In this document: positions 1-48,119 of the stretch, in pieces
How positions within the stretch are numbered: position 1 is the stretch's first letter
Layout of the letters: the number at the start of each line of letters is the position of its first letter
Assembly (NCBI GenBank): GCA_001464065.1
Contig: LNDN01000024.1
Coordinates: 1-48,119 of the forward strand
Reading direction: 5' to 3'
Length of the DNA: 48,119 nucleotides
DNA from: Acidobacteria bacterium Ga0077522
Lineage (GTDB): Bacteria > Acidobacteriota > Vicinamibacteria > Vicinamibacterales > Vicinamibacteraceae
Made by a program: the position numbers and the translations under genes
Notes under the pieces: generated by a model
Seen by the model: only the letters and a program-made list of their open reading frames with translations
Told to the model about the DNA's origin: nothing
The model's database searches: none

Positions 1-1157
1 CAGGGCACCGGCACCTCGCGCGGGGTGTTGGCGACGAGATCGACGGGGCATTCGGGGTCGGTGCGCTCGTGGTTGATCGTCGGCGGGATGCAGTGCCGAT
101 CGATCGTCAGGGCCAGGGCCGCCGCTTCCATGGCCCCCGCGGCACCGAGGCAGTGGCCGAACATCGCCTTCAGCGACGTCACCGGCATCGCAGCGGCCCG
201 ATCGCCGAAGACGACGCGCACCCCCCGCGCCTCCGCCTTGTCGTTCTGCGGTGTGGCCGTGCCGTGCGCGTTGACGTGCGTGACCTCGTCGGCGTTGACG
301 CCGGCGTCGGCCAGCGCCGCCCGAATCGTCGCCCCGATCGCCTGGCCCTCCGGCTCCGGCGCCGTCGGGTGATGCGCCTCGCACGTGAAGCTGTACCCGG
401 CCAGCTCCGCGTAGATGTGCGCGCCGCGGCGCGCCGCCCGATCCCAGTCCTCGAGCACGAGGATGGCGGCGCCCTCGCCGATGTTCATGCCCTGACGACC
501 GGCATCGAAGGGGCGACACGGCTGCGGGTCCATCAGTCGCAGGGCGTTGAACCCGGCGAAGGTCAGCCGCGACAGCGCGTCGGTCCCGCCAGCTAGCGCG
601 GCATCGAGTCGGCCTCGACGGATGGCGTCCACGGCCTGCCCGATCGCGATGGTGCTCGAGGAGCACGCCGCCATCAGGCACGAGCGCATCCCCTCCAGCC
701 CGAAGTGCGTCGCGACGACATCCACCGGGGTGCTCGAGAAGTGGTTGTGAATCCAGGTCGGCCGGGCCCGGTCCATCCCTTCGCGCCGCATCGTGAAGTA
801 GTACGACTCGTTGCGGACGAGATCGCCGGTGCCCGCACCGAGCATCACCCCGACCCGCGTGCGGTCGATGCCGCTGTCGAGCAGCCCCGAGTCCTCCAGC
901 GCCTCGGTGGCCGCCACCACCCCCATCAGATCACTGCGCGACCAGCGGCGGCGCTGGTAGGGCGTGTACCGGGCCTGCACCTCGGTCAGGTCGACCTCGG
1001 CGCCGATGCGGCTGCGGTAGCCCTCGGTGTCGAACAGCGTCACCGGACCGATGCCGCAGTGCCCCTCCAGCATGTGGGCCCACACCGCCTCGCGCTGCGT
1101 GCCGAGGGCGCAGATCATGCCGATGCCCGTGATCGCGATTCGCTTCTGGTCAGACAT
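1..1157 (-). CDS. beta-ketoacyl-ACP synthase (KAS II/FabF-like), C-terminus cut by window edge
   Basis: Condensing enzyme of type II fatty acid or polyketide synthesis, expected to be cytosolic and to work with the ACP at 4904-5161. The start is the ATG at 1157. The translation opens MSDQKRIAITGIGMICALG, the usual KAS N-terminus. The catalytic triad is visible: Cys in MAACSSSTIAIG (about residue 170), His in VNAHGTATPQND and His in SLKAMFGHCLGAAGAMEA. The frame stays open to base 1, so about the last 20-40 residues are missing. It lies 13 bp after the stop of the large exported protein and is transcribed the same way. A TAGAAT -10-like hexamer at 1168-1173 sits 10 nt before the ATG, so it may also have its own promoter. 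Given the neighbours it is probably the active partner (KS-alpha) of the triad-less ketosynthase at 6062-7282; that pairing is an inference. Confidence 0.9.
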   Translation of the reverse strand, partial: MSDQKRIAITGIGMICALGTQREAVWAHMLEGHCGIGPVTLFDTEGYRSRIGAEVDLTEVQARYTPYQRRRWSRSDLMGVVAATEALEDSGLLDSGIDRTRVGVMLGAGTGDLVRNESYYFTMRREGMDRARPTWIHNHFSSTPVDVVATHFGLEGMRSCLMAACSSSTIAIGQAVDAIRRGRLDAALAGGTDALSRLTFAGFNALRLMDPQPCRPFDAGRQGMNIGEGAAILVLEDWDRAARRGAHIYAELAGYSFTCEAHHPTAPEPEGQAIGATIRAALADAGVNADEVTHVNAHGTATPQNDKAEARGVRVVFGDRAAAMPVTSLKAMFGHCLGAAGAMEAAALALTIDRHCIPPTINHERTDPECPVDLVANTPREVPVP

Positions 1158-1167
1158 GCTCACGTGA

Positions 1168-1173
1168 ATTCTA
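1168..1173 (-). promoter_or_regulatory. possible internal -10 box before the ketosynthase
   Basis: TAGAAT on the minus strand, 10 nt before the ATG at 1157. It overlaps the stop codon of the upstream gene. The spacing fits the near-leaderless pattern seen elsewhere in the window. No clear -35 was found. Confidence 0.25.
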
Positions 1174-4065
1174 GAGCGGCTTGAGCAGCATCACCTGGAT
1201 GGTGGTCGATCCCAGTCCGCTGTAGCGGCTGGGCAGGAAGCTGTGGCCGACTTCGCCGCGGATGAACGCCGTCCGCCCCGGCACGCGGACGTTGAAGGCC
1301 ACGCCGACGCCCGTCAGCGGCTCCCAGGGCACCTCGACGACACCAGGCACTCCTCTGGGACGCACCCGGCCCCACGCCTGATCCACGAAGAGGTCCATCC
1401 GGTACTGATCGAGGATGTTGAACGAGTACTGCCCGCGGGCCATCGCCAGCTCGCCGTAGCGGACGCCGGCCGACGGCACGCCATGAATCTTCGTGTCGTC
1501 GAACAGGCCGAACTGATACTGGCTGAAGCGGTCGAGGCGGGTGCCGCCGAACCACGCGCCGTTGACGATGACCTTGCTGAACGCGCCGAGGTAGAACACC
1601 TTGGTCGCCGACGCCTGGTACTTGAGATAGGTCGAGGGCGTCGCCGCGAGCGCCGCCGGGTCCCCCCACGGCCGCCACGACAGGCGCCCCGACCAGGTGC
1701 CGTTGGCCGTGACCGAGTAGCCACCGCGGCGGTACTCGTAGAGCAGCCCGAGGCCGTTGGTGATGGTGCTGGTCGGCGTCACGTAGTCGTCGGCCGTCGT
1801 GGTGTTGCGCACGAAGCCATCGAAGCGGAACAGGTACTGCCCGGAGATGCGCTGATAGGTCGTCGCCTGCCAGCCGAGGTTCAGTCCCGTGGACAGCGGC
1901 CACGTCAGCAGGCTCTGGTCCTTCCGCTCCCCACCGGCGACGAACAGCCGGTCGGTGGACGGCGGCGCGATCGCGAAGAAGTCGATCGAGGCGTCGATCC
2001 GGTTGGCGATGGCACGCGGACGCTGGATGTTGCCCGCGGCGAGGACGCCCGCGAACAACACCGCGACCTGCGTGTCCTGCCGCCCCAGGAAGCGGAAGTT
2101 GAGGTAGTTGATGCCGCCGATCGGCAGCGGGAACTCGAAGCCGGGGTCGATGGTCAGGCCGAGCGCCAGCGCCTTGGCTTTCGTCGTGGCGATGTCGCTG
2201 ACCACGCGACGATCGCCTTCCTTGACGAAGTACCGCACGCCGACGTCCGTGTCGCGATACATCGTCCGATCGCCGGCGCGCGCCGCCTGACGCTGCGCCG
2301 CGAAGTCCTCCGGCGCCAGGTCGTAGTCGCTGAACGTGATGCGCCGCTCGACGAGCAGGTTGCGGCCCGCGATCAGGATCAGTTGCTGGTTGTAGATGCG
2401 CGACGGCAGCCACACCTCGTCGCCGGACGCCGTGCGCACGGCCGCGAAGTCCTGCGTCTCGTCGTTCGAGATCACGGGAGCCGACAACGCCGTCTGCACG
2501 GCCTGCTGGCGCAGACGCGCGAAGGTCTCCCGGTCGATCCAGACGGTGCCGCGGTAGAGCGACTGGTCGCGGACCTGGGGCTCGAACGCCACCACCCAGG
2601 CCGACCGGCCGTTGACCATCGCCGTGCCCTGCAGGCGATAGCGGTAGCGCGCGTCGAGTTCGATCGACAGCGGCGGGGTCAGGACCTTCTCGGGTTGCAG
2701 CAGCGGGAACGGCGGCCGCGGCTCGCCGAAGTGTGCGCCGTTGACGCTGAAGTCGCGCTCCTCCCACTCGGTGCCGTCGACGCGGTCGACGAAGAAGCGG
2801 TTCTCCGTGATGACGTCGAAGCCGGGATCGGTCACTGTCGGCCGGAAGTACTGCTGGATGCGTCCATCGACCACGTACCGGGGCGACCGCTCGCGCTCGG
2901 CGGCCTGACGCGCCTGATGGCGGGCAAGGATCTCCTCGACCGACAGCGTCCGCGCGCCGGTCACGTCTTCCTGCTGGACGAACCCCGCCTCCGCGCCCCG
3001 GTTGAAGTCGACCAGCCACGGCCCCGTCCCGGGCAGCACGATCGTCGCCTCGGTCCGCTGCGCCGCATCGTCGCGCACCACCCGTCGCGCCGGGTGGTCG
3101 CGTCCCGACACCGGGTCGCGGACCACGACGGTGCCGGCCGAGGGCAGGACGAGCGAGACGTCGAGGGTCTCGCCGCTCGCCGCGGCGTCGAGCACCAGGA
3201 ACGTGCCCAGCGTGCCGAGGTGATACAGCACGCGCGCACGGCGCGTCGCGGTGACGTCGCGTCCACTCGCACGCACGGTGAGCGCTCCCGGTGGCGTGGC
3301 CACGGGCGCCATGTCGCCGGCGTACAGATCCTGCAGGCGGACCGCGACGGGTCGCACGCCCGCCAGGGCCGATGGCGAGAGCCGATAGCCTCGCACGGCG
3401 ACAGGCGTCCCGAGTCGCGCGATCTCGTGATCGACGAACGCCCGTGCCGGTTCGACCTCCGGCAGCGGGATGTCCAGTTCGACGAGCGAGGCGCCAGGAT
3501 CGTGGTCGGCGACCCATGCCGCGGCGGCCTCCGGGTCGGCGCCCGGGGCGAGCGCGAGGCCATCGATCACGGGGGCGACGTCGGGGGTCAGGACGGCATC
3601 GCGCTGCGGGTCGGACGCGGCGGCCCCGCCGAGCACGATCGCGGCGGAGGCCGCCTGGGCGCGAATCTCCGCAGCGGCGAGCTTGATCAGGAAGGCGGTG
3701 CGCCTCGGGTCGCGGCCATCCGCCTGCAGTTCGACGGCCGCAAGCCGGGGCACCGCGGCGACGATGGCGCGGACGCGAGCCGACCAGGTCGACGGGTCGA
3801 CGGCCGGGCCATCGACGGCCGTGATGGTCAACCAGACGGCCGTGTCCTGCGGGATCGCCGGCGCCTCCGACTGGATGTCTGGCACCTCGGCGCTCACCGT
3901 CACACGCACGGCGGCGGGAAGCGACGCCGGCATCGTGGCCCGCTCGACGCCGGTGTCGAACACGAGCCGCGGCAGCGTCGGCGCCTGCGCCTGCCCGGCC
4001 GCGGCAGGCGCCGCCACGGTCAGCAGGCCGAGCAGCAGCCCGGCACCGCTCAGGCGCGCAGCCAC
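1171..4065 (-). CDS. large exported multidomain protein with C-terminal outer-membrane beta-barrel-like region
   Basis: 964 residues if it starts at the GTG at 4065, which puts a signal peptide (VAARLSGAGLLLGLLTVAAP then AAAGQAQA) at the very N-terminus and overlaps the deacetylase tail by 16 bp. By eye there are four parts. Residues about 35-230 look like a degenerate (beta/alpha) barrel related to glycoside hydrolases. Residues about 235-340 look like a beta-sandwich. Residues about 370-650 resemble the outer-membrane lipoprotein-sorting/RseB-like fold (GTVWIDRETFARLR, then ERRITFSDYD). Residues about 680-964 are alternating aromatic/hydrophobic strands (for example YLFRFDGFVRN, GLLYEYRRGGYSVTANG) typical of an outer-membrane barrel. 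No catalytic residues can be assigned. Sitting inside the lipid cluster, it may handle the product or a glycan at the outer membrane; that is inference. I do not recognise a named family for the whole protein. Confidence 0.75.
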   Translation of the reverse strand: MAARLSGAGLLLGLLTVAAPAAAGQAQAPTLPRLVFDTGVERATMPASLPAAVRVTVSAEVPDIQSEAPAIPQDTAVWLTITAVDGPAVDPSTWSARVRAIVAAVPRLAAVELQADGRDPRRTAFLIKLAAAEIRAQAASAAIVLGGAAASDPQRDAVLTPDVAPVIDGLALAPGADPEAAAAWVADHDPGASLVELDIPLPEVEPARAFVDHEIARLGTPVAVRGYRLSPSALAGVRPVAVRLQDLYAGDMAPVATPPGALTVRASGRDVTATRRARVLYHLGTLGTFLVLDAAASGETLDVSLVLPSAGTVVVRDPVSGRDHPARRVVRDDAAQRTEATIVLPGTGPWLVDFNRGAEAGFVQQEDVTGARTLSVEEILARHQARQAAERERSPRYVVDGRIQQYFRPTVTDPGFDVITENRFFVDRVDGTEWEERDFSVNGAHFGEPRPPFPLLQPEKVLTPPLSIELDARYRYRLQGTAMVNGRSAWVVAFEPQVRDQSLYRGTVWIDRETFARLRQQAVQTALSAPVISNDETQDFAAVRTASGDEVWLPSRIYNQQLILIAGRNLLVERRITFSDYDLAPEDFAAQRQAARAGDRTMYRDTDVGVRYFVKEGDRRVVSDIATTKAKALALGLTIDPGFEFPLPIGGINYLNFRFLGRQDTQVAVLFAGVLAAGNIQRPRAIANRIDASIDFFAIAPPSTDRLFVAGGERKDQSLLTWPLSTGLNLGWQATTYQRISGQYLFRFDGFVRNTTTADDYVTPTSTITNGLGLLYEYRRGGYSVTANGTWSGRLSWRPWGDPAALAATPSTYLKYQASATKVFYLGAFSKVIVNGAWFGGTRLDRFSQYQFGLFDDTKIHGVPSAGVRYGELAMARGQYSFNILDQYRMDLFVDQAWGRVRPRGVPGVVEVPWEPLTGVGVAFNVRVPGRTAFIRGEVGHSFLPSRYSGLGSTTIQVMLLKPL

Positions 4066-4867
4066 GCCTCTGCGTCCGGCAGTTCGCAGAGTGGTCCGAA
4101 CTCGGCGCCCGCCAGCACCTCCCTGAGACGTGCCCGGAAGCCCGACAAAGTGGCGGCGGCAGCCGCACGTGCGGCGGGGCGGGATCGATCTCCCATGGGT
4201 GCACAGTAAGGACGGCGGGATCGCCCTTGCGGTTGTTGGCGGCGATGGCGTCGAGCACGGCGCCGGGCTCGGCCTTGCGCAGGCCCCAGCCCCACCCGAG
4301 CGGCACGGCCTGCCCGGCGAGCCGACCGACGAGGGGTGGCAGTTCGAGCAACGCGCCGGCCACCGTGGCAATCGGGTGCGGGCGCCGCGGGAACGCCGGC
4401 GACCCGACGCGCGCGACAGGCGCGCGGCTCGCGTCGAGGCGGATGCCCTCCTCGACGAGGATGGGGAGGGCCCAGGGCGCGTGCTGATTCAGGGACCACT
4501 CGGGAGCCCTGAAGGTGGTCAGGGGCCCGGCGCCGGCCGCCCGCACGGCGGCGATGTTCAGGCGCAGGTCGTCGCGGAAGGCCTCGGGCGAGAGGTCGAA
4601 CACGCGCCGGTGCCAGTAGCTGTGCAGGCCGACCTCGTGACCGCCGTCACGAATCTCGCGCACCAGCGCCGGAAACCGCTCGGCGACCCAGCCGACGATC
4701 AGGAACGTGGCGCGATTGCCTGTCGCGGCGAGGTCGTCCAGCAGCGCGCGCGTCGTCGGCACGACGCGGCTGTCGAGGGCATCCCACTGCGAGGGCGGCA
4801 GACGATCGTCGATGCCGCAGATGTGGAACCAGTCCTCGACGTCGACCGTGAAGGCGTTGGCAGCCAT
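4050..4867 (-). CDS. polysaccharide deacetylase (NodB/DUF3473 type) with a disrupted reading frame near the 3' end
   Basis: NodB-fold deacetylase that would remove N-acetyl groups from a sugar polymer or glycolipid. Translation from the ATG at 4867 gives FTVDVEDWFHICG, where the DVEDWFH motif supplies the catalytic and metal Asp. It continues with NRATFLIVGWVAERFP, GGHEVGLHSYWHRRVFDL (metal His residues), TTFRAPEWSL and LTVHPWEIDP. After VRLPPP at about 4155 the frame no longer encodes the family's C-terminus. That continuation lies in other frames: CRRHFVGL in one, then LSGFRARLREVLAGAEFGPL and the end PDAEAWLRA in a third, stopping at 4050. Together they make the roughly 275 residues normal for the family. 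Without a frame change the frame runs on as arginine-rich nonsense through the next gene. It lies 36 bp after the ACP gene. It could be a real pseudogene or a sequence error. Confidence 0.8.
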
Positions 4868-4903
4868 TTCACCAGCCGCACGCGCAGCCCGCGGCGCAGC
4901 GCA

Positions 4904-5161
4904 CTACGCGGGCTTCCTCTGGGCCTCGATGTACTCGGCGATGGCATCCACCGACTGCAGCACCTTGCCGCCGGTCTCCTCGTCGCCGATGACGACACCG
5001 AAGGATCGCTCGATCTCCAGTACCAGCTCGAGGGCGTCGATCGAGTCGAGGCCGAGGCCGGCACCGAACAGCGGCGCGGCGCTGTCGATCTCGTCGGCCG
5101 CAATCGGCAGCTTGAGGGCGCGCACGATCGCCGCCTTGATGTCGCTACGAAGATCAGTCAT
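4904..5161 (-). CDS. acyl carrier protein
   Basis: 85-residue carrier protein. The phosphopantetheine site is the Ser of GAGLGLDSIDALELVLEIE (about residue 37), the canonical DSxxxLEL helix. Acidic composition and length match AcpP-like proteins. The start is the ATG at 5161 (MTDLRSDIKAAIVRALKL), with AAGG a few bases upstream; an upstream in-frame start at 5182 would overlap the end of fabG. It lies 7 bp after the FabG stop and before the deacetylase, in one minus-strand operon. It presumably carries the growing acyl or polyene chain for the two ketosynthases and the ketoreductase, rather than serving housekeeping fatty acid synthesis; this rests on context. Confidence 0.93.
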   Translation of the reverse strand: MTDLRSDIKAAIVRALKLPIAADEIDSAAPLFGAGLGLDSIDALELVLEIERSFGVVIGDEETGGKVLQSVDAIAEYIEAQRKPA

Positions 5162-5168
5162 GACTGCC

Positions 5169-5921
5169 TTACACGAGCCCACCGTCGACGCCGATCACCT
5201 GACCGGTGACGTACGCGGCCGCGTTGGAGCTGAGAAACGCCACCACCTCGGCGACTTCCGCCGGGGTGCCGAGCCGCCCGACGGGCACGTTGCGCAGGTG
5301 CGCCTCACGGGTGGCCTCGGGAATCGCTGCCGTCATGTCGGTCTGGATGAGCCCCGGCATCACGGCGTTCACGAGGACGCCCTTGGGCGCCAGCTCGCGT
5401 GAGAGCGTCCGGGTGAGGCCGATCAGGCCGCCCTTGGACGCCGCATAGTTCGCCTGGCCGGGCAACCCGGCGACGGCGCTCGGCGAGGTGAGATTGATGA
5501 CCCGCCCCCACTTGCGGACGAGCATGCCGCGCACCACCGCCCGCGTGCAGAAGAAGGCCCCGTCGAGATTGGGACGCAGCACGGCGTCCCACTTCTCGCG
5601 GTCCATCATCATCAGGTACCCGTCACGCGTGACGCCGGCGTTGTTGACCAGGATGTCGATGGGTCCCAGCGCCGCCGAGGCGTCGGCGACCAGCTGCTGC
5701 ACCTGCGCTTCGTCTGCCACGTCGCAGGGACCGGTCCAGACGCGCGCCCCTTCCGCCTGCAATGTACGGACGATCTCGCGGGCCGGCTCTTCGCGCTCGC
5801 GGTAGGAGAACGCGACCGCCGCACCGCGACGGGCCAGCGCCTCGACAATGGCGCGACCGATGCCGCGCGATCCGCCAGTGACCAGCGCGACCCGGCCAGA
5901 CAGGGCAAGCGATTCGTACGG
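5169..5921 (-). CDS. fabG: 3-oxoacyl-ACP reductase (FabG-like SDR)
   Basis: NADPH-dependent ketoreductase of the short-chain dehydrogenase family, reducing the 3-oxoacyl-ACP made by the ketosynthase. It shows the Rossmann motif TGGSRGIG near residue 17, NNAG (ILVNNAGVTRDG), the catalytic Ser in INLTSPSAVAG, the YxxxK pair in YAASKGG, and the C-terminal GQVIGVDGGLV. The chosen start is the GTG at 5921 (VPYESLALSGRVALVTGG), because AGGGA lies 6 nt upstream and the protein then has the usual length of about 250 residues; the frame is open back to a GTG at 5954. It is followed 7 bp later by the ACP gene. A TATAGA-like element near 5970 could give a leader of about 40 nt, so this gene, unlike many neighbours, looks Shine-Dalgarno dependent. 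Confidence 0.93.
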   Translation of the reverse strand, partial: PYESLALSGRVALVTGGSRGIGRAIVEALARRGAAVAFSYREREEPAREIVRTLQAEGARVWTGPCDVADEAQVQQLVADASAALGPIDILVNNAGVTRDGYLMMMDREKWDAVLRPNLDGAFFCTRAVVRGMLVRKWGRVINLTSPSAVAGLPGQANYAASKGGLIGLTRTLSRELAPKGVLVNAVMPGLIQTDMTAAIPEATREAHLRNVPVGRLGTPAEVAEVVAFLSSNAAAYVTGQVIGVDGGLV

Positions 5922-5993
5922 CACGCAGCATCCCTGGCGGCACCCGGGCGGCACCGCCGAAGGAACAGTCTATAACAGCGGGCTCGATCGGCC

Positions 5994-6011
5994 GGGAGTC
6001 GGGAGTCGGGA
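5994..6011. repeat. heptamer repeat GGGAGTC, two and a half copies
   Basis: GGGAGTC GGGAGTC GGGA lies between the triad-less ketosynthase and fabG. The same heptamer forms a longer array at 12075-12140. Confidence 0.6.
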
Positions 6012-6020
6012 CCACCGGTC

Positions 6021-6044
6021 GTAGCCGCGGGACTTGTCCCGCGG
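6021..6044. repeat. REP-like palindrome, copy 1
   Basis: GTAG followed by a perfect 9-bp palindrome: CCGCGGGAC, TT, GTCCCGCGG. It lies 17 bp downstream of the stop of the minus-strand ketosynthase at 6062. Copies with the same GTAG-GGAC-nn-GTCC skeleton occur at 16521 and 35515. It can form a hairpin, but there is no T tract. Confidence 0.6.
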
Positions 6045-6061
6045 AGCCAGGCCCCGGCGTG

Positions 6062-7282
6062 CTACTGGCAGCGCAGGACGACGCTGTAGTTGGTGCCGCC
6101 GCTGGCGAAGCTGTTCACGAGGATGTACGGCGTGCGCAGCGGGGCCGGGGACCCGATCACCCAGCCCAGGGGCGCACAGGCGGGATCGGGGGCCGACAGG
6201 CCAGCCGTCGGCGCGACCAGCCCGCGCCGCCCGGCCAGCACGGCCACGACGAGCGACGCGGCCGCGGCCATCCCCCCTTCGCCGACGGCCCCCTTGACGG
6301 AGGTCGTCGTGACCGGGCGGTCCGCGAAGACCTCGGCGATGGCCGCCGACTCGAGGCGGTCGAAATCGATGGCGCCGTTGGCCGCGGCATAGACCGCGCC
6401 GACCTCGGCCGCGTCGATGCCGGCCTCGGCCAGGGCGTCGCGCATGCAGCGGACGAGGGCGGCCGTCTCGGTGGGCCAGGCATTGATCGCAGTCAGCCCG
6501 GCCGTCGCGCCGACGCCGATCACGGTCGCCAGGACCGCCGCCTCGCGCGCCTGCGCCCGGTCCAGGTCCTCGACGATGGCCACGAAGCCGCCCTCCCCCA
6601 TCACGAAGCCGTTGCGGGTGCGGTCGAAGGGGCGCGCACCTTCCGGGTAGGCGCCGTCGTGCGACAACACCCCGAACCAGTCGTGCACCTGGAAGTAGAG
6701 GTCGTAGATGTCCTCGGCCCCGCCGGTGACCAGCGCGCCGGCCTTGCCGGCCCGCACCAGATCGGTGGCCAGCGCCACCGCCGCCAGGCCCGACGCCTCC
6801 TTGTAGCTCAACGTCGTGTTCGGCCCGCGCAGCTTCTCCTCGAGGGCGATCAGACTCGCGGCGGCGTTGCCGACGGTGTTGCTGAAGAGCATCGCGGGCG
6901 CGCCGGTCGGCCCGAGGTCGAGCAACCGATCGAGGAACTCGCCGGTGGAGTGCACCCCGCACGTACACGTGCCGAAGACCACCCCCACGTCGTCGTAGCC
7001 GGCGTCGCTGCGCGGGAGTCCCGCGGCGTCGAGCGCCAGCCGGGCCGAGGCCACCGACAAGGCACCGACCTCGTCCATGCGGCGCAGCTTCATCGGATGG
7101 ATGAACGCGGCAGGGTCGAAGCCCGACAGCTCGGCCGCCTGCCGGGCCTGGCGGGCCGTCGTGTCGAACGACGTGATGGGACGGATGCCCGTGCGGCCCT
7201 CGAGCACGGCCTCGAGAAAGGCGTCGGTCTGCCCGAGGCTGGAGCAGGCGGCAACCCCGGTGATTGCGGCCTGTCGCTGCAC
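6062..7282 (-). CDS. ketosynthase-like protein lacking the catalytic triad (chain-length-factor type)
   Basis: 406 residues with the thiolase-fold KAS pattern (ITGVAACSSLGQTDAF, FSNTVGNAAASLIALEE, NGFVMGEGGFVAIVEDLDRA, NSFASGGTNYSVVL). The nucleophilic Cys region reads LSYKEASGLAAV with no Cys. The first His motif reads AANGAIDFDRLE instead of HGTxxxxND, and the second reads KGAVGEGGMAAAA instead of KxxxGHxxGAAG. It therefore cannot condense by the normal mechanism and most likely forms a heterodimer with an active ketosynthase, as KS-beta/chain-length factors do. I chose the GTG at 7282 (VQRQAAITG) because it gives the normal short KAS N-terminus and leaves a 25-bp divergent spacer; an ATG at 7309 also exists but overlaps the start codon of the divergent gene. 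Confidence 0.85.
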   Translation of the reverse strand: MQRQAAITGVAACSSLGQTDAFLEAVLEGRTGIRPITSFDTTARQARQAAELSGFDPAAFIHPMKLRRMDEVGALSVASARLALDAAGLPRSDAGYDDVGVVFGTCTCGVHSTGEFLDRLLDLGPTGAPAMLFSNTVGNAAASLIALEEKLRGPNTTLSYKEASGLAAVALATDLVRAGKAGALVTGGAEDIYDLYFQVHDWFGVLSHDGAYPEGARPFDRTRNGFVMGEGGFVAIVEDLDRAQAREAAVLATVIGVGATAGLTAINAWPTETAALVRCMRDALAEAGIDAAEVGAVYAAANGAIDFDRLESAAIAEVFADRPVTTTSVKGAVGEGGMAAAASLVVAVLAGRRGLVAPTAGLSAPDPACAPLGWVIGSPAPLRTPYILVNSFASGGTNYSVVLRCQ

Positions 7283-7285
7283 GGC

Positions 7286-7299
7286 GGGTACGTTACCAT
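7286..7299. promoter_or_regulatory. probable bidirectional leaderless promoter core, ketosynthase-like / LolA-like
   Basis: On the plus strand TACCAT (7294-7299) ends 8 nt before the ATG at 7308. On the minus strand TAACGT lies about 7 nt before the GTG at 7282. The two boxes overlap in a near-palindrome (GGTACGTTACC). No Shine-Dalgarno precedes either start. Confidence 0.4.
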
Positions 7300-7307
7300 T
7301 TCGATTC

Positions 7308-8003
7308 ATGGCTCTTCAACGGGCGCTTCGACGTGTCTTCGCCACCGTGCTGGCCCTCGCGATGGCCTCCGCGGCACCCGGCTCGGCACGAGGGGCGTCC
7401 GGAACGGCGTCCTCCTCGGGGCAGACCGCGGGCGGCGATCTGTTCGACGAGATCTTCCGGCGAGGCGCCCCCGTCGAGAAGACCCTGCGGACCGTGTCGG
7501 CGGACTTCGTCGAGACCAGTACCTCGACGCTGCTCAAGGCGCCGCAGATCGCGCGGGGCACCCTGGTCGGCCAGCGGCCCAATCGCGTGCGCCTCGTGTA
7601 TGCCGGGGTGGACGCGCGCACCGTGATCGTCAACGGCAACACGCTGGCCCTCGACTGGCCGGCCCGCAACCTGAAGGAGACGCGCGACATCGGTGGCACC
7701 ATGCGGCGCGCGGAGCGGTTCTTCGTCATGTCCTCGCCGGCCGAACTCCGCAAGCACTTCGACATCGTCGCCGTCGAGGCGCCCGATCGCGCCGGCGCCT
7801 GGCGCGTGACCTTCACGCCGAAGCGCAAGCAGATGCGCGAGGGGGTGTCGCGCGTGCACCTGTGGATCGATCAGGCCACCCTCGTGATGCGCGCGCTCGC
7901 GATGGACTATCCGGGCGGCGACACGCGGCTGATGGAGTTCAGCGACGTGCGGGTCAATCCCCCGGTCGATGCCGGCGCCTTCGCCGTGCCCGCACGGCGC
8001 TGA
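7308..8003 (+). CDS. LolA-like outer-membrane lipoprotein carrier protein
   Basis: Periplasmic LolA-fold protein of 231 residues. The N-terminus MALQRALRRVFATVLALAMA is a signal peptide, with cleavage likely around APGSARG-AS. It is followed by the LolA pattern: TLRTVSADFVETSTSTLL (about residue 62), GTLVGQRPNRVRLVYAG, VIVNGNTLALDWP, WRVTFTPKRKQM, VHLWIDQATLVMRALAM and FSDVRVNPPVDAGAFAVP. LolA homologues are regular members of aryl polyene loci, where they are thought to take a lipid product across the periplasm. It lies 30 bp upstream of the MMPL exporter on the same strand, which fits a joint export role. It starts 8 nt after a TACCAT box and lacks a Shine-Dalgarno sequence, so it is probably leaderless. 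Confidence 0.88.
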   Translation: MALQRALRRVFATVLALAMASAAPGSARGASGTASSSGQTAGGDLFDEIFRRGAPVEKTLRTVSADFVETSTSTLLKAPQIARGTLVGQRPNRVRLVYAGVDARTVIVNGNTLALDWPARNLKETRDIGGTMRRAERFFVMSSPAELRKHFDIVAVEAPDRAGAWRVTFTPKRKQMREGVSRVHLWIDQATLVMRALAMDYPGGDTRLMEFSDVRVNPPVDAGAFAVPARR

Positions 8004-8033
8004 GGCCGTGATGCCCCTCGTGATCCACACCTC

Positions 8034-10490
8034 GTGACCCGTCTGATTCAGGGCCTCATGACCGGGGCGCGCACGCGTCGCGTGCTCGTGCTCGTGCTCG
8101 CCGCCGTCCTCGCTGTCGTCAGCCTCGTGCCCGTGCTGCGCATCCGGTTCGAGACCGACGTGCTGCAGCTGATGCCACGCGAGTCCGGAGCCGTCGACGC
8201 CTTCGAGACATACCTCGAACGTTTCGGCAGCCTCGATGCGCTGTACGTCTACGTGGCCGCGCCGGGCGACGGCGCGGTGGCCGACTACGACGACTACGTC
8301 GAGGCCCTCGCCGACGCCCTGCGTGCGGTGCCGGAGATCACGCGCGTCGATACCGGCCTGCTGGACGGCTCGCGCGACTGGACGTACCTCACGGACCGGC
8401 AATTGCTGCTGCTCGACGAGGCCGGCTTCACGGAGGCGACCGCGCGCATGGCGCCGGACCGGGTGCCGGTGCAGCTGACCCGGACGCGCGAACTGCTGGC
8501 GCTGCCCACGCCCGAGATGAAGGCGCTGGCGCAGCGGGATCCCCTCGGGTGGTTCGAGCTGACGAGTGCACGGTTGCAGGGCGCCTCCGGCGTGCTGCAG
8601 GTCGATCCGTCGCGCACCGATGGCTACGTCACCACGGACGGGCGCGCCCGGATGCTCGTCGTGCACCCGACCCAGCCGCCGTTCGACACGACCTACGCCC
8701 GGACGCTGCTGGACCGCATCGCCGTCACCGAAGCCCGCATGCGCGCGCAGTTCGCCCCCGAGTGGGCCGCAGACGACCTGCCGCCGCCTCGCATGGACGT
8801 CGCCGGCGGACACCGCACCGCCATCGAGACGGAGTCGTTGATGCGCGGCGAGGCGGTGAGCAACACGGCCTGGTCGATGGTCGGCGTGCTGGCGCTGCTC
8901 TACCTCGCGTTCCGCAACGTGTGGCTGGTGGTGTTCGGCACGCTACCGATCCTGCTCGGCACCCTGGTCACACTCGCCGTCCACGAGGTGGCCGGCGTGC
9001 AGCTGTCGGCGGCCGCGACGGGCGCCTCCGCGATGCTCTTCGGCCTCGGCGACGACGGGCTGGTGCTGCTGTTCGTGGCCTACCGCGATCGGCTCGCGCG
9101 CGGCTGCTCCCCGCTGGATGCCGTGCGCGATCTCGGAGGCGTCGGGGTGAGTGTCTTCCTCGGGGCGGTCACGACGGCGGCAACCTTCCTCGGCCTCTGG
9201 TTCATGAGTTTTCCCAGTCTCCAGCAACTCGGGATCGTCGTCGGTCTCGGCATGCTGCTGACCGTGTTCTTCACGCTGACGGTGCTGGTGGCGGGCCTGC
9301 CCGGTCGCGCGTGGGTCACCCGCGCCCGCGACCTGTCCATGCCCGGGCTCGGTCCCTGGGTGCTGCGGCATCGACGGCGCATCCTCGCCATCGCGGTGCT
9401 CGTGACCGTGCCGCTCGCGTGGGGACTCACGAAGCTGCGCGTCGATCCTCGGCTCGAGCGCCTCCGCCCCGTGACCGCGGGCCTGGCGCTCGAGACGGAG
9501 ATCACCGAGCGTTTCGGGCTGGCCAGGGACGTCTACCTCGTGCTCGGCCGTGGACCGGCGCTCGACCCGCTGCTGGCCGCGCACGAAGCCCTCGATCACG
9601 ACCTGGCCGGCACCACCGGCGTCGCCCATGTGGGCCCGTCGGTGCTGCTGCCGTCGGAGGCTGTGCAGCGGCGTCGTCGAGCGCGCCTGGCCTCGCTCGA
9701 CGACGCACGCGCCGGACTGGCCGATGCGGTGGACACGGCCGGCGATGCGGCAGGCTTCGTCGCCGGGACGTTCGCGCCGTTCCGCGAGCGACTGACGCGT
9801 GTGCTCGACCCGGCCCAGTCACTGACGCTCGAGTCACTCGACGCCAGGGGTTTCGGCGAACTGGCCGGACGCTTCATCCGCCGGGAGGGGAGCGACTTCC
9901 TGGTGGTGACCTACGCCACGGCCGCCGACCCCGCGCGGCTCACAGCCCTGCAGACGGCCGTCGGAGCCCACCCGGGCCTCGTGCTCACCGGCCTGCCGCT
10001 CGTCAATGCGTCCCTGGCGGCGCGGTTCCCGCGCGAGCTGGCCACCGGCCTGGCCGTCGGCGCGCTGGTGGTCCTGGTGCTCATCTGGCTGGAGTTCCGG
10101 ACGGTGACGCCCACGCTGCTGGCGCTGCTGCCGACCATCTGCGGCATCATCTGGGGACTGGGCATGCTGGGATGGGCGGGCGTCGTGCTCGACCTGTTCA
10201 GCGTGTTCGCAATCCTGATGTTCCTCGGCATCGGCGTGGACTACGGCATCCATCTGCTCCACCCCACCCTCGGCCCCGACGGCGCCGGCTTGTCGGAGAC
10301 GCTCTCGCTCGTCGGTCCGGCCCTGCTGCTGGCCGGCGGCACGACGATCGTCGGCTTCGGCACCCTGGTCTGGTCGGCGTATGCCCCGCTGCGCTCGCTG
10401 GGGCTCGTGTCGGTGGCGACACTCGCCTCTGGCCTGATCGCCTCGCTCCTGGTGCTCCCTGCGCTGATGGCTCGGGAGCGTGCGGCATGA
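8034..10490 (+). CDS. MMPL/RND family lipid exporter
   Basis: 818-residue inner-membrane exporter of the MMPL branch of the RND superfamily. One TM helix (about 16-36) is followed by a large periplasmic loop (about 37-260), a block of five helices (about 270-415), a second single helix (about 440-460), a second loop, and a final five-helix block (about 670-810). The second block has the family motif GIGVDYGIHLL; the matching site in the first block is GLGDDGLVLLFVAYRDR, so the halves differ at the proton-relay motif. The start is GTG at 8034 (MTRLIQGLMTGARTRR). The stop overlaps the next start as ATGA. Homologues in aryl polyene and hopanoid loci move bulky lipids to the outer membrane; the LolA-like protein just upstream is the likely acceptor. 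The exact substrate cannot be read from the sequence. Confidence 0.92.
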   Translation: MTRLIQGLMTGARTRRVLVLVLAAVLAVVSLVPVLRIRFETDVLQLMPRESGAVDAFETYLERFGSLDALYVYVAAPGDGAVADYDDYVEALADALRAVPEITRVDTGLLDGSRDWTYLTDRQLLLLDEAGFTEATARMAPDRVPVQLTRTRELLALPTPEMKALAQRDPLGWFELTSARLQGASGVLQVDPSRTDGYVTTDGRARMLVVHPTQPPFDTTYARTLLDRIAVTEARMRAQFAPEWAADDLPPPRMDVAGGHRTAIETESLMRGEAVSNTAWSMVGVLALLYLAFRNVWLVVFGTLPILLGTLVTLAVHEVAGVQLSAAATGASAMLFGLGDDGLVLLFVAYRDRLARGCSPLDAVRDLGGVGVSVFLGAVTTAATFLGLWFMSFPSLQQLGIVVGLGMLLTVFFTLTVLVAGLPGRAWVTRARDLSMPGLGPWVLRHRRRILAIAVLVTVPLAWGLTKLRVDPRLERLRPVTAGLALETEITERFGLARDVYLVLGRGPALDPLLAAHEALDHDLAGTTGVAHVGPSVLLPSEAVQRRRRARLASLDDARAGLADAVDTAGDAAGFVAGTFAPFRERLTRVLDPAQSLTLESLDARGFGELAGRFIRREGSDFLVVTYATAADPARLTALQTAVGAHPGLVLTGLPLVNASLAARFPRELATGLAVGALVVLVLIWLEFRTVTPTLLALLPTICGIIWGLGMLGWAGVVLDLFSVFAILMFLGIGVDYGIHLLHPTLGPDGAGLSETLSLVGPALLLAGGTTIVGFGTLVWSAYAPLRSLGLVSVATLASGLIASLLVLPALMARERAA

Positions 10491-11173
10491 AGGTGTGTGC
10501 GCTCGTGCCGGCGTACAACGAGGCCCGGACCATTGCCACCGTGGTGCACGGGGCAACGGCGCACGTCGCGCAGGTGCTGGTGGTCGACGACGGGTCCACC
10601 GATGGCACGGGGGAGGCGGCCGCGGCCGCTGGGGCGGACGTCATGCGTCTCGCCCACAATGGCGGCAAGGGCACGGCCATTCGCGCCGGGCTGTCGCAGG
10701 TGTTTGCCGGCACCGCGACGCACGTGCTCTTCATGGACGGCGACCTCCAGCATCGTCCGCAGGAGATTCCGGCGCTGCTCGCGGAAGCGGCGGCCACCGG
10801 CGCGGCGATGGTGATCGGTGAGCGCGTCTTCGTACGCGACGAGATGCCGGCGTCCCGCTACTGGGCGAACGTGATCGGGAGCTGGGCGCTGGCGACGTTG
10901 ATGGGTGTGGACCTGACCGATACGCAGTCGGGATTCCGGGTCGTGCGGACCGACGTCCTGCGGCAGTTGCCGCTCGAGGCGACCGGCTACGAGTTCGAGA
11001 CGGAGCTCGTGGTGAAGCTGGCGCGCCGCGGCGCCCAGATCGCCCGCGTGCCGATCAAGGCCGTGTACGGCGCAGAGAAGAGCAAGATCCGCCCCGTGCG
11101 CGACACGACGCGCAACATCATCCTGGCCCTCGTCTACCGGTTCTTCCGTCGCGGCGGACGAGGCCCGGCATGA
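10487..11173 (+). CDS. family 2 glycosyltransferase (dolichyl-phosphate-mannose-synthase-like)
   Basis: 228-residue GT-A fold enzyme. The N-terminus MKVCALVPAYNEARTIATVV is the nucleotide-sugar binding strand. VVDDGSTDGTGE and LFMDGDLQHRPQEIPAL (DxD at about residue 85-87) bind the diphosphate and metal, and DTQSGFRVVRTDVL is typical of the DPM1/GtrB-like subgroup. It lacks TM helices and so acts at the cytosolic membrane face. Its ATG overlaps the MMPL stop, and its TGA overlaps the acyltransferase ATG, so the three genes are translationally coupled. In aryl polyene clusters a similar enzyme is thought to glycosylate the head group; the sugar and acceptor here are unknown. Confidence 0.92.
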   Translation: MKVCALVPAYNEARTIATVVHGATAHVAQVLVVDDGSTDGTGEAAAAAGADVMRLAHNGGKGTAIRAGLSQVFAGTATHVLFMDGDLQHRPQEIPALLAEAAATGAAMVIGERVFVRDEMPASRYWANVIGSWALATLMGVDLTDTQSGFRVVRTDVLRQLPLEATGYEFETELVVKLARRGAQIARVPIKAVYGAEKSKIRPVRDTTRNIILALVYRFFRRGGRGPA

Positions 11174-12159
11174 GCCTCGCCGCGCCGGTGCGCTGGGTTA
11201 CCCACCGTCTCAACGGGTCCTTCATCGTCGGTGGCAGTTATCTGGGATCGCGGTACGCCCCGCTGCCGCTGTCGTGGCCGGTGGCCCACGCGGGCGCCTG
11301 GTTCGTCAGCCACACGATGGCGAGTGTGCGGGATGCGCTGGTCGACAACCTGCGCGCGGTCTTCCCGCAGGAGTCCGACGACCAGTTGCGGCGGCGTGCC
11401 TACCGCACGTGTCACACGTACACGGACGACTGGATGGACTTCATGCGATCGCTGTCGTGGTCGCGCGAGAAGGTCCTCGAACGCTTCGTCTACGAGGAGG
11501 CCCATCACCTGAAGGACGCGCTCGCGCTCGGCCGGGGCGCGATTCTGGTGACGGGCCACTTCGGCAACTGGGAAGCTGGCGCGGTGCTGATGAAGGCCCT
11601 GGGCGTACCGCTCACCGTGGTCGCCATGCCGGAGGCCGATCCCGCGGTCAACTGGCTGCGACACCGCGTGCGCACGTCGCTCGACGCCGACACCATCGAA
11701 GTGCGGCAGTCGCTCGACACCCCGTTGCAGATTCGTCGTCGCCTGTCGGAGGGCCGGGCCGTCGCGATGCTGATGGATCGGCATGTGGCGCGCGACCGCG
11801 TGCCGGTGACCATGTTCGGCCGCGAGGCGCACTTCATGGGGGCCCCGGCGATGCTGGCGTATCTGACCGGCGCGCCGCTGGTGCCGATCTTCCTCGTGCG
11901 CGAGGGCCGCGGCCGCTTCCGCGCGCGACCGCACGAGCCGATCCTCGTCGATCGAACGGGGCAGCGCGATCTCCAGGTGCGGGCCACCGCGCAGCGCGTG
12001 GCCACGCTGCTCGAACGCGAGATCGAGAAGCGGCCCGACTGCTGGTACCAGTTCTATCGCTACTGGGAAGCACCGGGAGTCGGGAGTCGGGAGTCGGAAG
12101 TCGGGGGGCCGGAGTCGGAAGTCGGGACGCCGGAGTCAGGCATCGGGGATCCGGCCTGA
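11170..12159 (+). CDS. LpxL/HtrB-like lipid acyltransferase with repeat-encoded tail
   Basis: 329-residue member of the lipid A biosynthesis acyltransferase family. The catalytic HX4E motif is in ILVTGHFGNWEAGAVLM (about residue 130). VAMLMDRHVARDRVPVTMFG and APLVPIFLVREGRGRFRA are further family blocks, and WYQFYRYWE marks the normal C-terminal end. The last 25 or so residues (GVGSRESEVGGPESEVGTPE and beyond) are encoded by a degenerate GGGAGTC heptamer array and are not part of the fold. The start overlaps the glycosyltransferase stop as ATGA; the next gene starts immediately after the TGA. Such acyltransferases in pigment clusters are proposed to attach the polyene acyl chain to a lipid anchor. 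Whether it acts on lipid A itself cannot be told. Confidence 0.9.
   Translation: MSLAAPVRWVTHRLNGSFIVGGSYLGSRYAPLPLSWPVAHAGAWFVSHTMASVRDALVDNLRAVFPQESDDQLRRRAYRTCHTYTDDWMDFMRSLSWSREKVLERFVYEEAHHLKDALALGRGAILVTGHFGNWEAGAVLMKALGVPLTVVAMPEADPAVNWLRHRVRTSLDADTIEVRQSLDTPLQIRRRLSEGRAVAMLMDRHVARDRVPVTMFGREAHFMGAPAMLAYLTGAPLVPIFLVREGRGRFRARPHEPILVDRTGQRDLQVRATAQRVATLLEREIEKRPDCWYQFYRYWEAPGVGSRESEVGGPESEVGTPESGIGDPA
12075..12140. repeat. degenerate GGGAGTC heptamer array inside the acyltransferase 3' end
   Basis: Three exact GGGAGTC units at 12075-12095 are followed by GGAAGTC, a GGGGGGCC interruption, GGAGTC, GGAAGTC, GGGACGCC and GGAGTC. It is translated as the low-complexity tail of the acyltransferase and stays in frame to the stop. 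Confidence 0.8.
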
Positions 12160-13236
12160 ATGGACCCGATCTCGCACCTGCTCTTCGCGCGCATGGTCGC
12201 CGCGACGCGGACGTCGCACGTGCCACGCGGCGTGGTGGCGGCAACGGTCCTCGGCGGGCTGGCGCCCGACATCGACGCGGCCGTGATGGCCGTGGGCTGG
12301 GACGTGTACCTGCAGTGGCACGAGGTGGGTACGCACGCACTCGTGGGGACGCCCGTGGTGGCCCTGGCGACAGGCGCGTTCGTGCGGACGTGGGCGCGTG
12401 CGGCACCGCTGAGCGCGCTGGTCTTCGGCGCCTGGCTGGGCACGCTCAGCCATGTGTTCTTCGACCTGTTCTCCGGCGCCACGATCCGGCTGTTGTGGCC
12501 GGTGTGGTCGGCGCCCATCTCGGCACCGGTCGTGGCGATGGCCGACCCGATCGTCATCGCCGTCCTCATCGTCGGCGCGCTGGCCTTGTGGGTGTGGCCG
12601 CGGGTGCCACGCACAGCGGCGGCGCTGGTGATGGCACTGCTGGCGCTCGTCAGTGCCGTCAAGCTGACGACGCGGGCGCGCGCGGCGGCCGCCTACGGCG
12701 CGGCGGTGACGGCCGCGGGCACCGCGCCGCCCGAGTCCATGGCGGTCGAGGCCGAGTGGGGCTCATGGACGGGATGGCTGTTCTTCGACCGCCTGCCGGA
12801 CGGCCAGCTGCGCGCCTGGCGGGTCGATGGCTGGACGCGGGACGCCCGCCTCCGTTTCGCGCACGCCCCCGCCAGCGACGCGCCGTTCGCTCGCCAGTCG
12901 CTGACCGACTTCGCCACGGCACGCAACTTCGTCCCCGTCCACCCCTTCGCGTTCGCGTCGGCGCGCGACAACGGCAACGGCGGCGTGGTGTTCTGGTCGG
13001 ACGCCCGCTTCTGCTGGACACCGGCCGAACGGGCCGATGCGCAGGACGACGTCCCACACCAGGACGTACGCCCGGCCCGCGGCCCCCTGCGCTGCGCGCT
13101 GTGGTTCGGCGGCTCGTACGACGCCGACGGGCGTCCCCACGAGGCCCTCGTCTGGCTTGGCGGCCATCTCCAGCGCCGATCACCAGGGCGATGGATGCTC
13201 GAAGGACGGAGGACCGAGGAGGGAGGACGGAGGTAG
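12160..13236 (+). CDS. YdjM-like (DUF457) inner-membrane metal-dependent hydrolase family protein
   Basis: 358 residues. The N-terminal half (1-175) has the family signature MDPISHLLFARMVAA (His near the N-terminus), a PDID motif (GGLAPDIDAAVM), WHEVGTHALVG and GTLSHVFFDLFSGATIRLLWP, with about four TM helices. The conserved His/Asp residues face the membrane and resemble the metal site of the YdjM/LexA-regulated hydrolase family. The C-terminal half (about 180-345) is a soluble domain I do not recognise. The last residues (EGRRTEEGGRR) are encoded by the start of the purine-rich repeat that follows. The gene begins directly after the acyltransferase stop, so it belongs to the same operon. 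A role in lipid handling is inferred from context only. Confidence 0.8.
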   Translation: MDPISHLLFARMVAATRTSHVPRGVVAATVLGGLAPDIDAAVMAVGWDVYLQWHEVGTHALVGTPVVALATGAFVRTWARAAPLSALVFGAWLGTLSHVFFDLFSGATIRLLWPVWSAPISAPVVAMADPIVIAVLIVGALALWVWPRVPRTAAALVMALLALVSAVKLTTRARAAAAYGAAVTAAGTAPPESMAVEAEWGSWTGWLFFDRLPDGQLRAWRVDGWTRDARLRFAHAPASDAPFARQSLTDFATARNFVPVHPFAFASARDNGNGGVVFWSDARFCWTPAERADAQDDVPHQDVRPARGPLRCALWFGGSYDADGRPHEALVWLGGHLQRRSPGRWMLEGRRTEEGGRR

Positions 13237-13350
13237 GACGGAGGGGCGAGGACGGAGGGGCGAGGTGGAAGGACTTCTCAGTGGCACTGACCTCTCACCT
13301 CTGACCTCCGTCCTACCTCTTTCCTCTTTCCTCTCTCCTCCGTCCTCTCG
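13201..13350. repeat. purine/pyrimidine heptamer repeats in opposed orientation
   Basis: The left half (13201-13265) is built from variants of GGACGGA and GGGGCGA in alternation; the right half (13291-13350) from CTTTCCT, CTCTCCT and CCGTCCT. Both show a 7-bp step. A perfect 15-bp inverted repeat links 13230-13244 with 13305-13319 across a 60-bp spacer. It lies between two convergent genes and could fold into a long hairpin that ends transcription in both directions. Confidence 0.7.
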
Positions 13351-13355
13351 GGTGA

Positions 13356-14339
13356 TTACCGCCCTGGGGGTTTCTGCCGCCAGTAGGACGCGAGGACGCT
13401 GCCGGCGGCGTTCATCCACGGGCCGAAGATCGCCGCCGCGAGGCCGGCGTCGGTGCTGTGCAGCACGCTGATGGCCAGGCCGGAGGCCATGCCGGCGTTC
13501 TGCAGGCCGACCTCGATCGACGCCGTGCGCGAGTCCGATTCGTTGAGCCCGGCACCGCGCGCGCCCCAGTAGCCCAGCGTGAAACCGATCAGGTTGTGCA
13601 GCGCGACGACCGCGAACAGGGTCGCCGCCACGGCGAGCAACTGGTCGCGCGAGTTGGCCGTGATGATCGTGATGATGGCCGCGATGGCGATCATCGACAC
13701 GAGGGGCAGGATGCGCGGCATCCAGCGTTGATCGCGCAGCAGCTTGTTGAAGACCAGCCCCGCGATCACCGGCAGGATGATCATCTTCATGATCGAGATC
13801 ATCATGTCCCAGGCATCGATCGGCACGAAGCGACCGGCGAGCAGCTGCATGGCGAGAGGCGTCAACACCGGCGACAGCAGCGTGGAGCACGCCGTCATCG
13901 TCACCGACAGGGCGACGTTGCCGCCGGCGAGGTAGGTCATCACGTTGGACGCCACGCCACCGGGCGCCGCACCCACGAGGACGACGCCCGCGGCGACCTC
14001 GCCCGTGAAGCCGAACAACCGCGCGAGCGCGTAGCCGGTGATCGGCATCACGCAGAACTGCAACAGGATGCCGACGAGCACCCCTCGTGGCATGGCCAGC
14101 ACCCGGGCAAAGTCACCGAGGCTCAGCGTGGTGCCCATCCCGAACATGATGATCTGGATGAGCGGGACGATGAGCCCGGTCAGCTTGTAGCCGCCCACCG
14201 TGAGGAACAAGCCGGGGTGGAACATCGCGGCGGCGACGCACGTGAAGACCACGGCGGTGAAGGTCAGGCCGGAGAAGCGAGCCGAACGACTCACCCAGAA
14301 CGACAGGGCGGCCAGCGCCCCCAGCACCAGGATGCTCAT
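13356..14339 (-). CDS. bile acid:sodium symporter (BASS/SBF) family transporter
   Basis: 327-residue inner-membrane protein with about nine or ten TM helices. Family features are FGMGTTLSLGDFARVLAMPR (about residue 66), GVVLVGAAPGGVASNVMTYLAGGNVALSVT (the conserved PGG...SN...AxGN substrate/Na+ site), VLTPLAMQLLAG, and SIEVGLQNAGMASGLAI. BASS proteins carry bile acids, 2-keto acids, pantoate or similar organic anions with sodium. In this cluster it might import or export an organic acid precursor, but nothing in the sequence fixes the substrate. TAGACT lies 9 nt before the ATG at 14339, so the mRNA is probably nearly leaderless. The gene ends 5 bp inside the repeat region shared with the convergent YdjM-like gene. 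Confidence 0.92.
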   Translation of the reverse strand: MSILVLGALAALSFWVSRSARFSGLTFTAVVFTCVAAAMFHPGLFLTVGGYKLTGLIVPLIQIIMFGMGTTLSLGDFARVLAMPRGVLVGILLQFCVMPITGYALARLFGFTGEVAAGVVLVGAAPGGVASNVMTYLAGGNVALSVTMTACSTLLSPVLTPLAMQLLAGRFVPIDAWDMMISIMKMIILPVIAGLVFNKLLRDQRWMPRILPLVSMIAIAAIITIITANSRDQLLAVAATLFAVVALHNLIGFTLGYWGARGAGLNESDSRTASIEVGLQNAGMASGLAISVLHSTDAGLAAAIFGPWMNAAGSVLASYWRQKPPGR

Positions 14340-14348
14340 CGGCTCCAG

Positions 14349-14354
14349 AGTCTA
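14349..14354 (-). promoter_or_regulatory. -10-like box of the BASS transporter gene
   Basis: TAGACT on the minus strand, 9 nt before the ATG at 14339, with no Shine-Dalgarno between. No clear -35 was seen. Confidence 0.35.
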
Positions 14355-14385
14355 GTCCGTCCGGGCCCGTCGGCGTCAGCGCCGA

Positions 14386-15555
14386 TCAGCGACCGTCGGT
14401 GCGCACGCCGGCGCTGATGAGGACGTTGGCGAAGGGCGTGCCGTCGCCCATGGGCTGGACGTGCGGGGCGAAGCCTTCCTCGTACAGCAGCCGGCGCCAG
14501 TCAGCCTGCGACCGGAAGTGGAAGCGCTGACGCCAGCGACCCGTCACCAGGGCCTTCAGCGTGTTGCCGAGGCGCACCATGCGGAAGCGCCATCCGGCAT
14601 CGGCATCGGCCTCCCGCACGAGCAGACGACCAGTCGGCGGCATGGCGGCACGAATGGCCTTGAGCAGTTCGCGCTGATCGGCCTCAGGCATCATGTGCAG
14701 CACGTCGAACAGCAGCACCATGTCTGCGTGCGGCAATCCAGCCTCCCGCGCATCGCCGGTCAGGACCTCGGCCTCGTGCTCGAGGGCTCGCACGGCGATC
14801 CCGGCGACGCGTGGACGGAGTTCGACGCCGACGAGCCGGGCGAACTGCGGCGGGTCGGGTCGGGTCGTGTCCCAGGTGCCCTGCGCCGCCGTGTCCTGGG
14901 CTTCCGCGACCAGCGCGAGGGTGAGGCCCTGCCCGCAGCCGATGTCGAGCAGCGTGCCCGTGGCTGCCGGAAATTCGGCAGTCAGCGCCGCGGCGTAGAC
15001 GGGATCGCCCGAGAGCTTGCCGCGGGCGAACTCCCACGCGGTGATCCCCGAATCGAGATAGCGGTCGCTCGCGCGACGCACCAGGAGCTGGAAGAACGGG
15101 TCCCTGGCCGGCCGGCGCGCCGCATATGTCACGAAACCGCCCATCGCGCCCACGATCACTCCGACGACGACGCTGCCGACCACCAGGTCGGCGCCGAACT
15201 CCCAGATGCGGTCGGGGGTGAGCATGTCCCAGGCGAGCGTCAGGAAATGCCCACGCCGCACGAAGGATCCCGTCTGGACCTCGGCGTAGAAGAGCGGTGG
15301 GACGATCAGGGGATTGATGACATTCGCGGCGAGGTACATCTTCAGGCGGTTCAGGCGAAAGGCGACACCCGCCAGCCAGCACAGCCCGAAATGGACGCCC
15401 CAGAACGGCGTGCACCCGACCATGAGGCCGACGCCGATGGCGACCGACTCGCGCCCGCGCGTGTCGCCCTCGGTCCGCAGCGCATGGATGGCGCGCTGCA
15501 GGCGGGAGGCCCGCGACAGCGCGCGCGCGCTGCCGGCCAACGGAACCGTGGTCAT
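14386..15555 (-). CDS. DUF2062 membrane domain fused to a class I SAM-dependent methyltransferase
   Basis: 389 residues. Residues about 15-155 match DUF2062 (ESVAIGVGLMVGCTPFWGVH, AANVINPLIVPPLFYAEVQ, then two more hydrophobic helices ending GVIVGAMGGFVTYAARR). Residues about 175-385 are a methyltransferase: LLDIGCGQGLTLALVAEAQD is motif I, GVELRP and LTGDAREAGLPHADMVLLFDVLHMMPEADQ hold the following SAM-binding acidic residues, and PPTGRLLVREAD the later strand. The C-terminal part (RFHFRSQADWRRLLYEEGF) is also typical. Both functions occur as separate or fused genes in aryl polyene and xanthomonadin-type loci. The likely task is membrane-anchored methylation of the aryl head group, which is inferred. 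It diverges from the chorismatase gene and has CATAAT 8 nt before its ATG. Confidence 0.88.
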   Translation of the reverse strand: MTTVPLAGSARALSRASRLQRAIHALRTEGDTRGRESVAIGVGLMVGCTPFWGVHFGLCWLAGVAFRLNRLKMYLAANVINPLIVPPLFYAEVQTGSFVRRGHFLTLAWDMLTPDRIWEFGADLVVGSVVVGVIVGAMGGFVTYAARRPARDPFFQLLVRRASDRYLDSGITAWEFARGKLSGDPVYAAALTAEFPAATGTLLDIGCGQGLTLALVAEAQDTAAQGTWDTTRPDPPQFARLVGVELRPRVAGIAVRALEHEAEVLTGDAREAGLPHADMVLLFDVLHMMPEADQRELLKAIRAAMPPTGRLLVREADADAGWRFRMVRLGNTLKALVTGRWRQRFHFRSQADWRRLLYEEGFAPHVQPMGDGTPFANVLISAGVRTDGR

Positions 15556-15562
15556 CTTCAGG

Positions 15563-15569
15563 TATTATG
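15563..15569. promoter_or_regulatory. overlapping divergent -10 boxes, methyltransferase / chorismatase
   Basis: The heptamer TATTATG reads TATTAT (15563-15568) on the plus strand and CATAAT (15569-15564) on the minus strand. The minus-strand box is 8 nt before the ATG at 15555, giving a leaderless message. On the plus strand there is no start codon that close in the right frame, so the chorismatase would have a leader of about 35 nt. Confidence 0.45.
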
Positions 15570-15609
15570 ACGGCTCGTCCCGCGCAGCCGGATGCGGGGT
15601 CGTGCAGTG

Positions 15610-16524
15610 ATGCCAAAGACCACGGTCACGACGCCAATCGCGCTTGCGCCGCTTGCCCCGCTGCCACCCTCCTGGGTGGATGCCCTGGTGGGTCCCAGCC
15701 CTTCGGTCTCTCGTACAGACGCGCTCGATGGCACCGTCGAGGTGCGCACCGGTCCCGACTTCACGCACGTCGCCATCACCATCCCGCAGGCGCACACGCT
15801 GCCGCCGGATCGACTGCACGAGCACGTCCGCGACGCCTACCTCTCGGTGGCGGCCACCCTGAACGCGCAGCAGCGGCACCCGGTGCGGTTCTGGAACTTC
15901 GTGCCACACATCCACACGCCGTCGGGGGCTCACCTCGACCGCTACATGATCTTCAACGGCGGCCGGTTCGCCGCCTGCGAGCACTGGCACGGGTCGCCCA
16001 ACGACTTCGATCACACGCTGGCCGCGGCCTCGGGCGTCGGCGTGCTCGGCGAAGCCCTCGCGATCCACTGCCTCGCCGCAGACGATGCCGGTGAGCCCGT
16101 CGAGAATCCGCGGCAGGTCCCGGCCTACAAGTATTCGCGGCGGTATGGCCCCCGCCCGCCCTGCTTCGCGCGCGCCACGCGCCTCGCACGCCAGGTGAAC
16201 GGCGCGTGGTGGCTGCTCGTGGCCGGCACCGCGAGCATCTGCGGCGAGTTGACGGTCCACGCCGGTGACGTCGAGGGCCAGACCGTGGAGACCCTCGACA
16301 ACCTCGACGCGCTGCTCGCCGCCGCCGAGGACAAACGCGGCGCCAGTGACGCGCGTGCCCGCTTCTCCAGCCTGCGCGTCTACATCGTCCGTCCCGACGA
16401 TCTGGGCGTGGTGCGCGATCGGATCGCGGCGCGCTATGGCGAGATCCCCGACATCGAGTTTGCGCAGTCCGAGTTGTGCCGCGCCGATCTCCTCGTCGAG
16501 ATCGAAGGCATCGCCGAACTGTAG
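15610..16524 (+). CDS. chorismatase family protein (FkbO/Hyg5/XanB2-like), hydroxybenzoate-forming candidate
   Basis: 304 residues. Family landmarks in order are HPVRFWNFVPHIHTP, LDRYMIFNGGRFAACEHW, AASGVGVLGEALAIHCLA, VENPRQVPAYKYSRRYGPRP followed by PCFARATRL, LLVAGTASICGELTVHAGDV and EGQTVETLDNLDALL. These match chorismatases, which hydrolyse chorismate to a dihydrodiol or form 3-/4-hydroxybenzoate; XanB2 supplies the aromatic starter of xanthomonadins. Which outcome applies cannot be decided by eye. In this cluster, with an AMP ligase nearby, a hydroxybenzoate product is the natural guess. The ATG at 15610 is preferred because GGGGT lies about 10 nt upstream; an in-frame ATG at 15592 would add six residues. 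The stop codon TAG is itself the beginning of REP-like copy 2. Confidence 0.87.
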   Translation: MPKTTVTTPIALAPLAPLPPSWVDALVGPSPSVSRTDALDGTVEVRTGPDFTHVAITIPQAHTLPPDRLHEHVRDAYLSVAATLNAQQRHPVRFWNFVPHIHTPSGAHLDRYMIFNGGRFAACEHWHGSPNDFDHTLAAASGVGVLGEALAIHCLAADDAGEPVENPRQVPAYKYSRRYGPRPPCFARATRLARQVNGAWWLLVAGTASICGELTVHAGDVEGQTVETLDNLDALLAAAEDKRGASDARARFSSLRVYIVRPDDLGVVRDRIAARYGEIPDIEFAQSELCRADLLVEIEGIAEL

Positions 16525-16542
16525 CGGCCGGACGTGTCCGGC
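16521..16542. repeat. REP-like palindrome, copy 2
   Basis: GTAG, then GCCGGAC, GT, GTCCGGC with perfect 7-bp arms. Its TAG is the stop codon of the chorismatase. It lies in the 40-bp gap between convergent genes and may act as a hairpin terminator. Confidence 0.6.
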
Positions 16543-16564
16543 AGGCAGGTCGTCCGGCCTCGGC

Positions 16565-16993
16565 TCAGCGCGACGGCACGTCGGCCAGCGTCAGGCTGCC
16601 CCTCGCCACGAGGACGCCATCGGCCGTCACCGTCCCTTCGATCTTGAACAACCCGCCCATCCGACCGACCACCCGCGCCTGCGCCTCGAGGACGACGTCC
16701 GTGCCACATCCGGCCGGGAAACGGAAGCCGTCGACGGCCGCGACACGCAGCGCCCGCGGCTGATGGGGTTCCCCTGGACGCGACGTGCCCGCCGCGAGCC
16801 CACCGGTCTGCGCCAGCAGCTCGATCAGCACGATGGCCGGCACGACCGGCTGGCCGGGAAAGTGGCCCTGGAAGTAGAAGTCGTCGGCGCGGGTCAGGCG
16901 ACGGCAGACCGCCTGCTGTCCCGGCTCGACGGAGACGACCTCCTCGACCAGGCGCATCGGCGGCGTGTGCGGCAGCAGCGAGAGATACTCCAC
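16565..16993 (-). CDS. 3-hydroxyacyl-ACP dehydratase, hotdog fold (FabZ/ApeI-like)
   Basis: 142-residue single hotdog domain. The active-site block is DDFYFQGHFPGQPVVPAIV (His at about residue 44 in GHFPG, the FabZ signature), followed by LIELLAQTGGLAAG where the conserved Glu sits on the long central helix. The C-terminal strands read FRFPAGCGTDVVLEAQARVVG and FKIEGTVTADGVLVARGSLT. It would dehydrate 3-hydroxyacyl-ACP to the enoyl form, and in a polyene pathway without an enoyl reductase this leaves conjugated double bonds. The start is GTG at 16993, just 23 bp from the divergent ligase start. The N-terminus YLSLLPHTPPMRLVEEV is standard for FabZ/FabA-like proteins. Confidence 0.9.
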   Translation of the reverse strand: MEYLSLLPHTPPMRLVEEVVSVEPGQQAVCRRLTRADDFYFQGHFPGQPVVPAIVLIELLAQTGGLAAGTSRPGEPHQPRALRVAAVDGFRFPAGCGTDVVLEAQARVVGRMGGLFKIEGTVTADGVLVARGSLTLADVPSR

Positions 16994-16997
16994 GGCT

Positions 16998-17003
16998 TAT
17001 CAT
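16998..17003. promoter_or_regulatory. possible shared divergent -10 box, dehydratase / ligase
   Basis: TATCAT (16998-17003) faces the ligase ATG at 17017 with 13 nt between. On the minus strand the same bases read GATGATAA, 3-5 nt before the GTG at 16993. The whole spacer is 23 bp, so both genes must be read from overlapping promoters or from promoters inside each other. Confidence 0.35.
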
Positions 17004-17016
17004 CGCCCACGGCCGC

Positions 17017-18495
17017 ATGACCTCCCACTCCCCCATCGCCGAGGCCTTTGCCAGCGTGCTGCGCGACCGCGGCGATGACACGCTGCTGATGGCGCCGAGC
17101 GAGTCGCTCGTGCTCTCGGCGCGCACGCTCGACGCGCTGGCCATTTCACTGTCGACCGCCCTCGCCCGAATCCCGCTCGCCCCGGGCCACCTCGTCATCA
17201 CGAGCCTCGGCAACGCCGCGGTGATGCCGGCCGTGACGCTGGCCTGTCTCCGCGACCGCCTGCCACTGATGCCCGCGGATCGCAGCGTGCCGGTGGCCGA
17301 GCTCCTCGCCCTCGCCACCCGGTGGGACGCGGCCGCGGTGATCGCGCCCGAGGGCCTCGACCTGCATGCCGGCGGCACGGGGCCCGCCGACCCGACACGC
17401 GCACGGGTGCGGATGCCGATCGGTCACGGACTCGCCGCCTGGGTCGCCGCCGCGCTGCCAGCGCCGGGCCGACACGGCGCCGCGGCCGTGTTGAAGCTCA
17501 CCTCCGGCAGCACCGGCGCTCCTCGCGCCACCTGCACCGAGGAACGGCACCTCGTGGCTGACGTGTGCCACATCGTCGAGGCGATGACGATCGGTCCGCG
17601 CACACCGCAGTTCGGCGTCATTCCGCTGTCGCACTCGTACGGGTTCAGCAACCTGCTCCTGCCGCTGCTGTGGCAGGGCACGCCACTGCTGGTGCGCCCG
17701 CAGTTCGTCCCGACGCAGGTGGCGCCGGACATCGTGTCGGCGCGACTCGAGACGTTCGCCGGGGTGCCGTTCATGTTCGAACACCTCGCCGCCCACCAGG
17801 CGCTGCCGCCGCTGCCGTCTCTGCGCCTGGTCCTCTCGGCCGGCGCGCGCCTGTCGTTCGAGGCCGTGACCGCGTTCCACGCCGTGACCGGGCTGAAGGT
17901 GCGGTCGTTCTATGGGTCGAGCGAAACCGGTGGCATCTGCTTCGACGACAGCCCGCGGCTGGACGCGCGTGTCCCGGTGGGGCGTCCCATGGGCGCCACC
18001 CGCGTCGATCTCGTGGCCGACGCGGACGCCCCCCAGGGCACGGGTCGCATTCGCGTCTCCGGCCCGAACGTGATCGATCGGTATGCCGACGACGAGGGGC
18101 CGCACCTCGGCGGGACGTTCCTCACGGGCGACTACGGGCGCGTCGAGGCCGATGACACGTACGTGCTGGTGGGACGCGTCGCGTCGTTCGTCAACGTGGC
18201 GGGACGCAAGGTCGTGCCGCAGGAGGTCGAGGCGGCACTGCGCGCCCTGCCCGGCGTCTCGGACGCCGTCGCCCTCGGCATCGACGATGCGGTGCGGGGC
18301 CAGGCGCTCGGCGTGTGCCTGGTGAGTGAGGCCCCGTGGACGGCGCGCACGGTGCGGGAGGCGCTGGCCCCGCACCTCGCCCCGTACAAGCTGCCGCGCG
18401 TCGTGGTGGTCACGCGAGCCCTGCCGCTGACCGACCGCGGCAAGGTCGATCGCGCGGCGATCGCCCAGCTGCTGGCGCGCGCGTCTGCGTCGTGA
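17017..18495 (+). CDS. AMP-dependent acyl/aryl ligase (ANL superfamily)
   Basis: 492-residue adenylating enzyme that would activate a carboxylic acid, probably the hydroxybenzoate starter, and transfer it to CoA or the ACP. Visible motifs are LKLTSGSTGAPRAT (ATP loop, about residue 160), PLSHSYGFSN, RSFYGSSETGG (A5), GTFLTGDYGRVE (A7 Asp), GRVASFVNVAGRKVVPQEVE (A8 hinge) and ALPLTDRGKVDR with the C-terminal catalytic Lys. It is slightly short for the family because the N-terminal subdomain is compact. Similar ligases sit in aryl polyene loci next to the chorismatase or ammonia-lyase step. It is the last gene of the cluster and ends facing the osmC-like gene. Confidence 0.9.
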   Translation: MTSHSPIAEAFASVLRDRGDDTLLMAPSESLVLSARTLDALAISLSTALARIPLAPGHLVITSLGNAAVMPAVTLACLRDRLPLMPADRSVPVAELLALATRWDAAAVIAPEGLDLHAGGTGPADPTRARVRMPIGHGLAAWVAAALPAPGRHGAAAVLKLTSGSTGAPRATCTEERHLVADVCHIVEAMTIGPRTPQFGVIPLSHSYGFSNLLLPLLWQGTPLLVRPQFVPTQVAPDIVSARLETFAGVPFMFEHLAAHQALPPLPSLRLVLSAGARLSFEAVTAFHAVTGLKVRSFYGSSETGGICFDDSPRLDARVPVGRPMGATRVDLVADADAPQGTGRIRVSGPNVIDRYADDEGPHLGGTFLTGDYGRVEADDTYVLVGRVASFVNVAGRKVVPQEVEAALRALPGVSDAVALGIDDAVRGQALGVCLVSEAPWTARTVREALAPHLAPYKLPRVVVVTRALPLTDRGKVDRAAIAQLLARASAS

Positions 18496-18537
18496 TGGTG
18501 AGCAGGAGGCCGCCGGCGGTCGACGCGGGTGCCGCGG

Positions 18538-18930
18538 CTACGCGAGGCGCGTCTCGGACGCCGCGCCGGCCTTCAGCAGCTTCGCCACCGGGCACGCCTC
18601 GGCAATCTCGAGCAGGCGCGCCTTCTGCGTGTCGTCGAGCGCACCGGTCATCGTGAGGTGCTTGACGAACGCGGGCGTCGGCTGCGCCGTGTACTCGACC
18701 CGGACGGTGAGGCCGTCGAGCGACCAGCCCTTGCGGCCGGCATACATCCGCAGGGTGATGGCCGTGCAGGCCGCGAGGCTGCCCGACAGCAGTTCCATGG
18801 GGGTCGGCGCGGTATCCGTGCCGCCAACCGTGACGGGTTCGTCGGCCGCGAAGGCGTGCGTGCGCGTCGTCACCGACGTCTGGTAGCCATTGCCCAGGGT
18901 GGCGGTGGCGTCGAGGGTCCGGGAGCTCAT
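18538..18930 (-). CDS. OsmC/Ohr family peroxiredoxin-like protein
   Basis: 130 residues. OsmC-fold thiol peroxidases reduce organic hydroperoxides with two cysteines. Both are present: SLAACTAITLRMYAGRKGW (about residue 55) and IAEACPVAKLLKAG (about residue 112). PTPMELLSGSLAAC is the family's helix-start motif. The start is ATG at 18930; a GTG codon directly before it is in frame but gives no better spacing. It is the last gene of a minus-strand run after the DinB protein (12-bp gap). It may detoxify lipid peroxides, but its substrate is not readable from sequence. Confidence 0.9.
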   Translation of the reverse strand: MSSRTLDATATLGNGYQTSVTTRTHAFAADEPVTVGGTDTAPTPMELLSGSLAACTAITLRMYAGRKGWSLDGLTVRVEYTAQPTPAFVKHLTMTGALDDTQKARLLEIAEACPVAKLLKAGAASETRLA

Positions 18931-18942
18931 CACTCCAGCCTA

Positions 18943-19425
18943 TCAGCCGACGAGCTTCTTCAGGATGGCGATCTGCCCGCCGTGATAGGCGAGGTGCTGC
19001 ACGACGCCGGAGACGGTCTGAGCGTGCGAGACACCGGTGCCGAGCGCCGGGTTGCGCGCATCGCCGACCAGATCGTCCCAGCGCGCCTCCGGAAAGGCCG
19101 CGACGGCTTCGGTGAGATGCGCCATCGCGTTGGCGAGCGCGAGATGCATCGCGAGCCAGCCGGCTTGATCCGTCGCCCGCGGCAGCGGCCAGTCCCCTTC
19201 GATCGGATCGGCCGCGTCGTGCCCCGAGAGGCGGCGCGTGACCTCCGCGACCCACGAGGTCATGTGGGCGACGATGGCCGCGATGGAATGGATGCCGGCC
19301 GGAGGGGTCGCCATGGCCTGTGCCACGGACACGTCGGCGAGCAGGTGCGTGATCGACGAGCCGTGCCACGGGTCGCCATCGAAGGCGCGATGGAGTTCGT
19401 CGACGAGGATGGACGTGCGCGTCAT
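18943..19425 (-). CDS. DinB superfamily protein
   Basis: 160-residue four-helix bundle of the DinB/YfiT type. Three metal-ligand His positions fit the family: IAAIVAHMTSWVAEVTRRL (about residue 54), and HLAYHGGQIAILKKL near the C-terminus with two. These proteins often act as bacillithiol- or mycothiol-dependent transferases or as metal hydrolases, but many are uncharacterised and no specific role can be given here. The start codon overlaps the stop of the PD40-GGT gene (ATGA), and osmC follows, so the three form one operon. Confidence 0.88.
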   Translation of the reverse strand: MTRTSILVDELHRAFDGDPWHGSSITHLLADVSVAQAMATPPAGIHSIAAIVAHMTSWVAEVTRRLSGHDAADPIEGDWPLPRATDQAGWLAMHLALANAMAHLTEAVAAFPEARWDDLVGDARNPALGTGVSHAQTVSGVVQHLAYHGGQIAILKKLVG

Positions 19426-22355
19426 CGTGTCACCGCCACGGCATGGTGTGAGCGCCTCGGCTCGGCTCCGGCCTCGAGGCGTCCGGTCGTGTTGTCGAAC
19501 TGCAGCACGGCGGCGTAGCCGTAGCGCAGTTCACCCTTGCGTCCCACCTTCTGGAAATGATGCCCGCGCGACGCCAGGTCGTCGAGGACCGCGCCGGGGA
19601 AGCGATCCTCGATCTGGATCCGGGGCCTGAGCCCGGCAGGATCCGCGGGGTCGCGCCCGATGAGCATGCGGGGCGCCTCGATGGCCGCCTGCGCCCCGAG
19701 GCCGCCATCGACGTGACCGAGGATGATGCCGTAGACCGAGGCGGTGATCCACGCATTGCCGGCGGCGCCGACCGCGAGTCGTGGCTTCAGGGTGCCGTTG
19801 ACGTCCTCGCACACGAGCGTCGGGGCACTGGTCGAGGACGACCGCATCAGTGGCAGGAGTTGCCCGTACGCACCACGCACCGTGCGGTAGCCGCGCAGGT
19901 GGTTGTTGTAGAGGAAGCCGAGCCCCTTCGAGACATAGAAGTTCCCGCCCCATGTCGACAGCGTCTGCGTCAGGACGATGACGTTGCCGGCCGAGTCACC
20001 GACCGCGAAGGCGGTGGTGCCGCGGCCGATCCGCTCGCCCTGCCCCTGGCCGACCGCGTCGGCATCTTCGGCAAACGGGGCCGCGCGGGTCGGGTCGATG
20101 CGCCCGAACAGCGTGGCGGCGTGGGCCGGATCGAGATGCGGCGCGACGTCGATGGGCCAGAGGGCCGGGTCGGCGACGCGGCGCAGCGGGTCGCGCACCT
20201 TCCACGCCTCGATGACGTGGTGCAGGTAGTCGGGCGTGTGCGGTGCCACGGCCCCGCGCGGCACGTCGTAGCGATCCAGGATCTGGAGGGTCTCGACCAG
20301 GGCGGTTCCCGTGGCCACCGGCGGCGGCGTGCCGAAGACCCGCAGACCGCGATAGCGACCGCTGACGGGTGTGCGCTCGATGACCTGGTACTGCGCGAGG
20401 TCCTCGAGGCCGATGATGCCGCCGCTGGCCTCCATGTCGGCGGCGATCCGCCTGGCCACACTGCCGTGATAGAACGCGTCGGCGCCTTCTGACGCAATGG
20501 CGCGGAGCGTCGCCGCGTAGTCGGGGTTGACGAAGCGCTCGCCGGCGCGCGGCACGCGGCCGTTGGGCAGGTAGACCCGCGCCGCCTCCGGATAGCGCTC
20601 GAGCAGGGCGCGCCCCTCCCGCAGCGTCGACGGCAGTGCCTCGTCCAGTTCGTACCCGTTGGCCGCCAGGTCGATCGCCGGGGCCATCAGCTGCGCCCAG
20701 CTGAAGCGACCCGAGCCATAGCGCTTGTGCAGGTGGTCCATGCCGGCGACCACGCCGGGGATGTTGGCCGCGGCAGGACCATCGCCGACGAGTCGACCGT
20801 CGCGGAAGATCGCCGCGTTGGTGAGCGTGGCGTGGATCGGCGACTGATCCTTGTAGTCGATGACGAGCGGCTCGCGCATCCCGTTGAGGAACAGCAGGGC
20901 CATGCCGTCACCGCCGATGCCGGAGGCGTCCGGCTCCACGACGCCGAGCGCGAACGACACGGCGATGGCGGCGTCGACGATGTTGCCGCCCTGGGCGAGC
21001 ACGCGCGCCCCCGCGTCGCTGGCCAGCCGATGCCCGGACACCACCATCGCATCCTGCGAGCTGACCGGCGTCCGCACGAGCGGCTGACGCGCCACGAGGT
21101 CGTCGACCACGCGCTCGAGGTCCTGGCCTGACGTGGCGGCGGCCGCACGCGGCCGCATCTGGTCGCGCAGCGCCTCCCAGGCGGCGGCAGACGGCCCTGC
21201 CTGGTAGTAGAGATCCCGCAGCAGTTGCCAGGTGCGGTCGAACGCCAGCGTCCAGCGCGCGGCGTCGGGCGTGATGGCGCTGGTCACGCCCTGCGCGCCC
21301 GCATCGGGCGGCAGCGGCGCCGGGATGGTGCGCAGCGTGAATCCCTGGCCGCGCTCGAACAGCGGGGGGGCCTCGCCGGGGAGCCGCGCCGGATTGCCGT
21401 TGTAGGCCGGCCACTCCGCGGGCAGGTCGGCCAGCAGCAGGATCCGGCCATCCGGCGACCACGCCGGCTGCGACCGCAGGCGGGACACGAGGATGGCGGC
21501 GCCATCGCTGGCGGCCCGCGCGGTGCGCCCGTCGGCGACGGTGGCGCCCGACGGCACGGCCGCCACCCACACGGCCCCTTCGCCGTCGGTGTTGGACGCA
21601 AAGGCCAGCCGGGCCCCTGCGGGGTCCCACGCCGGGTGCGACTCGCGGCCCCGCGTCGCCGTGACGCGCCAGGGCCGATCGTCGCCCTGACGCGCGCCAG
21701 CGGCCGCCGCACGCGCGTCCATCACCATGCCGCCGCCGTCGAGGGCACGCACCCAGATGTCGTCACTGCCCCGATCGTCCTGGTGGCTGGAGACATAGGC
21801 CACGCGGGTGCCATCTGGCGACACGGCCGGATACTGCTCGTCTGCCGGGGTATCGACGACGACCGCCACGGGCGGCGGTACGCCAGGAGACGACCCGTCG
21901 ACGTTGATGGACATCAGACCCCATTGATCGCGCACGCGCTGCGCGAACACGAGGCGACCGTCGGGGGTCCACGACGGGTGGCGGTCGTCGCCGGGGGTGA
22001 TGGTCAGGCGGCGAGGGGGAGTCCCCTCTTCAGCCACGTAGAGATCGAAGCCGGTGCCGAGGTCGGCGGCAAAGGCCACGCGCCGGCCATCCGGCGCCCA
22101 GACGGGATCGCGCTCGACCGCCGCGGGCGTACCCTCCGGCCACGACGCGAAGACCCGCGGCTCCCCGCCATCGGGCCTCATGGTCCAGATCTGATCGAGC
22201 AGGGAGACGGCGATGCGGGTGCCGCCGGGCGCCCACGCCGGGTCACGGACGGCCGACAGTGGCCCGGCATCCTGCGCGAGCGCAGCGATGTGCAGGCCAC
22301 CGGCCCCCAGGGCGATCAGCGTGACGAGCCGGCCGAGGCGAGAACCCGCGTGCAT
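19422..22355 (-). CDS. PD40 beta-propeller / tricorn-like domain fused to gamma-glutamyltransferase
   Basis: 977 residues, exported (SRLGRLVTLIALGAGGLHIA signal, start ATG at 22355). Residues about 25-330 are PD40/WD40-like blades (DPVWAPDGRRVAFAADLGTG, HPSWTPDGRLVFAQRV, YPAVSPDGTRVAYVSS, HPAWDPAGARLAFAS, QPAWSPDGRILLLADL). Residues about 390-455 (LAFDRTWQLLRDLYYQ, WEALRDQM, DLERVVDDLV) look like the helical C1 region that follows the propeller in tricorn proteases. Residues about 475-960 are gamma-glutamyltransferase: SGHRLASDAGARVLAQGGNI, the self-processing Thr in RGTTAFAVGDSAGN, and AIEAPRMLIGR. The usual TTH motif reads TTA and the SPGG loop reads GAAGN, so activity may be altered. It lies downstream of transketolase and overlaps the DinB gene. 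Likely role: periplasmic peptide or glutathione hydrolysis. Confidence 0.88.
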   Translation of the reverse strand: MHAGSRLGRLVTLIALGAGGLHIAALAQDAGPLSAVRDPAWAPGGTRIAVSLLDQIWTMRPDGGEPRVFASWPEGTPAAVERDPVWAPDGRRVAFAADLGTGFDLYVAEEGTPPRRLTITPGDDRHPSWTPDGRLVFAQRVRDQWGLMSINVDGSSPGVPPPVAVVVDTPADEQYPAVSPDGTRVAYVSSHQDDRGSDDIWVRALDGGGMVMDARAAAAGARQGDDRPWRVTATRGRESHPAWDPAGARLAFASNTDGEGAVWVAAVPSGATVADGRTARAASDGAAILVSRLRSQPAWSPDGRILLLADLPAEWPAYNGNPARLPGEAPPLFERGQGFTLRTIPAPLPPDAGAQGVTSAITPDAARWTLAFDRTWQLLRDLYYQAGPSAAAWEALRDQMRPRAAAATSGQDLERVVDDLVARQPLVRTPVSSQDAMVVSGHRLASDAGARVLAQGGNIVDAAIAVSFALGVVEPDASGIGGDGMALLFLNGMREPLVIDYKDQSPIHATLTNAAIFRDGRLVGDGPAAANIPGVVAGMDHLHKRYGSGRFSWAQLMAPAIDLAANGYELDEALPSTLREGRALLERYPEAARVYLPNGRVPRAGERFVNPDYAATLRAIASEGADAFYHGSVARRIAADMEASGGIIGLEDLAQYQVIERTPVSGRYRGLRVFGTPPPVATGTALVETLQILDRYDVPRGAVAPHTPDYLHHVIEAWKVRDPLRRVADPALWPIDVAPHLDPAHAATLFGRIDPTRAAPFAEDADAVGQGQGERIGRGTTAFAVGDSAGNVIVLTQTLSTWGGNFYVSKGLGFLYNNHLRGYRTVRGAYGQLLPLMRSSSTSAPTLVCEDVNGTLKPRLAVGAAGNAWITASVYGIILGHVDGGLGAQAAIEAPRMLIGRDPADPAGLRPRIQIEDRFPGAVLDDLASRGHHFQKVGRKGELRYGYAAVLQFDNTTGRLEAGAEPRRSHHAVAVTR

Positions 22356-22378
22356 GCCGATCGGCCGTCCGCCGTGCG

Positions 22379-24247
22379 TCAGCGTGCGCTGACGAGTCGG
22401 CGAATGGTCTCCGCCAGCGCCCGCGCAGACAGCCCGTTGACGTCCATCAACTCCTCGGGGGTGCCGCTGCGCGGCACGCCGGGCACGGCCACGCGCTCGA
22501 CGCGCAGGCCCTGGGGCGACACCGCTTCGCACACGGCATCGCCGATGCCCCCGGCGGAGTAGTGATCCTCGACCGTCAGGATGAGGCCGGTCTCACGACC
22601 GGCGGCCAGCAGCGTGGCGACGTCGACGGGCTTGACCGAGTAGAGGTCGATCACGCGCACGTGCACGCCTTCGGTAGCGACGGTCTCGGCGGCCTGCAGC
22701 GCTTCGAACACCGTCACGCCGGCGGTGACCACGGTGATCACGTCGGCCGCGGACGACCGGAGCGTCTTCGAGCCACCGACCGGGAAGCTGTCGGTGGGCT
22801 CGTAGATCACCGGCGTCTTCGGGCGGCTGGTGCGGACGTACGCCATCCCGGGATGCGCGGCGGCCTCGGCCATCAGCTTCTCGGTGCTCACCGCGTCGCA
22901 CGGGTAGAGCACGGCGCAGCCCGGCACGCTGCGGAACATCGAGAGGTCTTCGAGCGCCATCTGCGAGGGCCCGTCCTCGCCGATCGAGACGCCGCAGTGG
23001 CTGCCCGCGAACTTGACGTTGACCTGGCTGATGCCCGCCATCCGCACGAAGTCGGAGGCGCGGGTCAGGAAGGCGGCAAACGTCGCAGCAAACGGAATCG
23101 CCCCGCGCGCCGCCAGCCCCATCGCCATGCCGACCATGACCTGCTCGGCGATGAACGACTGGTAGAAGCGCTCCGGGAACACCTTCTCGAACCGATCGCT
23201 GAAGGTCGAGTTCTTGACGTCGGCATCGAGGGCGACGACCCGGGCATCGGCGGCCCCCAGCTTCGCCAGTGACGTGCCGAACGCCTCGCGCGTCGCGACG
23301 AGCTCGCCCTTCGTGTACGTCGGGGGCTCGACCGGGCTGGACGCCTTCGGATCGGGTCGGGCGACCACGCCCGAGGGACGCGCGATGGTCAGCGGGGCGG
23401 CACCGTCTTCGGGCACGAGCTGCGCCTCGAGTTCGGCCACGGCAGCATCGGCCTCGTCGGCCTTGAGCGCCTTGCCGTGCCAGCCGGGCTTGCCCTCCAT
23501 CATGGAGATGCCCTTGCCCTTGAGCGTGCGCGCGACGAGGACCGAGGGCTTGCCCTTGGTGGCCCGCGCCTCGGCAAACGCGGCCTGCACCGCCGCGATG
23601 TCATGGCCGTCGACGACGATGGCGTGCCAGCCGAACGCCTGCCACCGGGCGGCGACATTCTCGGCGTCGTGGCCGAACTGCGTCTCGCGGCTCTGTCCGA
23701 GGCCGTTGAGGTCGATGATGGCGCACAGCGAGTCGACCTGGTGGAACTGGCCGCTCTGCGCCGCCTCCCACACCGAGCCCTCGGCCATCTCGCCGTCACC
23801 GAGCATCACGTAGGTCCGGTAGTCGCTGCCGATGCGGCGCGCGTTCAGCGCCGATCCCACGGCGGCGGCCAGACCCTGTCCGAGCGATCCGGTGGCCAGG
23901 TCCACCCACGGCAGGCGCGGCGTCGGATGACCTTCGAGGTCACTGGTCAGTTCGCGCAGCGTCAACGTGGCTGCCCGCGAGACGATCCCGACCTCGGCCC
24001 AGGCGGCGTACAGCAGCGGCGCCGCATGCCCCTTGGACAGGATGAAGCGGTCGTTGTCGGGCCGCTCGGCATCCTTGGGGTCGTACCGCATCTCGTCGCA
24101 GAACAGCACGGCGACGATGTCGGCGGCCGAGGCGCAGGTGCTCGGGTGGCCGCTGCCGGCCTTGGTGGTGCTGCGCACGGAGTCGATTCGCAGACGGGTG
24201 GCGACGTTGCGCAGGGCGGCTGTAGCGGGTGCAACTGACGGTGACAC
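22379..24247 (-). CDS. tkt: transketolase
   Basis: 622-residue thiamine-diphosphate enzyme of the pentose phosphate pathway in one polypeptide. Visible are AGSGHPSTCASAADIVAVLF and SKGHAAPLLYAAWAEVG (substrate His residues), TGSLGQGLAAAVG, MLGDGEMAEGSVWEAA (ThDP motif GDGEMxEG...), and the pyrimidine domain VVALDADVKNST, FIAEQVMVGMAMGLA (catalytic Glu), HCGVSIGEDGPSQMALED and VEDHYSAGGIGDAV. The start is GTG at 24247 because GGAGG precedes it by 5 nt; the frame is open further upstream, into the neighbouring gene. The length fits the shorter transketolase branch (about 620) rather than the E. coli type (about 660). It starts 22 bp after the DUF255 gene and 23 bp before the PD40-GGT gene. Confidence 0.96.
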   Translation of the reverse strand: MSPSVAPATAALRNVATRLRIDSVRSTTKAGSGHPSTCASAADIVAVLFCDEMRYDPKDAERPDNDRFILSKGHAAPLLYAAWAEVGIVSRAATLTLRELTSDLEGHPTPRLPWVDLATGSLGQGLAAAVGSALNARRIGSDYRTYVMLGDGEMAEGSVWEAAQSGQFHQVDSLCAIIDLNGLGQSRETQFGHDAENVAARWQAFGWHAIVVDGHDIAAVQAAFAEARATKGKPSVLVARTLKGKGISMMEGKPGWHGKALKADEADAAVAELEAQLVPEDGAAPLTIARPSGVVARPDPKASSPVEPPTYTKGELVATREAFGTSLAKLGAADARVVALDADVKNSTFSDRFEKVFPERFYQSFIAEQVMVGMAMGLAARGAIPFAATFAAFLTRASDFVRMAGISQVNVKFAGSHCGVSIGEDGPSQMALEDLSMFRSVPGCAVLYPCDAVSTEKLMAEAAAHPGMAYVRTSRPKTPVIYEPTDSFPVGGSKTLRSSAADVITVVTAGVTVFEALQAAETVATEGVHVRVIDLYSVKPVDVATLLAAGRETGLILTVEDHYSAGGIGDAVCEAVSPQGLRVERVAVPGVPRSGTPEELMDVNGLSARALAETIRRLVSAR

Positions 24248-24269
24248 AAGGACCTCCGGGTCGAGCAGT

Positions 24270-25673
24270 CTACCACGCGGCCGTGACGGCGCCGGCCGGC
24301 CCGAGCGCATGCCAGGCGAGCCCGACCGGTGCACCGAAGGGACCTGCCCCAGCGGCCTCGGAGCTCACGGCACGGAGGATGCGGCGGGCCTCGGCCTGCT
24401 GCCCCGCGTCGTCGGGAAACAGCCGCGTCAGGAGGCGCGCCGCGGCAGCGTTGCCTGCCAGGGGGTAGACCGGATCGGCGAGGCGACCGACCCGGCCGGC
24501 GCCCGCCAGCGAGGCCACCCGATCCTCGATCGCGCCCGAGGCGCCCTGCAGGCGAGCCAGCGTCGTCCGGAGCAGCTCTTCGGCCAGATCGGGATAGACG
24601 TGGTCGTCGCGCCAGGCCGCCGCATCGAGCAGCGCATGCGCCAGCATCATCGCGTCGTCGAGCAGCATCGGGCCGCGGGCCTGGCCCTCGTCGAGGACGT
24701 GGGCGACACCGGATCCGCGGGCATAGGCCACGGGCGCGAGCAGTTCGAGGGCGTCGATGGCCTCCCGCGCGAGCTCGGGCCGATCGAGGGCGACGGCTGC
24801 GGCCAGCAACGCGCGGCAGGCGCGGGCACTGCTGTCGACGAGCACGAGGCGCGGCGTCCCGGTCCACGGGCGCCAGTGCCCGTCAGGGCGACGAAAGGCG
24901 CGCCGGAGGCCGTCCACCAGTCGGTCGAGGCGGGCGACCCACTCAGGGAGGGGCTCGAGCGAGACGGCGCGCGCGAGGACGCCGGCCCACTCGGCCTGAT
25001 CGTCCAGGCGAGCCACGGCCGGGCGGTCGTCGACCGACGGCACCAGCGCCACGACCCCGTCGGCCCGCCAGTCCGGCGAGGCGCCATCGAGGGCGTCGAT
25101 GGTGTCGGCGGCCATGGAGGCCCAGGCCGGGTCGGCCATGGCCGTGGCGTGGGCGAGGGCGAAGAGCGCCGCCGCGGCCGACGGCACGCCCGCCTGACCG
25201 CACGCGCCGGTCGATGGGTCCCGCGTCGCCGAGAGGGCCGCCGCGATGGCGTCGAGGGCGGTGTCGTCGTCGGCAAAGTCCGCGGCGGGCTCTGCCGTGG
25301 CCGACGGGAGGATCCACTGCCCGTCTCGCGCGGCGAAGGCCCGGGCGGCCTCCCTGAGGCGGGCGGCCAGCCCGTCGTCGAGGTGGCTGCCGCCGGTGAG
25401 CGTGTGGCCCTCCGGGGTCAGGACCAGCAGCGAGGGCCAGTGTCCCAGGCCATAGCGGTCGGCGATGTCGGGGCGGCGATCGGCGTCCACGCGGACCGGG
25501 ACGACCGTGTCCGCGATGGCGGCGACGACATCGGGCCTGGCGAAGACGGTCTCGTGGGCGCGCGCCGACGCCGGCGACCAGCCCGTGTCGAGCAGGAGCA
25601 GCACGGGCCGACGTCGTCGCTGCGCGTCGAGGAACGCGGCCGTCTGCCACGGCTGCCAGTCGATGGCGGGCAC
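24270..25673 (-). CDS. DUF255/YyaL-like thioredoxin-fold protein lacking the CxxC motif
   Basis: 467 residues. The first 110 match the thioredoxin-like domain of the YyaL/SPATA20 family (WQPWQTAAFLDAQRRRRPVL, VPVRVDADRRPDIADRYGLG, HWPSLLVLTPEG with the cis-Pro). The site where family members have CHWCH reads GWSPASARAHE, so the redox pair is gone. The rest is helical and corresponds to the alpha/alpha barrel of the family (LVDGLRRAFRRPDGHWRPW, ARGPMLLDDAMMLAHALLDA), but it is shorter than the usual 650-700 residues in total. Function of the family is unknown. The start is GTG at 25673, 20 bp from the divergent isocitrate dehydrogenase start, with CATTAT 6 nt upstream. It is first in a run with transketolase. 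Confidence 0.82.
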   Translation of the reverse strand: MPAIDWQPWQTAAFLDAQRRRRPVLLLLDTGWSPASARAHETVFARPDVVAAIADTVVPVRVDADRRPDIADRYGLGHWPSLLVLTPEGHTLTGGSHLDDGLAARLREAARAFAARDGQWILPSATAEPAADFADDDTALDAIAAALSATRDPSTGACGQAGVPSAAAALFALAHATAMADPAWASMAADTIDALDGASPDWRADGVVALVPSVDDRPAVARLDDQAEWAGVLARAVSLEPLPEWVARLDRLVDGLRRAFRRPDGHWRPWTGTPRLVLVDSSARACRALLAAAVALDRPELAREAIDALELLAPVAYARGSGVAHVLDEGQARGPMLLDDAMMLAHALLDAAAWRDDHVYPDLAEELLRTTLARLQGASGAIEDRVASLAGAGRVGRLADPVYPLAGNAAAARLLTRLFPDDAGQQAEARRILRAVSSEAAGAGPFGAPVGLAWHALGPAGAVTAAW

Positions 25674-25678
25674 GGTTC

Positions 25679-25685
25679 TATAATG
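25679..25685. promoter_or_regulatory. bidirectional leaderless promoter core, DUF255 protein / isocitrate dehydrogenase
   Basis: TATAATG carries a perfect plus-strand TATAAT (25679-25684), 9 nt before the ATG at 25694. On the minus strand it reads CATTAT (25685-25680), 6 nt before the GTG at 25673. The start codons are separated by only 20 bp and neither has a Shine-Dalgarno sequence. A -35 is not obvious on either strand. Confidence 0.6.
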
Positions 25686-25693
25686 GCGCGCAG

Positions 25694-26704
25694 ATGGCTC
25701 ATCGCATCACGCTCATTCCTGGAGATGGCATCGGGCCCGAGGTCAGCGCCGCCGTCGTGCGCATCATCGAGGCGGCGGGTGTCGCCATCGAGTGGGAGGA
25801 GCACGACGCGGGCATCGTGGCGTTCGAGCGGACGGGCAGCACGCTGCCGCAGAGCCTGCTGGATTCGGTGATCCGCAATCGCGTGGCGCTCAAGGGGCCC
25901 GTGACGACGCCGGTCGGCGAAGGGTTCACGAGCGTCAACGTGGGCCTGCGCAAGGCCCTCGACCTCTACGCGAACCTGCGTCCGGTGACCAACCTGCCCG
26001 GAGTGCCGTCACGGTTCCAGGGCGTGGACATGATCATCGTCCGGGAGAACACCGAGGACCTGTACGCCGGCCTGGAGAACGAGATCGTGCCCGGCGTGGT
26101 CGCCGGGCTCAAGGTGATCACCGCGGTCGCCAGCGAGCGCATCGCCCGGTTCGCCTTCAAACACGCCACCGAGAACGGCCGGCGCAAGGTGACCGCGATC
26201 CACAAGGCCAACATCATGAAGCAGGCCGACGGCCTGTTCCTGCGGTGTGCGCGAGCGGTGGCCAAGGAATACCCGGACATCCAGTACGACGAGAAGATCG
26301 TCGACAACGCCTGCATGCAGCTGGTCATGCGGCCCGAGCAGTTCGACGTGCTGCTGCTGCCCAACCTGTACGGCGACATCGTCTCGGACCTCGCCGCGGG
26401 ACTCGTGGGGGGCCTCGGCGTGGTGCCGGGCGCGAACCTCGGCGAGAACTCGGCCGTGTTCGAGGCGGTGCACGGCAGCGCGCCCGACATCGCGGGACAG
26501 GACCTGGCCAACCCGACGGCCCTGCTGCTGTCGGCGCTGACCATGCTGCGCTACATCGGCGAGCGCTCGTCGGCCGACGTCATCTTCGGCGCGGTGAGCC
26601 GGGTGCTGGCCGCGGGGACGACGCTGACGCGCGACCTCGGAGGCAGCGCCACGACGACCCAGTTCACCGACGCGGTCGTCCGCGAGATCGCCGCGCACCG
26701 GTAG
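25694..26704 (+). CDS. icd: isocitrate dehydrogenase, NAD-type
   Basis: 336-residue beta-decarboxylating dehydrogenase. TLIPGDGIGPEV opens the fold. TSVNVGLRKALDLYANLRPV holds the Ser, Asn and Arg that bind isocitrate rather than isopropylmalate. VRENTEDLYAGLE, AIHKANIMKQADGLF (catalytic Lys) and LLLPNLYGDIVSDLAAGLVGG (metal Asp residues) follow. The coenzyme loop reads VHGSAPDIAGQDLANPTA, with Asp-Ile where NADP enzymes have Lys-Tyr, so NAD is the likely cofactor. Length matches the short NAD-IDH/homoisocitrate group; homoisocitrate dehydrogenase is the main alternative. TATAAT lies 9 nt before the ATG, and transcription would start close to the first codon, so the mRNA is probably leaderless. 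Confidence 0.92.
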   Translation: MAHRITLIPGDGIGPEVSAAVVRIIEAAGVAIEWEEHDAGIVAFERTGSTLPQSLLDSVIRNRVALKGPVTTPVGEGFTSVNVGLRKALDLYANLRPVTNLPGVPSRFQGVDMIIVRENTEDLYAGLENEIVPGVVAGLKVITAVASERIARFAFKHATENGRRKVTAIHKANIMKQADGLFLRCARAVAKEYPDIQYDEKIVDNACMQLVMRPEQFDVLLLPNLYGDIVSDLAAGLVGGLGVVPGANLGENSAVFEAVHGSAPDIAGQDLANPTALLLSALTMLRYIGERSSADVIFGAVSRVLAAGTTLTRDLGGSATTTQFTDAVVREIAAHR

Positions 26705-26721
26705 TCGCGGCGCGGCTGCGC

Positions 26722-26727
26722 TACACT
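26722..26727 (+). promoter_or_regulatory. -10-like box of the PlsB-like acyltransferase gene
   Basis: TACACT ends 8 nt before the GTG start at 26736, in the 31-bp gap after isocitrate dehydrogenase. There is no Shine-Dalgarno, so this may give a leaderless message separate from icd. Confidence 0.4.
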
Positions 26728-26735
26728 CGTCAGCC

Positions 26736-27860
26736 GTGATAGGCGACGACCTGCGGCAGGCGGTGCTGGCGCGCGACGACGTGCGGCGCCTGTACGAGCC
26801 GCCCGACGGCGATCCGGCAGCACTCGCCCGGATCGAGGGCTACCTCGAGGAACTCCGGGCCACGCAGCGCCACTCGATCTACCGGGCCCTCAAGCATCCG
26901 CTCTACCCGATCCTCCGCAAGGTGGAACGCGTGCCCGAAGGCCTGTCGCACCTGCGGCAGGCGCTCGACACGGGGCGCGTGGTCTACGTCTCGAACCACA
27001 AGAGCCATCTCGACTACCTGATCGAGCTGCTCATCATCGAGGACCACGACTTCCGGCCACCGATCATCGCGGCCGGCATCAACCTGTTCGGCGGGGCGCT
27101 GGGGCTGCTGCACAAGCACGTCACCGGCGCCATTCCGATCCGGCGCGGCGCCCGCGACGCGGCGTACCTGGTGACGCTCAAGGCGTTCGTCGCGGAGTTG
27201 CTGCAGACGCACGACCTGTTCTTCTACCCCGAGGGCGGCCGCAGCTACAGCGGCGAGCTGAAGAACGCCAAGACCGGCCTGTTCAACGCCGTCGTGCTCG
27301 CCGAAGTACCAGTGCTGCACATCGTGCCGGTAGCCATCGCCTACGACCTCGTGCTCGAGGATCGCATCCTGGCGCCACAGGTGACCAAGGGACGCCAGCG
27401 GCCGTTCTCGCGCGAACTCGCCGAGATGGTGGGGACGGCCGTGGGCTACCAGTCCCGCGCCTTCGTCACCTTCGGAAGGCCCGTCACCCTCGCCGGTGGC
27501 GAGGCGCACTCGCGGCGCGACGTCATGGACCTCGCGCAGCAGGTGCTCGGCGCGGTCGGTCGCCTGCACAAGGTGTTGCCGACGGCGCTGGTCGCCTCGG
27601 TGATGCGGCCGTCGATGCCGCGCACCGCGCTGGTGTCGGAAGTGCAGCGCCTGATCGACCGGCTGGCGGCGAGCGGGGCCAACCTGGAGACGACCGACGC
27701 CGCGGCGGCGGTGACGTTCGCGCTGGCCGCCTTCGAGGAGCGCGGTGTGCTGCAACCCGAGGGATCGATCGTGCGCGTGCGCGATCGGTTCGTGCTGCGC
27801 TACTACGCCCGTCAGCTGAAACACCTCCTGGATCCGAAGCGTCAGACCACAGAGGGATGA
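26736..27860 (+). CDS. PlsB-like glycerol-3-phosphate 1-O-acyltransferase
   Basis: 374-residue acyltransferase of the glycerolipid (PlsB/DHAPAT) branch. The HX4D catalytic motif is in YVSNHKSHLDYLIELLI (about residue 90). IPIRRGARD, LFFYPEGGRSYSGELKNAKT (substrate-binding block) and TGLFNAVVLAEVPVLHIVPV follow in the right order. It has only the catalytic core of E. coli PlsB, which is over 800 residues, as in other short homologues. It would make lysophosphatidic acid at the inner membrane. GTG start at 26736 with TACACT 8 nt upstream. Its TGA overlaps the ATG of proline dehydrogenase. Confidence 0.88.
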   Translation: MIGDDLRQAVLARDDVRRLYEPPDGDPAALARIEGYLEELRATQRHSIYRALKHPLYPILRKVERVPEGLSHLRQALDTGRVVYVSNHKSHLDYLIELLIIEDHDFRPPIIAAGINLFGGALGLLHKHVTGAIPIRRGARDAAYLVTLKAFVAELLQTHDLFFYPEGGRSYSGELKNAKTGLFNAVVLAEVPVLHIVPVAIAYDLVLEDRILAPQVTKGRQRPFSRELAEMVGTAVGYQSRAFVTFGRPVTLAGGEAHSRRDVMDLAQQVLGAVGRLHKVLPTALVASVMRPSMPRTALVSEVQRLIDRLAASGANLETTDAAAAVTFALAAFEERGVLQPEGSIVRVRDRFVLRYYARQLKHLLDPKRQTTEG

Positions 27861-28792
27861 TCGACGCCCTCTCGAAGGCGATGTTCGGCGCACTGGCCGG
27901 CAGTGGCGCCCTGAAGGCGATGGCCAGTCGCTACGGCATGCGTGGGCGCCGCGGCTTCGCCAGGCGCTTCGTCGCCGGCGAAACCATCGACGAAGCGATT
28001 GCGGCGGCGCGGGCCGTCGAGGCGCAGGGGCTGGTGCAGACCCTCGACCTGCTCGGCGAGAGCGTCGCCACCGTCGAGGCAGCCGGGGCCGCCACGAACG
28101 CGTACCTGGCGATGCTGCCGCGCATCGCCGCCGCCGGCATCGGCCGCAACATCTCGATCAAGCTGACGCAGTTGGGGCTCGACCTGTCGCTGGACGACGC
28201 GGGCGGCAACCTGCGGCGGATCCTGACCCTCGCGCGCGAACAGGGCTTCTTCGTCCGCGTCGACATGGAGAGTTCGGCGTACGTCGACGCCACGCTGACG
28301 CTCGTCGAACAGGTCTGGCGCGAGGGACACACGAACGTCGGCGTCGTGCTGCAGTCGGCGCTGAAGCGCAGCGAGGCGGACCTCGACCGTGTGCTCGCGC
28401 TCGGCGCGCGTGTGCGGCTCGTGAAGGGCGCCTACAAGGAGCCGGCCAGCGTCGCGTACCAGTCGAAGGCCGAGGTGGATGCCGCCTACGTGCGCCTGCT
28501 CGAGCGGCTCCTGCCGCACGGCCAGTTCCCGGCCATCGCGACGCACGACCCGCTGATGATCGCGCACGCGCGCCGGATTGCCGCCGCAGCCGGGCTGGCG
28601 GCGTCGGCCTTCGAGTACCAGATGCTGTACGGCGTGCGGCGTGATCTGCAGGCGTCGCTCGCCCGCGAGGGCTTCGGGGTGCGTGTCTACATTCCGTACG
28701 GGCGCGAATGGTTCCCATACTTCATGCGTCGTCTCGGCGAGCGCCCCGCCAACGTCGCGTTCGTGTTGAAGAGTCTGGTCCGCGAGGGCTGA
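27857..28792 (+). CDS. proline dehydrogenase
   Basis: 311-residue monofunctional FAD-dependent (beta/alpha)8 proline dehydrogenase, oxidising proline to pyrroline-5-carboxylate. Signature stretches are ISIKLTQLGLDLSLDDAGG, FVRVDMESSAYVDATLTL, GVVLQSALKRSEADLDRVL, RVRLVKGAYKEPASVAYQSK, EYQMLYGVRRDLQASLARE and the C-terminal VRVYIPYGREWFPYFMRRLG with ERPAN, where the paired Arg bind the proline carboxylate. Length equals the bacterial PRODH (not PutA) form. It overlaps the PlsB-like gene by 4 bp and so is co-translated. The partner P5C dehydrogenase is not in the window. Confidence 0.95.
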   Translation: MIDALSKAMFGALAGSGALKAMASRYGMRGRRGFARRFVAGETIDEAIAAARAVEAQGLVQTLDLLGESVATVEAAGAATNAYLAMLPRIAAAGIGRNISIKLTQLGLDLSLDDAGGNLRRILTLAREQGFFVRVDMESSAYVDATLTLVEQVWREGHTNVGVVLQSALKRSEADLDRVLALGARVRLVKGAYKEPASVAYQSKAEVDAAYVRLLERLLPHGQFPAIATHDPLMIAHARRIAAAAGLAASAFEYQMLYGVRRDLQASLAREGFGVRVYIPYGREWFPYFMRRLGERPANVAFVLKSLVREG

Positions 28793-28979
28793 GCTCGCCC
28801 ATTCCCGCCCGCATTCGCCCACTCGACCGTGCCTCCACGCCCTGCGCCCCGGCGCTGGCATGGTCCTCGCTTTCTCTCCTGTCGTTCGCTCGTCGCCATC
28901 CACAGCGTTCAACCGGACGAGGGCACACGCGTCGGCTCCCCAGCGCCCGCGAGTCCCGAAGCGAGGAAGGAGAAGCACC

Positions 28980-29258
28980 ATGGCCAGTGAGGCCCAGGCC
29001 ACGCAGTTCACCACGACGTTCCCGGCGGTACGCGCGCGGGGGCGCTCCGTCACCGACCACACGGCCCGTGTCGGCACGTGGCTTCGCCAGGCCCTGTGCG
29101 GGCTCAATGGCCATGATCGGTATCTGCACGTCGACGGCAGGCGCGTGACGCTCCGCTGCGTCGGCTGCCAGCACGACTCACCGGGATGGGAGACAGGCGA
29201 CCGCGCCTACCAGCGCACGTACGCCGGCGATCCGCTGCGTCACCGCATCCGGCAGTAA
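28980..29258 (+). CDS. small protein with a CxxC-type zinc-ribbon-like motif
   Basis: 92 residues starting at the ATG at 28980, chosen because GAAGGAGAAGCACC places GGAG at an ideal distance. The C-terminal half carries LCGLNGHDRYLHVDGRRVTL then RCVGCQHDSPGWETG, with Cys and His spaced like a small zinc ribbon; the CxxC...SPGW ending recurs in short acidobacterial proteins as far as I can recall. The first 35 residues look disordered. It is preceded by about 187 bp without a gene after proline dehydrogenase, so it has its own promoter or a long leader. Function unknown. Confidence 0.65.
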   Translation: MASEAQATQFTTTFPAVRARGRSVTDHTARVGTWLRQALCGLNGHDRYLHVDGRRVTLRCVGCQHDSPGWETGDRAYQRTYAGDPLRHRIRQ

Positions 29259-29321
29259 CAGCTTACGCACGTGATCGACGCGCTGGCGGCCCCACCCAGG
29301 GCGCGCCGGCGCCGAGCGTGG

Positions 29322-30455
29322 CTAGCCGAGGAATTGCCGGGCGAGGGCGGCCAGCGTGTACGCGCACTCGTCGACGCTGGCGAGTTCGACGTACTCGATC
29401 GGGCCGTGCAGGCCGGCGCCGCGCGGGCCGAAGATGACCGTGGGGATGCCGGCGGCGCCGAAGATGGCGGCGTCGGTCCAGTAGCTCATGCCGCTGATGC
29501 GCGCTTCGAGGCCGCGCGCCTTGCCGGCCACCACGAGCTGTTGCGGCAACTCCGCCGCCGGATCGAGATCGTACCCGGGTCGTTCGACCACCAGCCGCAC
29601 GTCGGCGCGGAACTCGGGGTCGTTGTTGCGGAGCACGGCGAGCATCTGCTCGACTTCGTGCAGGGCGCGGGCGCCATCCTCACCGGGCAGCGTCCGCCGC
29701 TCCATGAACAGGCGGCAGTGCGCCGGATAGATGCTGGCCTCGGTGCCGCCCGCGATCGTCGAGGCGTGCAGCGACCCGCTGCCGAGCAGGGGATGCGTCG
29801 GCCGTGCCCGCAATTCCTGGTCGAAACGCTCCAGCACCCCCAGCACCCGCCCCATCGCGAGAATGGCGTCGCGGCCCTCCTCGGGTCGGCTGCCGTGCGC
29901 GGCCTTGCCGTAGGTCTGCAGCTCCAGCCACGCGAAGCCCTTGTGGGCCACGCCGACACTCAGATCGGTCGGCTCGGTGATCACCGCGCCATCGGCGCGC
30001 CAGTCCCGCACGAGGGCATCGGCGCCGAGGCTGCCGTACTCCTCGTCCACCACGCCGGCCACCAGCACGCGGCCCTTCGCGAGGCCCTCGGCCGCGAGCA
30101 GCCTGGCGGCACCGACGCAGGCGGCCAGCCCGGACTTCATGTCCTGCGTGCCGCGCCCATACAGGCGCCCGTCACGCTCGATCGGGGTGAACGGGTCGTC
30201 CATGCCGTCGACCCCGACGGTGTCGAGATGCCCGCACAGCAGGAGGGTCGGCCCGGGCTGGGCGCCCTCGAGCACGCCGACGACGTTGGGGCGGCCCGGC
30301 TCGACGTCGGTTTCCGTGACGTCGAGGCCGGACTCGCGCAGACACGCCGCGAGGCACGCCGCCGCCTCGGCCTCGCCCGGGGCCCCCGGCACCAGCGAGG
30401 GATTCACCGAGTTGATCGCGACCAGGTCGCGCAGCAACTGGCGAGTGCGTTCCAT
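29322..30455 (-). CDS. M20 family metallopeptidase / deacylase (ArgE/DapE-like)
   Basis: 377-residue di-zinc amidohydrolase. The metal ligands are visible: LLLCGHLDTVGVDGM (His and catalytic Asp), YGRGTQDMKSGLAACVGAA (bridging Asp), VAGVVDEEYGSLGAD (catalytic Glu then ligand Glu) and AVITEPTDLSVGVAHKG (Asp/Glu ligand region), plus the dimerisation-domain motif KAAHGSRPEEGRDAI and a C-terminal GLHGPIEYVELASVDE with the last His. The closest functional types are acetylornithine deacetylase, succinyl-diaminopimelate desuccinylase and carboxypeptidase G2; the substrate is not decidable. It starts 1 bp after the stop of the PD40 protein, so the two are co-transcribed. Confidence 0.93.
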   Translation of the reverse strand: MERTRQLLRDLVAINSVNPSLVPGAPGEAEAAACLAACLRESGLDVTETDVEPGRPNVVGVLEGAQPGPTLLLCGHLDTVGVDGMDDPFTPIERDGRLYGRGTQDMKSGLAACVGAARLLAAEGLAKGRVLVAGVVDEEYGSLGADALVRDWRADGAVITEPTDLSVGVAHKGFAWLELQTYGKAAHGSRPEEGRDAILAMGRVLGVLERFDQELRARPTHPLLGSGSLHASTIAGGTEASIYPAHCRLFMERRTLPGEDGARALHEVEQMLAVLRNNDPEFRADVRLVVERPGYDLDPAAELPQQLVVAGKARGLEARISGMSYWTDAAIFGAAGIPTVIFGPRGAGLHGPIEYVELASVDECAYTLAALARQFLG

Positions 30456-30456
30456 G

Positions 30457-31542
30457 TCAGGGCTTCCAGCGCGCCAGGAAGATGTTGGTGTCGCCCCGGG
30501 TCTTCTGGTTGCGGTTGGACGCGAACACGAGCTGCGTGCCGTCGGGCGAGAACATCGGGAACCCGTCGAAGTCCGGGTGGTGCGTCACCTGCTCCACCCC
30601 CGACCCGTCGGCGTTGATGAGGAACAGGTCGAAGTTGCGGCCCTTCAGGTTGTGCAGGTTCGACGAGAAGATCAGGCGCTTGCCGTCCGGGGTCCAGAAC
30701 GGCGCGAAGTTGGCCGCCCCGTTGTCGGTGATCTGCCGCAGGTTCGAGCCATCGGCGTTCATGATGTACAGCTCGGTCGAGGTGGGCTTCCACAGGCCCT
30801 CCTTGAGCAGCGTGAAGTACTCGACGAACTCCGGGGAGCCGGCCTGCGGGTGGCGCCCGCGGAAGACGATCTGCGTCCCGTCGGGCGAGTAGAAGGCGCC
30901 GCCGTCGGGCCCTGGCAGGTTGGTCAGGCGCTTGACGTCGGACCCGTCACCGGCCATGGAGTAGATCTCCATGTCGCCGTCGCGCACGCTCGTGAAGACG
31001 ATGCGGCCGTGCGGACCGACGGTGGCTTCGGCGTCGTAGCCGGGCGAGGAGGTGAGCGCCCTGGTGCCGCTGCCGTCGGCCTTGGCCGTGTAGATGTCGT
31101 AGCCGTCGAAGATCGGCCACACGTACCCCCGCGCCATCGACGGACGGTCGGGACACGCCGGTGACTTGCCGTGCGTCGAGGCGTAGACGATCTGCTTGGC
31201 ATCGCGGCTGAAGAAGCCGCACGTGGTGCGGCCCTGGCCGTTGCTGACACGACGGACGTCCGAACCGTCGATCTTCATCACGTACATCTGGTCGCACGCG
31301 ACCGGGTCCGGTGACGACTGGAAGATCAGGTGACTGCCATCGGGCGAGAAATACGCCTCCGCGTTCTCGCCCTTGTCGGTGAGCATGCGGATGTCGGCGA
31401 GATGGGTCTCGAGCGAGGCCAGATTCTGCGGCACCGGCGGCAGGGCCGCCGGCTGCTGGGCGATCAGGAGCACGTCCGGGCGCAGCAGGCCCGCCGCCAT
31501 GAAGGCGACGGTCGCGGCCGCGAGAGTGAGGCGAGCATTCAT
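30457..31542 (-). CDS. exported TolB-like PD40 beta-propeller protein
   Basis: 361 residues, with signal sequence (MNARLTLAAATVAFMAAGLL; start ATG at 31542). Six or so PD40 blades are seen: AYFSPDGSHLIFQSS, FFSRDAKQIVYAST, VGPHGRIVFTSVRDGDMEIY, FYSPDGTQIVFRGR, FWTPDGKRLIFSSN and MFSPDGTQLVFASN, each followed by a DGSxxxxxT/S turn. These propellers are common in Acidobacteriota and usually bind proteins or peptides in the periplasm; no enzyme domain is attached. It overlaps functionally with the M20 peptidase downstream, so both may serve peptide use. TATCCT is 7 nt before the ATG without a Shine-Dalgarno sequence, so it is probably leaderless. Confidence 0.9.
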   Translation of the reverse strand: MNARLTLAAATVAFMAAGLLRPDVLLIAQQPAALPPVPQNLASLETHLADIRMLTDKGENAEAYFSPDGSHLIFQSSPDPVACDQMYVMKIDGSDVRRVSNGQGRTTCGFFSRDAKQIVYASTHGKSPACPDRPSMARGYVWPIFDGYDIYTAKADGSGTRALTSSPGYDAEATVGPHGRIVFTSVRDGDMEIYSMAGDGSDVKRLTNLPGPDGGAFYSPDGTQIVFRGRHPQAGSPEFVEYFTLLKEGLWKPTSTELYIMNADGSNLRQITDNGAANFAPFWTPDGKRLIFSSNLHNLKGRNFDLFLINADGSGVEQVTHHPDFDGFPMFSPDGTQLVFASNRNQKTRGDTNIFLARWKP

Positions 31543-31549
31543 ACGGCCG

Positions 31550-31575
31550 AGGATAGCATCCGCGGCTGCTACGAT
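31550..31575. promoter_or_regulatory. divergent leaderless promoters, PD40 protein / SDR
   Basis: Minus-strand TATCCT (31555-31550) ends 7 nt before the ATG at 31542. Plus-strand TACGAT (31570-31575) ends 6 nt before the GTG at 31582. The whole region between the starts is 39 bp. Confidence 0.45.
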
Positions 31576-31581
31576 GCCCGG

Positions 31582-32367
31582 GTGACCGACCGTCGGACCG
31601 CCGTGATCACGGGTGCCTCCTCGGGGATCGGTGAGGCCTGCGCGCGGGCCTTCGCCAGCGAAGGCCTGCACGTCGTCCTCGGGGCCCGGCGGGAGGCGCA
31701 GCTGGCGCAGGTGGCCGACCAGATCGTCGCGGCCGGCGGCGCGGCCACCGCCGTGCCGTGTGACGTCACCGACGCGGCCCAGGTCGAGCGCCTCGTGACC
31801 GCCGCCCTCGACGCGACCGGCCGCCTCGACGTCATGGTCTGCAATGCCGGGCTCGGCTACAACGGCCGGCTGGACGAGACCGACGCCGACAGCATGCGCC
31901 GCCTGATGGAGGTCAACTTCTTCGGGACGTTCCACGCCGCGCGGGCCGCCGTCGCGCACTTCCGCCAGGCCGGGCGCGGGCATCTCTTCATCGTGTCGTC
32001 GATCGTCGGGCGCAAGGGCGTGCCGCGCATGGCGGCCTACGCCGCGACCAAGTTCGCGCAGGTCGGGCTCGGCGAATCGGTGCGCGCGGAACTGGCCGGC
32101 ACCCGCGTCCACGTGACCCTCGTCTACCCGATCAGCACCGAGACCGAGTTCCGGCGCGCCATGGTCAGGGAGTGGGGACTCGACGTGTCCGGCGCCGGTC
32201 CCCGCCAGTCGCCGGAACACGTGGCGGCGACCATGGTCCGGGCCCTGCGCCATCCCCGCGCCGACGTCTATCCGATGCGCCTGTCGCGCCTCGTGCCGGC
32301 CGCCTCGGCGCTGCTGCCGGGACTGGCCGACTGGGTCGCGACCCGATTCAGCCGCACGCCGAAATGA
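31582..32367 (+). CDS. short-chain dehydrogenase/reductase
   Basis: 261-residue classical SDR. AVITGASSGIGEACARAFA is the TGxxxGxG cofactor motif near the N-terminus, MVCNAGLGYNG the NAG motif, and LFIVSSIVGRKGVPRMAAYA then ATK gives the catalytic Ser and YxxxK. ARREAQ after the second strand suggests NADP. The C-terminal part (TLVYPISTETEFRRAMVREW) is variable and the substrate cannot be assigned. The start GTG at 31582 lies 6 nt after TACGAT, so the message is probably leaderless. Its TGA overlaps the ATG of the nucleotidyltransferase gene. Confidence 0.9.
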   Translation: MTDRRTAVITGASSGIGEACARAFASEGLHVVLGARREAQLAQVADQIVAAGGAATAVPCDVTDAAQVERLVTAALDATGRLDVMVCNAGLGYNGRLDETDADSMRRLMEVNFFGTFHAARAAVAHFRQAGRGHLFIVSSIVGRKGVPRMAAYAATKFAQVGLGESVRAELAGTRVHVTLVYPISTETEFRRAMVREWGLDVSGAGPRQSPEHVAATMVRALRHPRADVYPMRLSRLVPAASALLPGLADWVATRFSRTPK

Positions 32368-33761
32368 CGACGACCGACGCCGACGCGCTGGCGCTGGCGC
32401 GAACGATCGCCGAGGCCGTGCGAGACCGCGGCGGCCGCGCCCTCGTCGTCGGCGGCTTCGTGCGGGACACGCTGCTCGGCCGCCCGTCCAAGGACCTCGA
32501 CATCGAGGTGTTCGGGATGCCGGCCGACGATCTCAAGGCATTGCTCGCCCGCTGGGGACCGGTCAACACCGTCGGCGAGAGTTTCACGGTGTTCAAGGTG
32601 CAGGGCCTCGACGTCTCGCTGCCGCGGCGCGAGTCCAAGGTGGGTCGAGGCCACAAGGGATTCGCGGTGCATGGCGATCCGGCACTGCCCTTTGCCGAGG
32701 CGGCCCGCCGCCGGGATTTCACGATCAACGCCATCGGCTGGGATCCGTTGACCGATGCGTACCTCGATCCGCACGGCGGCCGCGCCGATCTCGACGCCCG
32801 GGTGCTGCGGATGGTCGATGCGCAGACGTTCGGCGACGACAGCCTGCGCGTGCTGCGGGCGCTGCAGTTCGCCGCCCGCTTCGACTGCGCGGTGGAGGCG
32901 ACGACGGCGCGCGTCTGTCGCGCGACCCCGCTCGACGACCTGCCGGCCGAGCGCGTCTGGGGCGAGCTGGAGAAGCTGCTGCTGCGCGCCTCGCGGCCGT
33001 CGCTGGGCCTCCACCTGGCCCGCGACCTCGACGTCGTGTCACGACTGTGGCCGACGCTCGAGGCCCTGGCGTCCTGCCCGCAGGATGCCGAATGGCATCC
33101 CGAAGGCGATGTCTGGACGCACACGTGCCTGGTCGTCGATGAAGCGGCGACGCGCAAGGAGACGTTCACGTATCCCGAGCAGGTCGCGCTGATGGTGGGC
33201 GCGCTGCTGCACGACATCGGCAAGCCACTCGTCACCGCCCTGATCGACGGTCGCATCAAGTCACCTGGCCACGAGAGCGAGGGCGTGCCACTCGCGACGG
33301 CGCTGCTCGACGCCTGGCAGGTCCACACGCTCGAGGGTTACCCGGTGCGGACCCAGATGCTCGGCCTGGTCGCCTGGCACATGCTGCCGGGCGCGTGGTG
33401 GAAAGCGTCGGCGCCGGTGTCGGACGGGGCGTTCCGGCGACTGGCGCGCAAGGTGGACATGGTGCTGCTGGCCCGCCTGTCGCAGGCCGACTGCAACGGC
33501 CGCGGCGGCGTCTTCGACTGCTCGTTCGGGCAGTGGTTCCTCGATCGCGTGCACGCGCTCGGCGTGGAGCATGCGCCGCCGGCCCCCGTGCTGCTCGGAC
33601 GCCACCTCATCGCCCTCGGCGTGGCTCCCGGTCCGGCGATGGGCGAGGTGCTTCGCGCCGTCTACGAGCAGCAGCTCGACGGCCTCGTGACGACGCTCGA
33701 GGACGCGCTGGAGGCCGCGCGAAGGCTCGTGGCCCCGGGCCCGCCGGAATCGGGCCTGTGA
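32364..33761 (+). CDS. CCA-adding-type tRNA nucleotidyltransferase / poly(A) polymerase family protein with HD domain
   Basis: 465 residues. The head domain has LVVGGFVRDTLLGRPSKDLD then IEVFG (the GG...DxD polymerase signature), the nucleotide-binding RRDFTINAIGWDP and the neck RVLRALQFAARF. The C-terminal half contains an HD phosphohydrolase domain: HTCLVVDEAA, ALMVGALLHDIGKPLVT and a later HESEGVPLATALLDAW. This layout is that of class II CCA enzymes of the E. coli type, which repair tRNA 3' ends. The exact activity (CCA, A- or C-adding) cannot be read by eye. The ATG overlaps the SDR stop. It ends 9 bp from the convergent threonine dehydratase gene. Confidence 0.92.
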   Translation: MTTTDADALALARTIAEAVRDRGGRALVVGGFVRDTLLGRPSKDLDIEVFGMPADDLKALLARWGPVNTVGESFTVFKVQGLDVSLPRRESKVGRGHKGFAVHGDPALPFAEAARRRDFTINAIGWDPLTDAYLDPHGGRADLDARVLRMVDAQTFGDDSLRVLRALQFAARFDCAVEATTARVCRATPLDDLPAERVWGELEKLLLRASRPSLGLHLARDLDVVSRLWPTLEALASCPQDAEWHPEGDVWTHTCLVVDEAATRKETFTYPEQVALMVGALLHDIGKPLVTALIDGRIKSPGHESEGVPLATALLDAWQVHTLEGYPVRTQMLGLVAWHMLPGAWWKASAPVSDGAFRRLARKVDMVLLARLSQADCNGRGGVFDCSFGQWFLDRVHALGVEHAPPAPVLLGRHLIALGVAPGPAMGEVLRAVYEQQLDGLVTTLEDALEAARRLVAPGPPESGL

Positions 33762-33770
33762 CGGGGCGAG

Positions 33771-34712
33771 TCAGGCCAGCAGGTCGGCCAGCGCGGCGAG
33801 TGACACGTTCCCCCCACTGAGGACCGCGACGACCGGGCCTTCCCGCGCCCAGTCGGCCAGTCGCGGCAGCGCGCCAGCCACCGAGGTGGCGCCGCTCGGC
33901 TCGATGGCGAGGCGGGCCGTGTCCCAGAGCAGGCGGGCAGCCCCGACGATCTCCTCGTCGCTGACGGTGATCACCTCGTCCACGAACGCCTGCACGTGCA
34001 GGAAGTTGAGGACGCCCGGACGCACAGCCATCAGGCCGTCGGCAATGCTCTTCACCGACGACAAGGTCACGGGCATGCCCGCCGCCAGCGACTGCGACAT
34101 CTTGGGCGCCCCGGCCGGCTCGACCCCAATCACGCGGATCGACGGGTCGGTCAGCTTGATGGCGGCAGCCACCCCGGAAATCAGGCCACCACCGCCGACA
34201 GGCACCACGACCGTCCGCACGTCAGGCACCTGGTCGACGATCTCCAGGCCCGTCGTTCCCTGGCCCTCGACGATCGGCAGACAGTCGAAGGGCGGCACGA
34301 CGACCAACCCGCGCTCACCGGCGAGCGCCTCGGCGCGGGCCTGGCGGTGAAGGGTGGTCGTCCCGGCGAACAGGACCTCCGCCCCCCAGCGCCGGGCCCC
34401 CTCGACCTTCACCAGCGGCGCCGTCTCTGGCATCACGATCACCGCCGGCACGCCGAAGCGGTGCGCCGCGAAGGCCACCGCCTGCCCGTGGTTGCCCGAG
34501 GAGTAGGTGATGACGCCGCGGGCGCGCTGCTCCGCCGTCATGCGGGCGAGGTAGTTGAAGGCGCCGCGAATCTTGAAGGCGCCGATCGGCTGCATCTGCT
34601 CGCACTTGACCTGCAGCGGCACCAGCGGCGCCAGGTCGAGCACGGGCGTGCGACGGGCGACGCCCTCGATGCGGGCGGCGGCGGCGCGCATGCCTTCCAG
34701 TGTCGCGAGCAC
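33771..34712 (-). CDS. threonine/serine dehydratase family PLP enzyme
   Basis: 313-residue fold-type II PLP enzyme. The PLP Lys is in PIGAFKIRGAFNYLARM (about residue 47). ITYSSGNHGQAVAFAA binds the substrate carboxylate, PVGGGGLISGVAAAI the phosphate, and VLSGGNVSLAALADL ends the protein. It lacks the C-terminal ACT regulatory domain, so it is like catabolic threonine dehydratase or serine racemase rather than IlvA. The start is GTG at 34712, since its N-terminus (LATLEGMRAAAARIEGVARR, then TPVL) aligns with the family; an ATG at 34691 would cut part of it. The region toward the divergent barrel gene (133 bp) shows no clear promoter for this gene. Confidence 0.93.
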   Translation of the reverse strand: MLATLEGMRAAAARIEGVARRTPVLDLAPLVPLQVKCEQMQPIGAFKIRGAFNYLARMTAEQRARGVITYSSGNHGQAVAFAAHRFGVPAVIVMPETAPLVKVEGARRWGAEVLFAGTTTLHRQARAEALAGERGLVVVPPFDCLPIVEGQGTTGLEIVDQVPDVRTVVVPVGGGGLISGVAAAIKLTDPSIRVIGVEPAGAPKMSQSLAAGMPVTLSSVKSIADGLMAVRPGVLNFLHVQAFVDEVITVSDEEIVGAARLLWDTARLAIEPSGATSVAGALPRLADWAREGPVVAVLSGGNVSLAALADLLA

Positions 34713-34832
34713 GGCTAGGCCCGGCCCTTCGTCGAGCGTGATCGGTCGGCCTGCAAGACAGCGGTGTCAGGGCGTGTGCGCGGGAACGAGGGACCGGCCA
34801 TGCCGAATTCTAACGGGTCGGCGCTCCCCGCC

Positions 34833-34838
34833 TATACT
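34833..34838 (+). promoter_or_regulatory. -10 box of the outer-membrane barrel gene
   Basis: TATACT ends 7 nt before the ATG at 34846. No Shine-Dalgarno is present, so the message is likely leaderless. Confidence 0.5.
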
Positions 34839-34845
34839 TGCAGCG

Positions 34846-35496
34846 ATGCGCGCCGCCTTCCGTGCCCTGCTACTCGTCAGTGTCTGCTTACTGGCAGCGC
34901 CGGCCGCCGTGTCGGCCCAGGTGACCGCGCCGCCGGGTCCGTTCGTCATCGACCTGCGGGGGGCGTACAGCAGCGTCGGCCGCTCCGAGGAGCTGGCGTC
35001 GCCCCGGGGCCTGGCCCTCGGCGAGCTGCCCAAGTCGGTGCTGGGCGTCGACGCCGGCGTGCACGTCTACCCCGTCCGGGGCAAGGTCACCCTCGGCCTG
35101 GGTGCCTCGCTGCTGATGATCGGCGGCACACAGACGCCGGGGGAACCGGAGAAAGGCGCCGTCGACGCGCCGATCACGCCCGGCGACTTCCGCGTGCGGG
35201 GCATCGTGCCGCAGCTGTCGTTGAACTTCGGGTCGAGCCGCGGCTGGAGCTACATCGGCGGCGGGCTCGGGTTCTCGCAGCTGAAGGCCGGCCGCGCCGA
35301 ATCGGACCTCACCTACAGCCCGCAACTGCTGACGATCAACGTCGGCGGCGGGGCCCGCTGGTTCATCAGCGAGCACATCGCCTTCACGCTCGACGGTCGC
35401 TACTACCGCCTCGCCGCGAAGCCGCTCGAGGCCGACTACGTCGGCAACCCGGTCGTGACGATGTTCGTGTTCAGCGCCGGCCTGGGCTTCAAGTAG
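34846..35496 (+). CDS. small outer-membrane beta-barrel protein
   Basis: 216 residues with a clear signal peptide (MRAAFRALLLVSVCLLAAPA then AVSA-Q). The mature part alternates polar and hydrophobic residues in strand-length stretches (GPFVIDLRGAYSSVG, VTLGLGASLLMIGG, IVPQLSLNFGSSRGWSYIGG, LLTINVGGGARWFI, HIAFTLDGRYYRLAAKP) and ends with VVTMFVFSAGLGFK, an aromatic-rich final strand. This is the pattern of an eight-stranded OmpA/OmpW-like barrel. No plug or binding domain. Function unknown. It converges on the dienelactone hydrolase gene across REP-like copy 3. Confidence 0.8.
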   Translation: MRAAFRALLLVSVCLLAAPAAVSAQVTAPPGPFVIDLRGAYSSVGRSEELASPRGLALGELPKSVLGVDAGVHVYPVRGKVTLGLGASLLMIGGTQTPGEPEKGAVDAPITPGDFRVRGIVPQLSLNFGSSRGWSYIGGGLGFSQLKAGRAESDLTYSPQLLTINVGGGARWFISEHIAFTLDGRYYRLAAKPLEADYVGNPVVTMFVFSAGLGFK

Positions 35497-35514
35497 CCGT
35501 TCAGCGTTCACACG

Positions 35515-35538
35515 GTAGCCGTCGGACGTGTCCGACGG
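35515..35538. repeat. REP-like palindrome, copy 3
   Basis: GTAG then CCGTCGGAC, GT, GTCCGACGG with perfect 9-bp arms. It fills the gap between the convergent barrel and dienelactone hydrolase genes and touches the hydrolase stop codon. Confidence 0.65.
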
Positions 35539-36453
35539 TCAGAGGTGCTTCTTGAAGAAGGCGAGCATCGTCGGCCACGCCTGCTCGGTGGCCTTGAGGT
35601 TCGCCCCGCCCTGCCCGGACTGCGCGCGCAGGAACCCGTGGCCGGCGCCCGGGTAGATGTGCGGGTCGAACACCTTGCCGAGCTTGCCCATCTCGGCCTT
35701 CGCCCCGTCGATGGTCGCGTTCACGCGCGCGTCGTTCTCGCCGTACAGGCCGAGTACCGGGGCCTTGATGCCGGCCAGCGTCGAGAGGTCGGCCGGGGAC
35801 CCGCCGTAGTAGACGACCGCCGCGTTCAGCCCCGCCTGCTTCGTCGCGTACATGAAGCTGGTCGACCCGCCCCAGCAGTAGCCCACGGTGGCCGTCTTGC
35901 CGTTGGCGGCAGGGAGGGCGACGCCGTACGCGCGTACCGCGTCCAGCTTCGAGACCACCTCGTCCGGCGTCAGGCCGCGCACACCCGCCACGACGTCGTC
36001 GCGCGACGCGAAGGCCTCGGTGCCGCCACCGTTGGGTCCCTTGCCGGTCAGCAGGTCGGGGGCGATGGCGATGTAGCCGTCGGCGGCGAGCTGGTCGGCC
36101 ACCGATCGGATCCAGTCCGACAGGCCGAAGATCTCGTGAATGACCAGGACGACCGGCGCCTTGTCCTTGCGTTCGGGATAGGACACCCAGACGCGGAGCT
36201 TGCCGCCCCCGGCCAGGGCGATGTCGGCGTACTCCCCGTGCCTCGGCGAGGCATTGAGGCGAGCCTTGGCCTGCTCCTCGGCGGGCGGCAGGTGGGCGGC
36301 CCCCGCCTGGACGGCACCGGCGGCTGCCGCGGCGACCGCCTCCATCGCATGGCCGGCGTGGGGATCGGCCGCGGCGGCGGCCTGGGCCGCGCCGGGACGA
36401 GCCGTGGCGATGAGCACGGCAGCAAGCACCGCGGTGATGACGGCGATCTTCAT
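35539..36453 (-). CDS. exported dienelactone hydrolase family protein
   Basis: 304 residues. An N-terminal signal (MKIAVITAVLAAVLIATARP then GAAQA) is followed by an Ala/His-rich linker and an alpha/beta hydrolase: VVLVIHEIFGLSDWIRSVAD, YIAIAPDLLTGKG, VGYCWGGSTSFMYAT (nucleophile Cys in GYCWGG, as in dienelactone hydrolases rather than Ser), LGLYGENDARVNAT (Asp) and IYPGAGHGFLRAQ (His). The start is the ATG at 36453, because AAGGAG lies 9 nt upstream; an ATG at 36474 also exists. The predicted export is unusual, as classical DLH is cytosolic, but secreted family members are known. It lies 13 bp after the stop of the atypical SDR. Confidence 0.9.
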   Translation of the reverse strand: MKIAVITAVLAAVLIATARPGAAQAAAAADPHAGHAMEAVAAAAAGAVQAGAAHLPPAEEQAKARLNASPRHGEYADIALAGGGKLRVWVSYPERKDKAPVVLVIHEIFGLSDWIRSVADQLAADGYIAIAPDLLTGKGPNGGGTEAFASRDDVVAGVRGLTPDEVVSKLDAVRAYGVALPAANGKTATVGYCWGGSTSFMYATKQAGLNAAVVYYGGSPADLSTLAGIKAPVLGLYGENDARVNATIDGAKAEMGKLGKVFDPHIYPGAGHGFLRAQSGQGGANLKATEQAWPTMLAFFKKHL

Positions 36454-36466
36454 GACGGCGGGCTCC

Positions 36467-37402
36467 TTACGCATCGTGGCGCTCCTGCTCCTGCTGGGCG
36501 AGACGCCCGCGGCGCAGTTCCTCGAAGAGACGGGCGATGTTGCTCGACACGGATCTGAGCGACGGCGCCCAGCCCAGCGCGTGCGCGCGCGGGCTGCGCA
36601 CCCGCTGGTCGAGCGCCAGCGCGTCGGCATACGGGCCCGACTTGGCGCGCGCCTCCGCGATGGGCATGAACCGGATGTCGGGCGGATGCGGCCGGTGGGC
36701 CGCGATGGCATCGGCGATGGCCCGCACCTGCTCGTCGGCTTCGTCGGTGGCGTGAAAGATGCCGCGGCCCTCGTCACTGCCGAGCACGCGCACGTACAGG
36801 TCCGCGAGATCGCGATCGTAGACGAGCGGCCAGTGGTTCTCGCCGGTGCCGACGATGCGCATCAGGCCGTTCTCGGCCGAGGCCAGCAGGTCGGCGATGA
36901 TGCCGCGTGACCCGCCGTACACGACGCCCGGTCGGATGACGGCCGCACGCAACTGATCGGTGCCAGCGTCCAGCACCAGCTGCTCGTGCGCCGGACGCCA
37001 GGCGACGAGTTCCGGTGGCGCGACCGTCGCGGTCTCATCCACCGGCTCCGGCGTCGAGCCGAGGACCCAGACTCCAGACGTGTAGATGAGCGAGGCCGGG
37101 CCGCGCTCGCCGGCGTGCTTCGCCAGATCGATCAGGGTGTCGAGGGCGATGCGTTCGATCTCGACGCCCTTGGGCGACGGCTCGAAGGCCGCGTGGATGA
37201 AGCCCTCGCAGGTCGAGGCTTGCGTCCGCCACGTGTTGGGATTGCCGAGCGTGCCCACGGCGGCATCGATGCCGCGCTCGGCCAGACGACGCGCCTTCTC
37301 CTGGTGCCGCACCAGCGCCACGACCTCGTGCGATGCGCGCTGCAGCGCATCGACCACCGCCGTCCCGACGTAGCCGGTGGCTCCGGTTACGAACACTCGC
37401 AT
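36467..37402 (-). CDS. NAD-dependent epimerase/atypical SDR
   Basis: 311-residue extended-type SDR. The Rossmann motif is MRVFVTGATGYVGTAVVDAL. SLIYTSGVWVLG and AAVIRPGVVYGGSRGIIADL (the RPGxVYG substrate-domain motif) follow, with WPLVYDRDLADLYVRVL later. The position that should carry the catalytic YxxxK reads VAWRPAHEQLVLDA, lacking Tyr and Lys, so it belongs to the atypical SDRs that bind rather than oxidise or that use other residues. ATG start at 37402. A TAGAAT box near 37475 could be its promoter with a leader of about 70 nt. Downstream is the exported hydrolase; no shared pathway is evident. Confidence 0.88.
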   Translation of the reverse strand: MRVFVTGATGYVGTAVVDALQRASHEVVALVRHQEKARRLAERGIDAAVGTLGNPNTWRTQASTCEGFIHAAFEPSPKGVEIERIALDTLIDLAKHAGERGPASLIYTSGVWVLGSTPEPVDETATVAPPELVAWRPAHEQLVLDAGTDQLRAAVIRPGVVYGGSRGIIADLLASAENGLMRIVGTGENHWPLVYDRDLADLYVRVLGSDEGRGIFHATDEADEQVRAIADAIAAHRPHPPDIRFMPIAEARAKSGPYADALALDQRVRSPRAHALGWAPSLRSVSSNIARLFEELRRGRLAQQEQERHDA

Positions 37403-37490
37403 ACGAGCTGTCGCCTTCCTGTGCCTGCCCGGCGCGGACGCGCAGGGTGCGTCGCCCCCACCGGGGACGTCATTCTAGCCCGCTTCCGCC

Positions 37491-37512
37491 GGCCCCGGTC
37501 CGGGGCCTTTTT
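37491..37512 (+). terminator. intrinsic-terminator-like hairpin facing the plus strand
   Basis: GGCCCCGG-T-CCGGGGCC stem followed by TTTTT (37508-37512). Both flanking genes run on the minus strand, so read in the terminator direction there is no upstream gene in the window. It may block antisense transcription into the DAC gene, or be a bidirectional hairpin. Confidence 0.5.
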
Positions 37513-37547
37513 GAGCTCGTCCGTAGCGGACCCAGCCCGACCGGCGG

Positions 37548-38888
37548 TCAGATGTTCCACAGGCAGCGTTCGTCGTAGCAGGTGATCATCCCGTCGGTGC
37601 TGACCTTGAGCACGGCGCCGAAGCGGCCGGCGGCCTGCGCGGCGGTGGTCCTGGCGCCCTCGGAGACCCAGGCGTCGCCGATCTCGCCGTGGGGATGCAT
37701 CAGAATCGCCCCGGCGGCGATGAGCGTGCCCTGGGCGTCCACCACCGTCGCCCCATCCAGGCTGGCCAGCGCCATCAGCACGGTCTCGTCCACATCGTCG
37801 AGCGTGCGCCCACGGAGCAGGTAGTGCAGCGGCCGGCGCAGCCCTTCGCTGTCGCCGCGCGCCGGGGCGGGGCGGTCGAGTCGATCGATGGGGGCCACCA
37901 GCGCATTGGCGGCGTCCGGGTCGTGCAGGACGACGAGCAGGGCGCCCTGTCGGGCGTCGGCCATGTCCAGCGCGCACTGGAACAGCTTCTCGGCGATCGG
38001 CCGCGAGCCGACGGCCTGCAGCCACTGGACGTACTTGGCCTCGACGTCGAGCAGGTGCCACTCCGCGTTGCGGAAGGTGAACACCAGCGCGCCCTCGGCA
38101 AACACCTTGATCTCGTGCGACGGACTCAGGACGATGCAGGTGTCCCGGGTGCCGAGCGTGGCGGCGGCGTGCTGCCGGTAGGCCGACGGACAGGGCGACG
38201 TGATGGCCATCATCGGGTGGATCTCGCGGGCCCGATGCGTGATGTCGATGATGTCGAGCAGCAGGCCATCCTCCCCGATCAGGAAGACGGTGCGGACGCC
38301 GTCACACAGGCGATAGAAGCTCTTGGTCGCCGTCAGCGGCTGGCCGTACAGCCGCGCCGCATGGTGCCGGGGATGCGGCGCATCGTCGCCGAGCATCAGC
38401 ACGCCGGAGGAGATCGCGCGGCTCTCGTAGCTGGAGAGGGCCGCCACCCGCAACACCTCGATGCAGCTGGCCAGGCGATCGGCGCGGTTGCGCTCGGCGC
38501 CGGCCGTGTAGGGACGACGATCGAGGAAGGCCGCCACGTAGCGATCCTCGATCAGGCCCTGGAAGAGATCGGCGCGCGAGGCGAGCACGGCGGGATCGAA
38601 GATCGTCGTGTAGCGGGCCGACAGCACCTCGCCGATGGCACGGGCCACGCGGAGTTCGTGCGCCGTGAACGGCTGGGCACGCGGCACGTGCAGGATGTGC
38701 CGGGTGCCGAACCATCGCAGGACCAGTTCGCAGGGGTCGTCGGTCGGCTCGATCGAGAGCGTGCCGATGGAGGAGTCGGTCAGCGACGCCTCGAGTTCGA
38801 GCGTGGCTCTCGCGAGAAAGCGCTTGAGCGCACTCTGAAGCAGGCTGTCGTACAGCGCGCTCGCAGCGAAGATCGGCGGCACTGGCAT
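37548..38888 (-). CDS. DisA_N/DAC-domain-related sensor protein
   Basis: 446 residues. The C-terminal about 140 residues match the diadenylate cyclase (DAC) fold: ADARQGALLVVLHDPDAANA, ASLDGATVVDAQGTLIAAGA (DGA motif), SEGARTTAAQAAGRFGAVLK (position of the GTRHRAA motif) and VSTDGMITCYDERCLWNI. The RHR motif reads ART-T, so ATP cyclisation is doubtful; the protein fits the DAC-like sensor families that bind nucleotides without making c-di-AMP. Residues 1-290 form a second domain without a familiar enzyme motif. It stands alone in its unit. It diverges from the acyl-activating fusion with a 25-bp spacer and one shared TATCATA box; its own TATGAT is 11 nt before the ATG. Confidence 0.75.
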   Translation of the reverse strand: MPVPPIFAASALYDSLLQSALKRFLARATLELEASLTDSSIGTLSIEPTDDPCELVLRWFGTRHILHVPRAQPFTAHELRVARAIGEVLSARYTTIFDPAVLASRADLFQGLIEDRYVAAFLDRRPYTAGAERNRADRLASCIEVLRVAALSSYESRAISSGVLMLGDDAPHPRHHAARLYGQPLTATKSFYRLCDGVRTVFLIGEDGLLLDIIDITHRAREIHPMMAITSPCPSAYRQHAAATLGTRDTCIVLSPSHEIKVFAEGALVFTFRNAEWHLLDVEAKYVQWLQAVGSRPIAEKLFQCALDMADARQGALLVVLHDPDAANALVAPIDRLDRPAPARGDSEGLRRPLHYLLRGRTLDDVDETVLMALASLDGATVVDAQGTLIAAGAILMHPHGEIGDAWVSEGARTTAAQAAGRFGAVLKVSTDGMITCYDERCLWNI

Positions 38889-38898
38889 GAGCGTCCAC

Positions 38899-38905
38899 TA
38901 TCATA
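38899..38905. promoter_or_regulatory. bidirectional -10 box, DAC-like protein / acyl-activating fusion
   Basis: TATCATA reads TATCAT on the plus strand (38899-38904), 9 nt before the ATG at 38914. On the minus strand it reads TATGAT (38905-38900), 11 nt before the ATG at 38888. One symmetric heptamer is the only -10 candidate for both genes. Confidence 0.55.
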
Positions 38906-38913
38906 GGCGCCCA

Positions 38914-41577
38914 ATGGCCTCCGGCCCCCGCGGCTCGACTCCGCCCCGTGGCGAGACAGCACCCGTCCGCGCCACGCTGATCGACTTCTTCGAGGATGCC
39001 ACCCGGCGCACGGGTCCCTTCCTGGTGCACGACGACGGCTACCGGACCTGGTCGTTCCGGTATGACGAGGTCGGGGCGGCCGCGCGCGGGTTGGCGGCGC
39101 GCCTGCATGCCGCCGGCCTGCGCAAGGGCGACGCCGTGCTCCTCTGGGGCGAGAACCGGCCCGAATGGATCGTGGCGTTCTGGGCCTGCCTGCTGCGCGG
39201 CATCGTCGTGGTGCCGATCGACTACCGGTCGGCACCGTCGCTGGTGGACCGCATCGGCGGGCTGGTGTCCGCGCGCCTGCTGCTGGCCGGCGAGGACGTC
39301 GACCATGCCGCGGTGACGCTGGACCTGCCGCGGTGGCCGCTCGCGGCGTTGCTGCGCGCGGGCGAGGGGGGTGGTGACGGCCGGCTCGGAGAGCCGGCCC
39401 CCGCCGACGACACCGTCGAGATCATCTTCACCTCGGGCGCCACGGCCGAGCCGAAGGGCGTGATCATCACGCATCGCAACGTGCTGGCCAACATCGTGCC
39501 CATCGAGCGCGAGATGGCGAAGTACCGACGCTACATCGGGCCGTTCTCCCCGATCCGCTTCCTGAACCTGCTGCCGCTGAGCCACATGTTCGGCCAGGCG
39601 ATGGCGACCTTCGTGCCGCCGATGCTCGGTGGCACGGTGGTGTTCATGCGCAGCCTCGCGCCGGCCGACATCGTGCGCCAGATCAGGGCCCGCCGCATCT
39701 CGGTGCTGGTGTCGGTCCCCAAGATCCTCGACGTGCTGCGTGAACACGTCAGGCATCACTTCCCCGAGACGATGGCCGTGCAGCCCGTCGCGGGATCGAC
39801 GATCGCGCCACTGCCGAAGGAGAAGTGGTATCGACGGTGGTGGCGCTTCCGCGCCGTGCACCGCGCCTTCGGCTACAAGTTCTGGAGTGCCGTCGTCGGC
39901 GCCGCGCCACTGGACCCGGCGCTCGAGGAGTTCTGGGGCGGGCTCGGCTTCCTCGTGGTGCAGGGCTACGGCCTGACCGAGACCGCGCCGATCGTCACGC
40001 TCAACCACCCGCTCAACGCCCGCAAGGGCAGCGTCGGCAAGCCCATTCACGGCGTCGAGGTGAAGATCGCCGAGGACGGCGAGATTCTGGTCCGCGGCGA
40101 CAACGTGTCGCAGGGCTACTTCGGCGGCGCCGCCGACACGACGCGGACCCTCGAGGACGGCTGGCTGCACACCGGCGACATCGGTGGCCTGGACGAGCAG
40201 GGGCGGCTGTACATCCAGGGCCGCAAGAAGGAGATGATCGTCACGCCGGACGGGCTCAACGTCTTTCCGGAGGACGTGGAGCGCGCGCTGCTGGCGCAAC
40301 CCGGCGTGCGCGATGCCGCGGCCGTCGGCCGCCGGCAGGACGGCGAGGAGCGCGTGCATGCCGTGCTGGTGCTCGACGACCCGGCCGCGCTGCCCGGGGT
40401 GCTCCATGGGGCCAATGCCCTGCTGGCCGACCACCAGAAGATTCGGAGCGGGTCGGTGTGGACCGGCGGCGACCTGCCGCGCACCGAGGGGACGCGCAAG
40501 CTGAAGCGCACCGCCCTGCGCGCGTGGGTGGAGGCGGGCGAACACGCCGATGCCCGCCCCGTGGTGGGCGGTGACCCGCTGCAGCACGTGCTGGCGAAGT
40601 TCACGCGGGGCCGGGACGACATCGACGACGAGACGCTCGTCGACGCGCTGGCCCTGAGTTCGCTCGAGCGGGTCGAGTTGCTGATGGCCCTCGAGCAGCA
40701 GTTCCAGACCATCGTCGATGAAGGCGCGTTTGCGGCGGTGCGCACGGTGGGCGACCTGCGGGCGCTGGTCACCGTGGCCGACCGGGCCGTCCCCACGGCC
40801 CCGTCGACGGCGGGGCCGGGGGGCGCGCCAGGGCCTGAGCCGGCCGGGGGCCCACGCCGACCCTCCCCGCGACAGGGCGCCGAGGGGGCGCCGTTCGATT
40901 TCCCGCGGTGGAATCGGTCGAGGCCGGCGTACTGGGCGCGCCGCCTCAGCCTGCCGACGTGGATTCTGCCGCTGGGGCGGGTCTTCGCCTGGGTGAAGAC
41001 CGAGGGCCTCGAGCACCTGGAGGGCCTCGAGGGGCCGGTGGTGTTTGCCGCCAACCACCAGAGTCACATGGACACCCCGGTGATCCTGATGGCGCTGCCG
41101 CGCCGCTGGCGCTACCGGACGGCGGTGGCGATGGCCAAGGAGTTCTTCACGGCGCACTTCCACCCGGCCGGGCAGCCCCTGAGTCGCCGGGTGACCAACG
41201 GGCTGAACTACTACCTGTCCTCGCTGTTCTTCAACGCCTTCCCCATCCCGCAGCGCGAGGCGGGCACCCGCCACACGCTGCGGTACATCGGGCAGCTCTT
41301 CGGCGAGGGCCAGTCGCTGCTCATCTTCCCGGAGGGCAAGCGGACGATGGCTGGCGAGATCAACGAATTCCGGGCCGGCATCGGCATGATTGGCGCGAGG
41401 CTGGGGGTGCCGGTGATCCCGGTGCGGCTCGAGGGTGCGGACCGCCTCCTGCACCAGAAGGCTCGCTTCCCGACCCCGGGTCGCGTGGTGGTGCGGTTTG
41501 GCCCCCCGATCCACCTCCAGGGCGACGACTACGCCGCGCTGGCCCGGCAGGTCGAGGAGGCCGTGCGAGGGCTGTAG
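38914..41577 (+). CDS. fusion of AMP-dependent acyl ligase, ACP-like domain and 1-acylglycerol-phosphate-type acyltransferase
   Basis: 887 residues. Residues about 15-540 are an ANL ligase: IFTSGATAEPKGVIITHRN (ATP loop), LLPLSHMFGQ, VVQGYGLTETAPIVTLNHP, GWLHTGDIGGLDEQG and GRKKEMIVTPDGLNVFPEDV. Residues about 550-620 are carrier-like, with LALSSLERVELLMALEQQF where the Ser could take phosphopantetheine. After a Pro/Gly-rich linker, residues about 665-887 form an LPLAT acyltransferase: FAANHQSHMDTPVILMAL (HX4D), YYLSSLFFNAFPIPQRE and LLIFPEGKRTMAGEINEFRA. It probably activates a fatty acid, holds it on its own carrier and passes it to a lysophospholipid. E. coli Aas has the acyltransferase first; here the order is reversed. 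The start is ATG at 38914, since TATCAT leaves it leaderless; an in-frame ATG at 38887 overlaps the divergent gene. Confidence 0.92.
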   Translation: MASGPRGSTPPRGETAPVRATLIDFFEDATRRTGPFLVHDDGYRTWSFRYDEVGAAARGLAARLHAAGLRKGDAVLLWGENRPEWIVAFWACLLRGIVVVPIDYRSAPSLVDRIGGLVSARLLLAGEDVDHAAVTLDLPRWPLAALLRAGEGGGDGRLGEPAPADDTVEIIFTSGATAEPKGVIITHRNVLANIVPIEREMAKYRRYIGPFSPIRFLNLLPLSHMFGQAMATFVPPMLGGTVVFMRSLAPADIVRQIRARRISVLVSVPKILDVLREHVRHHFPETMAVQPVAGSTIAPLPKEKWYRRWWRFRAVHRAFGYKFWSAVVGAAPLDPALEEFWGGLGFLVVQGYGLTETAPIVTLNHPLNARKGSVGKPIHGVEVKIAEDGEILVRGDNVSQGYFGGAADTTRTLEDGWLHTGDIGGLDEQGRLYIQGRKKEMIVTPDGLNVFPEDVERALLAQPGVRDAAAVGRRQDGEERVHAVLVLDDPAALPGVLHGANALLADHQKIRSGSVWTGGDLPRTEGTRKLKRTALRAWVEAGEHADARPVVGGDPLQHVLAKFTRGRDDIDDETLVDALALSSLERVELLMALEQQFQTIVDEGAFAAVRTVGDLRALVTVADRAVPTAPSTAGPGGAPGPEPAGGPRRPSPRQGAEGAPFDFPRWNRSRPAYWARRLSLPTWILPLGRVFAWVKTEGLEHLEGLEGPVVFAANHQSHMDTPVILMALPRRWRYRTAVAMAKEFFTAHFHPAGQPLSRRVTNGLNYYLSSLFFNAFPIPQREAGTRHTLRYIGQLFGEGQSLLIFPEGKRTMAGEINEFRAGIGMIGARLGVPVIPVRLEGADRLLHQKARFPTPGRVVVRFGPPIHLQGDDYAALARQVEEAVRGL

Positions 41578-41629
41578 CTACACCTCGGAGCCGTCCCTGT
41601 GGGACAATGCGCTGTTGGAGACGAACTGA

Positions 41630-41848
41630 TTGAGCAAAGACGATCTGATTGATGTCCAGGGAACCGTCACGGCCGTGCACAGCGGCGGGCTGTACCGCGT
41701 GCAGTGTGACTCCGGCCAGGAAGTGCTCGCCCAGCTGAGCGGGCGGATGCGGCGCTTCCGCATCAAGGTGGTCCCGGGCGACCGCGTCACGGTGGGTGTG
41801 TCGCCGTACGACCCGGTCCGCGGCATCATCACCTTCCGCGTCCGCTGA
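41630..41848 (+). CDS. infA: translation initiation factor IF-1
   Basis: 72 residues, the standard IF-1 length, single OB fold. VQGTVTAVHSGGLYRVQCDS, EVLAQLSGRMRRFRIKVVPG (the basic loop that enters the A site) and VTVGVSPYDPVRGIITFRVR cover the whole family. It starts with TTG at 41630, with GGAG at 41617-41620 as a good Shine-Dalgarno at 9 nt; GACAAT near 41602-41607 is a -10 candidate. It is not next to ribosomal protein genes, lying between an acyl-activating fusion and a MerR-TPR gene, so a separate promoter is likely. Confidence 0.97.
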   Translation: MSKDDLIDVQGTVTAVHSGGLYRVQCDSGQEVLAQLSGRMRRFRIKVVPGDRVTVGVSPYDPVRGIITFRVR

Positions 41849-41865
41849 TTCCACGCCGGGAGGGA

Positions 41866-41880
41866 CGCCTCATCGAGGCG
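41866..41880. terminator. short hairpin between convergent infA and MerR-TPR genes
   Basis: CGCCTC-ATC-GAGGCG, 6-bp perfect arms in a 40-bp gap between converging genes. There is no T tract on either strand, so intrinsic termination is unproven. Confidence 0.3.
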
Positions 41881-41888
41881 GCCGCGGT

Positions 41889-42695
41889 CTACTCCCCGAA
41901 TTCGCGCGCCAGCGCGATCCATTCACCGTCGGGCGCCAGCTGCTGGTACTGCTGCCAGAGGGGTCGTGCGTCCTGCGAGCGGCCCAGCTTCTCGTAGGCG
42001 ACGGCGAGATAGAAGCACGCATCGGCCGATTCCGGCCCGAGCTCGAAGGCGCGCGCGTAGCAGCGCACCGCCTCGGCGAACCTGCCCGCATCGTGGTGGG
42101 TGTGCCCCAGGTTGAACCAGGCCTCGAAGGCATCGGGCGCGAGGGTCAGGGCCTGTTCGTACAGGGCCGCGGCCTCGGGCAGGTGGCCATCGGCGTAGTG
42201 CAGATTCCCCAGATTGATCAGGGCCGGCACCAGCGCGGGGTCGAAGGCGAGCGCCTCCCGGTAGGCCTGCATCACCGCGCCGCGGGAGTGGCCCGGCAGG
42301 CCATCGATGGCCGTCGCCCGCTCGAAGGCCTCCTCGGCCCGTGACGTGTCGACGGGCGAGCCGGCCAGCGCCTCGGTGCTGCGCGCGGGGCGCGGGGCGA
42401 GGGTGACCACCCGCGCACGGCCTCCTTCATCGCGAGGGGCGGTGCCATCGAACAGCGTCAACTGGCCCTGACGCGCCGCCAGTTGCTGACGGACGATGGC
42501 CTTCAGCGGCGTGCCGAGCCCGAGCGCGTCATGCACCTCGCGCAACGTCGCCAGGTCGGCAAACGAGTACATCGTCTCGCCCTGATCGCGAATCGGCTGG
42601 ACCAGCCGCCATTGCGCCAGTGACCGCAGATGGTCGTCGCGCAGCGCGGGGAACCTCGTGCGCACCACGCGCGCTGGCACCCGGGCGTCGGTCAT
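41889..42695 (-). CDS. MerR-type HTH fused to TPR repeats
   Basis: 268 residues. Residues about 1-75 resemble a MerR-like winged helix-turn-helix (LRSLAQWRLVQPIRDQGETM, YSFADLATLREVHDALGLGT) without a metal-binding C-terminus. A linker rich in Arg/Ala follows, then four TPR units (about 140-262: AFERATAIDG, AYREALAFDPALVPALINLG, LYEQALTLAPDAFEAWFNLG, CYARAFELGPESADACFYLA). It probably binds DNA and, through its TPR, another protein; which genes it controls is not visible. The ATG at 42695 lies 6 nt after TACGCT. It diverges from glucokinase with about 60 bp between starts, so glk is one candidate target, by position only. Confidence 0.85.
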   Translation of the reverse strand: MTDARVPARVVRTRFPALRDDHLRSLAQWRLVQPIRDQGETMYSFADLATLREVHDALGLGTPLKAIVRQQLAARQGQLTLFDGTAPRDEGGRARVVTLAPRPARSTEALAGSPVDTSRAEEAFERATAIDGLPGHSRGAVMQAYREALAFDPALVPALINLGNLHYADGHLPEAAALYEQALTLAPDAFEAWFNLGHTHHDAGRFAEAVRCYARAFELGPESADACFYLAVAYEKLGRSQDARPLWQQYQQLAPDGEWIALAREFGE

Positions 42696-42701
42696 GGTCG
42701 C

Positions 42702-42748
42702 AGCGTAGCAGAACCACCCTGCGTTCGATGTGGCTCTTCGAGTATCCT
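42702..42748. promoter_or_regulatory. divergent leaderless promoters, MerR-TPR / glucokinase
   Basis: Minus-strand TACGCT (42707-42702) ends 6 nt before the ATG at 42695. Plus-strand TATCCT (42743-42748) ends 7 nt before the ATG at 42756. No Shine-Dalgarno is seen on either side. Confidence 0.45.
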
Positions 42749-42755
42749 GCCGCCC

Positions 42756-43730
42756 ATGTTGCTGGCGGGTGATCTCGGGGGCACCAAGACACAGCTCGGC
42801 TTGTTCCGCCCGACGGGGGGACGCCCGGAACTGCTCGACGTGCGCGAGTACGTGACGCTCGACTACGCCGGCCTGTCCGAGATGATCGGCGCCTTTCTGG
42901 CCGGGACGAGCGTGCGGCCGCAGGAAGTCCAGGTGGCGTGCGTGGGCGTGGCGGGGCCGAACATCAAGCAGGTGGCCAAGCTGACCAACGTGCCGTGGGC
43001 CATCGACGGGCGCCAGCTGATGGCGGCCACGGGCATCCGTCGCGCCTGGATCCTGAACGATGTGGAAGCGATGGCCTACGGGGTGCCGGCGCTGCGGCCC
43101 GAGGAACTGAAGGTGCTGCAGGCCGGTGAGTTCAACGCCGATGGCAACGCCTGTCTGATGGCGGCCGGCACCGGGCTCGGTCAGGCCATCCTGGTGCGGC
43201 AGCACGGCCGGCTCGTCCCGTCGGCGTCGGAAGGCGGTCACGCCGACTTCGGGCCACGGGGCCGCCGCGAGATCGCGCTGCTCGAGTTCCTCACCTCGCG
43301 CTACGGACGCGCGACCTACGAGCACGTCATCTCCGGCAAGGGCTTCATCAACCTGTTGCGCTTCACCAGCGACAACCGCTCGCCCCTGCTCACCGAGGTC
43401 GACGAGGACGATCTGCCGGCCACCATCACGCGCCTGGGCCTCGAGGGTTCCGACCCCCACTGCGTCGAGGCCGTCCAGCTCTTCCTGTCGATCTTCGGCA
43501 GCGCCGCGGCCAATCTCGGCCTGCAATGCGTGGCCACGGGCGGCGTCTACCTGGGCGGAGGCATCCCGTCGAAGATTCTGCCGGCCTTCGACCTGCCGCT
43601 GTTCATGGACGCCTTCCACGACAAGCCGCCGATGACCAATCTCGTCGAACGGATGCCCGTGGCCATCGTCCTCAATCGCCAGACCGGCCTGCTCGGCGCG
43701 GCCGTCTACGCGGCGACACTGGTCTCGTAG
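42756..43730 (+). CDS. glk: glucokinase (Glk family)
   Basis: 324-residue ATP-dependent glucose kinase of the PF02685 type rather than ROK. MLLAGDLGGTKTQLGLFRPT is the phosphate-1 loop, ACVGVAGPNIKQVAKLTNVP, WILNDVEAMAYGVPAL (catalytic Asp region), LMAAGTGLGQAILVRQHGRL (adenosine/glucose loop), PSASEGGHADFGPRGRREIA (glucose-binding EGGHADF) and ATGGVYLGGGIPSKILP follow in order. It catalyses the first step of glucose use. The start is the ATG at 42756, close after TATCCT. An in-frame open stretch reaches 42630 but would overlap the MerR-TPR gene. Confidence 0.95.
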   Translation: MLLAGDLGGTKTQLGLFRPTGGRPELLDVREYVTLDYAGLSEMIGAFLAGTSVRPQEVQVACVGVAGPNIKQVAKLTNVPWAIDGRQLMAATGIRRAWILNDVEAMAYGVPALRPEELKVLQAGEFNADGNACLMAAGTGLGQAILVRQHGRLVPSASEGGHADFGPRGRREIALLEFLTSRYGRATYEHVISGKGFINLLRFTSDNRSPLLTEVDEDDLPATITRLGLEGSDPHCVEAVQLFLSIFGSAAANLGLQCVATGGVYLGGGIPSKILPAFDLPLFMDAFHDKPPMTNLVERMPVAIVLNRQTGLLGAAVYAATLVS

Positions 43731-43732
43731 CC

Positions 43733-44070
43733 ATTCAGAATTCAGGATGAAGAATGAAGCGCGCAGCGGGCAACGCCTCGCGTCCGCGCCACTTACAGCC
43801 CTGCACGGCCAGACACCGGGCCGTGTCGGCCCGCACTGCATTCGAACTCCAAGTAAGTGGCGCCGCCCCGCGGGAGCGTGGCGTTGCGCGCCCCGCGCTA
43901 CATTCTGAATCTTGAATTCTGAATCGCTGGGCCCTGCCCCGCGAGACCCTGGCCAGTGCCCGCCCCGCGCTACATTTGGAATCTTGAATTCTGAATGGCT
44001 GGGTCCTGCCCCGCGGCAGCGTGGCGTTGCTGGCCCCGCACTGCATTTTGAATTCTGCATTCTGAATTCC
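43733..44070. repeat. repeat-filled gap: heptamer block plus tandem units of about 71 bp
   Basis: Right after glk, ATTCAGA ATTCAGG ATGAAGA ATGAAG (43733-43759) has a 7-bp step. Further on, three imperfect units begin near 43901, 43973 and 44044 (spacing 72 and 71), each with an AT-rich core of ATTCTGA/ATCTTGA heptamers set in GC-rich sequence (CCCCGCG...GCTGGG). A weaker fourth unit begins near 43839. The gap from 43731 to 44266 holds no gene I can support. Confidence 0.75.
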
Positions 44071-44156
44071 GTAGGCCGAGTGGCGCCCCCGGGACGAATT
44101 CCTCGAGTTCCCGCCTGTCGCGCCGCACTGGCCGGGACGAACCGGCGGTGCGGCTG

Positions 44157-44186
44157 TTGCATCGCCGTCGTGTCCATCGGTAGCAT
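44157..44186 (+). promoter_or_regulatory. candidate sigma-70 type promoter of the TonB-dependent receptor gene
   Basis: TTGCAT (44157-44162) and TAGCAT (44181-44186) are 18 bp apart. This would give a leader of about 75 nt before the ATG at 44267. Unlike most promoters here it has a recognisable -35. Confidence 0.35.
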
Positions 44187-44266
44187 CACGGCGGCAATCA
44201 CTACAGTCGCCTGTTCCAGATCGGTGCGGGCGGGCTGCGTTCTTTCACTCCGGGGGAGTGTTCCTT

Positions 44267-46993
44267 ATGGCAATCAAGCGCTGGCTGGCTTCCACGCTGG
44301 CCGTGCTCTCGTGTCTCGCGCCCAGCATCGTCCGGGCCGCTGACACCGGCTCGATCTCTGGCGTCGTCTTCGACCAGGGCGGGCAACTGGTGGAGGGGGC
44401 GACCGTCCGGCTGACCGGGGCTCCGCTGCCGGGTGAGCGCGTGGCCACCACCGACAGCAACGGCGCGTACCGGTTCCCGCTGCTCCTGCCTGGCAGCTAC
44501 GTCCTCGAAGTGAGCAAGCAGGCCGCGGGAACGGCCAAGCGGGCCGTCACGGTCCAGGTGGACGTCGACACGCAGGTCGACATCGTGCTCGGCCTCAACC
44601 TGGACGAGACGATCGAGGTGAGCGCGGCGGCGCCCGTGGTGGACCTGCGGACCACGGAGGTCAACTTCAACTACGACGCGCAGCTGATCAAGGAACTGCC
44701 GTTGCAGCGGACCTACGCCGGTCTCTTCCAGCTGATTCCCGGCGTGGCGGAGAACAACGCCGGCACGGCCGGCCTGGTGAGCGGCGGCGCCAGCCGGCAG
44801 GACAACACGTACCTGATCGACGGCGTCAACATCACCAACCCGGGCTTCGGCTACCTGAGCACCGAGGTCAACGAGTTCGACATCGCCGAGTTCAACGTCA
44901 AGCGCGGCGCGATCTCGGCCGAGTTCGGCCGGTCGTCGGGCTTCGTCACCAACGCGGTGACGCGATCGGGCACCAACCAGTTCCGCGGCGGCGCGCGCTT
45001 CGAAGCGATTCCGGCGGCCTGGAACGCGAAGAACGAGGCCACCAACATCCGCAGCACGACGGACCGCTGGATTCCGTCGTACGCCCTCGGCGGCCCCATC
45101 CTCGAGAACAAGCTGTTCTTCTACACGTCGGGCCAGCAGATCAAGTCCTCGACGTCGGGCCGCGTCAACAACCTCGGCCCCGTGCCCGACAGCGAGAGCA
45201 CCACGCGCGAGTTCTTCGGCAAGCTGACGTTCGCGCCGGTGCAGTCGCAGTTCTTCAACGTCGGCTATCGCGTGCGCCCGTCCGAGACGGCGTTTGCCGG
45301 CGTCGGCGTCAACGACTCGCCGGAGGTGGCCACCGATTCGGAGGGCACCAACCGCGTCGCCACGGCGACCTGGAACGTGTTCTTCGGCCAGCGCAACTAC
45401 GTCGAGGCCAAGTACCTGCGGCTCGATGAAGAAGGCGAAGCCGTGGCGCGGACCGACCTCGGCTACCGGCCGGCGTTCAGCCTGGCGAACATCCGCCAGA
45501 TGGGCTACTTCGTCGATCCGGCGACGGGCTTCCGGTACGGCGGCGCGGCCCTGCTGCTCAACCGGCAGAACTACGCCCGCAACGAGGTCCGCGTCAATTC
45601 CGGCACGCTGGTCAATCTCGGTCGGACCTCGCACGACATCCGCGGCGGGTTCATGTACGAGGACACGCTAGAGGACCTGACGCGCATCGCCAACGGCTGG
45701 GGCCAGATCACCCTCGTCGAGGCCGGGCGCCGCTACCAGGGGCAGTACTACCCGACGCAGAACCCGCAGCTCTCCAAGTCGCGCACGTACAGCTTCTTCA
45801 TCCAGGACAACATCCAGATCGGCAGCCGCCTGGTGATCAACGCCGGCATGCTGTTCAACAAGGACGAGTTCGCGCAGCAGATCGGCGACACGCGCAACAC
45901 CTTCCTGACCTTCGACTACGGCGACCAGCTGCAGCCGCGCATCGGCCTGAACTACAACATCCGCAAGGGCAAGGGCGACAAGGTCTACGGCAACTACGGG
46001 CGCTACTACGGCAGCGACCAGAAGAGCAGCGCCCGGGCCCACGCGCCGCTGCGCCTGGTGCAGAACACGCCGTTCTTCGACGCCGCCACCGGGGCGCTGA
46101 TCAGCGACACGACGAGCCCAAACACCACGGGCCGCGTCATCCTGCCCGGTCTGCAGCCGACCTACACCGATGAGTGGCTGGCTGGCTACGCCACGCCCCT
46201 CGGCGGCAACTGGGGCCTCGACGTCTTCTATCTCGATCGCACAGCCAGGGACTTCATCGAGGATCAGCCCAGCGTGCTGCCGGCCTCGACCTTCGTCGTC
46301 GACAACCTGACGAACGCCCAGCGCGACTACCGGGCCCTGACCGTCGAACTGACCCGGCGCATGGCGAATCGGTGGAGCACGACCATCAGCTACGCGTGGA
46401 GCGAACTGGAAGGCAACTTCGACCTCGACTACGCGGCCGGCGCGGTCTTCAACACGTCGTCCATCCTGCAGGACGGGCCGGGCGTGTTCGTCGAGGACGA
46501 CTTCCGCTACGGCAAGCTCGGCGAGGATCGCCCGCATGTGCTGAAGCTGTTCGGCACCTACCAGATCACCGACGCGTTCTCGCTCGGCGGCTACGTCCGC
46601 GCGCAGAGCGGCACGCCGTGGGAGCGCCGCGTGCAGGACTGGTACTCCGGCTACCGGCTGCTGCTGGAGCCGCTCGGCACCAACCGCAACGACTTCTGGA
46701 CCAACGTCGACCTGCTCGCGGCGTACAACCTGCGCATCGGCGGCCGCTTCGTCACGCGCCTCGAGGCCCGCGTGCTCAACCTGTTCAACGAGCAGACGGC
46801 CCTCAGCCGCGACAACCGCGCCTTCCTCGACCCGCGGACGCGGCAGTTCAACGGCAGCCAGGTCGCCGGCGACCCCGCGAGCTACACCCGCGCGCTGATC
46901 ATCAACACCAACCAGCCGAACCCGCTGCTCGGGTCGGCGACCAGCTACGCCCCGCCGCGCCGCCTGCTGCTCATGGCGCGGGTGGACTTCTAG
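44267..46993 (+). CDS. TonB-dependent receptor with carboxypeptidase-regulatory-like N-terminus (Oar-like)
   Basis: 908-residue outer-membrane receptor. A signal peptide (MAIKRWLASTLAVLSCLAPS) is followed by a CarboxypepD-reg domain (about 28-115: GSISGVVFDQGGQLVEGATV, NGAYRFPLLLPGSYVLEVS), a plug (about 120-245: VVDLRTTEVNFNYDAQLIKE, YLIDGVNITNPGFGY, FVTNAVTRSGTNQFRGGARF) and a barrel ending in RLLLMARVDF with the C-terminal Phe. This is the SusC/Oar-like architecture abundant in Acidobacteriota, used to take up oligosaccharides or peptides; the substrate is unknown. The ATG at 44267 has GGGGGAG 8 nt upstream, a strong Shine-Dalgarno; an in-frame GTG at 44258 lies inside that site. Confidence 0.94.
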   Translation: MAIKRWLASTLAVLSCLAPSIVRAADTGSISGVVFDQGGQLVEGATVRLTGAPLPGERVATTDSNGAYRFPLLLPGSYVLEVSKQAAGTAKRAVTVQVDVDTQVDIVLGLNLDETIEVSAAAPVVDLRTTEVNFNYDAQLIKELPLQRTYAGLFQLIPGVAENNAGTAGLVSGGASRQDNTYLIDGVNITNPGFGYLSTEVNEFDIAEFNVKRGAISAEFGRSSGFVTNAVTRSGTNQFRGGARFEAIPAAWNAKNEATNIRSTTDRWIPSYALGGPILENKLFFYTSGQQIKSSTSGRVNNLGPVPDSESTTREFFGKLTFAPVQSQFFNVGYRVRPSETAFAGVGVNDSPEVATDSEGTNRVATATWNVFFGQRNYVEAKYLRLDEEGEAVARTDLGYRPAFSLANIRQMGYFVDPATGFRYGGAALLLNRQNYARNEVRVNSGTLVNLGRTSHDIRGGFMYEDTLEDLTRIANGWGQITLVEAGRRYQGQYYPTQNPQLSKSRTYSFFIQDNIQIGSRLVINAGMLFNKDEFAQQIGDTRNTFLTFDYGDQLQPRIGLNYNIRKGKGDKVYGNYGRYYGSDQKSSARAHAPLRLVQNTPFFDAATGALISDTTSPNTTGRVILPGLQPTYTDEWLAGYATPLGGNWGLDVFYLDRTARDFIEDQPSVLPASTFVVDNLTNAQRDYRALTVELTRRMANRWSTTISYAWSELEGNFDLDYAAGAVFNTSSILQDGPGVFVEDDFRYGKLGEDRPHVLKLFGTYQITDAFSLGGYVRAQSGTPWERRVQDWYSGYRLLLEPLGTNRNDFWTNVDLLAAYNLRIGGRFVTRLEARVLNLFNEQTALSRDNRAFLDPRTRQFNGSQVAGDPASYTRALIINTNQPNPLLGSATSYAPPRRLLLMARVDF

Positions 46994-47148
46994 GCGAGGG
47001 ACAAGGGACAAGGGGACGAGTCACAAGGGATCGCAAGGGACAAGGGGCAGGGACACAAGGGACACGGGACGTCGCGTCTCTGCCTCTGCCGCCCTTGTGC
47101 CCTGTCCCTGAAGTCCTCAAGTTCTGAAGTTCTGCAATTCTGAAATTC
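46994..47148. repeat. AAGGGAC heptamer repeats followed by TTCTGAA-type octamers
   Basis: 46994-47080 is made of GGGACAA units and variants with a 7-bp step. 47091-47119 is the partial inverse (cccttgtgccctgtccctg), able to pair imperfectly with the left half. 47118-47148 runs TTCTGAAG TTCTGCAA TTCTGAAA TTC, an 8-bp step reaching the ATG of the next gene. Confidence 0.65.
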
Positions 47149-48119
47149 ATGGAGCTCGGCCTCACCACCTTCGGCGATCGCTTCGCCGATCCACGCACCG
47201 GGCGGCTCGTGAGCGAGGCGCAGCGGATGCGCGATCTGCTCGAGGAGGTCGTGCTGGCCGACGAGGTCGGTCTCGACGTCTATGCGATCGGCGAGCATCA
47301 CCGCAGCGACTTCATCGTGTCGGCACCGGCGGTGGTGCTGGCGGCCGCGGCCGCCCGGACAGCGCGTATCCGGCTGGCGAGTGCGGTCACGGTGCTCAGC
47401 TCGGACGACCCCGTCCGCGTCTACCAGCAGTACGCCACCGTCGACCTGATCTCGGAGGGGCGCGCCGAGATCATCGCCGGCCGCGGCTCCTTCATCGAGT
47501 CCTACTCGCTGTTCGGCCAGGACCTCGGCGACTACGACGCGCTGTTTGCCGAGAAACTCGACCTGCTCCTGCGCGTGCGTGCGTCGGAGCGCGTGACGTG
47601 GCACGGACGGCATCGTCCGTCGATCGACGACCGCGGCGTCTACCCGCGCGCGGTGCAGGCGCCGCTGCCGGTCTGGGTCGGCGTCGGCGGCACGCCGGCG
47701 TCAGCCGACCGTGCCGGACGCCTCGGCCTGCCGATGACCCTCGCGATCATCGGCGGCATGCCGGCACGGTTCCGGCCGTTCGTGGACCTGCATCAGGACG
47801 CTGCCGCCCGGGCCGGACATCCGCGGCCTCGCCTGGCCATCAACTCGCATGGCTACGTCGCCGAGACGTCTCAGCAGGCGGCCGACGAGTTCTTCCCGCC
47901 GTACGAGGTGGCGATGTCGGGGATCGGCCGCGAACGCGGCTGGCCGCCGATGACCCGCGACGCCTTCGAGGCCATGCGCGCCCCGCACGGCGCGTTGTTT
48001 GTCGGCAGTGCGGCCGAAGTCACCGACAAGATCCTGCGGCAGCGAGAGATACTCGGCTTCGATCGCTTCCTCCTGCACGTCAGCGTCGGCACCCTGCCGC
48101 ACGCACAGGTGATGAAGGC
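47149..48119 (+). CDS. luciferase-like flavin-dependent monooxygenase (LLM class), C-terminus cut by window edge
   Basis: At least 323 residues of a bacterial luciferase-type (beta/alpha)8 FMN/F420 oxidoreductase. [18 protein letters not shown] opens the barrel. [20 protein letters not shown] carries the conserved GEHH motif, [20 protein letters not shown] and [20 protein letters not shown] the flavin phosphate region, and [20 protein letters not shown] a late family motif. The frame is open to the last base, so only a few dozen residues at most should be missing. Flavin and substrate cannot be assigned by eye. The ATG at 47149 follows directly on AT-rich repeats with no Shine-Dalgarno. Confidence 0.9.

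Follow-up and report, generated by a model that had tools for sequence, protein, structure and literature searches.

Few bacterial pigments are as widespread as aryl polyenes. For Escherichia coli, the proposal is that ApeM, ApeL and ApeN, a LolB-like protein of the DUF3261 family, bring the finished lipid to the outer membrane; its flipping into the outer leaflet is put forward there only as a guess (PMC8253772). Aryl-polyene loci have already been reported in Acidobacteriota by antiSMASH (PMC8692599). The locus described here occupies positions 1–18495 of a window of 48,119 nucleotides, the whole stretch of DNA analysed, which is one entire contig (C24) from an assembly of 5.44 Mb in 429 contigs. 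It is very probably a xanthomonadin- or aryl-polyene-type locus of a Luteitalea-type soil acidobacterium, serving both to make and to export a yellow, membrane-bound pigment, and would place a xanthomonadin-like pathway in a genus of soil acidobacteria that includes a cultured relative.

The ape locus of E. coli CFT073 (PMC8253772) offers counterparts for the acyl carrier protein (ACP; ApeE), the FabG-type reductase (ApeQ), the catalytic ketosynthase KS1 (ApeR and ApeO), the dehydratase (ApeP), the ligase (ApeH) and the MMPL exporter (ApeM). Seven proteins of the window (KS1, the second ketosynthase KS2, ACP, FabG, MMPL, dehydratase and ligase) match CFT073 Ape proteins directly, and the window LolA falls in the same Pfam family as ApeL. 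The two loci differ in that ApeJ is one protein in E. coli and is split here into a GT2 glycosyltransferase gene and an LpxL-like gene; ApeN, ApeK, ApeG and a second ACP were not found here, whereas a chorismatase and a tripartite barrel protein are additional.

The characterised arcuflavin (arc) genes of Azoarcus sp. BH72, of the xanthomonadin type, share with the window a chorismatase, an AMP ligase, a ketosynthase pair, an ACP, a reductase and a dehydratase, together with a glycosyltransferase, an acyltransferase, LolA, an exporter and a methyltransferase (PMC3949708). They also include a polysaccharide deacetylase (arcN) and an outer-membrane protein of another family (arcC) (PMC3949708), so the view of the first-pass annotation that a deacetylase and an outer-membrane protein lie outside the usual set finds no support. 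Unlike the locus in the window, the arc genes are divided between two unlinked loci and include a halogenase and dialkylresorcinol genes; their outer-membrane protein is annotated as MltA-interacting, where the window has a LolA-fold/Omp85 fusion, and their chorismatase is of the XanB2 type (3- and 4-hydroxybenzoate). A precedent for moving hydrophobic cargo in this way is AmeABCD of Castellaniella defragrans (PMC6394551), in which an HAE3 pump is joined by a periplasmic protein of the LolA superfamily (DUF1329) and by an outer-membrane protein; its cargo, however, is monoterpenes, the outer-membrane part is a separate DUF1302 protein, and the LolA-fold part is not fused to a barrel.

Genomic setting

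Gene calling and Pfam/NCBIfam domain searches across 3–18495 confirmed each gene at the coordinates and on the strand given below. The parts list of the first-pass annotation is present in full, its domains recognised by Pfam and NCBIfam and its barrel by AlphaFold2. The nearest complete relative found (G125, of the same genus, a single contig of 7,480,314 bp) is presumably Luteitalea pratensis. It keeps the locus syntenic and in the same gene order except for the BASS transporter, with protein identities of 65–92%. Other Vicinamibacteria conserve the locus as an operon, and with the synteny in G125 this puts the gene set far beyond chance.

The window begins inside KS1, and the left flank was read from G125, where an S9 peptidase, a zinc-ribbon protein and a band-7 protein are encoded to the left of KS1; contig C23 of the window's own genome is the counterpart of this flank. 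The flank is therefore not the plain fatty-acid or lipid A pathway that the first-pass annotation had allowed for. Neither a thioesterase gene nor one for a phosphopantetheinyl transferase or an ApeG-like protein was seen among the window genes searched.

Chain-building and export enzymes

KS1 (3–1163, minus strand; Pfam ketoacyl-synt) is truncated by the contig end and has an intact triad, C167/H300/H337, that is kept in aligned orthologues. In KS2 (6062–7309, minus strand), E171, A309 and E344 replace the triad; aligned orthologues also lack it and carry Glu or Gln at the cysteine site, and by domain, alignment and tree KS2 is a triad-less, chain-length-factor-like ketosynthase. In a maximum-likelihood tree KS1 falls among ketosynthases from other PKS pairs of acidobacteria and, with less certainty, beside E. 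coli ApeO (support of 98/99 for this entire set); KS2 groups with the second members of those pairs (100/99). The exact placement of E. coli ApeO and ApeR is unsure because both sit on long branches. The locus thus holds an intact-triad ketosynthase and a triad-less partner, both of which stand apart from the FabF group.

Dedicated tailoring enzymes of the chain lie within the same locus. These are an ACP (4904–5161, minus strand; PF00550, 47% identity to E. coli ApeE), a FabG-type ketoreductase (5169–5924, minus strand; domain matches, ApeQ at 38%), a FabZ/ApeP-like 3-hydroxyacyl-ACP dehydratase (16565–16993, minus strand; PF07977 and PF22817, with a match to ApeP) and an AMP-forming aryl-acid ligase (17017–18495, plus strand; PF00501 and PF13193, ApeH at 24%). 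The locus also has its own carrier, exporter and anchor enzymes, all on the plus strand. The LolA-like periplasmic carrier (7308–8003) matches PF03548, with the NCBIfam LolA and flexirubin LolA2 models below cut-off, and the MMPL/HAE3 RND exporter (8034–10490) matches PF03176 and ApeM, with TIGR00921 and an HpnN-like model below cut-off. The GT2 glycosyltransferase (10487–11173; PF00535) corresponds to the N-terminal half of ApeJ (residues 8–240), and the LpxL-like acyltransferase (11170–12159; PF03279, HX4E motif) to its C-terminal half (residues 362–558).

FabG, FabZ-like, LpxL-like and MMPL proteins also occur in lipid pathways, and such a locus could in principle modify lipid A or fatty acids and make no polyene. 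This is highly improbable here, given a ketosynthase pair separate from FabF, a chorismatase alongside a ligase, the matches to Ape proteins, and a search of the window genes and the left flank in G125 that turned up no neighbour from lipid A or core fatty-acid pathways. The first-pass description of an aryl-polyene- or xanthomonadin-like lipid locus in an acidobacterium is supported.

The starter unit

The chorismatase (15592–16524, plus strand; PF21168, with TIGR04444 below cut-off) aligns with the Hyg5 (5ag3) and FkbO structures. Compared with Hyg5 and with published residues it carries G148, G212 and C296 and the catalytic E303, which are those of the Hyg5 type (CH-II) and are tied in published work to 3-hydroxybenzoate. 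A chorismatase product is not safely readable from alignment, as the Azoarcus study points out (PMC3949708), and 3-hydroxybenzoate is for this reason graded only as the likely product, a XanB2-like mixed product being a further possibility. Next to the chorismatase lies a DUF2062-methyltransferase fusion (14386–15555, minus strand; PF09835 and a methyltransferase domain), a probable head-group methyltransferase.

The chorismatase has a patchy distribution across the phylum, with 20 of 297 genomes carrying it. Among 15 cluster-bearing genomes, 7 clearly have it and the other 8 show no strong match; of these 8, 7 carry no completeness rating and only G229 is rated. G229, at 100% complete, and the 7.7-Mb genome G305 both have the cluster and lack the chorismatase, so aromatic starters by the chorismatase route are not universal. 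The methyltransferase occurs in 6 of the 7 genomes with a chorismatase versus 1 of the 8 without (Fisher one-sided p 0.009, with kinship and MAG gaps uncontrolled). Other acidobacterial classes show a second arrangement, in which a chorismatase accompanies an ACP, paired ketosynthases, FabG, GT2 and a ligase.

Because several relatives keep the core and lack the chorismatase, the starter module is variable. It might be supposed that the core is a factory for polyene or polyunsaturated lipids with no fixed starter, and that chorismatase and methyltransferase form a separate module of Luteitalea and some relatives. The KS2-ACP-deacetylase-barrel-KS1 core does persist without a chorismatase in G229, G304, G305, G306 and others, the chorismatase and the methyltransferase largely come and go together, and near its ligase G305 instead encodes a halogenase, a methyltransferase of the UbiE type and a radical SAM protein. 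However, the chorismatase is present in all of G125, G298, G299 and G116, and an unlinked enzyme could supply 4-hydroxybenzoate elsewhere, which leaves an unfixed starter an unlikely account. The first-pass annotation had proposed that close relatives without a chorismatase would count against its reading; such genomes exist among more distant relatives (G229, G305 and others) and not among the four just named. The aromatic-starter reading therefore holds for the genus of the window and is not to be generalised to the entire locus family.

The tripartite outer-membrane protein

The protein of 964 residues encoded at 1171–4065 (minus strand) was characterised by AlphaFold2 and fold searches. 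Its full-length model has a mean pLDDT of 89 and a pTM of 0.71 and was built from a 60-row alignment. Seven sequences in an apparent wrong frame (L127, L138, L143, L146, L147, L152 and L153) stayed in that alignment; both the tree of barrels and the domain model were built without them. Three domains are predicted. The first-pass claim that the locus has its own outer-membrane component is upheld by this predicted barrel protein.

The N-terminal domain (residues 32–355; 3001–3972, minus strand) has a PslG/GH39-like fold by fold search (PslG 5bx9, VIA Z 19.4, rmsd 4.3, 298 aligned). The two catalytic glutamates of GH39/PslG enzymes are not found in it: no column exceeds 42% Glu in 50 rows, and the window protein has Ala and Gly at the two highest. 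An active PslG-like hydrolase is accordingly unlikely, with no conserved glutamate in the domain, and was rejected.

The middle domain (residues 376–590; 2296–2940, minus strand) belongs to the LolA/LolB superfamily by both sequence match and fold. PF17131 (LolA_like) matches it in 44 of 53 members, and PF03888 (MucB_RseB) also matches; a match to DUF5686 is weak, and a literature search found no paper on that family. Folded alone, the domain reaches pLDDT 89 and pTM 0.86 (AlphaFold2), and the model aligns with 3bk5 (VIA Z 11.7), Porphyromonas gingivalis LolA3 (11.6), the DUF1329 structure 4z48 (11.3) and P. gingivalis LolB (9.5).

The C-terminal beta-barrel (residues about 602–964; 1174–2262, minus strand) has a predicted Omp85-type fold, with VIA Z of 21–22 to BamA, TamA and CdiB over ∼300 residues. 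It shares the barrel with these proteins and differs from them in what precedes it, namely the PslG-like and LolA-fold domains. No POTRA domain was recognised in the model, and a classical POTRA-type Omp85 protein was set aside, the domains before the barrel matching other folds. Fold matches of this kind show shape, not cargo.

In a scan of public genomes the barrel protein had 70 relatives, each with a title naming Acidobacteria, Acidobacteriota or a group within them, and some member of the family occurs in about a third (101 of 297) of sampled Acidobacteriota genomes. Every relative with at least 40% identity (13 of 13) adjoins genes of this locus type. The usual order, as far as contigs reach, is KS2-(FabG)-ACP-deacetylase-barrel-(PHP gene)-KS1; in L106 and L109 a chorismatase stands beside the barrel instead. 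None of the 57 more distant relatives lies beside a KS2-type gene, and three have a FabF-like ketosynthase within 10 kb. The operon-linked barrels form one monophyletic branch (SH-aLRT 100) with a single change of label. Since homologues outside that branch are not beside such genes, the general role of the family is other or broader. As far as our searches reach, a LolA-fold/Omp85 fusion bound to an aryl-polyene locus is new.

The PslG-like domain, the deacetylase adjoining the barrel in most loci and the gene for a PHP-domain protein that several of them have between KS1 and the barrel could point to a glycan as what the outer-membrane protein, GT2 and the deacetylase work on. The N-terminal domain would then bind polysaccharide, the barrel would export or anchor it, and the pigment would be glycan-decorated. 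This is improbable: the locus showed no genes for a synthase, a flippase or an exporter of polysaccharide, the N-terminal domain lacks a conserved catalytic glutamate, the middle domain resembles lipid carriers, and the best fold matches of the barrel are Omp85 barrels, with AlgE ranking lower.

A proposed route for the pigment lipid

There is reason to think, with a probability of roughly 0.7 for the two parts jointly, that a xanthomonadin-like aryl-polyene lipid is built and exported by the locus and that the tripartite protein replaces ApeN as its outer-membrane receiver and inserter. Gene identities, active-site residues, synteny, the branch-specific operon linkage of the barrel and the predicted folds form its basis. 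The chorismatase would convert chorismate to 3-hydroxybenzoate, which the AMP ligase would activate and load onto the ACP. KS1, with KS2 as its chain-length partner, would extend the chain by malonyl units, FabG and the dehydratase would leave conjugated double bonds, and the DUF2062-methyltransferase probably O-methylates the head; the identity of the starter and the site of methylation are both what we infer.

GT2 and the LpxL-like acyltransferase may then attach the chain to a lipid anchor, after which the MMPL/HAE3 pump would lift the lipid out of the inner membrane and LolA would ferry it over the periplasm. The LolA/LolB-fold domain of the tripartite protein could receive the pigment lipid there, and the lipid would be inserted or flipped through or beside the Omp85-type barrel, in place of ApeN; both the anchor and all that concerns the barrel in transport are what we infer. 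Fold, linkage and the lack of an ApeN match suggest that the tripartite protein may be the outer-membrane acceptor or inserter of the pigment lipid. The DUF3261 (ApeN) profile gave 0 matches in 12 acidobacterial genomes, in a search whose control genomes were also silent; it does match E. coli ApeN itself (E 1.6e-38).

A bolder proposal, which we put forward tentatively and on which we would not wager at even odds, is that vicinamibacterial aryl-polyene loci have a one-protein outer-membrane translocon. It would consist of the Omp85-type barrel, a LolB-like receptor and a pseudo-glycosidase domain, would take the polyene lipid from LolA and insert or flip it into the outer leaflet, and would have been recruited once from a phylum-wide acidobacterial family. 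The tripartite protein, an unusual one, may supply the docking and insertion that have been missing from the picture for these pigments. With a LolB-like domain fused to a barrel, and kept in the operon by one branch of the family, a single gene suffices to test the outer-membrane step.

As to a carotenoid origin of any yellow colour, no match to the crtI family above cut-off was found in four genomes; the genome of the window gave only short Rossmann-type matches, and its relatives have longer sub-threshold ones. The genus name Luteitalea means yellow rod. A literature search found no paper on the pigment of L. pratensis, and the sources consulted yielded neither chemical nor genetic work on the organism of the window.

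Accessory genes

The polysaccharide deacetylase (4053–4867, minus strand) is XrtA-type with DUF3473 (PF01522 and PF11959, with TIGR03006 below cut-off). Relative to its G125 orthologue ∼22 nt are missing near 4145–4148, which frameshifts the last 32 codons, apparently through an assembly error or a real lesion.

The first-pass annotation had listed a YdjM-like membrane protein and a BASS-type transporter as additions to the usual set. Both are present in the window, and neither looks essential, because YdjM is limited to the genus and BASS is missing from the locus in G125. YdjM (12160–13236, plus strand; PF04307) was detected in G000, G125 and G298 only, among 15 genomes, and is at most a genus-limited accessory. 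BASS (13356–14339, minus strand; PF01758) is probably not part of the system; its syntenic place in G125 is taken by 5.2 kb of other genes, including enolase-superfamily and TonB-type receptor genes.

In G125, a complete genome of the same genus in which the probable pigment cluster is syntenic, a Trp_halogenase-like gene (L028:7789–9372) lies ∼6 kb to the left of the catalytic ketosynthase gene KS1 and may be a tailoring gene; in the genome to which the window belongs, contig C21 holds a match to it. The same left flank also contains a stretch of ∼77 nt (L028 about 11120–11200) that is a dispersed repeat in the window's genome, where dozens of copies occur across many contigs and on both strands. 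A Trp_halogenase-like gene is likewise found following the ligase in the locus of the relative G305, which is without a chorismatase, together with a UbiE-type methyltransferase gene and a radical SAM gene with an HMPTM zinc ribbon (L176:11967–16016).

Extra genes are present inside other relatives' loci as well. Several carry a PHP-associated-domain gene (L102:12929–13912) between the genes for KS1 and the outer-membrane barrel protein, a position in which the window has no such gene, the two almost abutting there, and in some relatives a B12-binding radical SAM gene (L108:4638–6092) sits between LolA and MMPL.

Relative to its same-genus orthologue, the deacetylase gene of the window is missing ∼22 nt near 4145–4148 and its last 32 codons are out of frame, a frameshift that is either an assembly error or a real lesion. 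An alternative layout in other acidobacterial classes (L037, L038, L039, L044, L045 and L109) comprises chorismatase, ACP, paired ketosynthases, FabG, GT2 and ligase, and in some cases includes a deacetylase.

To the right of the cluster, a fusion gene (window 19422–22532) joins a TolB-like propeller region to a gamma-glutamyltranspeptidase and is adjoined by OsmC and DinB genes.

Follow-up and report, generated by a model that had tools for sequence, protein, structure and literature searches.

A recurrent propeller–GGT fusion of Acidobacteriota probably encodes an exported amide-cutting enzyme with a rebuilt substrate pocket

We found that a gene in the 48,119-nucleotide stretch of acidobacterial DNA analyzed here (the window) joins a six-bladed, TolB-like propeller to a complete gamma-glutamyltransferase (GGT)-family domain. 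The gene is widely shared, and its sequence features suggest that it probably encodes an exported amide-cutting enzyme with a rebuilt substrate pocket. The fusions make up a coherent clade that is frequent in a soil lineage both abundant and little studied, and our literature searches for a propeller–GGT fusion returned no description of one. GGT-family genes are easily labelled as glutathione enzymes from homology; members of this clade would be too, despite having lost the residues that recognize the gamma-glutamyl group, and the family thus stands as a caution about naming genes in this way.

Domain layout of the fusion gene

The fusion gene (19422..22355; this and all coordinates below refer to the minus strand) is one open frame with its ATG start codon at 22355, and its 977-residue translation carries, by inspection and Pfam matches, a signal peptide, a propeller, a C1 segment, and a GGT domain. 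Residues 1–27 (22275..22355) read as an apparent Sec signal peptide without a lipobox Cys. PD40 repeats (100.6 bits in four stretches, Pfam) mark the propeller, at about residues 32–362 (21270..22262), followed by a Tricorn_C1 helical segment (PF14684; residues 365–421; 21093..21263) that is marginal in Pfam, at 24.3 bits against a cut-off of 24, and scored 29.8 bits in a search of the genome. GGT homology starts near residue 427, and the PF01019 match, bounded by Pfam at residues 451–969 (19449..21005), reaches 387 bits against a cut-off of 27 and spans profile positions 2–511 of 512. Both PD40 and GGT matches occur in 19 of 19 family members, and Tricorn_C1 in 16 of the 19 (E ≤ 0.01); in the Pfam search of the fusion protein, neither PDZ nor S41 was matched at E ≤ 1. 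These results confirm the fusion described in an earlier note on this DNA, which had reported PD40 repeats and a C1-like helical segment leading into a complete GGT domain where tricorn proteases carry their PDZ and serine peptidase parts.

That note also called the propeller tricorn-like. The PD40 and C1 modules are common to tricorn, but there is a single propeller, nearest by sequence and predicted fold to that of six-bladed TolB. We modeled the propeller with the C1 part (pLDDT 66.8, pTM 0.70), which formed three helices; TolB aligned to the propeller of this model over 247 residues (Z 24.9, rmsd 2.8). Tricorn (1k32) was a lower Foldseek match of the propeller and was absent among the 50 VIA-align matches listed for its model, which excludes nothing. 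A full-length AlphaFold model, built from a four-sequence alignment, was unusable (mean pLDDT 43.4).

Spread and origin of the family

Among 193 genomes belonging to the same class as the window, the fusion or a fragment of it is present in at least 41, and one frame runs across the propeller and GGT parts in 36 of these; fusions or fragments also occur in two of nine genomes from another class. Because the same frame recurs in dozens of genomes, chance fusion and assembly error can be ruled out. A scan of genome contigs, which finds close relatives only, yielded three loci, all in Acidobacteria; among 72,556 plasmid records, 749 match the fusion protein and none covers 80% of it.

Phylogenetic analysis placed all 35 fusion rows in one group with support of 100/100, leaving independent, repeated fusions unsupported. 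The tree holds 79 rows and 77 different sequences, both identical pairs being fusion rows, and it was rooted at the midpoint, such that calling the fusions a clade assumes a root outside them. Rows were scored as fusions when their GGT part was more than 41% identical to the window's, and three of these (L027, L083, and L086) end at a contig edge. Same-locus repeats (L004, L006, L014, L041, and L056–L072), one C-terminal fragment belonging to the other class (L098), and a partial sequence (L005) were omitted before counting. The 44 stand-alone rows comprise E. coli and matches that were either the best or chosen, rather than a random draw. Relative to three same-genus copies, dN/dS was 0.10–0.13 for the GGT part and 0.14–0.29 for the propeller, and both parts are therefore maintained. 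Judged from these sequences, the fusions are a single old family, with one origin in our sample, under purifying selection. The earlier note had held that many annotated proteins of identical architecture would count against it; the architecture does recur across many genomes, but through one origin, and the objection carries only in part.

Active site and likely reaction

The first Thr of the GTTAF motif, Thr780 (20016..20018), aligns with E. coli GGT Thr391, the nucleophile and self-cleavage site. All 35 fusion rows keep this Thr, as they do Thr798 (19962..19964), at the Thr409 position, and a Gly at position 390. His393 is lost throughout (35/35; Ala in the window protein). Retention of the Thr and loss of the His are as the earlier note proposed; 12 of 43 stand-alone relatives also lack the His, so its loss alone is not special. 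The same note described the SPGG loop as degenerate. The loop does read AAGN, with Gly866-Asn867 (19755..19760) at the oxyanion-hole positions Gly483-Gly484, but this is not decay: the AGN ending is fixed across the family, with both Gly and Asn in 35 of 35 rows. Since the altered residues are fixed across the fusion rows, we regard them as family traits and reject decaying motifs as their explanation.

The more telling change, which the earlier note overlooked, is the loss of the site for the gamma-glutamyl alpha-amino group. In the E. coli GGT complex, according to the accessible text of PMC6769717, Asn411, Gln430, and Asp433 hold this group; each is kept in none of the 35 fusion rows. The Asn411 position is occupied by Ser800 (19956..19958) in the window protein and by Ser in 34 rows and Gly in one. 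Residues His819–Gly822 (19890..19901) fall at positions 430–433, where Gln430 has given way to His (34) or Lys (1) and Asp433 to Ser (23), Gly (10), Ala (1), or a gap (1), in an alignment column that lies near gaps and is possibly one place off. Lys502 (20850..20852) sits at the Arg114 position (Lys in 34 rows, Leu in one), and the Tyr444 lid position is missing from all 35.

We consider the following reading to have a roughly even chance of being correct: the protein would be an exported, self-cleaving Ntn hydrolase of the GGT superfamily whose rebuilt donor pocket accepts a non-gamma-glutamyl acyl-amide. The precursor would reach the periplasm or the outside via its signal peptide, and Thr780 would cut the Gly779-Thr780 bond to give a large subunit, comprising propeller, C1, and the large part of GGT, and a small one. 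Thr780 would then attack the amide of a donor other than an ordinary L-gamma-glutamyl compound, with water, not an amino acid, releasing the acyl-enzyme. In favor of this reading, E. coli D433N abolishes transpeptidation, keeps 82% of hydrolysis, and confers cephalosporin acylase activity, and B. subtilis D445A abolishes transpeptidation with 40% of hydrolysis left (PMC8062742). The C1 helices may hold the propeller beside the GGT domain, where it could bind or sieve substrate. Propellers act as substrate filters in tricorn and DPP-IV, and gating of the GGT site by this one is plausible; it is the kind that gates other hydrolases, making the fusion a testable case of a gate paired with an Ntn hydrolase.

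A divergent gamma-glutamyl hydrolase that works outside the cytoplasm, freeing glutamate from glutathione or gamma-glutamyl peptides, is an unlikely but serious alternative, in which Lys would substitute for Arg114 and other residues for Asn411 and Asp433. The closest solved structures to the GGT part are true GGTs, followed by the cephalosporin acylase 2nlz and CapD, and in the accessible text of PMC8062742 E. coli R114K keeps 93% of activity and D433N 82% of hydrolysis. Thiol-related genes (DinB, OsmC, and AhpC/TSA peroxiredoxin), which some family members have immediately downstream, would also suit such an enzyme. However, all three alpha-amino contacts are replaced together in every fusion row, whereas the tested set is intact in 24 of the 43 stand-alone relatives, and the protein misses the cut-off of the GGT equivalog TIGR00066 (NCBIfam; 346 against 357.85 bits). 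The same genome has, at another site, a GGT small subunit that looks canonical, and the fusion copy is therefore probably not the housekeeping GGT.

We think it distinctly unlikely that the protein is a pseudoenzyme or binding protein, capable of self-cleavage only or of neither activity. The substitution of oxyanion-hole Gly484 by Asn and the missing His393 would fit inactivity, but 11 of 43 stand-alone relatives also have Ala or Asn at 484, and the equivalents of Thr391, Thr409, and Gly483 stay invariant at identities down to 41%, a constraint that a dead site does not need.

Gene neighborhood and relation to known systems

A transketolase gene (22379..24334; NCBIfam NF004559, 856 bits, cut-off 488) lies directly upstream across a 23-bp gap, and a transketolase-type gene occupies this position in 25 of 30 loci. 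The two genes are probably in the same operon, a linkage that offers a concrete clue to the pathway of the fusion. Downstream, a DinB_2 protein (18943..19425; PF12867, 37.3 bits) overlaps the fusion stop codon by 4 bp and is followed by an OsmC-like protein (18538..18933; PF02566, 62.3 bits). DinB recurs in four same-genus loci and OsmC in three.

Extending the hydrolase reading, we tentatively entertain, while leaning against it, propeller-capped Ntn amidases forming a family of their own, in which the GGT fold would have been re-tooled for an extracellular acyl-amide, the propeller would serve as filter, and production would be operon-tied to the transketolase reaction. This tie would persist where a divergent thiamine-diphosphate enzyme has replaced the transketolase gene.

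An amidase for low-molecular-weight thiol conjugates, working within a thiol/redox operon, would account for the overlapping DinB_2 gene, whose match to mycothiol S-transferase is sub-threshold (26 bits against a cut-off of 27), for the OsmC gene beyond it, and for the 11 of 33 loci that have a peroxiredoxin downstream. We judge it a little more improbable than a pseudoenzyme: 18 of the 33 loci, some with little downstream sequence, have neither DinB nor peroxiredoxin there, the steady neighbor is transketolase, and the pocket offers no support. A protease with a swapped catalytic part, acting in the tricorn peptide-degradation chain, is very improbable despite the PD40 and C1 modules, given the single propeller, the marginal C1, the missing PDZ and S41, and a complete tricorn (PD40-C1-PDZ-S41) encoded elsewhere in the same genome. 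Taken as a whole, the earlier interpretation is partly supported.

Among known systems, TolB of Tol-Pal provides the top structural and sequence match for the six-bladed PD40 propeller; the fusion matches this propeller and not the TolB N-terminal domain, and falls far below the TolB equivalog cut-off (NCBIfam; 63.8 against 343.15 bits). The fusion resembles tricorn protease (1K32) in having a C1 helical segment behind its PD40 repeats, but it has one propeller and a GGT domain in place of PDZ_Tricorn and S41. The whole GGT domain is common to bacterial GGTs (PF01019, MEROPS T03; E. coli 2DBU, B. licheniformis 4Y23), along with the order of large and small subunits, the nucleophile Thr, Thr409, and Gly483; in the fusion, the alpha-amino contacts, Arg114, the tandem Gly, and the lid loop are replaced or missing, and the N-terminal propeller and C1 are extra. 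Class IV cephalosporin acylases and GGT-like amidohydrolases belong to the same superfamily, with no propeller fusion described for them in the accessible sources. The acylases carry Asn at position 433 (accessible text of PMC8062742), in contrast to Ser, Gly, or Ala in the fusion, and it is a change at this Asp, also altered here, that the same text reports as a switch from transpeptidase to hydrolase or acylase in the GGT superfamily.

A conserved propeller–GGT family

The earlier note had proposed, from sequence alone, a tricorn-like propeller fused to a γ-glutamyltransferase (GGT) with altered motifs, and the fusion itself proved real: a 977-aa open frame on the minus strand (19422–22355, ATG at 22355) carries Pfam matches to PD40 repeats in its N-terminal part and to a complete G_glu_transpept domain (residues 451–969, 387 bits), with a marginal Tricorn_C1 match at residues 365–421 (24.3 bits against a cut-off of 24). 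Residues 1–27 resemble a Sec signal peptide that lacks a lipobox. Against NCBIfam models, the protein narrowly missed the GGT equivalog cut-off (346 versus 357.85 bits) and scored far under that for TolB.

In a tree of GGT domains (79 rows, 77 different), 35/35 fusion rows fell on one side of a branch of length 1.01 with support of 100/100, and the fusion forms one family with a single origin in this sample. It is present in at least 18 of 396 sampled Acidobacteriota genomes: 17 from the class of the window's genome and one, G044, from another class, whose copy is cut by a contig end. Within the window's class, the fusion or a fragment occurs in at least 41 of 193 genomes, a single frame spanning propeller and GGT in 36 and the remaining five being partial; these genome counts are lower bounds. 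Two of nine genomes in G044's class are positive, G044 itself and G080, which holds a C-terminal fragment. Families positive among the matches listed were f1, f2, f3, f10, f12, and f38; because many other families of the window's class had no fusion among those matches, its spread is patchy. Rough NG86 comparisons of the window's copy with three same-genus copies (dS 0.7–1.0) gave dN/dS of 0.10–0.13 for the GGT part and 0.14–0.29 for the propeller.

Two GGT matches in other genomes, G404:C33:2037–3941 and G001:C8:216963–218801, begin at query residue 318–323, upstream of the C1 region, and contain internal stop codons; each may be a separate C1-type gene adjoining a GGT, or a broken fusion. 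The window's own genome (G000) has further GGT-family genes, including one on contig C356 (loci L005 and L006) with a canonical-looking small subunit. This gene is split across two frames, a frameshift of either the gene or the assembly.

Active site of the fusion

In E. coli numbering, all 35 aligned fusion rows retain equivalents of Thr391, Thr409, and Gly483, and all have Pro482 replaced by Ala, Gly484 by Asn, and a gap at the lid-loop position Tyr444. Arg114 is replaced by Lys (34/35) or Leu (1/35), Asn411 by Ser (34/35) or Gly (1/35), and Gln430 by His (34/35) or Lys (1/35); the Asp433 position holds Ser in 23 rows, Gly in 10, Ala in one, and a gap in one, and that of His393 holds Ala in 17, Ser in 17, and Gly in one. 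Among 43 stand-alone relatives other than the E. coli enzyme, a tested set of residues (R114, N411, D433, S462, T391, and G483) is intact in 24; several GGT-like groups, each with its own changes, are found among the remaining 19. Because such groups exist, loss of His393 (12/43 stand-alone rows) or Gly484 (11/43) alone is not unusual.

In the E. coli glutamate complex, as described in PMC6769717, Arg114, Ser462, and Ser463 bind the carboxyl group, while Asn411, Gln430, and Asp433 bind the α-amino group. Among the mutants listed in PMC8062742, R114K retains 93% activity. D433N loses transpeptidation, keeps 82% hydrolysis, and gains a cephalosporin acylase activity, whereas B. subtilis D445A, which also loses transpeptidation, keeps 40% hydrolysis. 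Replacement of the oxyanion glycines by Ala was tolerated (PMC8062742). Taken together, the pocket changes and these published data favor a putative hydrolase that no longer reads the γ-glutamyl α-amino group; they fall short of proof because E. coli GGT still hydrolyzes when such positions are changed one at a time. On sequence grounds, we assign the fusion to the PF01019 superfamily but outside GGT sensu stricto, since the tested defining features fail in it. It is no one-off but one conserved family within a superfamily already known, uncommon in its architecture and altered in its pocket.

Gene neighborhood

A transketolase gene (22379–24334; 856 versus 488 bits) lies 23 bp upstream of the fusion. 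Across 33 loci, 30 of which had at least 500 bp of upstream sequence, a same-strand transketolase or a different, 757-aa thiamine-diphosphate enzyme lay directly upstream in 25/30, and neither did in the other five (L070, L023, L077, L085, and L087); these loci are related to one another, so neighbor counts are not independent. The 757-aa protein, which occupies the transketolase slot in six loci (L061–L064, L066, and L084), matched transketolase models only in part and under their cut-offs, matched E1_dh weakly, and is predicted to be a divergent thiamine-diphosphate enzyme. Genus g9 shows both upstream states, an in-place exchange. None of the readings accounts for the pairing of a cytosolic transketolase with a predicted exported hydrolase.

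Downstream of the fusion we found an AhpC/TSA peroxiredoxin (11/33 loci), DinB (the four same-genus loci, with OsmC seen in three of them), and, in several loci, a heavy-metal-domain P-type ATPase-like protein. The last is short (HMA plus partial E1-E2_ATPase; 449 aa at L061:11904–13253) and at L061 and similar loci seems to be missing the greater part of the ATPase core.

Elsewhere in the window, a second PD40-repeat protein (598 aa, 149 bits) is encoded at 30457–32253 on the minus strand. Genes at about 6062–18495 encode a ketosynthase, LolA, glycosyltransferase 2, a lipid A-type acyltransferase, YdjM, a methyltransferase, a chorismatase-like protein (FkbO/Hyg5 N), and an AMP-ligase, a run reminiscent of a pigment cluster of the aryl polyene or xanthomonadin type.

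Propeller fold and comparison with tricorn

A 950-aa model of the fusion protein was poor (pLDDT 43.4); propeller plus C1 modeled alone reached pLDDT 66.8 and pTM 0.70. Foldseek placed TolB nearest to the latter model (1c5k, E 1.1e-12) and ranked tricorn (1k32) 35th (E 2.5e-9), and VIA-align gave Z 24.9 for a TolB model (247 aligned, rmsd 2.8) and Z 23.0 for the designed propeller Pizza6. Because TolB is nearest in these comparisons, the modeled region most probably comprises one six-bladed propeller of the TolB type and, after it, three helices. Relatives of the fusion's N-terminal part within its own genome are weak (best 44.3 bits).

We did not class the fusion as a tricorn because it lacks PDZ and S41, although its mode of action may yet be that of a gated hydrolase. 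A genuine tricorn (1147 aa) encoded in the window's genome, by comparison, combines PD40 and C1 (72.3 bits) with PDZ_Tricorn and S41.
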